Positions 1 to 55,021 of a stretch of 55,021 nt of DNA are shown in pieces. How positions within the stretch are numbered: position 1 is the stretch's first letter; every line of letters starts with the position of its first letter. Made by a program: the position numbers and the translations under genes. Location: positions 249,921 to 304,941 of the forward strand of contig NW_014577376.1 of assembly GCF_000485595.1 (NCBI RefSeq), in the 5' to 3' direction. The notes beneath the pieces are model-generated. The model did no database searches, was not told the origin of the DNA, and saw nothing but the letters and a program-made list of their open reading frames with translations. The DNA is from Priapulus caudatus. Taxonomy: Eukaryota > Priapulida > Priapulimorpha > Priapulimorphida > Priapulidae.

Positions 1-170
1 CCGGATAGATGGATGGAATAGATGGATAGATAGATGGATGTATGGATGAATGGATTGGATGGATGGATGAATATGATATAGATGGATGGAGGCGATTAGA
101 TACGAGGATACATGGATGGATGGACTACATAGGATGGATGGATGCGATGGAAGAACGGATGCAGCTGAAC
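1..170. repeat. GGAT/GATA minisatellite
   Basis: Imperfect tandem GGAT with GATA interruptions runs from the window start. It is followed at about 180-235 by a short ACAG/CAGACAG-rich patch. Simple-sequence DNA; no gene is suggested. Confidence 0.9.
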
Positions 171-180
171 GGCATTGACG

Positions 181-1218
181 GTGATAGACAGACCATACAG
201 ACAGGTAGGCAGACTTGACAGACAGTATAGTCTGTCGTTGATGACTGCTTGTGTTCATCTTTCGTACCGACGAGAGCTGTGGTGGATTCGCAACAAGCTT
301 CCTATCAACCGATGATGCGCGAACCTCCCCTCCCCCGAACACTTAAATTTTTCATTATTAATCTGCAAAGATTTGCATAAAAATTCATTTTTTTTTGGAA
401 AATAAAACTATTTTTATATTATGTGGTCGTCTCTCGGAATTGTCGTGAATAAAACATTTCTGAATTATGACTACTGGTGTTTTGCTTTCTGGAAGAAATC
501 TTGAACCCAAAATAATGACCATTATTTTGTGAATAATTGAAATCTTTGCATCAAAATCGACATAAATTCATTTTTTCAGAATGAATCGTTTATTATAGTA
601 GTTTGCTTTCTGTTAATAGCATGTGTTTTATTATTCTATTGGCGTCATTTTGATACTCATTTGTTTAATTTGATCGAAAAATAACCGGATTTTACTGATT
701 TTTTGGTAAATTTCCACTATGGCGGGGTCATCTTGATGACGTCATAACGAACTTCGTACCGCCCAACTTACGCAATGCTTAACATTATTTTCTGTGATTC
801 ATGGGGGCGTCATGGGGCTTCAGAAAAATATTGGTTCGGAGGTTTGTGGGGCTGGGGCCGTGCACGGTAGACCCTCTGCTCCCGCCGTATCATCGGTTGA
901 CCAAGTACCGATGATCGCGTTAGCAATCGGTTACTCGGCGGCTTGGTGAATGCCTCGTGTGCGTAACGTCGTGGTGTATGTACGCTGTGTGCCATGTATG
1001 TGGCTTGTTTAGCCTGGTTTAGCTGTTTGTTTTGCTACTGCCTTTCACACTGTGTGTTATAACTGATGTACTGATTCTCATCACCTTTCACTCTTCTCAA
1101 TTTTTTTGTTGTTCGTTGCATTAAATCGATTATGGTATTTTTAACAAGCGGCTTGGTTTCGGAGCCCACTGTTCAACGCGATGATCGAGTATAATGCGAT
1201 GATCGTGACATCCACTAC
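181..1218. other. AT-rich stretch without a recognised gene
   Basis: No coding frame with protein-like composition is seen. There is a short inverted repeat near 508-530 (CAAAATAAT / ATTATTTTG) and a TGACGTCA site near 737, but nothing that defines a gene. Confidence 0.5.
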
Positions 1219-4200
1219 TAGTAGTCGATGTATAAATGGATATTTCTCTGTGATTACAACTCGGAATAATTAAATTTTACACTCGTTTTAATGGTAAACA
1301 TATTGCTGCTAAAAGCGCGTCAGGGATTGTTATTAGTGCCGTATTTTATGAGTTATGTCTCTTTATCGCTAAAATTTAGGCAGTTTTTTTTCATTTTTCT
1401 CAGGCTAAATATGAAACTTAATGAAAAATCCTGATGCGGCTATTTTGTACATATTGTGCTTAACATTGTGGCGAAAATTTTGTATCCTCCCTTTCGTTGG
1501 TAACTGAGAAATATCCAAAATACAATTTTTACATAAAAATTCCAAATTTTGTGGTAAACATAATTAAGGTGGCTGGAAATTTCATGAAATTTTTGGCTTG
1601 AGCATAGAGAATATATCTCCTCTATATAAAACGTGTGATGATTCGTATTCATTCGTCAATAAACGTTTAATCTTCATTAGAGCAATCCCGGCAAAAGCGT
1701 GGAGAAAAGCAAGTACCCGTGCAAAGAAAAAGGTACCCGTGCAAAAGGTCCTTAACGAATTCCGCTTTTCCTTTCTTCTTTTACTGTATGCATAGCAAAC
1801 GATGCTGTTGAATGTACTTGTAAACAACATTTAATCGATTTCAATTTCACATTGCGCGATGATACGTTGAATGCCATTTTATAAGATTCATGTTGTATTC
1901 GTAAGTATGCTCTATCATCCTCTAGAATTATCACTCGTCATTACTTTTAATCTCGTAACGGAATTTCGCGCTACACATGAACTTGTTCAGGTATAGCTCT
2001 GAGTCAGACATAACAACTTAACCACTTTCATAATCCCTTTTCAAAAATTTCGTTTGGAAAAATCTTTCTTGCAGCTAATCTTGAATACTGAAAGCACAAC
2101 GTTTAGAAATTGTACAAGCACAAGGTAAAATGTGTTACTTTGTTCATTGCATGGCGTATGAAAATTGAAAGAGCGCATTGACGATGGTGTTTGCAATACG
2201 ATACAGAACAATGCAAACTTGATATAATGACAGTTTTCATAAACAGGTTTATTTTTTATGCGTCCAAATCAATCTCTAAACATACTGTGGCACTCAGACT
2301 TGGTGACGAGTCGGTACAGTATTGTCTAGACACAGGTGTTAGCTAGGGGGAAATCAGGGTCTCACCATCTGAGCAAAGCGGGGAGGAGATGATGCGGCAC
2401 GAAGCGCCCTAGGGGGGAGGTGTAGGAAAAACTGACAGTTTTATTTTCATGCAGGGTAAAATTGGGTCGCCCTCATGCCGACTCTATCAAATTTCATCCA
2501 TCTCATCAAGAATAGGCCGTCCAAAACGACAGGTAGACAGGTCTCTGGCTAACACACTGCTAGACACTGCACTCTGTATCGAGCCACTGAACTATCTAAT
2601 ATATATTTGAGTTCGTATGTATGTATGTATGTATGTACGTCCGCCCAAGCGATCTGGATGCAATTTCACAGGGCCATCTCTTATACCCAGGGAGTGTTCC
2701 TAGATTGAAAAAACCTGTCAAACCGTCAAACTCACCGAAAAATCCCGTGAAAAACCCGTCAATTCGTGAATCTTCACACAATGTCAGCACTGACTGTACA
2801 GTGCTGCCACACAGAGAAAAATCGATTCCCTACCTCATCCGGCTGCTGGTATTGTGAAACGAAACCAATACTAAAACACAGCCACAACCAGCACCAGTTT
2901 CACCAGTTTCAAGAGGTACTACTCACTCAGCCTCAGAGGTTCAGTTCAGATGCTACGATCTCACAATGCATTGTACCATTCGAAAGCTATGCAGTTTTGA
3001 TTCAGTGAAAAATTTCTTCATTTCAATGTGGCATGGTTGCATGTCTCTAATCTATACTATGAGCCGCTAATAATGAAAATTTCTCATTATTACCTCCTGA
3101 TACTATATTCCTTTTATTCATGCTACGATCCACAATGGATAGCTGTACGTGGGAGCTCAAGAGTTGGAGACGCCAGGAATCTCTACATATTTGCACCAGA
3201 GAATAAGACGAAAACATTTTTATCAAGAGCTTTCAAATGAAAAAGTCCAACCATTCCTACATGCTCTTATAATAACTTTTTTTCATTTACACCCATATTA
3301 CTATTATGTCCCAGGGCGGTTTCTAAGTTCGGTTGTACTGTCATATAAATGTCATACGTAACAGTTTTTTCGTTTTTCCCAGCTTATTATTCTATTACAC
3401 TATTTCTAAATATTAATATTGTCTGCAATGTTATTGTCGATTTTTACCCAATGTTCCTATTCTGTCGCATTATTATATACTATGAATTAGTAGCACGATT
3501 TTTACCGCGCAGCGGGTACCCGCAGCTAGTACGAGTATACAATAGAAGGCCCGAGTTTCAAATACACATTCTTTTACCGAATTGTGGCTTCAGTGCAAAC
3601 GTAACAAAATACTACACAGAATCACCCTTCTACTACTGACTAAATGTTGTTCACATGCCTATAGAACGCCTCTCTCGGAAAAACAACAGCACATTACTCA
3701 CGAATAACCACGTGGTGAAATTCAGAAGTATATTATAGAGCAAATATGATAAGCAAAAATTAAGGAAAAGAATTCACAGACAGTCGTTTCAGTTTACTAC
3801 CACTCCAATGTACAAATGCTTTTTCCAACGCTCTTCTATTAGCAAAACTACTAGATTCTCCACATCCTGGTCACGGCACCAATGTAAATGGCGTCAATGA
3901 CCTGGTAATTCGCAGTTAGGTATAGTTACCCATGGCAATCTGACTCATTGGAGTCTTCAAACGGGAGACCAGGGACTAATCTAGCTGCTTAATATGGGCA
4001 CCCATGGCAAGCATAGCAAGCGGAAACAAAATATTTGGGACCATTGGTGAGCGCAACGAGCCAAAAATATTTGTTAGGTATAGGGTCCGTAAATGTATAA
4101 TAACATTAAAATTAATATCATCCTGATATATAACACAATTGTTTCAATATATCCATGGACATGGATATACACACTTTCTGTTTACCTCAGATAAGTAACA

Positions 4201-4509
4201 GAATGAACAACTATAATGATAGAAACATGGAGATTTAATTTCCACAATTTTCAGAGCTCTGCTAATTTGGGCGTTTTGCTAGGGGTCGTAATTTGGGCGC
4301 CTGTATTCGGTATGAAAAACGGCTTGGATTAGGCCCTGGAGACTCAGAGGCAGCCCAAATGTGAAGTCTATTTGGCAACATCAGACATGAGTTTAGGAAT
4401 GGGAAAGGTTTAGAGTCAAGTTTTCCATAAGTCAAACTAGCACCTGTTAATAGATTTACTAGCAACGAACATAGCATAGAAACAATAACTAGATGTAGAA
4501 CTAGAAATG

Positions 4510-4800
4510 GCAGTTGTCACCAACTACATGTATCCCCCGCAATCTAGTATGAATGAAATATCCCCATAAGGACATACAAGGTACAAAGAGGTACAAGATC
4601 AATTTCAAGGTCAAGGTCAAATAAAGGTCGCAGTGACCTGGTTTTGGTATGCAACACACCTTCTCCCCAAGATGTGTAAGTGTACGAAGTTTGGTCATGC
4701 TAGGTCAATTAAGGGTCGAGTTATAGAGCGGAAGGGAGTGTCTGTGACGGCTGGACAGACATGAAACCATAGTATCCCCGCCGACTTCGTCATTGTGGCT
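4510..4800. repeat. Sub-element in copy A: AAGGTCAAGGTCAA ... CCCCGCCGACTTCG module
   Basis: This block has an AAGGTCAAGGTCAA stretch, GCAGTGACCTGGTTTTGG, GCTGGACAGACATG and a final TATCCCCGCCGACTTCG. The order of modules resembles short non-autonomous repeats seen in several marine invertebrate genomes (from memory, not searched). It recurs in copy C at about 12440-12730, so it was already present when the large repeat spread. Confidence 0.45.
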
Positions 4801-4856
4801 CGCGAGGTTGACAACTCAGCATGTGGGGTCAGTGCTCAAATTTAAGGGTTTTTTTT

Positions 4857-4920
4857 GGTTGTCCGGAGGACAACCAAGAGAGTAGCATAAGGTTGTCCCT
4901 CAAGAGTTTTGGTTGTCCGG
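4857..4920. repeat. GGTTGTCC hairpin cluster in copy A
   Basis: A perfect inverted repeat, GGTTGTCC-GGA-GGACAACC (4857-4875), is followed by two more GGTTGTCC copies. The same arrangement is found in copy C at 12789-12851. It may be a structural or protein-binding site of the repeat; its function is unknown. Confidence 0.7.
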
Positions 4921-5067
4921 ATATTATTTAAACATGTGCTGCATGCACTCTGCTCACGTGATGCTCAGTGCTGTAAAGCAAAAGGCCTAATCATGTACAT
5001 TTTGTACGTATTGCAGTGACAGCAGACATGGCCATTCGCATTGTTTCACTCATTATATGTCATTTCT

Positions 5068-7399
5068 GTAACTGAGAAATATCCAAAATACAATTTTTAC
5101 ATAAAAATTCCAAATTTGTGTGTTAACATAATTAGTGCTGGAAATTCATGAAATTTTGGGCTTCAGCATAGAGATTATATCTCCTCTCATAAATAAAACA
5201 AGTGATTGATTCGATTCATTCGTCAATAAACGTTTAAATCTTCATTAGAGCAATACCCGTGCAAAAAGCGTGGAGAAAGGCAAGTACCCGTGCAAGAAAA
5301 GAATGGTACCGTGCAAAAGGTCCTTAACGAATTCCTGCTTTTCCTTTCTTCTTTTACTGGATGCATAGCAAACGATGTGCTGTTGAATGTACTTGTAAAC
5401 AACATTTATTGATTCAATTTCACATTGCGCGATGATACCGTTGAATGCCATTTTATAAGATTCATGTTGTATTCGTAAAGTTATGTAATAAAGCTATTAT
5501 CTATCTATTCTTCCTAGAAATTATCACTCGTCATTACTTTTAATCTCGTAACGGAATTTCGCTGCTACACATGAACTTGTTCAGGTTATAGCCTGAGTCA
5601 GACATAACAACTTAACCACTTTCATAATCCCCTTTTCAAAAATTTCGTTTGGAAAAACTTTCTTGCAGCTATCTTGAATACTGAAAGCACAACGTTTGAA
5701 TTGTAACAAGCACAAGGTAAATGTGTTACTTTTGTTCATTGCATGGGCGTTATAAAATTGAAGAGACGCATTGACGATGGTGTTGCAATACGATTACAGA
5801 ACAATGCAAACTTGATATAATGACTAGTTTCATAAACAGGTTTATTTTTATGCGTCCAAAATCAATCTCTAAACATACTGTGCACTCAGACTTGGTGACG
5901 AGTCGGTACATATTGTCTAGAACACCAGGGTGTTAGCTAGGGGAAAATCAGGGTCTCACCATCTGAGCAAAGCGGGGAGGGATGATGCGGGCACGAGCGC
6001 CCTAGGGGGAGGTGTAGGAAAACTGACAGTTTATTTCATGCAGGGTAAAATTGCGTCGCCTCATGCCGACTCTTATCAAAATTCATCCATCTCATTCAAG
6101 AATAGGCCGTCCAAAGACAGGTAGACAGGTCTTCGGCTAACACACTGCTAGACACTGCCACTCTGACTATCGAGCCACTGACTCATCTATATATATTTGA
6201 GTTCGTATGTATGTATGTATGTATGTATGTAGGTCCGCCCAAGCGATCTGGATGCAATTTTCACAGGGCCATCTCTTATACCCAGGGAGTGTTCCTAGAT
6301 GAAAAAACCTGTCAAACCGTCAACTCACCGAAAAATCCGTGAAAACCCGTCAATTCGTGAATCTTCACACAATGTCAGCACTGACTGTACAGGTCGCTGC
6401 CACAGAGAAAAATCGATTCCTCACCTCATCCGCTGCTGGTATTGAAACCGAACCAATACTAAAACACACCACAACCAGCACCAGTTTCACCAGTCAGAAC
6501 TTCAGAGGTACTACTCACTCTGCTCAGAGGTTCAGTTCAGATGCTACGATCTCACAATGCATTGTACCATTCGAAAGCTATGCAGTTTCTTGATTCAAGT
6601 AGACAAATTTCTTCATTTCAATGTGCAATGGTTGCATGTCTCTATCTAACTATGAGCAGCTAATAATGACAAATTCTTCATTATTACCTACTGATGACTA
6701 TATTCCTTTTATTCATGCCTACGATCTCACAATGGATAGCTGTACGTGGGGAGCTCAAGAGTTGGAGACGGCCAGGTATCTCTAACATATTTGCACCAGC
6801 GAATAAGACGAAAAACATTCTTTATCAAGAGCTTTCAAATGAAAAGTCCAACCCATTCCTACCTCTCTATATTAACTTTTGTCATTTACACCATATTACT
6901 ATTATGTCCCAGGGCCAGGGGTTTCTAAGTTCGGTTGTACTGTCAATAAATGTCATACGTGACGTTTTTCGTTTCCCATGCTTATTATCTTATTACACTC
7001 ATTTCTAAATATTAATATTGTCTGCAATGTTATTGTCGATTTTTACCCAATGTTCCTATTCTGTCCCATTATTATAGTACTATGAATTAGTAGCACGATT
7101 TTACCAGCGCAGCGGTACCCGGCAGCTAGTACAGTATACAATAGAAGGCCTAGGTTTCAATACACATTCTTTTTACCGAATTGTGGCTTTCAGTGCAAAC
7201 GTACAAAATACTACACAGAATCACCTTCTTTACTACTGACTAAATGTTGTTCACATGCCTATAGAACGCCTCTCTCGGAAAAACAACAGAACATTACTCA
7301 CGAATAACCACCGTGGTGAAATTCAGAAGTATATTATAGAGCAAATATGAATAAGCAAAAATTAAGGAAAGAATTCACAGACAGTCGTTTCAGTTTACT
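5068..7399. repeat. Large dispersed repeat, copy B (truncated both ends)
   Basis: This copy matches positions 1499-3798 of copy A and lies only 8 bp after the end of copy A, in the same orientation. It lacks the first 280 bp and the last 1.26 kb. Identity to A and C is high but broken by many one-base insertions and deletions. Its GTAT microsatellite is at about 6202-6231. The break on the right is followed by CAGGGAATAATTTTTTCCCG, which looks like the terminus of another, hAT-like element. Confidence 0.85.
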
Positions 7400-9136
7400 C
7401 AGGGAATAATTTTTTCCCGTATCGCATCGCAATTCGCGATGTATTTTCAGCCATTTGCTACGCATATTTTTTTATGATCGCAGTTGTTGCGATGCAGGCC
7501 CATGCGAGATTAAACGGAAACATACATGTTTACAATTTACTTTTATTCTCGGCTGCTTTGCCGCCGTCAATGAAATGCCACGTTACGCCGATTTTATTGA
7601 TTTGTTACACCAGCGCCAACGTGACTTTTAAACAATCTGCACTCCCCCCCCCCCCGTACCAATCAATATTGCCGCCCCAGGCACGTTACACAGCCACGCT
7701 GTGCTGGCGCTGCACGCTCTCGCGGGCTGCTTTCTTCGGCGACCTTTGATAATAATAAAGTGAGGATGTCGTGGTCGAGGAGTCGATAGCCGCCCTTCAC
7801 AATCGCTAGAACTGTATTTCATCAATGTTTGGATATATAACGTAAGGAACCAACATTTGATAAAGTTCTAGACAATTATTTTACTCGCCAACATGGGCGA
7901 GTCAGCTTTAGCTTTCACTCGCCCGGCCCCCGATTATTATTTTCACTCGACATTGGCGAGCGGACGAGTGCCAAGCTCGACGCCTGTTTAAACGCTGCGG
8001 GCAGCGTGCAGAATCGCTAGTTGTGTCTAGGCTTAAGCTAGCTGTGCCTGTCACAGCAGACACGATAACACGCCAAGCATCACTGCGGTGTAATTTGCAC
8101 TGTGATTGTCTGAAAAAAATGCTATACAAATTCTTATCGAATTGCTATGCCAAAATTTTATTTTGTATGAGCACATTGCTATGCAAATTTTGGCTGGAAA
8201 TTGTTCCCTTGTTAGCCGTTCTCGACGCCGGCCGGCGGCTTCTCGCGGCGTCGCGCTTCCACGACGCCGTTCAGCCGCGGCCGTCCCGCCGCCTCGCTCA
8301 GTTTGCCGTCAACAGGTGGCAGCACGCGAGGAGTTTCCTGAGAGGCGGCCACCGGCGTTCGGGCGCGCAGCGCATTGTTTCGCGACGTTGACTTGCGAGC
8401 ACAGTTCTTGTACTGTGGCGTTGGAGTTGGCGCTGTCTGGACTTTCGTGCTGGCCATCTCCTGCGGAAATAAACAGGGAAGCTTGATGCGAAGGTGTGAG
8501 TGATGAGTCGAAGTGCTAACATGAAGGATACTCTCAAGGTTTTAGGAAAATTTTTTACAGATTTTTAATTTTCAACTTTATTTGATGGCTAACATCATGT
8601 GCCACCTCAGTACATGCTCATTTCTCCATATATAACATGTGAACTGTCAGAGCGTTTTGATTGCCCGCATACATGTGTAGTGAGTCGCCGCTGATGTCAT
8701 GATCACGTCAGAGACATGATACAACCAGGGTTACGATATATTCACGATATTCACTGAGCCAGCCGGTATCCATCAACATCAACCCTGCTACAGCTGTACT
8801 ACTACCTGATCCAACAAGTATCCCACAAGAGCACAAAATAGTTCTCACACCTCGCAACACACCTTACATAAGGCGCGCATTTGTTGACAGTGACGTCAGG
8901 CAATGGGCGGGTTTGCGCCATTTTGCATGAAATTGCGTTGGTCCCCTGGTAATTTCTCAGAATTTCTCAAGGTGCATGGAACATTTTACCAATTAAGTGG
9001 TGTCAGTTAGTCATGGATATGTCGCAGTAAGTACTAACAGTAGATATTTCACATACGTTCACCAATTTTTCACACAGGCGGTCGATAATTGTGAAAAATA
9101 GAAAAAACACCGATTTCTCCGTTCCAATTTCTGACT
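7400..9136. other. Spacer between repeat copies B and C; no recognised gene
   Basis: It begins with a possible hAT-like terminus (CAGGGAATAA, 7400). It also has a C10 run near 7645, an ACTCGCC/GGCGAGT hairpin at 7883-7902 and a GC-rich patch at about 8215-8400. Several overlapping short frames in the GC-rich patch on both strands show no family signature. Confidence 0.5.
8885..9032 (+). promoter_or_regulatory. Possible promoter and minute first exon
   Basis: A consensus CRE (TGACGTCA, 8891-8898) is followed closely by GGGCGG and CGCCATTTTG. An ATG at 9013 opens a five-codon frame (MDMSQ) that reads directly into GTAAGT at 9027-9032, a good splice-donor sequence. If real, the intron would contain copy C of the large repeat. 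No downstream exon was recognised, so this is a weak candidate. Confidence 0.15.
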
Positions 9137-12100
9137 TAGTAGTCGATGTATAAATGGATATTTCTCTGTGATTACAACTCGGAATAATTAAATTAACACA
9201 TTAAAACACTCGTTTTAATGGTAACATATTGCTGTAAAAAGCGCGTCAGGGATTGTTATTAAGTGCCGTATTTTATGAGTTATGTCTCTTTAATCGCTAA
9301 AATTTTAGGCAGTTTTTTCATTTTTCTCGGTAAATATGAAACTTAATGAAAAATCCTGATGCGCTATTTTGGTACATATTGTGCTTAACATGTGGCGAAA
9401 ATTTTGTATCCTCACCTTTCGTTTTTATGCGTAAACTGAGAAATATCCAAAATACAATTTTTACATAAAAATTCCAAATTTGTGTGGTAAACATAATTAG
9501 GTGCTGGAAATTTCATGAAATTTTTGGCTTGAGCATAGAGATATATCTCTCTATATAAAACGTGTGATGATTCGATTCATTCGTCAATAAACGTTTAATC
9601 TTCATTAGAGCAATCCCCGGCAAAAAAGGTGGAGAAAGCAAGTACCCGTGCAAAGAAAAAGGTACCCGTGCAAAAGGTCCTTAACGAATTCCTGCTTTTC
9701 CTTTCTTCTTTTACTGTATGCATAGCAAACGATGCTGTTGAATGTACTTGTAAACAACATTTATCGATTTCAATTTCACATTGCGCCGATGATACGTTGA
9801 ATGGCCATTTTATAAGATTCATGTTGTATTCGTAAATGAACCTATCTATCCTTCTAGAATTATCACTCGTCATTACTTTTAATCTCGTAACGGAATTTCG
9901 CGCTACACATGAACTTGTTCAGGTTATAGCTCTGAGTCAGACATAACAACTTAACCACTTTCATAATCCCTTTTCAAAAATTTCGTTTTGAAAAATCTTT
10001 CTTGCAGCTAATCTTGAATACTGAAAGCACAACGTTTAGAAATTGTAACAAGCACAAGGTAAAATGTGTTACTTTGTTCATTGCATGGCGTATAAAAATT
10101 GAAAGAGCGCATTGACGATTGGTGTTTGCAATACGATACAGAACAATGCAAACTTGATATAATGACTAGTTTCCATAAACAGTTTATTTTTATGCGTCCA
10201 AATCAATCTCTAAACATACTGTGCACTCAGACTTGTGACGAGTCGGTACAGCATTGTCTAGACACAGGGTGTTAGGCTAGGGGAAAATCAGGGTCTCACC
10301 ATCTGAGCAAAGCGGGGAGGGATGATCGCGGCACGAAGCGCCCTAGGGGGGAGGTGTAGGAAAAACTGACAGTTTATTTTCATGCAGGGGTAAAATTGGG
10401 TCGCCCTCATGCCGACTTCTTATCAAATTCATCCATCTCATTCAAGAATAGGCCGTCCAAAGGACAGGTAGACAGGTCTCTGGCTAACACACTGCTAGAC
10501 ACTGCACTCTGTATCGAGCCACTGAACTATCTAATATATATTTGAGTTCGTATGTATGTATGTATGTATGTATGTCCGCCCAAGCGATCTGGATGCAATT
10601 TCCACAGGGCCATCTCTTATACCCAGGGAGTGTTCCTAGATGAAAAAACCTGTCAAACCGTCAAACTCACCGAAAAATCCGTGAAAAACCCGTCAATTCG
10701 TGAATCTTCACACAATGTCAGCACTGACTGTACAGTGCTGCCACACAGAGAAAAATCGATTCCCACCTCATCCGGCTGCTGGTATGTGAAACCGAAAACC
10801 AATACTAAAAACACCCACAACCAGCACCAGTTTCACCAGTTTCAGAGGTACTACTCACTCGCCTCAGAGGTTCAGTTCAGATGCTACGATCTCACAATGC
10901 ATTGTACGCATTCGAAAAGCTATGCAGCTTTTGATTCAAGTGAAAAATTTCTTTCATTTCAATGTGGCATGGTTGCATGTCTCTATCTATACTATGAGCC
11001 GCTAATAATGACAAATTTCTCATTATTACCTCTGATACTATATTCCTTTTATTCATGCTACGATCTCACAATGGATAGCTGTACGTGGGAGCTCAAGAGT
11101 TGGAGACGCCAGGATCTCTACATATTTGCACCCAGAGAATAAGACGAAAAACAATTCTTTATCAAGAGCTTTCAAATGAAAAAGTCCAACCCATTCCTAC
11201 ATCTCTTATAATAACTTTTTTTCATTTACACCATATTACTATTATGTCCCAGGCCGGTTCTAAGTTCGGTTGTACTGTCATATAAATGTCATACGTAACA
11301 GTTTTTCGTTTTCCCAGCTATTATTCTATTACACTCAATTTCTAAAATATTAATATTGTCTGCAATGTTATTGTCGATTTTTACCCAATGTTCCTATTCT
11401 GTCCATTATTATATACTATGAATTAGTAGCACGATTTTACCGCCGCAGCGGGTACCCGCAGCTAGTACAGTATACAATAGAAGGCCCGAGTTTCAAATAC
11501 ACATTCTTTTACCGAATTTGGCTTCAGTGCAAACGTAACAAAATACTACACAGAATCACCCTTTTACTACTGACTAAATTGTTGTTCACATGCCTATAGA
11601 ACGCCTCTCTCCGAAAAACAACAGACATTACTCACGAATAACCACGTGGTGAAATTCAGAAGTATATTATAGAGCAAATATTGATAAGCAAAAATTAAGG
11701 AAAGAATTCACAGACAGTCGTTTCAGTTTACTACCACTCCAATGTACAAATGCTTTTTCCAACGCTCTTCTATTAGCCAAAACTACTAGATTCTCCACAT
11801 CCTGGTCACGGCACCAATGTAAATGGCGTCATGACCTGGGTAATCGCAGTTAGGTATTAGTTACCCATGGCAATCTGACTCATTGGAGTCTTCAACGGGG
11901 ACCAGGGACTAATCTAGCTGCTTAATATGGGCACCCATGCGGCAAGCGAAAAAAATATATTGGGACCATTGGTGAGCGCAACGAGCCAAAAATATTTGTT
12001 AGGTATAGGGTCCGTAAATGTTATAATATACATTAAAATTAATATCATCCTGATATATAACACAATTGTTTCAATATATCCATGGACATGGATTTACACA

Positions 12101-12996
12101 TTTTCTGTTTACCTCAGATAAGTAACAGAATGAACCAACTATAATGATAGAAACATGGAGATTTAATTTCCACAATATTTCAGAGCTCTGCTAATTTGGG
12201 CGTTTTGCTAGGGGTCGTAATTTGGGCGCCTGTATTCGCGTATGAAAAACGGCTTGGATTAGGCCGCTGGAGACTCAGAGGCAGCCCAAATGTGAAGTCT
12301 ATTTGCAACATCAGACTGAGTTTAGGAATGGGAAAGGTTTAGAGTCAGTTTTCCGATACAAACTAGCACCTGTTAATAGATTTACTACGCAACGAACATA
12401 GCATAGAAACAATAACTAGCATGTAGAACTGAGAATGGCAGTTGTCCCAACTACATGTATCCCCGCGCAATCTAGTATGAATGAAATATCCCCATAAGGG
12501 ACAATACAAGGTAGCAAAGAGGTACAAGATCAATTTCCAAGGTCAGGTCAAATAAAGGTCGCAGTGACCTGGTTTTGGTATACAACACACCTTCTCCCCA
12601 AGATGTGTAAGTGTACGGAAGTTTGGTCATGCTAGGTCAATTAAGGGTCGAGTTATAGAGCGGAAGGAGTGTCTGTGACGGCTGGACAGACATGAAACGC
12701 ATAGTATCCCCGCCGACTTTCGTCATTGTGGCTCGCGAGGTTGACAACTCAGCATGTGGGTCAGTGCTCAAATTAAGGGTTTTTTTTTGGTTGTCCGGAG
12801 GACAACCAAGAGAGTAGCATAAGGTTGTCCCTCAAGAGGTTTTGGTTGTCCGGATATTTATTTAAACAATGCTGTGCATGCACTCTGCTCACGTGATGCT
12901 CAGTGCTGTAAGCAAAAGGGCCTAATCATGTACATTTTGTACGGTATTGCAGTGACAGCAGACCATGGCCATTCGCATTGTTTCACTCATTATATG
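9137..12996. repeat. Large dispersed repeat, copy C (full length, 3.86 kb)
   Basis: Co-linear with copy A over its whole length and in the same orientation. It includes the GTAT microsatellite (about 10548-10575), the sub-element near 12440-12730 and the GGTTGTCC hairpin (12789-12807). It contains the longest open frame of the region (10552-11142), but that frame begins in the microsatellite, is low in complexity and is broken in copies A and B, so it is not a gene. Confidence 0.85.
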
Positions 12997-15569
12997 AAGA
13001 AATAAAATATTTGTAATGTGGTAAATGATGCTGGGATTCAATGACTATAATAATAGTAATTAAAAGTTGCATGAAATTTATTTCATAACACATGGCGTCG
13101 ACGACTAGCGGTGGCCCGGTGCGGCCCGCGGGCCAACCAAAAACTTGATGTAGCGCCACCAGAATTTTCCAAAAGTTAAAATTGGTCGCCTGGGTCCGGG
13201 GGGGCGCCGGGCCCGATCCGGCACACTAAAATTTCAAAGTGTCTAATGTGATAAAAATAATTGTTTCTTACGCTGCTAATCTCATTCAAAAGAGAGCGCA
13301 GCGAATTCGCTGAGCGAGGGACACGTACGCACGTGCAGCATTCTAGCCGCGGGCATACACGGGCGGCACGGTTTACTATCCGTCTTTACTGCGGGCTCGC
13401 AACAAGCCACGTATTGTGTTAGACTGGCTATCCGGCCCTCACGGCTCTGCTAGACATGTACACGCTCTGCGACGAACAGTTCGGCGCGCGAACCAGTCTA
13501 GCCAGAGGTCAAAATCTGAGCGCCGGCGCGGCGCATGAGCATATTTTGGCCAAAGCGCCGAGCATACATAGTGATTACATTGTATCCAAAGCGAACCAGA
13601 AATGCGTCTATGAGCAATACGGCCTTCTCTGGCAGTGTACTGTGGAGGCGTATGTAAATATGAACCGCGAGCGATGAAGAGTTTTCGAAGGCAAACAATT
13701 GTTCCTAATAAAAAAAATGAGAAATTTCTTCTTTGATGTTATTTTGTTTTAAAAATGCTTAAAATACGGCGGACGCACATGCCGTCCCGGAGAGGTGTCT
13801 GGTACGGGACGCGGGGATACACATGGGGGCAAAATACGGCCGACATCTGGTTCACCCTGATTAGCTAGCTAGGCTGCATGCGTGCTCACTGTTTCGGCAT
13901 CCGGCGAAGCGAAACTGCCAGCGTCTCGAAAGTTCGCGTTAGAGATAAACTGAACTATTCATCGAAGATGATCAGCTAGGCTTATTTTAATTCGCGAAGT
14001 GTAAATATTAGTGCTTTGGTAGTTTATTTATGCATTTTCTCTGTCTCTTTCACCAACGAAATATTGAACTTAGTCTTTAGACATTGCTGCTTGTTTCTTT
14101 TTAAATGGCATGGCGTAGCGCCAGGCTACTTGTTGATATAATTATGGGTTCTTACATTTATCTTATTAAATCTTGGGCAATATTTTATTTTTTTACAGTT
14201 TCAAAGCGCTGCCAGACATTTTAAGCTTTGCATGAGATTTAAATGTATATGTTTTATTTTAACATTGAAAAAGGCCAAGTGTGTTGTGTTTTATTACAGG
14301 TTAAGCTAGATTTAATATTGCATGCTGCTGTGACTTTTGATCTTTCTTGAACGTCTGAACCTGATCGATTAGCATGGCACGCGGCGTTTTAGATAAAATA
14401 ATGAGTGAAAGCTAGTAAACTGCAGTATCCAAGATTCTGGTTGAAAATTTGATGCGCGTGGAATGCTAATTCAAAATGTATGACCTGCAATCATCAATGT
14501 CAAGTGGTTGCCATTGTTGGGGGGGGTGGGCGGTTTGTTCAAAGATTGTGGCAAGTGCATCGACGGCCAATTTTTCAAATAATATACCAAGTACGATATT
14601 GAAAAATAAAGATTTATAATGTTTTTCTTTGTTTTTTTTTCGATGCGCACCAAGATTTCAATTTTCGGGCCCCAAAAATTGAAAACCAATGATTTTGGTG
14701 CCCGATCGGGCACACTGAAAAAAAAAGTTAGTGTCGAGCCATTGCATAACATTTTACCATATAAGTTAACTACTAACATTACACTACTAACATTACTAAC
14801 ATTACTAACACTGTATGTGTCAAGTCACAGATGAGCAAAAATTGAAAATTAACACGAAACATTGTGTTGTTAAACACGTAATGTTATACTTTGTATCAAG
14901 CAAGCCAGACAATGCGTCTAGACATGTACGTTTGCAGCGTATTGTGCAACCCTGGCCGTATGTAAAATGAACGCGCGCATTATGAATATAATTTTTTTTA
15001 CAGAGGTTGGACACCGGACAACCACGGAAGCAATTTGTAGTTGCCCGAGAGAAAACCCAGTCGTCACGGACGACCGGACGACTGTTAAAATTAAGCTCTG
15101 TGGGGTATGTGAGATTCCTGCTCAGTGTCGGCGCATGCGTATTTAGTTATTCCAAAATGGCTGCGCATTTTGATTGGTTCAGCCGTGCTCCCACTCCAGT
15201 GACCGCTTCGTGCACCCGTGCACCAGACAGTGGCACCCACGAATTTTGGTCTCGCGAGGCTGACAACTCAGCGTGTGCGTGGGTATAAGGTTCCTGCTGA
15301 GCACGAAGCTCACGTTCCATGCTCAGCACGAACCTCACCGTGTGCGGGGAGGGGGGCTTTACAACCTGTACTACAAATCAGAAATAAAACAATCGAGATC
15401 ATATAATACATCAAATTAATACTACTTGTGATTACATGACAGAGAGGCAAAGATTCAGTTTTGTTCGTTTATGAACAGATGGGGGTTGTACCATTTGGAA
15501 TCAATTATGCATGTCATAAACGGCCCCAATACAAAAGTGAACCCCATTAATTTTGAGGTACATACATCT
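12997..15569. other. Mostly unique DNA with short repeats; no recognised gene
   Basis: Contents: a GC-rich patch with CGGCCCGCGGGCC near 13115; two related motifs, CCCGATCCGGCACACT (near 13211) and CCCGATCGGGCACACT (near 14700), each preceded by a similar AATTTTC/GGTCGCC context; and a small ACTAACATT tandem at about 14766-14812. Near 15160-15180 is an AAAATGGCTGCGC / GATTGG pair that resembles a CCAAT/YY1-type promoter, with no clear exon after it. Confidence 0.5.
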
Positions 15570-15790
15570 CAGGGCTCTCCCCAGGATGAAATTGAAACCT
15601 AGGGGGGTCTGGGGGCACGCCCCCGGTAAAATTTTGAGATCTTAGAAGCTCTGTGGTGCATTCTGAGGCATTTTCGGACATGTTTGAGTTGATTTGTTTT
15701 CTCTGATCTAGTGTCATTTTTTTTTTTTTTTTTTTTAAACTAGGGTTTATTCGGGATAGCTATGGGAGAACTTGAAGGCAACTTGTAATT
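15570..15790 (+). repeat. CAGGGCTCTCCCCAGGATG dispersed repeat
   Basis: It starts with CAGGGCTCTCCCCAGGATG, followed by GGGGGTCTGGGGGCACGCCCCC. The first 27 bases recur inverted at 46881-46912 (CATCCTGGGGAGAACCCTG). A CAGGG terminus is typical of hAT-type elements. A poly-T run (15719-15736) lies inside, and the right end is not resolved. Confidence 0.5.
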
Positions 15791-15974
15791 TTTTCGGGCA
15801 AGTACATAAAAATGAACATAACACAAGGCATCAGTTTAGTAGATGTATCATTTATTGACATGTACTGCAATAAGCAGGACCTTTTCTGTAAAACTTCATC
15901 ATCAATATGTCATGATTCATCCACTGTGACTCTACTTTGTCCCATCTACTCGACGCATGGCGCTGGCGCGTTCA

Positions 15975-16061
15975 AAAGAGCTCTGCTGATTGGCTTAGCA
16001 GTGAGGGTGACCAGCCAATCACAGCAAAGCACACAAGTGTGCTTTGGTTTCTGCTCGCAAA
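15975..16061 (+). promoter_or_regulatory. CCAAT-box promoter-like segment
   Basis: An inverted CCAAT box (TGATTGGCT, near 15990) and a direct one (AGCCAATCAC, near 16013) lie 50-70 bp before GCAAAATGGCGGC. The last element is the classic YY1-type site that overlaps start codons of many animal housekeeping genes. No transcript evidence is available here. Confidence 0.25.
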
Positions 16062-16319
16062 ATGGCGGCATCAACAAACGATCGATTCCTGCGCTGTCAA
16101 ACTTTTATTTTGAACTGTCACGCTGAATCTCCGCTGAAAATAGTGTATTTCAATTCGGCGATAACATTTCCTATCCGGGTGCTGGAATTTAATCGGGCCA
16201 GAGGTAATTTAAACGTGACGCAACGATTGAAACGGGGAGGGGAGAGTTTTCCCAAACAGGGCGGGCGCGCCCGGTTTGCGCAACGTAGGGAGAGGCCTGC
16301 ATCTAGCTGTGAAAACTGA
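16062..16319 (+). CDS. Possible first exon or short ORF starting MAASTNDRF
   Basis: An 85-codon frame opens at the ATG of the YY1-like CAAAATGGCGGC motif and closes with TGA at 16317-16319. No domain is recognised. The second half (from about 16150) lies inside a dispersed repeat that also occurs inverted at 46413-46565, so at most the first 25-30 codons could be native coding sequence. The start context and the two CCAAT boxes just upstream are the only positive evidence. It may equally be a chance frame. Confidence 0.2.
   Translation: MAASTNDRFLRCQTFILNCHAESPLKIVYFNSAITFPIRVLEFNRARGNLNVTQRLKRGGESFPKQGGRARFAQRRERPASSCEN
16150..16303 (+). repeat. Dispersed repeat, copy 1 (GC-rich, TTTAAACG...CAACGATTGA)
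   Basis: It matches the reverse complement of 46413-46565, sharing TAATTTAAACG, GCAACGATTGA and CCGGTTTGCGCA. The copies are diverged, so insertion is old. Class unknown. Confidence 0.65.
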
Positions 16320-16689
16320 AGCATGACCGTGTTGGGATTGTCAAAACTAAAACACAGCCAGAAATCACAGCATATCGAAGGATTTATAGGATATCGCAAA
16401 TTAGTCTTAGCTTTTCAATTGCCCATTTGGATATTTGAAATCCATCTATCGTCAAGAAAACTTTCAAAGGGCATATATCAGAACCGAGATGTACAGAAGG
16501 CCTTGGGATGACCTTGGTAAAGTAACCGTGGTGCAAAAACAACTGTGTTTCTGTGTTCAGAGGCAAGACAGGAAGGAATACAACAAGATGTGAAATTGGT
16601 AAAATTGCTGCAATGCACTTTCCTGATGCTGAAGTATTCTATAGAAAATTCTCAAGCCAAAAACTTCCAAAGAATCATTACAGGCATGC

Positions 16690-16762
16690 ATGCACACACG
16701 CACGCACGCACGCACGCACGTCGCACGCACGCACACACACACACACACAAACACACACAGAC
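16690..16762. repeat. CACG/CA microsatellite
   Basis: Alternating CACG and CA repeats. Frames running through it on both strands are artefacts of the repeat. Confidence 0.9.
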
Positions 16763-16832
16763 TATAACGCAGCAATAAATTAGTGGAGTGCTGGTCACTG
16801 CATGATCGTCATAGCTATTGTGAATTAAAAAG

Positions 16833-17182
16833 CAGGGTGCGAAATTAACGGTGCGAGTCCGGAGTCAAATACTCCCTGATTTACTGTCGGACTCCCTGAT
16901 TTGACATATGCAGGAGTCCGCGTGACTCCCAAAAAATTCTGCTATACTAACTAGTACGTTCCAAAGCACGGTCTCGCGGAATGTTTCAGTATTAAAATGC
17001 CAAAAGAAAATTTGGCAGACGTGCAACTTCATAAACCTTCAAAATAAGCACATGCGTTATTGTTAATATCTTTAGTTTTGAATTTCAGACTGCGAACTCC
17101 CTCATTTTGCTGTGGACTCTCTCTTTTTGAGGGCAGGGAAGGCCGTTGGACTCCTTTGTTCACAAGTTAATTTCTACCCCTG
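16833..17182. mobile_element. hAT-like MITE, copy 1 (GACTCC family)
   Basis: The ends form an imperfect terminal inverted repeat: CAGGGTGCGAAATTAAC on the left and, read inverted, CAGGGGTAGAAATTAAC on the right. AAAAAG occurs immediately outside both ends (16827-16832 and 17183-17188), a possible 6-bp target duplication in A-rich DNA. Inside are repeated GACTCCCTGATTT and AGGAGTCC motifs near the ends, as expected for transposase sub-terminal sites. A second copy is at 45901-46259. No coding capacity. Confidence 0.75.
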
Positions 17183-20100
17183 AAAAAGCATTCCATATGA
17201 TAATATAGCATGATGCAAGATACTGTACCATGCTACATTGTTATTGCATATTTTACGAATAACGTCTCATATATTGATCACAGAATGTTAGATTAGTGCT
17301 ACAGTAGTAGTCTCCTGTTTTGATTTACTCAGCATTTTTTTTGTTAATTCAGTTGTTGATAAAAAAGGAGGAAGTAAAAAATGGAATATACGTTACTTTT
17401 GACAGAAATTGCTTTCAACGTTGTCAAAACTAAATGTCTTCATTTTGTAACAAACGAAAATGTACCCAAGTTCAAGTATTTGAAAAGTCATTTCACGTGT
17501 CTCTGGCCGAAACATGAACACCACCGTTCAGAAATTGATATACCACAGTGTACCACACACACGCACGTACATGCACAAAGGCAGAACAATAATTAAATCA
17601 TTCAGAGAAAGAAGAAACACATGCCCGAAGGCATGCTTCATTTACACAAGATTTATCCGTGACAATCTGTTATAAAGTGCAGAATCATGTTGACTCATGT
17701 TGGCCCTTGATACTTTTTACAATTACATTTTACATTTCATGCCTAATTACATTTCTACTACACTTTTCTTACGTTCAAGATGCCTTTTTTTACCAAATGT
17801 GATGAGACTATTAGAACACATGATTTTAAAATTTAGTAATTAAAAAAATATATAACTGCAATTTTCTGTATACTTCCTGTGGTATCTTTACAGTGATGAC
17901 GTATACTTGTTACAGATTTTATTGAACGTAAAAGATGGGCCAGGATAAAAAAAATTGTCGACGTCATTTTTTTTAAACACGTTTCTTTGGTTGTTTTTTT
18001 TTTGCTAATAATCTCACGGACCTCTACACAGATCCAACCACTTTGCTCGCCAACATTTGTCAAACAGGATAAACATCTGGCATGCCAGATTTCCTGACAT
18101 TCGCCGCTCGATCGACACGCCTGACATTCTCTACAGTTGTACGACTAGTGATTATCTATACCTTTGCCACGCCCGACATCCATGCTCATACTGCATCGAC
18201 AAGGCGTGAAACTGACGTACCACTTTTAAGTTTACCACTGGATTTATCCCCGGTTTTACATCAGCAGGACCACCCGGGAAATTTTGCTATTCACAAAAAT
18301 CATATTGAATATCATAGTACTTCCAGCGTTTTAAAATCTCGTTATGCGGCAATGTACAGCAGATAACATGATATTATAACCCATGGTATTCTTGATGTGT
18401 GGCATTCTTGCAGTTGCTGCATATATGTAGTTTTTCGTAGTTATATATGTAGCCGCATATATGTAGTTATTAGTTTGATAAACGTCTTTATACAGTATTG
18501 GGTTTAAACTAGCCAGCGTACTCGCTTATTGTGCTGTTGCCATGTTTTCCGAGCTACTGGAAAGTTAGCTTCTATCCCTGCAATTAAGCTTATTTTTCAT
18601 AATTTAATATGTACTGATAGGGATATAGTATATACAATTTTGTAAACAATGTTTTATTAGTTATCATACTCATAATATATATTTTAGATACTTTGGTCAA
18701 AACATCAGCTTTAGCTACATCCTTTTTGAAATTTACAAATTGACCTTTTAAAATGATCAGAATTGGTTGCTTTCAACATAGCCTGAAAATGCAGTAAATG
18801 CCGTTTCCAGGCTCTAAATTATGAAAAGATTTAATCGAATGGGGTTCGCAACTGCGGCGTTCGCCGTGTGTGCCGGCACACACCATAACCACCACTTATG
18901 CTATTATTACTGGGTGATCCTACATTTTTCTGCAGTAACATATTTTGGGGGGCCACTACAGCCCTGCTGCAACGATATCCCACATGACAGATGCACTGTC
19001 GATATTCCCTAATTCTGTATGCGCTAGTAATTTATCCTACTCTTGTCTGCAGACTTGCTATCCATGTGACCAGAATGCTCCCAGACTGGCCAATGCGGCC
19101 TTTACGTCGGACACGAGTGCATGCAAACAAAAATGTAGCTTTAACTAACCCCTAAAATGTCTGACTAAAGACTGGATCGTCTCGTTATACTAGTGATACG
19201 GCCCCCCGGTATGCGGCCATATTGTCCATGAGCGTAAACCCGCCAAACCGCTGGCTCTATGCCAAATAATGGCAAGCGCTGCACTGCTGCAGCCACATCA
19301 ACCTTTTATGGAGCAACACACCCTACGAAATGCTGCATGTAGTATGCACCTTCCATCAAACCAATTTCGCACGTCTGCCAACATAATATTTTGAAAACAA
19401 ATAAGGCAATAAGCAACTTGTTTCTCTGCACTTGCTCTTGTATGGTAACAGTACTGAGATTATTTTTCGAATAGCAAAATTACCCGTCGAAAGTAACGAT
19501 GCAGTTTTTACACCAAGTTTTAGTTGAGGGAGGCAAACGAGCAACTACGCTTGAGAACACGTGTTACCTCAACTCATTATATATGCATTTATGCAAGAAT
19601 ACTTGGGTTACAACCAAATTGTGAGGAAGCCGAATTGAAGCACTTGCGTTATTTATTCCACGCATAAACGAGATTCTCCCACAGCCACAGCCATTTTGTT
19701 TTATCGGAAATCGTAGGAGAGAAATTTTGGAGGCTTGCCAAAATACCCGTGTGCAAGTGAAAACCGATGCGACCGCCAGCAGTCGAAGGAACACACGTAG
19801 GCAAACTATACTCGGTTTCTACGAACAACCGAGAAGTGAGGTTCAGTTCAGATGGCTTGCTTTCGTTTTAACTACAGATCGAGCCACGCACAGGGACATT
19901 TGTAGGATGTGACGGATTAAAGATTGTTGGTGATTATTGACACAGTATGTACATGTATCTATGATGCATTTTACGTGACGAATGGTAAAAATCCATAGGC
20001 TCCCAATTCCACGTACAAATCTACAATGCCAACATGAAAATTTGACATCGATTAATTGGGCGTGGGAGAGGGAGATGTTTGAACTAGATTAAAAATATGT

Positions 20101-20204
20101 TAAGCTTTGGATTGCAAATTCATGAAAAATGCACGATACATGATGATACAGGATACAAAAACACGCATGAATATTTAAAAAAACCATTCATATGGTCTTC
20201 GCCA
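17183..20204. other. AT-rich stretch without a recognised gene
   Basis: Short features only: an ATATATGTAG tandem patch (about 18418-18468) and an 18-bp perfect palindrome GTGTGTGCCGGCACACAC (18866-18883). All open frames are short and show no family motif. Confidence 0.5.
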
Positions 20205-21077
20205 TTATAGACCATTCTTATTTATTATTCATGACCTGGGGTCACGCACGAAAACGAGCGGAAAAGAGGCTAAGCTAGGCAATTTTGTTAAACAATGGCT
20301 GCTCAGACAGGCACGCACAGACGGGGGTACACGCAGCGTACCACGGCGATACACCGCACGGTACACGCGGTACACGGGAGATACACGCAGCGTAGCACGC
20401 GGTACACGCAGCGTAGCAGCAGCGGTAGCACGCAGATACACGCACGTACACCACATCTCCGTGTACCGCGCGTGTAGCGGCGTGTAATCTGTGTGTAGCG
20501 CCGCGTGCGACAAGTGCGTGGTAACCCGCGTGCGCGTGGCGTGTTACGTGCGTGTATGCTGAGTGTACGTGGGCGTGTACGTGCAGTGATATGCTCGGCG
20601 TATGCGCGCGTGTAACGGCATGTAATCTGCGTGGTACGGTAGGCGTGCGTGATATCTGCGTGCGACGGTGCGTGTACGTGCAATGTACGCCGCGTGGAAG
20701 TGCGTGTACCTCGCCGTGTACACCGCGTGTATCTCCGTGTAACCGGCGCGTGCACGTGGGCGTGTACGTGGCGTGTACCAGCCGGGGCGTGTACGTGGGC
20801 GTGTACGCCGCGTGTAATCTCTGTGTACCCCGCGTGCAGCGTGCGTGTATCTTTGCGTGTAGCGCCGCGTGTAACAGTGCCGTGTATCCCTGCGTGTATC
20901 CGTGGCGTGTACGGTAGCGGTGATATGCATGCCGTGTTACCCGCGTGTACGTGCGTGTACCGCCGCTGTGCGTGCCTGCCTGAGGCAGCCCTTGTTTACA
21001 AAATTGGCCTAGGCTTAAGCCTCGTTTTCGTGCGATGACCGCCCAGTGTCATAATAATATTTAAGACTGGTCTATAA
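20205..21077. mobile_element. Fold-back element with TACACG/CGTGTA satellite core
   Basis: The outer arms of about 110-120 bp are imperfect inverted copies (TTATAGACCA ... GCACGAAAACGAG ... GCTAGGCAATTTTGT ... CAGGCACGCAC). The core is a degenerate short tandem whose left part reads TACACG and whose right part reads CGTGTA, with the switch near 20470-20490, so the core is itself roughly palindromic. No target duplication was found next to the arms. Long open frames here come from the repeat and are not genes. Confidence 0.75.
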
Positions 21078-21123
21078 CGATGAGATTCCAGTCATGGAGA
21101 ACATACCCTGCCACCTAACTAGC

Positions 21124-21306
21124 GCACGAAGGGTCGTTGTCGAGGTAACTATCAGATATGTGTTTAGGGTTAGGGTTAGGGTTAGGGTTAGGGTTTTAGG
21201 GTTAGGGTTAGGGTAGGGTTAGGTTAGGGTAGGGACGTAAGGCGTAGCGACATACTGCGCTGACACCGTCGGGTAGCTACATATACGACAAACGACCGCC
21301 TTCACG
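21124..21306. mobile_element. Telomere-repeat fold-back element T1 (9-bp target duplication)
   Basis: The left end GCACGAAGGGTCGTTGTCG and the right end (inverted, CGTGAAGGCGGTCGTTTGTCG with small indels) enclose about 70 bp of TTAGGG repeats (21163-21235). CTAACTAGC occurs directly outside both ends (21115-21123 and 21307-21315). A perfect 9-bp duplication fits Mutator-like or related DNA transposons. Arms and the GGTAACTATC-AGATATG junction match T4 at 30230. Confidence 0.8.
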
Positions 21307-21315
21307 CTAACTAGC

Positions 21316-22428
21316 ACATAGGGTATGAGTCGAATGACGCACTTATGCCATTTTGGAACCAAACACTATAACGGGCAATTTTGCACCGGTTGGTTTCGAC
21401 AACAACTACGGATACAGTCTCGTAACACACACTCAGCACCGAGAAAATGTTTGTTCAAGTTTTCTTGAGTTTCTGTGGCAGAATGCCTCCCAATGGCAGC
21501 ATCACAACGCTGGTTCTATGATTGCAAGCATGGATACTCTCGGTCAAGGATAACACTTCACCGTTGGAACGTACGATATTCCTTCTTAGGAGAAAAAACG
21601 TCTGTGTAATCACAGATTAATCTCTCACACATCATGAAAGAACTTGTTCTAAATCCGGGTTTTTACGTAGACATTCGAAAATTCAAACGGAGGTTAAAAT
21701 TCACAATTTGACAGCCGGTATTTACCTTTTCTTTACACGGCATGAGCTCAGAGTGACTATGGTTTTTTCATGCGAACAACATATAAAGTTATTTATGTTA
21801 TAAATTTCACCAAAAACTACAATGCGACCCCTCAGCTATTATACTTTAGTGCACAAGCAAACTGCTTCGTGACCAACTACCTGCTCTACTCTTCACGCCA
21901 GTGGCACATCGTGACGCCCAAAATTCACAAACTGTTAAATTGTCAGCCAACTAGACACAATTACTCATACAAAACCCTGTATATATATGTTACGGGGTAT
22001 GGCATTCTTGGGCAAATTGTTCTTTGATTACAAGGTAATTGGGGGAGAAAATATAAGCCCCTGTAATTTAAGGTTAGCAACGATGGTAATAACCATGACC
22101 GTAATGTCTCATCTAATAATATCTAATAATAAAAACGACAATGATGATGAGCACGATGGAACAAATACTAGCACGACAAGAAATTACATTCAATGCGAAT
22201 CAATATTAGCAATTTTGCCAGTGGCCGTTGTTCGTTCGCATAAGGGTGGGTGTGCGTCTAGCATTCGTTACTTCATATCGTGGCGAGCACGCTGGACCAA
22301 CGCTATGGCTATTCGTATGTCCTGCACATCCGTGCGCATCGTGTTTTCGTGCGGATTTTTTGTGGGGGCCATTGGCACAAAAATTGCTGCGCGAGTGAGC
22401 TCGACGCAATGAATAGTTAACACGCGTC
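21316..22428. other. Stretch without a recognised gene, up to the assembly gap
   Basis: Open frames up to 141 codons (21987-22412) have ordinary AT-rich composition and no known motif. Nothing else stands out. Confidence 0.45.
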
Positions 22429-22521
22429 NNNNNNNNNNNNNNNNNNNNNNNNNNNNNNNNNNNNNNNNNNNNNNNNNNNNNNNNNNNNNNNNNNNNNNNN
22501 NNNNNNNNNNNNNNNNNNNNN
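22429..22521. other. Assembly gap (93 N)
   Basis: A run of N. The Harbinger pseudogene begins directly after it, so its 5' part may lie in the gap. Confidence 1.
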
Positions 22522-23131
22522 CTCCTGGCGACTACAATACGAAATCGCGGTTCTTCTCCAACATCGCCAGAACCTCATGGAACTGGCACTTCACCAAGTC
22601 CATGTCATCAGCGAAAAAGAGAAAGAGAGAGCGTCAACAGAGTTTGGCCGCCGACCGTGGACTCGGAAGAGCCGACGACAGTTTTGGCCTGTATGGCACC
22701 AGTCCTACTTGTTTGAACTCCGCTAACGAAGACCAGGCCAAGCCTTCAGAACTTCATCGCGGATGCCCCCCGAGATGTTCGACGAGCTGCTAACCAGCAG
22801 TGGGATGTATCGAGGATCACCATAGGCAAATACAACTACAGCACGAGCGGCCCTCGAACCCTGGCCTGAAGTCTTTTGCCTTCACTCTGACGAATCTTGC
22901 TCTGTGGACAAATATCAACTCATTCCGGGTGGGTGGAGCGGGTGCCTCACAACCACCCATATCCCGCTCATCCCAGAAGTGTTACCCAGGCATCATCGAT
23001 GTAGTGTACAAGGATGAGTGATGAATTGCCTTGCTCGGCCCCACCACTACTGAGGAATGCGGCGTGTCCCATATCTGTAACAAGTTCATGGAGAGGTGGA
23101 ACTTCCCCCATACCTGTGTGCACTTGATGGC
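22522..23131 (+). pseudogene. Harbinger (DDE_Tnp_4) transposase fragment, frameshifted
   Basis: Translated pieces in different frames line up with the N-terminal half of Harbinger/HARBI1-type transposases. In order they are: MPPEMFDELL (22763-22792), PGLKSFAFTLTNLALW and NSFRVGG (about 22861-22940), IIDVVYKDE (about 22994-23020) and KFMERWNFPHTC (23082-23117). The family uses a DDE nuclease to move elements that duplicate a 3-bp TWA target. Several frameshifts and stops separate the pieces, and homology ends just before the catalytic core (expected GALDGKH), so the gene is dead and 3'-truncated; the 5' part may be in the gap. The order of blocks makes the family call fairly secure from memory, with no search run. 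A Harbinger-like MITE with TAA duplications is 3 kb downstream. Confidence 0.75.
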
Positions 23132-23195
23132 TGCGCGCTGACTGTGCGCTGGCTGTGCGGTGCATGCGCGGTGCATGTGCGGACCATTCGTTCCG

Positions 23196-23283
23196 TGCGC
23201 TAGCAAAACGCTGTGCTGGATTTTTTAACATGCGCGCCCTGTATATATTCTGTATACGGGCAGCGCGCTAGCAACACGCTGTG
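23196..23283. repeat. Two direct copies of a GCGCTAGCAAAACGCTGTG-like unit
   Basis: Near-identical 20-bp segments at 23196-23216 and 23263-23283 are 67 bp apart. Function unknown. Confidence 0.6.
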
Positions 23284-23484
23284 TATTCGTTGTCAACTCG
23301 CTAGCTTCTCCCAAATCCTGACAAAAGTTGGGCGCACAACGATGCACTGATCTATTTTCCATTTTTTGATTAATTTTCAGTGTGCAGGCCGTGCGTCGTG
23401 TATGTGTGACGGGGGCATAAGGAAAACTGGCTAATGTTGTAATAGGTTAGCTCGATAGCTAGCTACTTTGTCATATAAACAGCC

Positions 23485-23834
23485 CAGATCTGCCAAGGGT
23501 GTTCAACCAGCTTGCTGGAGGTTCAATGAGATTTTTCTGGAGAATGGGTCATTTTGGGAATATAATGCTGGAGGTTCAGAATATTTTTAAACACGACCAG
23601 TTTCTGAATATTTGGCTTTAAAATGTGTATTTGCAGTACATAATATATTCTGTTAGCATTCAAAGAAAATGAGACAAAATTTCATTTTACGGCATAAAAA
23701 CTTTAATTCTTGATCATGAAGTGTTACATACGGTTTATTCTTTCGCGTAAATGCGTGAGAATGCGTAGGTCATGCGGGAGAATGGGTCCAGATGCGTGAG
23801 TCTCCCGCAAAATGCGTGAGACTTGGTAGGTCTG
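23485..23834. mobile_element. MITE with CAGATCTGCCAAG terminal inverted repeats
   Basis: The left end CAGATCTGCCAAG and right end CTTGGTAGGTCTG are 11 of 13 inverted matches. ACAGCC (left) and ATAGCC (right) adjoin the ends, a possible 6-bp target duplication. The right part carries AATGCGTGAGTCTCCCGC-type repeats. No coding capacity; superfamily not certain. Confidence 0.6.
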
Positions 23835-23922
23835 ATAGCCCGACTGCCTAATAGCCTAATAGGGGAAAACATACAAACTTCTACCCTTGCACCACAGAAT
23901 TGTAGCTATAGTCAGGTCCCTT

Positions 23923-23970
23923 AGCTTCATGATCGTTACAGAGCTGACAAAAGCATCAAACTTGGCACAG
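23923..23970. repeat. Inverted repeat, left copy, flanking the BEL/Pao pseudogene
   Basis: CGTTACAGAGCTGACAAAAG...AAACTTGGCACAGTTG matches, inverted, 25976-26022 (CAACTGTGCCAAGTTTGAG...CTCCTGTAACGAT). The pair brackets about 2 kb. Confidence 0.6.
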
Positions 23971-24016
23971 TTGACTGGATAGTTGACAGTTGATTTTGAG
24001 ACTGTTAAGAGAGCGC

Positions 24017-25190
24017 CATTCATGGGAATGACTGCTTGTCAGATGTAGATAAATTCACATATTTGCGAGGACTGGTGGAAGAACCCACAAAATCTGTGAT
24101 TGCGGGGTTCGCATTAACTAGCGCAAATTATCAAGCTGCAGTAGAACTGTTGAAGGAACGATATGGGAAGAAGACTATCATACGAGCGCACGTGAACGAA
24201 CTCCTGAACATTTCACCGGTTTTCAGTGAGATACCGTGCGGCCGAGAGGCTTGTGCGATACAGTCGAAACGCACTATAGAGGATTGAAGGCGTTGGGCCT
24301 CCTGGAAGAAACGTATTCGAGTATAGTTGTCTAGACTGGTGACTGGTCGATGAAGGATATGCTCGAAGCATTAAGAAGAGAAGTAAGACTGCGAGAAGAA
24401 CATCATGTGCAGCCACCACAGAGAGTGAGCCAGAAGGACCGACAGGGAAGAGAGTCAACGACGAGGACAGCTTCCCTGGACAGCGAGTGCCTTGTTCACG
24501 GGACGAGACAGACAATATATGTGCTTTTTTTTGGGAGAGCATGCCCATGAAAATTGTTTTAAGGTTACGGGTGTAAAGGAAAGAAAAGAGCTCCTGCGAA
24601 AATATGCTAGATCTTACAAGTGTAGTATAAGGAAAGGGCATCGCGCCCGAGATTGTCCAGTTGTAGTAAAGTGTAAACGTTGTGGGGAGTGGCAACATAC
24701 GTCGTTGTGTGCTGGAGAAATGCCCAAGTATAATAGAAGGGAGCGGGAATCGGGACCGTTACGGCAACACGTGGGCCGGCAAGTGTGCATGTCGAGACGG
24801 GGGATCGCATGGCTTTTGCAAACTGCCCTGAGAAAGGTCAACGAGAAAGGGAGATTGCTATTTGACTTGGGAGGTCACAAATCATTTATCACGGAATAAA
24901 AACATTCGGTGTAGAATCAAAAGAAACTAGTTTAAGAGATGTAGTTAAGATAGATATAACAGGCCTGCAGGCAGGAAGGGTAGCGGTAAGCATAAGGTGC
25001 TGCAAAGTATTTCTAGATTCGAGGAACCCATTGAGATTGTGGGCGAAAGGCATTCCCGCACTTCGAGAATCTTGGTTTTCAGATGATTATATGTGCATGA
25101 GAGACAGTGGGATGGTGTATTTGTAGGGGCAGCTGTTTAGTGTGGGTTCCAGAATGGTCGTACGAAAAGGAGGAGGAGGCAGAAGCAGCG
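24017..25190 (+). pseudogene. BEL/Pao retrotransposon gag-protease fragment
   Basis: The first frame (24036-24287) carries the DUF1759-type gag signature of BEL/Pao elements, including KFTYLRGLVEEP and NYQAAVELLKERYGK. After a frameshift, the frame ending at 24899 has a degenerate zinc knuckle (SYKCSIRKGHRARDC, first Cys lost and one residue extra), then CKRCGEWQHTSLC, then a protease-like LLFDLGGHKSFITE, in which the expected D-S/T-G reads D-L-G. Similar protease-region sequence continues in other frames to about 25190. Gag packages RNA and the protease matures the polyprotein in such elements. No reverse transcriptase, integrase or LTR was recognised, so this is a 5'-part relic. The order gag, knuckles, protease makes the assignment good. 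Confidence 0.75.
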
Positions 25191-25975
25191 TAGGGTCATA
25201 GGGGCTATGTCGACAGGGGACGGCGGACGTACACTAGGTCGGTCCGTTACCGGAACGTCCTGGGTAACTATCCGTGGGTTATGGATGTTTTTCACGATAG
25301 TGTAGTTTACCAAAATTACGCACGGTATCGCCTATGGCCTAAGTTAGGGATGGTCACGAGTATCGATTTTTCGAGCATCGGTGGAACGTGGTCGACAGCG
25401 CTTGGTTATCATAATCCATATTGATGTCATCGGGGAAAAAGTGAGGAGATCAGAGATATCAGCGCGACGTACAAGTTATCTGTACGAACTACAGGTAGTA
25501 TACACAGTGTAAACGTGCGAAACAAACAGTACGGCGGCGAAGACGCACAGACATGCCACAGTACGTGCGCACGACGTGCGCATACGCGGCTGCAACACCC
25601 CGGTACCGATTGGAACCGTCATCGGGTTCTTGGGTCAACGATGATCGGCATTCGAAGTACACAATTGACAACTGATATTATATACGCGCCATTATGTGCG
25701 GCTTTCGATTTACACATACGCTGTTACGGAATCTCCATTCGCTGGATTTCCCTGAAGCTCCGCCCACTTTAAAAATAGTGCTAGCATTGTGGCAGTGGTA
25801 TCCTGAGTGTACGAAGGTGCACTGCATGCAGTTTGGTATTGGCATTGTATAAAGGCAGGCGCGGTAGGGGGGTTCGGAGTCGGGTGGTTCGAACATTTAA
25901 TCATCTGTAATTCACTTCTAAGGAATATCTGCAGTGGGCACCTGCTCTAATAATTATAGTACTGCCATAAGCTAC
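25191..25975. other. Stretch without a recognised gene
   Basis: Short frames only; no domain, RNA or clear repeat recognised. Confidence 0.45.
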
Positions 25976-26022
25976 AACTGTGCCAAGTTTGAGACTTTTG
26001 TCACTCCTGTAACGATTCGGCC
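25976..26022. repeat. Inverted repeat, right copy, flanking the BEL/Pao pseudogene
   Basis: Inverted partner of 23923-23970. It ends about 15 bp before the Harbinger-like MITE at 26038. Confidence 0.6.
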
Positions 26023-26037
26023 CATATTTTGCACTAA

Positions 26038-26316
26038 GGCCAAAACAAAATAGGTATGTGTTGTTACCGTTACATGCCGAAAAAAATAGGGTAGGTAGGT
26101 AGGTGAAACATTTTATTTTCTTGAAATATTTTATTTACGAACCATGTGACGTCCGAAGGATGTGCGTTGTGCCTTTTGAAGCAGGAACTGTCCAATTCAT
26201 ATTTTTATTTTTTATTTTTTTACTTTAAAGAAAATTGACAATAAAATGTTTAGGGTCGTTGGGAATAAATAGGGTCGGTCGGGAAACCGGAACCACACCT
26301 ATATTTTGTTTTTACC
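26038..26316. mobile_element. Harbinger-like MITE with TAA target duplication
   Basis: The left end GGCCAAAACAAAATAGGTATG pairs with the inverted right end GGTAAAAACAAAATATAGGTG (positions quoted approximately). TAA is present directly outside both ends (26035-26037 and 26317-26319), as expected for the PIF/Harbinger TWA target. The right half, including a GGCC end, recurs at 28115-28240 as part of the tandem duplication. Confidence 0.6.
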
Positions 26317-26842
26317 TAAGGGACCTGGAGGTAGATTCATCAACGCGCGTACGCAAAATCTTTTTCGTAAATCTTGTGTACGCAATCGACGTTGCTTAGT
26401 TGCGATTCATCAACACAGCTATTTAGTAAATTTGCGTACGATTTCGAGTACGCAAGCGAGGCCATTTTAGGTGCGATTCATCAAGCTAAAATTTACGTAA
26501 ACCTTTGCGTAACTTTACATGAGCTGACGAGGTGCCGTAAACCACTCGAAATTTCCGCAAGTGCTTCCAGCATACCGCAGCATGCATTATTTTATTGAGA
26601 AAACATAAAATTACTACTCAACTAAAAATAAATAAATAATTACCATACTACACAGACAGGCGGCACCTTTGACGCTTCTTTTGGCATAGCTTGGCATTGT
26701 TTTCGTTATAAGCGAGTTCGTAGTTAGACGTGTATGTGCATACGCACGCACTTGTATGTGCACACGCACGCACGCACGTGTACGTGCACACGTCCACACG
26801 CACGCGTGCACATAAACGCACGCACGCACGCACGCACACGTG

Positions 26843-27474
26843 CAGTGGCGTAGTTAGGGGGGGGGGGTGCAAAGGGGGCCATGGCCCTCCTGTTGATCCT
26901 AAAGTAAAAAAAAAATTGTCGTAGTCAGAATGAAGGCTGTACATGTACTCAAAAGTGCCTCAAATAACATCTTCTGCTATCTACATTTTCAAAATTTTCT
27001 GGGGGAGGACCACCATACACCTCGCATGTGTTTCGCCCCCTCATCGTAATCATGGATCCGCCACTGAAGCTAAAGGGGTCGTTGTCGTATATATGTACCC
27101 GAGGTACATAAGTGTATACGATGTATACAGAAGTGTAACCTAACCCTAACCCTAACCATAAACACAGGGTACATATATGCTGAGAAGATACAGGTCTGGT
27201 ATACATATACGTACCTCGGGTACATAATATATATGTAGTACCTGATACGACAACGACCCTTCGTGCGCCACTGAACAGTTACATATCTAGGGAGCAGAAA
27301 ACAACGAACACAAATGTCACCTTTTTGCATGGCGCCCAAAACAAAGATTGCAGAGCTGAGCGTAGTGTGTGGAGAGGGAAGCGGAGGAACCATTGCAATA
27401 TTAAGTCATCCACTATTTTGCGCAGTTTGCTGTTTTTGCCCCCCCCCCTGTTAAAAATCCTGGCTACGCCACTG
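26843..27474. mobile_element. hAT-type non-autonomous element, copy 1
   Basis: CAGTGGCGTAGTTAGG and CCTGGCTACGCCACTG are inverted termini of the widespread CAGTGGCGTAG hAT type. CACACGTG (26835-26842) and CACACATG (27475-27482) flank it, an 8-bp target duplication with one mismatch, the usual size for hAT. G-runs and C-runs lie just inside the ends. No transposase. A telomere-repeat element is inserted at 27069. Confidence 0.85.
27069..27266. mobile_element. Telomere-repeat fold-back element T2 (9-bp target duplication)
   Basis: The left end GCTAAAGGGGTCGTTGTCG and inverted right end GCACGAAGGGTCGTTGTCG enclose GTACCCGAGGTAC-bearing arms and CCCTAA repeats (27137-27158). GCCACTGAA flanks both ends (27060-27068 and 27267-27275), a perfect 9-bp duplication. 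Removing the element and one copy restores a continuous hAT sequence. Confidence 0.85.
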
Positions 27475-27851
27475 CACACATGCACATGCACGCACGCACG
27501 CGTACGTATCGCTGCTTTCATCAAGTGTTGAACGCAATCATACAAACGAAAATGAGGACGACTATCACATCCCCCAGCACTCCTGTAGACAGAGCTAGAG
27601 CCATATGGTTTACATACAAAAGAGGCGTCAGTTTGGTTGATAAGGTATGTGTCACACAGAGTGATTGGTTTATACTAGGCACACCCCTCAACAACCAGCA
27701 GCTATGATGGCGTAGTGGATTTACACTGGAATTCATCAACATTTGCGTACGCAGGTGCTACGCTGCGTTGATGAATCGCACCTACGAGCTTTGCGTACGT
27801 ACTTCGTAGAAACTCTGTGTACGCAATACACTTTACGCAACGTTGATGAAT

Positions 27852-28114
27852 ACACTGCGACATTACGGTAATACATCATGGATTGACACGTACGTGATGC
27901 TGTGTGTATATTCCCTCGTTCTATTTATAGATTGTGTACAGATTTTCAAGGTTTCCCTCGCAAAATCACATTTTCGGAGGATACATTTTCTTCCAACGTT
28001 GAGAGGCAGGATACGGAATCATTGTCGATACGTGGTGTATGTTTCACGCCCAGCCATTCCCCCTCCGGAGTTTTTAGCGGAAATGTCTTACTTTAATACT
28101 AATAATAGTATAAA
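27852..28114. other. Spacer between the two duplication copies
   Basis: About 260 bp with no match elsewhere in the window. It separates the altered right end of copy 1 from the poly-T start of copy 2. Confidence 0.6.
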
Positions 28115-28707
28115 TTTTTTTTTTTTTTACTTTAAAGAAAATTGACAATGATACAATTGACAATTGAAATGTTTAGGGTCGCTGGGAATAAATAGGGTCA
28201 GTCGGGAAACCGTAACCACACCTATATTTTGTTTTGGCCTAAGGAACCTGGGGGTAGATTCATCAACGCGCGTACGCAAAATCTTTTTCCTAAATCTTGT
28301 GTACGCAATCGACGTTGCTTAGTTGTGATTCATCAACACAGCTATTTAGTAAATTTATGTACGATTTCGCGTACGCAAGCGAGGCCATTTTAGGTGTGAT
28401 TCATCAAGCTAAAATTTACGTAAACCTTTGCGTAACTTTACACGAGCTGCTGAAGATGTGCCGTAAACCACTCGAAATTTCCGCAAAAAAAGTGTTTCCA
28501 GCATACCGCAGCATGACTACTCAACTAAAAATAAATAAATAATTACCATACTACACAGACAGGCGGCGCCTTTGACGGTTCTTTTGTCATAGCTTGGCAT
28601 TGTTTTCGTTATAAGCGAGTTCGTAGTTAGACGTGTATGTGCACACGCACGCACTTGCACGTGCACACGCACGCACGTGTACGTGCACACGCACGCACGC
28701 ACACGTG

Positions 28708-29359
28708 CAGTGGCGTAGTTAGGGGGGGGGGGTGCAAAGGAAGCCATGGCCCCACTGTTGATCCGAAAGTAAAATAAAATAAAATAATTGTTCTATAAAA
28801 AGAGAATTGTCGTAGTCAGAATGAAGGCTGTACATGTACTCAAAAGTGCCTCAAATAACATCTTCTGCTATCTACATTTTCAAAATTTTCTGGGGGAGGA
28901 CCACCATACACCTCGCATGTGTTTCGCCCCCTTATCGTAATCATGGATCCGCCACTGAAGCTAAAGGGGTTGTTGTCGTATATATGTACCCGAGGTACAT
29001 AAGTGTATACGATGTATACAGAAGTGTAACCTAACCCTAACCCTAAACACAGGGTACATATATGCTGAGAAGATACAGGTCTGGTATACATATACGTACC
29101 TCGGGTACATAATATGTATGTAGTACCAGATACGACAACGACCCTTCGTGCGCCACTGAACAGTTACATATCTAGGGAGCAGAAAACAACGAACACAAAT
29201 GTCACCTTTTTGCATGGCGCCCAAAACAAAGATTGCAGAGCTGAGCGTAGAGTGTGGAGAGGGAAGCGGAGGAACCATTGCAATATTAAGTCATCCACTA
29301 TTTTGCGCAGTTTGCTGTTTTTGCCCCCCCCCCTGTTAAAAATCCTGGTTACGCCACTG
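28708..29359. mobile_element. hAT-type non-autonomous element, copy 2
   Basis: Duplicate of 26843-27474, with the same CAGTGGCGTAG ends and the same CACACGTG/CACACATG flanks (28700-28707, 29360-29367). It has one extra short AAAAT/AAAAG insertion near 28775. Confidence 0.85.
28960..29151. mobile_element. Telomere-repeat fold-back element T3 (duplicate of T2)
   Basis: Same insertion as T2, with GCCACTGAA at 28951-28959 and 29152-29160. The CCCTAA tract (29028-29047) is one repeat unit shorter than in T2, so the tract length has changed since the duplication. Confidence 0.85.
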
Positions 29360-29744
29360 CACACATGCACATGCACGCACGCACGCGTACGTATCGCTGC
29401 TTTCATCAAGTGTTGAACGCAATCATACAAACGAAAATGAGGACGACTATCACATCCCCCAGCACTCCTGTAGACAGAGCTAGAGCCATATGGTTTACAT
29501 ACAAAAGAGGCGTCAGTTTGGTTGATAAGGTATGTGTCACACAGAGTGATTGGTTTATACTAGGCACACCCCTCAACAACCAGCAGCTATGATGGCGTAG
29601 TGGATTTACACTGGAATTCATCAACATTTGCGTACGCAGGTGCTACGCTGCGTTGATGAATCGCACCTACGAGCTTTGCGTACGTACTTCGTAGAAACTC
29701 TGTGTACGCAATACACTTTACGCAACGTTGATGAATCTCGCCCC

Positions 29745-30220
29745 TGAGGCCATCCTTAAAAAATTATATGTTTGCTGTCCTCCGACTGACCCCCGAAAAT
29801 AGCCGCAACCCAAAAGTTTTTTTGACATTTTAGGTTACTTTTTTTCTCTTTTTTTTTACATTCCTCATAGTTAAGACTGAAACACAAAGTATGTGTGGCA
29901 AACATGAGGACAGACTTAAAATAACTATTATGCCTCACAAAAAAAGACCTACCCACTAAAAAAATCATGGGTCGGGGGGGGGGGCAGCAAACAGAATTTA
30001 CTACTACCTGACTACTAGCGGGGTAGGGGACCATGTTCCCCCCTCTTCAGACACTATTTGGTTACACGGACAATAGCCAATGGCGAACTGCCTACGGTGA
30101 ACTGCTCAGGATAAAACAATACGTGGTCGTGACGCTACCCTCCTCCACCCACCGCGTACCCACCCACAAAGTAAAATGAGTTAGCCACGCCAGGGATTAA
30201 GATTGCACTGTGTACACGAC
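29745..30220. other. Stretch without a recognised gene
   Basis: Homopolymer-rich DNA (T runs near 29835-29860, G run near 29975). No gene or clear repeat. Confidence 0.45.
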
Positions 30221-30229
30221 ATCACTGAC

Positions 30230-30549
30230 GCACGAAGGGTCGTTGTCGTATAATGGCGTATAATATGGCTCGTAGGGTCTATGTCCCCCTGACCTCTGTT
30301 TGACCTGACTCGTTTAGCTATTTCCGACTAACCCTAACCCTATATATATTATATATATATATATATATTAGTCAGAAATACCTAAACGAGCCAGGTCAAA
30401 CAGAGGTCTGGGGGACATAGACCGTATCTGATATAATATGTACCCGAGGTAACTATCTGATATGGTTAGGGTTAGGGTTAGGGAGTAGGCGTAGAAGACA
30501 TACTTGCCGACACCTCGGGTACTACATATACGACAACGACCCCTTCAGC
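30230..30549. mobile_element. Telomere-repeat fold-back element T4 (9-bp target duplication)
   Basis: The left end GCACGAAGGGTCGTTGTCG and inverted right end GCTGAAGGGGTCGTTGTCG are intact. ATCACTGAC flanks both (30221-30229 and 30550-30558). The TTAGGG tract is at 30464-30483, joined to the left arm by GGTAACTATCTGATATGG as in T1. A second small element of the same kind is inserted in its left arm (30268-30431). Confidence 0.85.
30268..30431. mobile_element. Nested fold-back element with telomeric core (9-bp target duplication)
   Basis: The arms of about 60 bp run from GCTCGTAGGGTCTATGTC to the inverted match TCAGATACGGTCTATGTC and are almost perfect (GACCTCTGTTTGACCTG / CAGGTCAAACAGAGGTC). 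The loop holds CTAACCCTAACCC and an AT tract. TATAATATG is directly outside both ends (30259-30267 and 30432-30440). This is a recent insertion into T4 by a related mechanism. Confidence 0.8.
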
Positions 30550-30558
30550 ATCACTGAC

Positions 30559-33500
30559 CAGGTTATTCAATTATTAGGCCAATAAAATATACATAAAGTT
30601 GAACGTATTTTTTTCCGGTCACATTTTACGAGCTACCAGCAACTGCTACCATCAACTGTGGTAAGCACAGGTGGTTGCCATATATAGCGTACTAGTGGTA
30701 CTACTACCACTGAAATCAATATGATCATCGCTGTTCCCTAACTTGTATAAATTCCGCTAATCAATAATCAGTCTAAAAATAGAACATTTCCCCAGCTACG
30801 GGATTGGCTTGCGCAGAACGGAAAGCGGGGGCAGTACTAGTGATGGCACTAGCAGAAGCAGTAGTCGCGTTGGATCCGGTTTGTAACGCGGTATTCTCTT
30901 GGGCACCGCGTATTCCATGTCCATCTCGCGCCATATCTGCTCTAGATCCTCGGATGCGGCTCAGAACGGTATTATCTGCCTAACATCTGGCACTTCTCGG
31001 ATTATCTCGGAATTTCGATTGCACTGCCCCGAACTGGAGCAGTACTCAATTATGCCAACGGATGTACTTGGTAGTCGTCTTTAGGCAGTCGAACTCAGTC
31101 AGTATACCCGACCCGCACCAGGGGGAAATTGCAGTTTGTTTTCAATTTGGCAGAACTCCAGATACATTAAAGAACATTAAGATACATTAAAGAACATAAA
31201 GACATTAAAGATGTCATATCCACCAAGTTGTTGTATTTCGCACGTCTCCATTTCATGACAACCCTGCACAATTAGGGCGACAATTGTCATGAATTTAAGA
31301 CCAGAAAATGAAAGAACGGAAATTTAAAATTCCCGACCAGAACATATAAGTGGATGGTATAACTCATCCAACAGAATTTGCCGAGTTAGTAATTACATGA
31401 AACATAATTAAAAATGTGTTTTAAGGCTTTAATTGCACGATATATGACATGATCGACTCATTCATACACATTTAACCTGAACGGTTAGTATGCATGTCTT
31501 TATAGCTAATCTTTGCCATCTTCACTGCTAGATGGGCAAACCGCTAGAATCTGATGTATCAGCCATACGTGCAACCGACATTTCATTCAACTACCCCTGC
31601 TTGCGGCAGCCATGACATTTCTAACCAATCAATCTTTGCACACGATCGCAACAGCAGTTCTTCAATAGTTTTCCAATAAATGTGATATCATAATCAACGC
31701 CTCATGATATTCCAAATCCTTGCATCTCCAGCCGCGACAAAATCTCAAAGAAACAAACGGTGAACGCTCACGCTATTAAAGTAACTCGCAGACTGACCAA
31801 CGAACGCCTGACCCGTCTGTAAATAAGGATACGACCCCCGCTCTGCAGCCATGTTGTTCACGGCAGCGCGCGCTGCTAAGCTGCTGGCACTGCGCCAAGT
31901 GCTGGTGCTGCCAGACACCGGGCGCTGATACTTCGCTTACTAGTAACTAAGCACACACAAACACATGGTGGCGATGTTTGCAGCGGGGAAAGAAGAAAGC
32001 TTACACGCGTTTACATCGCGTAGTTTTATTGCAAATGACGGCGGCCTCGCAACCTTTCGCTCTTGGCGAAGGTCAATGAACACTATAATTCAATTGGAAT
32101 AGAAATATATTATTTACTATTTCCGTACCTGCCAACGTTGCCTTTATGCCCCCTGGGAATATGTGAAACTACCCGACAATATCACTGTCATCAAGTTTCA
32201 TATAAACAAAACCCATGTCTTTTCATGTTCTGTTATATCAATGAGATAATTGCGCTGAGCGACCACCATTTTGTATTGACAGAATATATACTGAATCTCA
32301 GCTGGCAATTTGCCAACTAATCAGACGCGCGACATCCGACCGACACCTACGTCATTCCGCTGTACCGGAACCACAGCGTTCATAACCGAGGCTACCTTTG
32401 ACCTTTGAGCACGTTTCAATAACATCTACGAACCTAGCGAGCCTTCCTCACCGAACGTGGGCTATAAAGATATACATTGTAACATAACGATAATCAAGCG
32501 GGATCTGGAGCCGAGCTGTGCCGATTTATTCACTTTACGATTCATGTTTCTAAAATGAAGCTTCCAATCCACGTACAGATAGAATAGATGTAGAAAATTG
32601 GCAACGAAATAACTAAAAAGCATTCGCCCCTACTTTTGAAACCGCGTGTAACTGTAACGGTAGTCAATAATTAAGGCACTATTACAGTCTCTTGCGAGCA
32701 TAATTGCCTTCACTGTCTAGTCATATCAAGCCGCCACCTGACGCTAGAATACCCTCGCCGTCTATACATGCTGACTATCACTGTTGCGTAAAGTGGCGGG
32801 AACTTCAGATATTGGGAGGGATTTTGGAGCATCTTATAAATCTTCTATGATCTTGTTCTCGATTGTAATCAATGAAAGTCAATTTTCGATTTTCGGTCAG
32901 ACGCTACTGTTTTGTTGCCCCTCCCCCGTCCCCTCCTCTCCGGCTACCCCGCTCACTACACTGCTGCACACTACGTGCGTCGCCATTGCTATAACCAGTT
33001 GATAGTACATTCAAATACAGTAGTGAACATCTAACCTCCATTACCATCACTACCACTACAGCGTCTCTCGCGCCACCGCTGCTACTGCTAGGCTATATCG
33101 TGGGCCCCAATAACATCCCGTATGTTACGTGATCTATAAATAGATTATTCCCCCAGTTACAAGAAAGCCTCCGTGCATGCGCAGCGCGGCGCTAGCGCAG
33201 CTTCTTGTATCAAACATATTTGCTGTGTAATTAGAAATTCACCTAATTCCACGAAGAGCCGACACACGGGATGAGGAGGGTAACAATACGAGTTCTGGAA
33301 CTTTGCCAGAAAACTACATTTTGTGGTCAAATATATTGACGGAGTGTGGATTGGGGGGGGGGGGTACAGTATGTACACACACGCAAAAGTATAACACCAT
33401 AATACGCCTAGAGATAGACGGCAGGTTATTTGGGCTACATTTTTAGAATAATCAGGTGCCTACAACGTGCAGTACTTAGTGCACATACAGAAATATATAA

Positions 33501-34110
33501 ATGAAGTGACCATTTCAGTTATTTATCCATAATTTACTGAGTGAAAGGACTTGGGGCATGACCAACACAGGACTCGGCTCCAACTACCAGTCTAGTGAAT
33601 GTCTTAAAAGTTGCCAAGTCGTTCGTTTGTAAACTGTACAACAGTTTTACATGTACGGTTATCAGAGTGGTGCCAGCTTCTGCACTCGCATACAAAATGT
33701 AGTTTCGAGACAGTTTTCTCACAGTGCTTCGCAATATTATAATATAATACAACTTTTCTGTCCAATTTCTTGGTACGTATTTAAAATCACATTTTATTTA
33801 CAGTCAAGCATGTGTTTGCAGCCACTTTGATACTCTTGCACACAAATTTTGTGCACGCCACGGATTTTGTGTCCATCGAGCGGACTCTGACACATCACTT
33901 CACACAGCAGCCATTTTCCTTCTAGCTGATCATCAGACTAGCAGGTAGCTGCAGACTGCTTTACTTGCCAATGAAATAAGAAAGTAACATATTAGATTAT
34001 CTCTTTATCACTTGTACACACATTGTGCCGACCTTGAAACAACATGGCTATAAATAACATATTTATTTTTATATATCTCATACAGTAACAAAAATAAAAT
34101 GGCTGCCTAC
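30559..34110. other. Unique stretch without a recognised gene
   Basis: A three-fold AGATACATTAAAGAACATTA tandem lies at 31159-31212. A 25-codon frame at 31851-31928 (MLFTAARAAKLLALRQVLVL...) has the Arg/Ala/Leu-rich look of a mitochondrial targeting peptide, but no splice donor or downstream exon is evident. The context AATAAGGATACG before it recurs near 48762. A G12 run is at about 33350. Nothing else is recognised. Confidence 0.45.
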
Positions 34111-34111
34111 C

Positions 34112-34625
34112 AATAATAATAATATTTATTGATTTATATTGCGCACGTTACATGCAGACATGTTCACGTGCGCATTACAAAGGCTGATTATAAAACAGCG
34201 GACTGCAACACTGTAAAATATAGATCTATACTTAAATTACGACAATCCTATAACAATTCCTGATTATAAATGGCGGACTGCAACATTGTAAAATATAGAT
34301 CCTAAAAACGACAATAATACAACATTTTCAATAAAATAGAACTGAAATATAATGTCTAGGTGTTAAATGCAATGTTAACTAGATGAGTTTTGACTAGGCG
34401 TTTAAAAGATTCCAGCGACTTTTCACATCGAATATGACTAGGTAGCTTATTCCATAATTTTGGGGCAGCTGATGAGAAAGCTCGATCGCCAATTGCAGCC
34501 AAGGTTTTTACTGCTGGTGGCTCCATTAACATTTGGTTACCAGAGCGCAGACTGTACCAACCAGGTCTCTTTAATGTGACTCCATAGAAAGGCAACCGGA
34601 AGGCTCTTTTATACAGGTTTGAATG
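34112..34625 (-). pseudogene. 3' end of a non-LTR retrotransposon (LINE)
   Basis: On the minus strand, the frame 34595-34356 ends with the C-terminal signature of many LINE ORF2 proteins: GDRAFSSAAPKLWNKLP, followed by a Leu-Glu-Ser-Phe-Lys-type tail (residues about 36-75 of 79). This segment lies after the reverse transcriptase domain of CR1/L2/Jockey-like elements. Downstream on the same strand is a 3' UTR with two tandem copies of a TAATCAG/CCGCCATTTATAATC-like unit, and an ATT-rich tail at about 34112-34130, as expected for a 5'-truncated LINE copy. The reverse transcriptase itself is absent, so this is a dead-on-arrival insertion. The exact clade is not settled. Confidence 0.7.
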
Positions 34626-34676
34626 TAGTTGAACGTTTAATGCAGTTTATATCTATTATAACGGGTGAATAATGAC

Positions 34677-34679
<3 letters not shown>

Positions 34680-34719
<40 letters not shown>

Positions 34720-35297
34720 AGAGTACATAATAGGAGAGAAGAGTATGACACCGTTTTAACAGCGTTTTGCATAGTTTTCAACTTGTAAATATTCTATATG
34801 TGAATAAATATATTCAAATTTACCTTGTTTTCGTCTATGATTCTCCCTTAATCATATGACACCACCAATTTACCTGAAAATCGTATTTGTTCTTCAAAAA
34901 AATCCTTTGAATACGACACGGTTTCAAACAGTTTTCAGGAATGGACGCACGAGTTCGGCCAAAGTTGATATGCACCAGGTTGTAACCAAGATACAAGATA
35001 GAGACAATAGAACACTAATCCCATAATGAACTTTGGACGAACACATGCGTCCATTCGTGAAAACTGTTGGAAACCGTGTTGTATTCAAAGAACTTTTTTG
35101 AAGAACACATACGATTTTCAGGTAAATTGGTGGTGTCATATGATTAAGGGCAAATCATAGACGAAAACAAGGTAAAGTTTGAATATATTTAATTATTTAT
35201 TCACATATTGATAGAATATTTACAAGTTGGAAACTATGCAAAACGCTGTTAAAACGGTGTCATACTCTTCTCCTATTATGTACTCTTGATATATATG
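34680..35297. mobile_element. Fold-back element with about 250-bp arms (TATCAAGAGTACATAATAGG)
   Basis: The left arm (about 34714-34974) and right arm (about 35023-35297) are inverted copies with few mismatches, for example AGTATGACACCGTTTTAACA and its complement. The loop is only about 50 bp. The left end merges into a long TA tract, so a TA target duplication cannot be read. No coding capacity. Confidence 0.8.
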
Positions 35298-35331
35298 CAG
35301 TGGATGGCACATTACCTACTAAACAGCGAAG

Positions 35332-35445
35332 AAAAGAGTACATGAACTAGTTATTTGACATAAGAATTACGTGTGAAATAATAATATATATATTATTATT
35401 TCACACGTAATTCTTATGTCAAATAACTAGTTCATGTACTCTTTT
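35332..35445. repeat. 114-bp perfect palindrome
   Basis: AAAAGAGTACATGAACTAG...CTAGTTCATGTACTCTTTT: every base pairs with its mirror position around the TATA at 35387-35390. It lies 35 bp after the previous fold-back and shares the AGAGTACAT start with it. It is either a very young hairpin element or an assembly/cloning artefact. Confidence 0.9.
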
Positions 35446-35796
35446 GAAAATATATTTTTGAAAATATATTTAATATATTTTATCACAAACCTTAATCTAT
35501 TGACACAAGTACGGAAACATCACCTCTACCTTGCAAGTAGAGCTTATTCACTACATCACATGGGCCTGCTCCAAAAAACAATCCATAAACAATGCATTGT
35601 CACAACATTAATCAAGTCAAAAGTTACCATACAGTATGAGTAATTAATTATTCACCATTGTTGATAATAAAGAACATGGAATTAGAGAAAATATCATCCT
35701 ATTATATTAAAACTTCATAATTAATTAAGCTACATAATAATTACAATAAATATACATGCCCAACTCAAAGCGCTCCAATAGGCTTTTACATAAAAT

Positions 35797-35820
35797 AATA
35801 TCAATTAGTAGTCGACCCCT
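35797..35820 (+). repeat. Isolated copy of the TATCAATTAGTAGYYGACCCC core
   Basis: AATATCAATTAGTAGTCGAC with CCCT, the same core as the array at 39031-39497 and 39795-39820, in the same orientation. Confidence 0.65.
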
Positions 35821-35964
35821 AGACAATACCACTGCACTTTTAAAGATGAGACATGTGAAAAATAAATAAACATGCAAATATGGTAGCAGTAGCACTAAAA
35901 CTACACAACATGCACAGTGATTTATTTAATACTGAAGTTGTCCACGTTGTGCTAACCAACTAGT

Positions 35965-36493
35965 GCTGAAAGGGTCGTTGTCGTATCAGGTACTACATAT
36001 ATGTACCCGAGGTATACGTATATATGTATACCAGACTTTTATCTTCTCAGCATATATGTAACCTGTCAGGGTTCTGCCCACGGTGGACGGCGGTGGGCGG
36101 GTGTGCCCGGCACTCGCGGGTGTGCCCGGCACTCGCGGTTGCCGCCCGGCACTAATTTTTGATATAAAAAAATAATAAAAAAAAGTCTGATATATGGGCT
36201 TTTTATTGCTCAGAATGCAGGAAAATTCGACAATCAATCAAATCATCGAGTTTCAGACAATCAAAAATTTTCAGGGGGGCATGCCCCCGGACCCCCCTAG
36301 ATTGGCTTCGCGCCTACAAAGTCGCTACAAGGCTTGCATCAAAGTCGCAACTGGATGCGCCCGGCACTAAAAAATCCTGGGCAGAACCCTGCCTGTGTTT
36401 AGGGTTAGGGTTCACTTCTGTAGTACAAGTCTGGTACACTTTGTGTATATAATACATATATGTATTACCTGATACGACAACGACCCCTTCAGC
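35965..36493. mobile_element. Telomere-repeat fold-back element T5 (9-bp target duplication), interrupted
   Basis: The left end GCTGAAAGGGTCGTTGTCG and inverted right end GCTGAAGGGGTCGTTGTCG are flanked by CCAACTAGT on both sides (35956-35964 and 36494-36502). The interior matches T2 in reverse, with a short TTAGGG tract near 36400-36411. A 325-bp hAT-like MITE splits it. Without that insertion the element is about 200 bp, the size of T2. Confidence 0.85.
36067..36391. mobile_element. hAT-like MITE inserted in T5 (CAGGGTTCTGCCCA)
   Basis: A perfect 14-bp terminal inverted repeat, CAGGGTTCTGCCCA / TGGGCAGAACCCTG. CCTGT lies directly outside both ends (36062-36066 and 36392-36396), and the uninterrupted site is seen in T2/T3 (GTACCCTGTGTTTA, inverted there). 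This gives a 5-bp duplication, a size reported for some hAT groups. The core has two copies of GTGTGCCCGGCACTCGCGG and a GGGGGGCATGCCCCCGG motif. Confidence 0.85.
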
Positions 36494-36502
36494 CCAACTA
36501 GT

Positions 36503-37240
36503 AACTAAAGAGCACAATGCACAATCAGAGTGCATGTACAAGTACATGCACAAGTACATCACATACAAAAAGAAATGCCTTCATGAGTAGCTGATCCCTA
36601 CTTTGCTTCTCTACACGCCTGTAACTAAACTAGTGTATACCTGAATCATCCGCTGCAACCAACGTCTGCAACACGACTGATTTATTCAATCAGGACATCT
36701 TCCCATTGGTTCTTTCCCAATTCTCATACAAGTAAGGTGGAAATCAATAGCACAGCTCTTCCCACATGCTAATGTCATGTGACATGGCTGAACTGTGATT
36801 GGTTGCAATCCTGATTGGCCAGGAGATGAAAAAAGAGCATGAAGACTAGTTGTGTGAATAATTTGTAGAAAATTGAAATAGCAAAAACACAGAACAAAGG
36901 GAGAGTTCATACATACTTACTATACACACCACATAACGTTCACATTATTTCCACTTAATTTAGGCACTTCATTTGTTTATAAAACCTGCCCTAATTCCAC
37001 TGAGACATATGATCAGTAGCAAATCCTTACATGTTACATGGCCCCTAACATTTTCTTTTTTTTTAACTTTGAATTGCTCACCTATTAACAAACATACTTC
37101 AACAGATGAACAACTATTTACAGCCAGCACACAGCTGCACTGCAAGTTGCAACACGCTTTATTCATAATAGCAGTAATCAAATCAATATGATACACGTAT
37201 TCCACTGCCAAATAAAATATGATCACTCAAGGTGTAGTCC
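36503..37240. other. Stretch without a recognised gene; includes a CCAAT-bearing paralogous block
   Basis: Positions 36731-36825 (GGTGGAAATCAATAGCACAG ... CATGTGACATGGCTGAACTG ... TGATTGGTTG ... TGATTGG) match 40243-40345 with the same order. Both carry two inverted CCAAT boxes. No exon recognised. Confidence 0.5.
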
Positions 37241-37806
37241 GAGTTTTCTCTGATTAATCCCTGCACCGACGATTTTTGGTGGATTTGGTGTGGGTTGTAT
37301 TGACAAGTAGACTTTTGCTGTTTTACCTCAGTCATATTTCGATTTGAAAATTTGTTGCTAATAAGTTTCGGTTAGTAACAGAATCGTGACATAGGGAAAA
37401 CAATAGTTTCACTCCATCATGTTAATGGTTGTCTTCTACAATACGTCACGATTCTGTTACTAACCGAGACTTGCGTATATGTCACCTGACGTCACGCAGT
37501 GGAAGATGGATGGTGGATAGCGGCTGGAAATTGTTAGCAACAAATTTTCAAATCGAAATACGACGAAGGTAAAACAGCAAAAGTGTACTTACCAATGTGA
37601 GCAAGCACACGAGTTATCCAGAGCTCTGTCGATCTATGTGCGTCAGGTCTTGATTGATAGCCTCAATTGTGAGCTTGGAGCGATGAAACAGTGATGATCG
37701 ACGAGATCTGAGAAATTCCACGTTTTGGATGGGCAAGCTGCTCTGACCAAAACCCACACCAAATCCACCAAAAATCGTTGGTGCAGGGATTGGTCAGAAG
37801 AAACTC
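37241..37806. mobile_element. Fold-back element made of three nested inverted segments
   Basis: The outer arms pair GATTAATCCCTGCACC...TGGATTTGGTGTGGGTT with their inverted match at about 37748-37797. The middle arms pair GCTGTTTTACC...CATATTTCGATTTGAAAATT with their match at 37537-37590. The inner arms pair CGGTTAGTAACAGAATCG (37369-37388) with 37447-37466. The right side has an extra unpaired block (37598-37745). No target duplication found. Confidence 0.75.
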
Positions 37807-38047
37807 AAACCCCATACAGACTGTAAAATTTGATATGGTATCAAACTGGCGCGTGCCAAATAGTAGCGTACAGACACAAAACTCTGAAGCGGGCTAAGTT
37901 GGCACAGATTCACTGTGCATGCGCAGTTTAGCTACTGTACTTTTATGTGACCTATATAATCAGGAGTCTATCAATAGACTATGTATGCGTATGTGTATTG
38001 CAAAATCTGATTCGCGCCTGGGCCCTGGGGCCCTCCATATATATTGC

Positions 38048-38417
38048 ATGGTAGGTATGTGCCACGGGAGAGACCCCCATTTTCAACCCTAAACTTCCGT
38101 TCCAGTGCATCGAATTTTTAAGAATATCTCGTTCCAGAGCATCACAAGTTTAGTTACCATGCAGATTTTTCATTTTTGCCATTCCGGAGACCCTAATTTT
38201 TAATATTTCCGTTCCAGTGCATCGTACTTCAGAATAGGTTGAAGCCCAGGCCGTGAAGGCATGCACGCAACCCCTTTTTCTACCCCAATTTTCAAACATA
38301 CCCAGTTCCAGAGCATCCCACATTCAACAAACATTAGTTCCAGAGACCCCCATTTTCAGGTCTGAGTTAGTGCCAGAGCCCCCCAATTTTGATTTCGCAG
38401 TGGCACATACCTACCAT
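38048..38417. mobile_element. Fold-back with CCGTTCCAGTGCATCG tandem core
   Basis: The ends ATGGTAGGTATGTGCCAC and GTGGCACATACCTACCAT are a perfect 18-bp inverted repeat. The core repeats a degenerate unit, GTTCCAGTGCATCG or GTTCCAGAGCATC plus a GAGACCCCCATTTTC-type block, about six times. No coding frame. Confidence 0.75.
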
Positions 38418-38579
38418 AATGTGGGGTGAGTGCCCACCCCCTGGGCCTGGCCCCACACTGCGTACAGACACGTTCAAAGCAGGCTAACTTGTTACACTCC
38501 AAGTGAGCCTGTTTCGAAGCAGGCCTGGGCCTCCTTCATTTGAAGGGCCAAATTGCTGAGGGCCAGCGCGTATCTGGAT

Positions 38580-38819
38580 GGTTACAGCCATATAGACCGA
38601 AGGTCTGATAGACCAAAGGTTTATTCGAATACGCAGTGGCTACATGTCCGGAATCGGTCGCCTAGCCTCCAGGCTACGCATCCGGACATCCACTGATGCC
38701 GTATTCGAACGTGAATATGCCGCACATCCACTGATGCCACTATAACCCTAACCCTAACCCTAACCCTATCCCTTTGCAATATTCGGTCTATTGGACCTTC
38801 GGTCTATAGGGATGACCCC
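38580..38819. mobile_element. Telomere-repeat fold-back, second design (8-bp target duplication)
   Basis: ATAGACCGAAGGTC near the left end is inverted at the right end. ATCTGGAT lies directly outside both ends (38572-38579 and 38820-38827). Inside, TTCGAATACG...TGTCCGGA and TCCGGACAT...CGTATTCGAA form a second hairpin, followed by CCCTAA repeats (38742-38768) close to the right arm. Confidence 0.75.
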
Positions 38820-39030
38820 ATCTGGATAGTGTGTACACACTGCAAAAATTTGACGCATCTGGTGTGCACCAGTTTGATACCATATCAAATGTGTAGTCTG
38901 TACGGTGTATCGCACTACTCGAGATGGTGCAATCACTTATAGTGATAACTTAAGTGCTAAAATATATACATTGCAATTCTCAATATTCTTACGTGTAGAA
39001 TATACATAATTGGCATTGTATACTAAGTTA

Positions 39031-39497
39031 CCTATTATAAATATGTAGCTGACCCCCTACACTGTTGCCCAAGATACAGCCTGCTATGACTAAAAGAATG
39101 TGAACAAGCCTCCAACTGATACCTTGTACACGAAATATTATCAATTTGTAGCCAACCCCCACACTGCCAGCTAAAATTCATGACTAACCACAATCACAAA
39201 ATATGTTTAGTGAAAGAACTATATCATTTAATTTGTGGTATATTGTATACCAAATCAATTTGTAGTTGGCCCCCTACCAACTACCAACCATAACCATATA
39301 GACACATGCAAGTATCATATATTATAACTTTATAAAGACATCCCACATATAATACATTATCAATAAATAGCTGACCCCTTACCACCTATACTCTGCAATA
39401 AGCACACATTATTACAGAAAGGCGTGCAACAATAACATTTTAATTTACTTGGGAATTCCTTCACACAGAATATTATCAATTAGTAGCTGACCCCCGT
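39031..39497 (+). repeat. Periodic array of a roughly 24-bp core every 100-118 bp
   Basis: The core TATTATCAATTAGTAGCTGA+CCCC appears five times in the same orientation (starting about 39035, 39136, 39252, 39354 and 39471), with largely dissimilar DNA in between. Further copies are at 39795-39820 and 35797-35820. It could be an ancient roughly 105-bp tandem repeat in which only the core is conserved, or spaced protein-binding sites. It is not a CRISPR array. Confidence 0.65.
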
Positions 39498-40242
39498 CCC
39501 ACCGCCCCTAGCACGCTACATCACGGCCCCTATTGTTGGCAAACAAAGCAGGTGGCCGTGCACCACATATTATAACAACACCAGGCAACGATCAGAATTG
39601 ACGTCAGAACGACTAACTAGAACTGCGAGAAAATCAACATGGTAAACGTTGCACTATTTCGTAGTGACATGCACTGATCAAAGCAGTGATGATCGATCAC
39701 GAGGCAATCCAGTCACTTAAATACGCACTACACTTATTCCTACGACCACCAGAACAATAAAAGCTATACGTATTAAATATATCGAAAAAAAAAACATTAT
39801 CAATTAGTAGCCGACCCCCAGACACGCATGCTTCTCCAGCACCATGTTGGTTTGCCGAACAATGCGTGCTGTGTGCTGCCTCACACACGCATCAATGTCG
39901 TGACAATGCCGCCAAGTGCAGTGACATCATCAATACATGCTACCCAGCTCCACTACAACGTTGCTACACCACGTGATGTGCGTGCGACCAAGAGATCTGA
40001 GATTCTTGATACAGGGTATGTAGTGACACCCCACCAAACATACCCGCGTAAACTACAACAAAAAAACACACTATAAAGCACCTCCGTGGCTATCTGACCG
40101 GTTACTTCACTTTACTCTACAAAACTGGTTTATACCTTTGTCACATGTAGCTACTAATGACTACAGGGGTTGACTTGCTACCTCCAATCACTCCTCTTCT
40201 TCCTGCTCCTTTACTTTCCCAGATCCTTCCTACTCTAGTAGT
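39498..40242. other. Stretch without a recognised gene; one further array core
   Basis: It contains the sixth array core at 39795-39820 and an A10 run before it. Short frames only. Confidence 0.45.
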
Positions 40243-40345
40243 GTTGTGGAAATCAATAGCACAACTCGGTAGCAACCTGCTATGCAGTCACGTGGCATGA
40301 CGAACTGTGATTGGTTGAAGCAATGCCATTGCGATTGGACGAGGA
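40243..40345 (+). repeat. CCAAT-bearing block paralogous to 36731-36825
   Basis: GTGGAAATCAATAGCACA, then CACGTGGCATG, GAACTGTGATTGGTTG and GCGATTGG in the same order as the other copy. Together with the array cores upstream of both, it suggests an old segmental duplication, about 400-450 bp from core to block in each once T5 is removed. Confidence 0.55.
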
Positions 40346-41471
40346 ATGGTAGAAAGTGCAGAACAATGTTCTAATCTATAATCGCGCGCATGCACACTAG
40401 TGCTTTCTGGGTTCACCCATTAGTACACCATTTCTGCGAGAAGAATACTAGTACATGGCACTCTTCTTCTGCGAGTGTTATAAAAAACAACACGTCAGTA
40501 CAGGGTTGACATGTCGATATGACGCATGCAGTTATGCTGTTACAATACTACATTTTCTTGCCCTGACGGATCAAAATAGCGGAGGTGTAGTTTTATGCAC
40601 AGTAATGAGATTTCTAGTAAAAGGAAATTTATAGAATAGTTAGGTCTACGAAAGGAGCACACACGCAAGCTGGAAAAGACTGCTGCACTGTTGTTATATA
40701 GTTCAGTTGCCATGTAGCAGCAGCTCCCCTGTGAATCAGCATAATACTCCTGATAATACTTTAATACTACGAAAGAAGGCCAAGATTTGCCACACAAATT
40801 TGCCGCGCGTGCATCGACAGTACCCTTAGGATTTGGTACGGCTACGATGAACGAGAACAAAAATTCAATCATTCAAATGCAATCAGCAAAAGTTGAATAA
40901 TATTTCTACCGCATGTCGGTTATAAGAAGAACCGTGGGGGTTAACGCGCATTCCACAGCAGTGCCACCTAACTGCCACATGCAAGAAGTGCCGGCAGGTT
41001 TTTTGTCTGACAAGGCAATTTTCAAAATTATTATGACAATAAACATTTTTAACAAACTTTTTTTTTACCAAACCTCACTATTTATCAGTGAGATGACAGA
41101 AGCAGAATGTGTTTCAGAATATGCTGAATAATTAGGAACTTGTTAATTAGTGTCTGATGCCACCCCTAATACATTATAAACATCATCACTGGCAACATTG
41201 GTTTAACCGAACATACATGCCGGTATATATGTATCAATGACATGCCCTTTGTACATATGGGCTATGAGTAAATCAATATATGGTGTTGCAGAGAATGCAA
41301 TAACGAGTGTCATACAGGTCAAGTGACCAAAGTTGTTGCAATAGTTTATCAGTCAGTAACTAAGTCAATAAAAATCGACAATAAAAAGTTGAGTTGTGTA
41401 AACCACAAACAACACAGTTGCAGGACAGGATTATTAATTAGAAACTAATCCCTCCTGCATACTTTACTGGT
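40346..41471. other. Stretch without a recognised gene
   Basis: Open frames of up to 110 codons (40540-40872, minus) have no recognisable motif. No repeat seen. Confidence 0.45.
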
Positions 41472-42203
41472 TCAAACTTGTTTGGTTCACAATGTTGTGA
41501 GCAGGTATTATTAAAGGTATAATAAGCCCCATTGCTTATGCAATGTTGACGAATGCTAGAGTAACTAGCACCTTGTGTAGTTAACAAGTACATAACCTTA
41601 AATCCAAACGCGTATTAGTTTGTCCAATGTCACTGCTGTTACTAAGATCGAAATGCCTAATTGAAATCCGCGGTCCAAAAATCAGTTGTTTACAGTTTCA
41701 AACCGCTGCGGGCGAAGCGGGTGTGATACAGATTTATAGTGCACCAGACATTTTCGCACGCATGCTCGGCCGTACGCAATGCTATCATCAGTGATTTCGT
41801 AAACATGGACGCTCGTGAGGAACTTTTTGTCAGGGCTGTTCACGTGCGTCCGTGATTAGTACGTGTGTTTTACTCCATTTCCATGTTTAGTCCGTGGCCG
41901 TGGTTACACCGATGACACCTCCATTTCATCTGGCGTCCAAAACATACGGGCCGCACAAATGTTTACGTCATCGCTTGACTCCTGGATGACATTTACGGCA
42001 CGTAAATGATACGTTGATACATATCAACAACCGATTTCAAGTCTTGTTTGTAATGTAACCAGCAGTGATATTGGACAAACTAATATCCATTTAGCTATTA
42101 AGTTATGTACTTATTAACTACACAAGGTGCCAGTTTCTCTAGCATTCGTCAACATTGCATAATCAATGGGCTTATTATGCCATTGTGAGCAGGGAAGTTT
42201 GAC
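41472..42203. mobile_element. Fold-back element with about 170-bp arms and a 410-bp loop
   Basis: The left arm (41472-41645) and right arm (42055-42203) are inverted copies, for example GCAATGTTGACGAATGCTAG and CACCTTGTGTAGTTAA with their complements. The loop (41646-42054) is more GC-rich, with GCTGCGGGCGAAGCGGG near 41705, and carries no recognised gene. Confidence 0.75.
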
Positions 42204-43169
42204 AAGGTCATAATTTATGGCTTTTATGACTGGCCCGTCTTTCTTGTCTAAATTCTTACAGAGGAGTGTTACAATCCATAGCTCAAATATCAACATGGTA
42301 GGCCTAATTGGTGTCATGCAGATATGGTAAGGTGCGATTGGTTTAAACAGCGCAATTCTGATTGAGTGACAGAAGTGGGGCTAGAACTGAGCAAATGGGG
42401 CTCACCTTTGTATAACTCCTATAGGGTAATGAGAGATGGTCTGAAAAGTACTCCGCCAGCACTCAGATACCACACCACATACTTCAGTAGTTTTATCAAC
42501 AATTAAAGTGATTACGTCACCGTAAATAGTAAAAAATGAAAAATATATTTCCACTTTTTTTTTACAAAAAATAAATAAGTAATTCTGTTCACTTTTTATG
42601 GTTAAATTGCTGCATTATACTTCTTATTTTACTATATTGTTCGATGTGAACATACACTCGTGACGCATACATAGCCCTTAGCAAGCAATTAATGTCAGGA
42701 ACACTAATATGAAATCGACCAGGTTTTTTGGATTTTTAACCAGTTGAGAAACAATCTTATCAGGTAAGAATTTGACTATACGTTTAGTCCCTCCCGTTTA
42801 GTTCTTACTTTTAATGTAAAAAAATGGCAACAAAATTTTTACAAATTTTACCATAAGAAATTCGTGACGTAGTTAATTCAAGTGCCATTCTTCTCACAGG
42901 CGTAAATTAGGTAAATTTGCAAGTTTAATGAAAAGGGGATCTATAGTGCTCGATGTGGGGGGGGGAGGCTGTACGGTAACACCTACCATTGGCTTCCACA
43001 GGATAGCGCCAATGATGACGTTACTAGCGATTTGCATAAGCATGCCATTGCATTTTAATAGCAGACGTCCTACGGGCGTTCATTTACAGGAATTTTACAG
43101 GGAAAAATTCAGACCTGCATTGAGTTTGAGGCACAGTAGGGAAAGAAATCACGACAGATGTCTTTGACC
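42204..43169. other. AT-rich stretch without a recognised gene
   Basis: A GTGGGGGGGGGAGG run is near 42955. No gene or repeat recognised. Confidence 0.45.
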
Positions 43170-43179
43170 AATGGCAAAG

Positions 43180-43668
43180 AGAAATGGTTTATTCCCATTT
43201 CGCCAGTTTCCCGTTTCGCCAGTTTCCCATTTCGCCAGTTTCCCGTTTCGCCAGTTTCCCATTCTGCCATTTCGTCCTATCTCCCGGACCACCCCCTTGT
43301 TCGAGGTGGGTTAAAAGTAGGCCTCTGTAATGAATAAATTATAACGAATCTAGAGATATGGAGTCAACTATTTATTTGAAGAACAAGAAGGCGAAATCGT
43401 ACATATCAAAACATATGGATCATGTACAAGCACCCTAACCCTAACCCTAACCCTAACGACCTAGAAATGACTCAAGGATCAATTTCGTGCAGGGGGTGGA
43501 AGCAACATAAAATATTGGCGAAATGGGAAACTGGCGAAGTGGGAAAATGGCGAAATGGGAAACTGGCGAAATGAGAAAATGGCGAAGTGGGAAAATGGCA
43601 AAATGGGAAACTGGCGAAATGGTTTATGGCAAATGGCAAAGTGGGATTATGGCGAAATGGAGTGACAC
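43180..43668. mobile_element. Telomere-repeat fold-back with TTTCGCCAGTTTCCC tandem arms
   Basis: The left arm has four 16-bp units TTTCGCCAGTTTCCCR (43197-43264). The right arm has the inverted unit GGGAAACTGGCGAAA and variants, about nine times (43513-43668). Between them is a perfect CCCTAA tract (43431-43457). AATGGCAAAG is found at 43170-43179 and 43632-43641, but it could belong to the repeat rather than to a target duplication. The peptide-like repeat frames in the right arm are artefacts. Confidence 0.7.
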
Positions 43669-45900
43669 CAGAGAAATAGCAGCAGTGGCAGCCATATGCC
43701 GACCAATCAATGCTTGAGCTATGTTTATCCAATGCCTGCAGACGTGACCTGTGCACTCGGGGGGGGGGAGGGGCAGAGGAGGTCAGAAGTCAAGGTATTG
43801 CAGCCTCTCTGGCGTAACACCACCGGATCTGCACCTGAGTGTAGGATAGGTTTCTGCTTATTTTAAAAGCATACATACTTTCACTACGCAGTGTTTTAAA
43901 AGTAGCGAGAGGAAAACTCGAGTGCCTATGTGTTGGTCTGCAGGGCCAAGGCAAGCCCTGTAAGTAGTGAGAGGGTAGAGCTCTAGAAGGCTGTGCCCCC
44001 ATCACGGAAGGCCTAGGGTGGGGTTAGGGAGATGCCCCCTTGAAATTGTTAAAAAATGACTTCTCGCCGTGAAGCAGCTTTGATGCACAAATGCTTCCAA
44101 TGCACTTTAATTAGGCCATCTTCGAAAACTAATCAGGAAATTAGCGTGAGGGTTTGGACAATTGCAGGCCTATATATCACGGGGTGTCAAACTAGACGGT
44201 AGTGACAAAATATATGGGAATTTTTTCCCATTAGTTGGCTTCCAATGAAAACGCTGCTACGACTCTCTTAACACATACCACAGGGAACTACTGTTTGAGG
44301 AAGCGTTTCCATGTGTAAAACTGACATTGCTATGCATTTTCTGTCAGGTGTTTGCACCATTTCAAAGCGATGACACCATCAAATGACTCCTTGCGAGAAA
44401 ACCTAACCACAGCTCTGAGACCTTAGAAACAGTAGGTACAGCCACAGGAGAAAGAGACCTGCACCATACGAAATAAGTACACATCTGGAAGTCTTTCCTC
44501 GACAAATCTAATCCAACTACAGATGCACAGAGTGCAAAAATGGCAGGAGTGTGCGGCATGGATACATAGATACATACGGGCAAGCATGCGTGTACGCACA
44601 ACCATGGGAAGGCCATGTCAATGCCGTTTATTAGGAGACATAATTGGATTCAGGTACGTCATGCCAACCATCAACAACTAGGCAGCCCACATTGAAACAA
44701 AATACTTCAATAAGTGGTGCCCAAACAGTTTCTGTTTTGATTTGTGTTAGCTATATAGAATATAGAATATAGGAAAAATATATTATATATGTTCATGTGT
44801 ATTATGTTCGGAAAAATTATAAATAAAACTGCGAAATGCTATTTGTATTTTTTTAATTTCTGCCAACAAAAATGTTTGCGATATCCCCCTTCATGCTAGA
44901 TCAACTAAACGATAAACAATGGCAGGCAAACCAGTTCATTTCAGGAAAGAAAACGAAGGAGAAAAATGCAGAAAGAAGTTTATATTAGAAACTCCCGCTT
45001 AAGGAGGTGTACAACAGTAAGCTGCCACAATTGTTCACCGTTGCACTATTTCGTCTCTAGAAAAGGCTTAGAAGTAAAATTGGTCATGTTGTGTAATTGT
45101 GCCATTCCAGCTAGTGGCGTAGCCATGGTCGCCGGTCGGCCATTTTTGTGTATGAAACGGGATCCGAATACTCTGTAGAAATTTGCATCATAGAGCTGGC
45201 AAAAGTTTTGAGCGAAGCATAAAGCATGAATCTGTAGTTATTTAACATGAATAAAGTTTATGTTGTGTAAGCGAAGTAACAGTGTGAGTATTTTTAATTA
45301 ATATCTGTTCGATGCTTATTCAGGCCTGCTGTCTATGGACGCGATCTACTGTTGTTCACCACCTTAAGTTTACAAGGCATTTCCATGGCTGCCACAATAA
45401 TTTTGCCAATGCCTCGTTTACCGCAGATGTTCGCTATATCGGTTAGCTGCGTCTGGGCACCACGCAAGAGTTTCGAATTAATGACAGTTGTTTGTGTCGA
45501 GCGTTTGGTTACATCAAATGCTCCAGCAAATTATGGAGTATAAAGAAGGTATATAAGCATGAAAAGTAAACAGAAACACTAATTGTATTTTCATACATAT
45601 ATTATTATTTTGTACAAATAACACACAAATATACTACTTGCTGGTGCTAGAAATTCGTGACGTACACAGTTTAAGCATGTTGATAAAATAGCCGACGTTC
45701 AAATATGGATATCAAGGTTCAAGGTACAAAGAGCGGATTCCAGACATATTCCAGTATACTGGTCATTTGCCCGAATGGATAACTTTTATTATTTGGTGTC
45801 TATCAATTAATTTTTTCACAATAGCAAGACATTTGACATATACGTCGGATTCAAATGCAAGTAACAGTACCACTCGATATCCCAATTGTGATTACACCCA
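43669..45900. other. Mostly unique DNA without a recognised gene
   Basis: Short frames only. AGTGGCGTAGCCATGG at 45113 resembles a solitary hAT terminus. A segment at 44633-44712 is shared with 51886-51972. Confidence 0.45.
44633..44712 (+). repeat. Dispersed repeat, copy 1 (ATAATTGGATTCAGGTACG)
   Basis: About 80 bp (TAGGAGACATAATTGGATTC ... CAACAACTAGGCAGCCCA ... AAACAAAATACTTC) recurs in the same orientation at 51886-51972, with small indels. Confidence 0.75.
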
Positions 45901-46259
45901 CAGGATGCGAAATTAACGGGAGTCCGGAGTCAAACACTCCCTGATTTTCTGTTGGACTCTCTGGATTTCGAATCAATATTTCAGGAGTCCGTGTGAGCTC
46001 CCTGAAAATTCTGGCTATACGAACTATTCGTTCAAGACATCGGCTCGTGGAATTGCGTAATTTGTCAGAAAATGTGTCCAAAGGACAACTTTGGCAGACC
46101 GAATGAATCTTCAATAATAAGCACCGCGTTATTGTTAATATCTTTAAGTTTTGAAACTTCAGACTGCGGGACTCCCTCATTTTGCCGTGTACTGCCCTCT
46201 TTTGAGCAGAGAGTACGTTAGGACTCCCCTTGTTCGAAAAAGTTAATTTTTAACCCCTG
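45901..46259. mobile_element. hAT-like MITE, copy 2 (GACTCC family)
   Basis: Same layout as 16833-17182. The left end is CAGGATGCGAAATTAAC and the inverted right end CAGGGGTTAAAAATTAAC, with GAGTCCGGAGTCAAA and ACTCCCTGATTT near the left end and GACTGCGGGACTCCCTC near the right. No clear target duplication. Diverged from copy 1, so old. Confidence 0.75.
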
Positions 46260-46412
46260 CAGAACCCAATCGCGAGCGCTAGTTAACAGGTATTTAATAT
46301 CTTTTATTATAGAGTCATGTTACAATTCATATAATAAAATGAGTTAAATGTTATGGTTACGGTTACGGTAAGGGAAGGTGCCGTTCTACAGATAGTAACA
46401 TCCATATGTACC

Positions 46413-46565
46413 AGGCCCCTCCCCTTGACGTGCGCAAACCGGCGCACGCCCCGGCCCATTTGGAAAACGTCCCCCCCCCCCCGTTCTCAATCGTTGCGCA
46501 CCGTTTAAATTAACTCCGCCCCGATTAAGATTCCACCCAGATAAAGTTTTAGCAGCGCCGGGAAA
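46413..46565 (-). repeat. Dispersed repeat, copy 2, inverted partner of 16150-16303
   Basis: Reverse complement shares TAATTTAAACG, GCAACGATTGA and CCGGTTTGCGCA with copy 1. A C14 run interrupts it. Confidence 0.65.
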
Positions 46566-46712
46566 TCGATGCGTCAAGAATTTCGCCATTCGACCAGGCC
46601 ACCCCCACGCGTGTATTTTACGCGGTACCACTAAATGCGCGAAACGTCAATACACTACGCATCGCTGCTCTGCAGCAAGCACACAATGTACAACCAGTCA
46701 CCCATGTACACA

Positions 46713-46730
46713 AAACCCTAACCCTAACTG
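46713..46730. repeat. Short interstitial telomeric tract
   Basis: AACCCTAACCCTAAC with no obvious fold-back arms; it may be a remnant. Confidence 0.6.
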
Positions 46731-46799
46731 TAAACCGACTCGCTATCTTATATACAAGTGTTTATAGTACCAATACCGTCTATGGTGCTGTGAGCGATT

Positions 46800-46912
46800 T
46801 TACGCAATTAGTGGACGCATAGAAAGAAACACCCCCCGACCCCCTTAATTCTCCCTCCCCGCCTGCCGCCTCCCCCTCCACCTGTTTCAATTTCATCCTG
46901 GGGAGAACCCTG
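46800..46912 (-). repeat. Fragment of the CAGGGTTCTCCCCAGGATG repeat
   Basis: The right-hand end, read inverted, matches the start of the repeat at 15570. The rest is C-rich low-complexity DNA. Confidence 0.5.
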
Positions 46913-47472
46913 TGTACATACAGTTTCCTGTGAGCTAGCGGTAAACATCAATTGGCATAGAAATACATACAACTGCCACATTGGAAAAATGTCAATTTTT
47001 AATATCAATAGAAATATCAATATTAAGGCCACACCACCCCACAGTGGGCACCGTCACGCGCGGAAGCACATGTTCAAAATTCAAGAGTCCCTGGGCACAA
47101 AAATAAGCACCATTTGAGCACACATTTAGTCAAGCAGCAATAGCTAAAAAACCATATGGAATTTTATTTCTGATTCATTTTCCCTGCGCTTTGCATACCA
47201 GCAATTAATGCAGAATGATTCAAGCACTTCCCTTCTTTTTCAGATATCAAAGCTAGTTTTGTTACCACGTAAAATTTTGATTTCCTTCAAATCCTGTCAA
47301 TGAATAAGAAGAAAAAGAAAACAAATAAAGAATACAGCCAAATTCGATCAAATTGTTTTCTGTTTAGCGCAAAATTTCGAAGGGCACTTGGAAATCTAGA
47401 CCGTATTTCCCAATACGGCAAATACGGTCTGAATCCGACCCTGAACAATCATCATAATAGTACTTTCATTTA
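46913..47472. other. Stretch without a recognised gene
   Basis: AT-rich; nothing recognised. Confidence 0.45.
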
Positions 47473-47760
47473 CTCAAATATATCCTTGAATAGCAGAAAT
47501 ATTGCAAAATAATGGAAATTGACGGCCATTTTGGATTTATGCTAATTATGGCGGCCATATTGCATTTTTGCATGTCAGGGAGTGACCCATTCGCATTCTA
47601 ATATAGCTAAATGCATTGCCCATGCCAATAATAATTAAAATAGAAATTTAAATTATTGAAATATGTCCTTGGATAGCAGAGATATTGCAATATCATGGAA
47701 ATTGGCGGCCATTTTAGATTTATGCAAATTATGCAAATTTGCGTAGGATTTCTTAGGACT
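47473..47760 (+). repeat. Two tandem copies of a roughly 184-bp GGCGGCCATTTT unit
   Basis: TATCCTTGAATAGCAGAAAT...GGCCATTTTGGATTTATGC (from 47477) and TGTCCTTGGATAGCAGAGAT...GGCCATTTTAGATTTATGC (from 47661) align over about 85 bp. Confidence 0.7.
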
Positions 47761-49308
47761 TTTAGTATGTTGTTCTGGAGACTTCACTAAAACGCACTGC
47801 AGTGAAACAATTTCTGTTGCTTTTTTTTTTTCATGCTAAAATGCTAAATTTCCTGGACTAATATGCAATATTTCAGTTGGGTATTAAAAAAATAATGAAT
47901 ATGAACCACAAATTTGAATTAAAAAACTTGTTTATACAACACATCAGCATGAACATTTTGTTATTTTGTAAACATTACAACCTGTAATATTTATTGCAAT
48001 GTAACAGTAACAAATATCTCAGCATCAACTGAAACTTGTGAAATGTCATTTACCTTTTAGCAGTTTTGGGATCTGTATGAAATTCCAACAAAAATACGAT
48101 GCCTTTAAAATTGTATGCGTTTTCCACAAGCAGATGTTCCAATTAATGTATAAGCTGTTTTTCTAACTAATAACATTCTAATGTAAATGACCGTTCAAAG
48201 GTTAACGTTTGCACAGTCTTTGTTTTTGTAATACCCTTCCATCTTGGCGTGCTTGTTATTAAAATTTCAAACTAAATCAATGTGGGCACTAAATAAATTA
48301 TTAGTTTTTTACTAGAGACTATTTGTAGTTAACAACATTAGATCACAAGCATACAAACTGTATTCTAGAGGGAGCATGTTATCAGGCGTTGTGTGAATTT
48401 AGAAATACAAAAACGACCGATTCATGCCTTCCCCATCAAATCTAAGAAGTTAACACTTCATTTTCTAAAGGTTTATAAAATGTCGGGGAGGGGGGGGGGT
48501 GAATGGAAAGTTTTACAGTATGTACAAGTGCAACAGTGTTAACAAAACTGTAAGAAAACCCTAATAAGCAAAACAACTTTTTCACACAAACCCTCCCAAT
48601 AATTATAAACACGTGATTTTATAGTACCTATTGCTAATATCGCCTCCGCCCTCCGTATTCGATATTATCCTACAAGGCTACAATCAGCAAAACGGCTTTA
48701 CGGCTAGAGTGCCCAGCTCTAGAAATAGCACCGTGAAAAGTGCCCCAGTTAGCCGGTAGAATAAGGATACGGTCCCTCGCACATGCGCGGTTCTGATGTA
48801 GCCGGTTTAGCTGGTTGGTGCTCCGCAAGCAGTGTGCCAGCGCCGCTCAGTAACAAAGTCCCACAATCAATATCTTGCGCATGACTCATACCAGACCATG
48901 TGACCGACCAGCTGCGCGCCGGCTGATTGGCTAACCAATAAGTACACGTAGTTCACACCGCGCACAAAAGCTGGGCACGCCGCGCTGGCTCGCGTACTAT
49001 TCACGATTCGCACCCGTCCTTATCACGCTGTACTAATCTCTAGACCCGCACACGGCGGTCACATTATTATATACGACGTCCCTTCACACACGGTCCAACC
49101 ACGATGCGGCACAATGACACAAGAAACGCGCGATCACGTCTAGTCTATAGACCTATAGATGGGAACACATAGCACACAGCAATCCACAATTTCAAGGTGC
49201 CCGTCACACGGCGTGGTTCTCTTGTGTATTACAATATTACTACGTAGTTGCATGGGCTTCGTATGGTTTTGGCGTATTATTATTACGCGCGGAATGACTG
49301 TCATCCCC
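47761..49308. other. Stretch without a recognised gene
   Basis: AT-rich to about 48700, then more GC-rich. AATAAGGATACGGTCCC near 48762 resembles the sequence before the small ORF at 31851. A CCAAT/inverted-CCAAT pair (GATTGGCTAACCAAT) lies near 48924. No exon recognised. Confidence 0.45.
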
Positions 49309-49339
49309 CAACGCACGCACGCAGGAACGAACGCATGCA

Positions 49340-49383
<44 letters not shown>

Positions 49384-49487
49384 CACACGCACGCACGCAC
49401 GCACGCACGCACGCACACACGCACGCACGCACGCACGCACACACACATGCACACACGCACACACACACGCGCGCACACACACACTGG
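49309..49487. repeat. CA / CACG microsatellite
   Basis: Blocks of CA and CACG alternate for about 180 bp. Long frames on both strands through it are artefacts. Confidence 0.95.
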
Positions 49488-50189
49488 CCGCCTCCGTATT
49501 TAATGGCATTCGTGCAACCGGGCCGGGCAGCACTACGACCTTTCAGCCCTCAACCCCCGGCCTTCCGCTTTAGCTATCGACACGCAAACCGTGGCTTGAC
49601 CCGTGTACTTCACACATGTCACGGCTGGTGGTCACTGGCAGTACGGTACACACATCCGGAGTCCGTAACGCCTGCCAAGTTTCAAAAACAACAACCAGCG
49701 GCATGAATTTGCGTGCCATTCGTTTCTTGCTGGTTTTTGTCGTTAGACTGATATATCCGTTATAAGTCCCCGTTATTATCTTGCACCGGGTCGATGCAAC
49801 GATTTTATGCCATTAGTCAAGGTCACTGTCCCTTTTCTTGGTGGAACAAGTTCATTTCATTTGTTAAAAACCTTTTCGGTCTTACTCTTGCAGAAAGTAA
49901 ACTACAGCAACCGTATACAAAGGATAGTACGCTACACTGTGACGTACAGTATTGATTTCCTCAAGAGAAGTGGCCATCTGTTTGCGTTTTGCTCTAGAGA
50001 CGGAATTGTCCATCGCCTCGGGAGCGAGTTTTAGCAGCACTACAATTTTTGTTCGTAACACCAAAGAAATTTCAGCTAAATAATTTTATGTAGATTTTTG
50101 CCTTTTGCGTATCCCAAAAAAAATCACGACAAACTAATGACATCCCAGCACTGATATAAACGTACGACCAAAAAATTCGTACAAAACAA
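49488..50189. other. Stretch without a recognised gene
   Basis: Short frames only; nothing recognised. Confidence 0.45.
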
Positions 50190-50393
50190 ACAAGTTTTGC
50201 TCATATAGTCTATGTCTCTCTGGGTACTGCTGGAACGTACCCTGGGTACGGTCCGGTATACCGGAACAAACCCTGGTAACTATCTGATATGGTTAGGGTT
50301 AGGGCAAAGAGCTTATAATGATCAATATAATTTATAAGCTCTTTGGTTAGGGTTAGGGTTAGGGAGTAGGCGTAGGCGACTCCCTAGACTCGC

Positions 50394-51493
50394 TACGTTA
50401 AAGGGGCCGTTGTCGTATCAGGTACTACAAATATGTACCCGAGGTACATAATATGTGATACACAAGGTACCAGAACTTGTACTACAGAAGTTGTAGCCTA
50501 ACCTAACACTAACCCTACCCGTAACCATAAAGCATACCTCACTATACATGGAAAAGCGTGTCAATGACACTGTAGGCTCACCACAAAAAAAAAGACACAA
50601 ATAGTGAGTGAGTAGTCAGTTTTTAATATTGCAGCAAGCCATCGATGTACATATATAGGATAACGAAGAGGTATATATTGGGAGAACTCCGCATTATATA
50701 CTCTTGATAATGTATATGTTGTAATTTTCTTTTATGTGAAAATAATAAATAATATTATCATATAAATAATAAATAATTTTTATAAACCAAAAAATGAATC
50801 AGCAATTTGTGACGGTAAAGTACCCTGGCGCTATACCCACCTTTGATGTTCTTGAGCATAAATCATTATATTCATAATAAATAATAACAAAATATAAGTG
50901 CAATATATAGCTAAAATCATAATAAATGTTCAGCGGGAGGGATGGTTTGCATTAAAGATATGTCACATAAAATCTTGTAAAACGAAAACAGATGAGTGTG
51001 ACACCTGGACAGAAACTGTTGTTATTCTGGCGTGTCCTATAATAACTATTCCTAATAACTGTGCCAATGTTGCAATAAATTTTTTTTTAGAAAATATTCA
51101 AAACCCCTAGCCCTATTCATTCACATACCAAAAATGAGCAAATCCGTTGAACTCTGTAAAACTGACTAAATAACAATTCCCATTTTTGCCAAAAAATTGC
51201 CGTGCTCGAAAAGTACGTCGACCTGCGTGGCTCCAAAATAACGTTTAATTGGAGTCATAGCAGTAACAACTAGTACCCAATTTCAAACATGTGGTCAAAC
51301 GGTTCCTGGGTTATCCGTTGACCGTAGCGCAAATAGGTCTGACGGACGGACGGACCGACGGACGTTACGACGACCCATGCAATAGCTCAGATTTGAAGAT
51401 GGCCAAGTGAGTTAAAATTATAAACATAATATCTTAAACAACCTAAAAAACTAACCTCGGTACATATCTGTAGTACCTTGATACGACAACGAC
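50394..51493. mobile_element. T2-like arms around a 900-bp insertion (T6)
   Basis: The left arm (GGGGCCGTTGTCGTATCAGG, TACCCGAGGTACAT, then degenerate CCTAA repeats near 50490-50520) matches T2/T5. The right arm (GTACCTTGATACGACAACG, ACCC) is at 51473-51493. The middle, about 50545-51440, is unrelated and presumably inserted. No 9-bp duplication was found at the ends. Confidence 0.5.
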
Positions 51494-51519
51494 CCATCTG
51501 CGTTAGTGTTGTAGCGAGC

Positions 51520-51557
51520 GGGGGGGGGGGGGGGGGGGTTTTTTTTTTTTTTTTTTT
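51520..51557. repeat. G19 run followed directly by T19
   Basis: Nineteen G then nineteen T. True lengths are doubtful because homopolymers are poorly sequenced. Confidence 0.8.
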
Positions 51558-51885
51558 GTTTGTCATGTGGATATTCGGCGAGTCCCGGGCGTGGCGAGGT
51601 AGATAGTTACCAGGGTAGTCTCCGCAGTTAACCAGGGGAGACATAGACCTCTTCAGCACAAGCTGTTCAAGTGTAAGTTGCATTATATAAACATTCCAGA
51701 TGCAAATGCAACTGCTGATAGTTGAATACAGTCAAATCTATTTCAGGACACCCCCCACAATCCATAAGAATCAGGTTATGGTTAAGATGATGACGATGGT
51801 GATACACGAACGAACGCAGTACCAAAACGTACGCACACCAAGTATAAAGCAATCGAACCACGTCCGGTCTATAACACTGTTTACT

Positions 51886-51972
51886 TAGGAGAACATAATT
51901 GGATTCAGGTACGCCATGCCAGCCATTCAACAACTAGGCAGCCCACTGCACATTGAAACAAAATACTTCCGA
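51886..51972 (+). repeat. Dispersed repeat, copy 2 (partner of 44633-44712)
   Basis: Same orientation as the first copy, with a few inserted bases (for example CTGCA before CATTGAAAC). Confidence 0.75.
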
Positions 51973-52061
51973 TACGAGGAAAGGCTCATAGTAGCTTGTA
52001 CTTATAGAGCTGTACTACTAATAGAGCTAAATCCCTAAAATCGCAGGCTGCTTAAATTAAC

Positions 52062-52185
52062 GCTCAGTAGGGTCTATGCTCCCCCAGGAGTACTTGTCCA
52101 GAACGTAACCTGGGTACGCTCCGGTACCCTGGTAACTATTTGATATGGTTATAATATATATAAATATTATATATGATGTGACATG
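52062..52185 (+). mobile_element. Partial GGTCTATG-type element (T7)
   Basis: GCTCAGTAGGGTCTATG, then CCTGGTAACTATTTGATATGG, as in the 50199 element. The telomeric tract expected next is missing, replaced by an AT palindrome, and no right end is found. Confidence 0.55.
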
Positions 52186-55021
52186 CCGAATTGTCACAGG
52201 GTTGTGTGATGTGTTTGTGCTGCCTCTCGACGTGGCGAAATGAGAGAAAAAGATAAGACGGCAGCACTACACGGAACAGATGGCACACTAGGCGACCATG
52301 TCTGGATCACATAGAAAAGCCAGTAAGAGCACTTCTTGCCTGATTAGTGATTTTCTACTCGGCTCTCAACATCTACGAAGGTATGAGACGGCATTATCCA
52401 GCTGTAAGTAATGTAGCTCACTGCCGAGGAGAATGAAACAAACCCTGAAGGACATAGAGAACCAAGAGACACTATACAGGTTAATCTGCACGATCTGTGG
52501 GCGCGGCTTCTGTGATGTGCTGAAGGCATGCATGCAGGACACGATATGACTCCGCATACGCGAACCAGGCCGTGTGCCGACATCTGCTGATAGCAATGGC
52601 GACCAAGCAGTCAGATAGCCAGCGAGCATATTAGTCAAAACAAGATAATGAGCCACTTTGTACATATTTGTAATTGCTATGAATAAAATTGCGCGATTAT
52701 GTGGTGACTGATAACTGAGGAAGCTTCTCGGTACAAGCCTCCATTGCCATTGGGTCCCTAAACACTGAACAGTGTTCATTCATCACACGGCAGTTCCCTG
52801 CGGGTGGCACGAATGGAGGATCGGGTGACGGAATTGGTTGGAGGAGGCGTCTAGCCGAAGGCGCAAATTGGTGAAGGCCAACTTCATAGGCTGTAGAGCC
52901 AGCGTGGGCCGCGAGTTTGCTGCTTTCGCCACAATGTTGGAAACGGTTTCCGGTGACCGCCGGAGTAAGTCGGCGGATACCGGATCTATGAAGAATGGGT
53001 AGGGGACAATGCGAGCTCAAATTTAGGCCACCATAAAACACCCAGGAAGAAGGGCGGCAGCTGGGTCCTCGCAGCCACCTGGGGGAGGAGTGCATCCGCA
53101 TTGGAGTGGAGTCGTCGGGGGGGTAAAGCGGATGTGAATTCGAAGAGTCCTATTGGCGAACCTTTATTTGAGATACGGACCACCAATCTCTGCCGAGGCT
53201 CCAGTCAGCGATTCTTTCGTACCAGCAGAAAAGGTAGCCAAAGACCTGCTTGGCGCCTCACTGGACTTGTCCGATTGAGCCAATCCGATCACCGTTATAA
53301 GGATGGATCATGAGCCTCCAGAGACAATCACTCGAAGGGGAGCTGGCAAGGCAGTTCCATGAGGAGGCTTGCACGGAATTAAGGTGCCTCAACCTCGAAT
53401 CCCCAGCCCTGACCTATCAGTTGCGGGCGGGCGCTTTGGAGGGGCCAGCCGTGACAACGGCCGTCACCGCCGTGTCGCATGGACGCAGGAGGTTCACCTC
53501 TGAGGCTGTCGAACCCAGTGTATGGCTGCATCAAGCCAGACAAAGGCGACCAGTTAGCTGAAGTATTAAAGCAGCACGCAGCAAATGTCTATGGATATCT
53601 GCGACAACAGGAGTGGGGTCGACCTGTCAACAAGGGGCCCAGGAGCGCCAGTATGGGGGCTGACCCTGCTTTTGGTCCGCCCGGGCCTCGCTGGCGATGG
53701 GGACTGGCCGGCTGGGGCCACCCCAGGGATTCCAGGCCAAATTTGTCGGAACTGTCGCCTGTTAGTGAGCTTGCCGCGGGAGGGGTCCGTGGACGGGTGG
53801 CCCCCACTCACTTTTAAAAACAGAGAGTGCCCCGAGGCCCTAGTTAAGATGACTGGGGGGGCGAAGATGAAATGTGCTGGACCACGGGGCTCCAGGTTTT
53901 CCACCGGTAACGAAATCAATTCTTCCGTGAGCAACTGAGCAACGGCGAAGCATACCCAAGGATGTTACATTTCATCTGCCATTTGCTCGGTGACCAGGGC
54001 TTGAAATCCCACTTACCGGAGACTTACGCGACCTTGAGTGCGGCATACCATTCACAGATGGGATTCCTGCTCGTGTGCGACCCAAAAGAGACGCCCCATG
54101 GAGGAATCGGAAGCGGTTATTAGCTTTCACGGGTATGGGTAACATGCTACAATGCGGACAAGCTCGTAAAAATGGGCGAGACCTATCTTAAGGATTTGAC
54201 GTAGAACTCCAAGCCGAATAGAGCAGCCCACTGGGCTCATGCATCTGCTATATGGAGCAATCTAAAATCTAAGGCAGAAAGCAGCCACACGCTGAACCAA
54301 GCAACCTCCAGGTAATAGTAGCTGGCAGGGCCACAGCTGATACCAGGGTCATGGAGAACTGTGAGGGCCGATGCATGGGCTTGCCATCTTGTAGAGCAAC
54401 CAAGAGAAATCCTACCCTTCCATAACGGGCCTCGCTGTGGCGCAAGACTTGCTCCGCTGGCCGTCAGGACGAGTCCGATCAGGACAACTGGAGTGCACAG
54501 CCTCTATGCGAACCAACAGACGCTGTGGTTGTGCCGCTCACGCTGTAACGCTCACATAAAGGATCCATCGCCGTTGAGTCTCGCATAGTTCAGAATAGAA
54601 GAGGTTGGTGTAAGGCGGACCAATGACGTAGCCCATTAACTCTGATCAAACACGATGACTATACGGCGAGAGGGAGACTCAACAAAAGATCAGCATGAGG
54701 TATGAATGCCGCTAAATCAGCGAAAAAATACACGGGAGCAAGCGAGCGATTTCGCTCCGCCAGCTTTCAAAGCCGGCTCTGGTACAATTACGTAGTCAAA
54801 TTCTTGGGCAACGATACGAGGAGAAAAGATTGCGCGGGCCCGTGGCCGGCGGCCGTGCGAAGCTGGTGTGAAAGGTTATTGGTCCGACACCGGAGGCCCC
54901 AACCAAGTCCTTTGCATCGGCCACCAATCCTCTACGCAAACTGCTGGCCTCCTGACCCGCACTTGTTCCCCCCATATATATGCTGAAAATATTACGGTTA
55001 TCGCACGGCAGTCTGTAGACA
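52186..55021. other. GC-richer DNA with broken coding-like frames, unassigned
   Basis: Several 60-130-codon frames on both strands overlap between 52340 and 54986. On the minus strand at about 53065-53130 the peptide RRLHSNADALLPQ recalls the end of Ty3/gypsy RNase H (HSNADALSR), but no reverse transcriptase or integrase could be read nearby. A plus-strand CRNCRLLVSLPRE near 53745 only vaguely recalls a zinc knuckle. The composition suggests an eroded retroelement; this is not established. Confidence 0.3.

Follow-up and report, generated by a model that had tools for sequence, protein, structure and literature searches.

Telomere-like repeats inside small mobile elements of several kinds in the genome of Priapulus caudatus

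Telomere-like DNA lies inside small mobile elements of several unrelated kinds in the genome of the priapulid Priapulus caudatus. Telomeric DNA in interstitial positions is commonly taken for the scars of breaks or fusions. Here we analysed a stretch of 55,021 nt (the window) together with loci sampled across the genome, and our results support the view that in one group of elements, family A, a DNA-transposon-like element flanked by 9-bp duplications carries the tracts as cargo across the genome. A sequence-only reading of the window had proposed that telomeric DNA is moved as the cargo of one DNA-transposon family. This stands for family A throughout the genome, but a single family proved too narrow a frame, as about a dozen kinds of ends carry tracts.

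All elements listed in that reading were found in the window, with their shared ends, their TTAGGG cores and each of the five 9-bp duplications. Allowing up to 3 mismatches, we counted 12 matches to the 15-bp end motif in the window, where 1.0 would be expected and none of 100 shuffles reached 12; TTAGGGTTAGGG, with at most 1 mismatch, matched 25 times against 0.18 expected. Two family A elements are of the alpha type, at 21124-21306 (plus strand; TTAGGG core 21164-21234; duplication CTAACTAGC at 21115-21123 and 21307-21315) and at 30230-30549 (plus strand; core 30464-30483; duplication ATCACTGAC). Further family A elements lie at 35965-36493 (plus strand; core 36399-36412; duplication CCAACTAGT) and at 27069-27266 (minus strand; CCCTAA core 27139-27157; GCCACTGAA duplicated on either side). 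The last of these recurs, flanks and GCCACTGAA duplication included, at 28960-29151 (minus strand; 95.4% identity over 216 bp), where an arm reads CCCTGTGTTTA passing directly into GGGTTAGGG.

Several elements are nested. The 35965 element holds an unrelated insert at 36067-36391 (no strand assigned; ends CAGGGTTCTGCCCA; CCTGT on either side), and the 30230 element holds a B-type element at 30268-30431 (minus strand; CCCTAA tract of 15 bp at 30328-30342; duplication TATAATATG), the right end of which is changed relative to locus L102. Another B-type element, at 50199-51657 (plus strand; TTAGGG core 50291-50364; 2-mismatch duplication ACAAGTTTT/ACAAGCTGT), has a small palindrome interrupting its core at 50305-50345, and within the core also a family A element at 50398-51501 (plus strand; start approximate owing to a degenerate left end; right end followed by GTTAGTGTT). 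The element at 52062-52149 (plus strand), already described as partial and tract-free, is the left half of a truncated B-type element that breaks off where the telomeric tract would start.

Two tract-bearing inverted-repeat structures were missing from the earlier list. One, type L, at 38580-38819 (minus strand), has other ends and was seen in one copy; its CCCTAA tract (38743-38768) lies between inverted ATAGACCGAAGG arms, with an 8-bp duplication, ATCTGGAT. The other is a fold-back structure at 43192-43663 (minus strand), in which inverted arms of a 16-bp satellite flank a CCCTAA tract (43432-43457) with no clear duplication. A 15-bp tract at 46714-46728 was not placed in any element. At 34860-35135 there is an inverted-repeat element with a duplication and without a tract (1 of 4 found in the window), and further tract-free elements of this sort lie in the sampled loci. 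Ten ORFs of the window gave no match when compared with Pfam.

Across the 385-Mb assembly, the exact family A end GGGTCGTTGTCGTAT occurs 548+545 times, against 3+0 for a reversed control. Thirty loci, chosen by this end alone and blind to TTAGGG, comprised 17 distinct paired elements (including L132 and L133, alike in ends and flanks and possibly one insertion copied), 7 single ends and 6 second ends. In this sample the two properties attributed to the window copies are retained: 15 of the 17 paired elements carry a telomeric tract of at least 12 bp, and 12 have a 9-bp duplication (10 perfect, 2 with one mismatch). Five of the seven single ends have a tract at most 400 bp away. Family A thus combines inverted terminal repeats with a fixed-length duplication at dispersed sites, the hallmarks of a non-autonomous DNA transposon of the cut-and-paste type. 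The nested copies are partial evidence for empty target sites. Since two of the 17 elements lack a 12-bp tract, the tract is dispensable for family A movement; in L124 a perfect 9-bp duplication flanks an element devoid of a tract, and L137 has such a duplication with no tract in the part read, its centre being an assembly gap.

Family A prefers targets of the form NNN-A-C/G-T-NNN: an A-C/G-T (AST) centre is present in 18 of 19 target duplications, against a background of 2.9%. These 19 leave out the 28960 copy and the poorly matched L111, L121, L125, L132 and L133, and include two one-mismatch cases as well as an identical 9-mer at different places (E1 and L105). Duplications are 9 bp long in types A and B, where the 16 family A rows of the tally count the 27069/28960 pair, and 8-10 bp in other types.

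In the short family A elements, the start of TTAGGG coincides with a cut in a longer arm. Seven longer arms (L087, L119, the left arm of L124, and both arms of L137 and L141) continue past GTTTA or a variant of it into CATAAACGTACC; at the matching point the 28960 and 35965 elements read TGTGTTTAGGGTTAGGG and the 27069 element reads TGTGTTTATGGTTAGGG. This evidence comes from a single subfamily and from three elements in the window, among them the duplicated pair 27069/28960. There are 11 copies of the sealed junction, on 11 contigs, and 47 of the uncut inner arm. At one of the five longer-arm places read (L087, also sampled as L109), a tract lies about 120 bp further in, inside another inverted repeat; at the other four the stretches read, which contain gaps in two cases, show no tract within 700 bp. 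Because the repeats begin exactly where the longer version is cut, family A suggests that transposons can acquire telomere DNA and spread it.

To place tracts in other end types, we considered 51 perfect repeats of at least 18 bp, 6 in the window and 45 in 35 loci (L072-L106), a threshold that omits the 35965 element (14 bp), element M at L102 (17 bp) and the 46714 tract (15 bp). Inverted arms around 36 of the 51 exceed the 95th percentile of random points (31.9), L106 barely so with a score of 32, and scores above 45 were obtained for 27 of 51 tracts against 6 of 143 control points. A strict test of ends plus duplication was passed by 14 of 51 tracts, and among 400 control points by 16 that came from 8 places; at this rate of 4%, one or two of the single-copy types may be chance. 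Assessed by hand, 23 of the 51 lie in elements with a duplication, in about a dozen unalike end types. This figure, which has no matched control, adds to the strict 14 nine further tracts: 21164, 38743, L072, L073, L079, L080 at 3740, L081, L091 and L097, with one mismatch each in L073 and L080. L101 represents one element present twice. Six end types were seen in at least two copies and seven of 13 rest on a single copy each; twelve have a perfect 8-10-bp duplication. In about 4.4 Mb there are 43 clusters of at least three telomeric units, most between inverted arms.

Compared with a library of elements, the tracts at L078, L088, L090, L092, L093 and L106 gave no match, and the only match of L089, 47 bp long and to the 35965 element, was not counted. 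L088 and L090 nevertheless have arms, and the sequence adjoining L078 and L092 connects these with other tracts. The label 'fold-back' fits only some types, because the hairpin formed by a 150-base piece from one family A element is little better than those of its shuffles (32 of 200 fold at least as well); two other types fold strongly. Two further leads were set aside. A tRNA-like core in types G and I was not borne out by ARAGORN, which detected no tRNA in nine loci, and although 71 stretches of viral contigs contain the 15-mer end, element comparison gave matches of 23-28 bp only, which we took as chance.

The explanation we favour, and consider somewhat better than evenly likely, is that these are internally deleted transposons, sealed with telomeric repeats and then copied by a Mutator-like transposase acting in trans. 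Each element would be a short DNA transposon, non-coding and flanked by inverted repeats at its ends, mobilised by a transposase that is provided in trans and generates the 9-bp target duplications. The longer form would be the older one, and an internal deletion in it, sealed with telomeric repeats, most likely produced the core; telomerase may have been the sealing agent, as in telomerase-assisted break repair. Transposition would then have carried copies of the sealed element, together with its core, to other places in the genome, and several unrelated families appear to have undergone a like event. This explanation is weakened by the tract lying further in at L087 and by the seven single-copy types, and type C, in which the tract is present in both arms in inverted orientation, speaks against a single sealed deletion, which does not predict it.

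The transposase may be Mutator-like, of the Rehavkus/MULE kind suggested earlier. The accessible part of PMC6446971 describes Mutator-like elements (MULEs), whose non-autonomous forms are among the nearest known parallels, with inverted ends and 8-11-bp duplications, a range that includes the 9 bp of types A and B, and Rehavkus with a 9-bp duplication, ends of 26-400 bp and a minisatellite before the 3' end, in Arthropoda and Annelida as hosts. Two long family A relatives, L137 and L141, have inverted GGA-rich minisatellite arms adjoining the terminal repeat, around an assembly gap, a trait that favours the Mutator/Rehavkus suggestion but does not prove it. The genome has 46 matches to the MULE domain PF10551; none falls within the five long-distance family A end pairs, whose interiors have gaps or were read in part. 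Unlike known MULEs and unlike Rehavkus, whose transposase has a PHD finger, the family A relatives read yielded neither a transposase nor a coding interior: pieces of two long pairs, C116 (1.8 kb) and C30 (2.0 kb), held no convincing coding sequence, and no autonomous partner emerged from the PF10551 profile, the long-end pairs or three interiors.

A possible, clearly less probable account is that one or a few cores arose by ordinary microsatellite growth and were then exchanged between families by nested insertion, recombination or end exchange. Some cores have indeed been handed on and not newly gained, because A-alpha and B share one core, CTATCTGATATG-(GTTAGGG)n-AGTAGGCGTAGGCGAC, under different arms and types G and I share another under different ends, and nesting is seen at 50199, 30230, L087, L138 and L139. 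However, the sequence adjoining the tracts falls into 13 unconnected contexts (single linkage, E 1e-3; chaining merges several types, and L089, L093 and L106, without a clear element, are included), and no other 5-8-bp unit behaves alike in the window: runs of at least three TTAGGG units stand at 43 positions, the sole other unit being AAAAT (4). We hold it improbable that the tract is a working part, such as a landing site for telomere proteins or a replication barrier aiding movement, gained and kept by selection. Its recurrence between several unalike ends and its retention in family A would fit, but recent shared descent also explains retention, L124 lacks it and has a perfect 9-bp duplication, as does L137 where read, and its orientation and position differ from type to type.

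Ordinary interstitial telomeric sequences from break repair or fusion, lying near inverted repeats by chance, are very unlikely to account for the whole, even though the accessible part of PMC7215372 reports TTAGGG insertion at breaks in primates, rodents and horse, and although such an origin may hold for L089 and L093, which lack arms and any clear match in the library, with L106 a borderline case and the 46714-46728 tract assigned to no element. Arms span most sampled tracts, and for family A the account is contradicted: its tracts carry mobile-element hallmarks, its duplications lie outside the arms and do not adjoin the tract, and it is repeated hundreds of times with constant ends and a target preference. 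Least credible of all is that tracts came first and elements later inserted into or beside them. The palindrome within the 50199 core shows such an insertion on a small scale; in family A the tract lies inside the element ends and the targets are non-telomeric AST-centred 9-mers, which contradicts this order of events.

In foldback elements such as Drosophila FB and sea-urchin TU, a loop is enclosed by long inverted arms that consist in part of tandem repeats. The structures described here share that architecture, but their loop is telomeric and their end types are several and unrelated. For short interstitial telomeric sequences, the accessible part of PMC7215372 gives 229 human loci (at least 4 units) and 142 horse loci of break-repair origin; these too are short internal (TTAGGG)n tracts, whereas most of ours stand between inverted arms. 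Telomere-associated Penelope-like elements, in the portion of PMC4522978 available, are retroelements near chromosome ends with 1-3 TTAGGG units at the 3' end; they likewise are transposable elements with TTAGGG copies, whereas ours are DNA elements with a central tract and the target duplication outside. The accessible text of PMC6446971 and PMC13359780 contains 'telomer' 0 times and mentions no telomeric core for MULEs, and a literature search, largely of papers outside subscription, returned no title or abstract opening that deals with MITEs or foldback elements having a telomeric core.

A broader proposal, which we put forward tentatively and judge rather unlikely, is that failed transposon repair, sealed by telomeric repeats, is a main birth route of non-autonomous transposons in this lineage: gaps left by excision or copying would be capped with TTAGGG, yielding short two-ended elements that spread, and telomere maintenance would generate both new families and most interstitial telomeric DNA. 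With the cut point of family A, long copies can be set against telomere-sealed ones, which brings the question of how short non-autonomous transposons originate within reach of a test. Because most sampled tracts lie between inverted arms, and many inside transposons, such genomes could mislead those who map ancient fusions, apply telomere probes or interpret fragile sites.

All six small elements placed by the sequence-only reading in the window (starting at 21124, 27069, 28960, 30230, 30268 and 35965) and their two relatives (50199 and 52062) are present, and the five 9-bp target duplications it listed are perfect: CTAACTAGC, GCCACTGAA, ATCACTGAC, TATAATATG and CCAACTAGT. Within this stretch, positions 249921-304941 of contig C316 in a 385.2-Mb assembly of 2952 contigs, the end motif occurs 12 times, against 1.0 expected from shuffling, and telomeric dimers 25 times against 0.18. 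As that reading had it, 28960 duplicates 27069, which was copied together with its flanks; both copies are carried by a segmental duplication (about 26.7-27.9 kb and 28.6-29.7 kb). The relative at 50199-51657 belongs to type B; its duplication is imperfect, its core holds a nested A-type element, and a small palindrome (50305-50345) interrupts its telomeric tract. Nested in the 35965 element lies an insert (36067-36391) with a 5-bp repeat, CCTGT, and hAT-like ends, CAGGGTTCTGCCCA. At 43192-43663, inverted arms built of a 16-bp satellite flank a telomeric tract. ARAGORN found no tRNA in the window, and ten window ORFs gave no Pfam matches. The assembly's size and its TTAGGG repeats would be in keeping with an animal source. 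A 24-bp identity between 51475-51498 and five viral contigs (L002, L022, L028, L050 and L054) was dismissed as chance.

Family A extends across the genome. Exact matches to the 15-mer of its end number 548 in forward and 545 in reverse orientation, compared with 3 and 0 for the same pattern read backwards. Thirty such loci, taken in contig order by their end and blind to TTAGGG, yield 17 distinct paired elements; a further 7 are single ends and 6 are second ends. The check proposed earlier, for 9-bp duplications and TTAGGG in genome-wide copies, finds each in most of the 17 paired elements: the duplication is perfect in 10 and has one mismatch in two more, and 15 contain a tract of at least 12 bp, the exceptions being L121, with two scattered units, and L124, with none. 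L124 nevertheless has a perfect duplication, so movement does not require the tract. Five of the seven single ends have a tract within 400 bp. In all 16 family A rows, one pair of which is a duplicated locus, position 4 of the duplication is A and position 6 is T, and the centre reads A-C/G-T in 18 of the 19 listed, over a window background of 2.9%; one transposase would give such a target preference.

The sequence TTAGGGTTAGGGTTAGGG is found 4479 + 4536 times in the assembly (overlapping count) against 0 + 2 for the reversed control, and the matches listed first, with their surroundings (from C1, C2 and 775 kb at the start of C3), form, by our own count, 43 clusters in about 4.4 Mb. Among 51 tracts of at least 18 bp from the sampled loci and the window, 36 lie between inverted arms that score above the 95th percentile for 143 randomly placed points in that sequence, and 27 exceed an arm score of 45, as do 6 of the 143. 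A strict test, which asked for a perfect 8-10-bp duplication plus a match at 12 of the 16 end bases, was positive for 14 of the 51 compared with 16 of 400 control points. When nine elements that are larger, have one mismatch or are less regular at their ends are added by hand, the total is 23 of 51, a figure without a matched control. A TTAGGG-blind scan of the window found four such elements, three with a tract, compared with no more than one in ten shuffles; the tract-free one lies at 34860-35135, and others of this kind are present in the fetched loci.

Perfect duplications surround telomeric cores in elements whose ends are of several kinds: types A (GC..GGGTCGTTGTCGTAT), B (GC..GGGTCTATGTCC), C (GGCGCAAATCCACTTTAGG), D (GGGTGATACTTCATTAGGAG), E (GCGGAATTTTTTTTCCCACGAG), F (GGGAAATGCTATCCCCCGGG), H (GCAACCGGCAGTTAGATGCG), I (GGCTGTTGCTCCTGCAACGG), J (GGCAGTGGCTACGGGTACGG), K (GCACGGTCTTCGATTTCC), L (window 38580-38819) and M (locus L102), with type G (GCGTGATTTTTTTTCC) showing one mismatch. 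At least two copies were seen for A, B, C, D, G and H and one for each of the remaining seven; with control points positive at a 4% rate, chance could account for one or two of the latter. The outermost ends of A and B may be related, and GCG..TTTTTTTTCC is common to E and G. Even with nesting that chains several types into one, tract-adjacent sequence divides the 51 tracts into 13 unconnected contexts (E 1e-3), three of them the tracts L089, L093 and L106. The same core can also lie between different ends: A-alpha shares one with B, and G another with I. An AT-rich core with a stretch that looks tRNA-like by eye, in which ARAGORN finds no tRNA, recurs between different ends at L073, L095, L104, L082 and L083.

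For family A, longer relatives suggest how the tract arose. Their inner arm (seven such arms across the five places L087, L119, L124, L137 and L141) runs on, with small variants, into ..CCCTGTGTTTACATAAACGTACCTGCCCC.., whereas 28960 and 35965 follow it to CCTGTGTTTA and then read GGGTTAGGG, and 27069 reads TTTATGGTTAGGG at the corresponding point. The tract therefore begins where the shared arm stops, and the TTA there falls in register with TTAGGG. No tract lies within 700 bp inward at four of the five places, where read (two with gaps); at L087 one lies about 120 bp further in, within another inverted repeat that has arms GCGGGCGAGTTTTTAAACCGTAGG and sits inside the longer-arm copy (3343-3663). 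The uncut inner arm occurs 26 + 21 times. The sealed junction, in which the arm runs straight into TTAGGG, occurs 11 times on 11 contigs, the window among them; with flanks read for the window copy, this spread of the junction would fit one event copied later. An internal deletion of a family A element was thus probably closed with telomeric repeats, in agreement with the break-repair insertion described for mammals in PMC7215372.

As to what moves these elements, the nine-base duplications and long ends would fit Mutator-like elements. For Rehavkus, PMC6446971 gives ends of 26-400 bp, a duplication of 9 bp and a minisatellite, and the minisatellite arms of L137 and L141 are reminiscent of it. 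In these two long family A relatives, the inverted arms are GGA-rich and run into assembly gaps. The MULE transposase domain PF10551 has 46 matches in the genome, several in open frames of at least 300 residues; none of the 46 falls inside the five long family A end pairs, and the parts of long interiors that were read hold gaps or no convincing coding sequence.

Among the titles and abstract openings in the literature covered, none deals with MITEs or foldback elements that have a telomeric core; because this coverage is partial, the absence is weak evidence of novelty. PMC4522978 describes retroelements near telomeres with one to three TTAGGG units at the 3' end. We read the elements as small transposons with one oddity common to several families, a telomeric core, which may be new.
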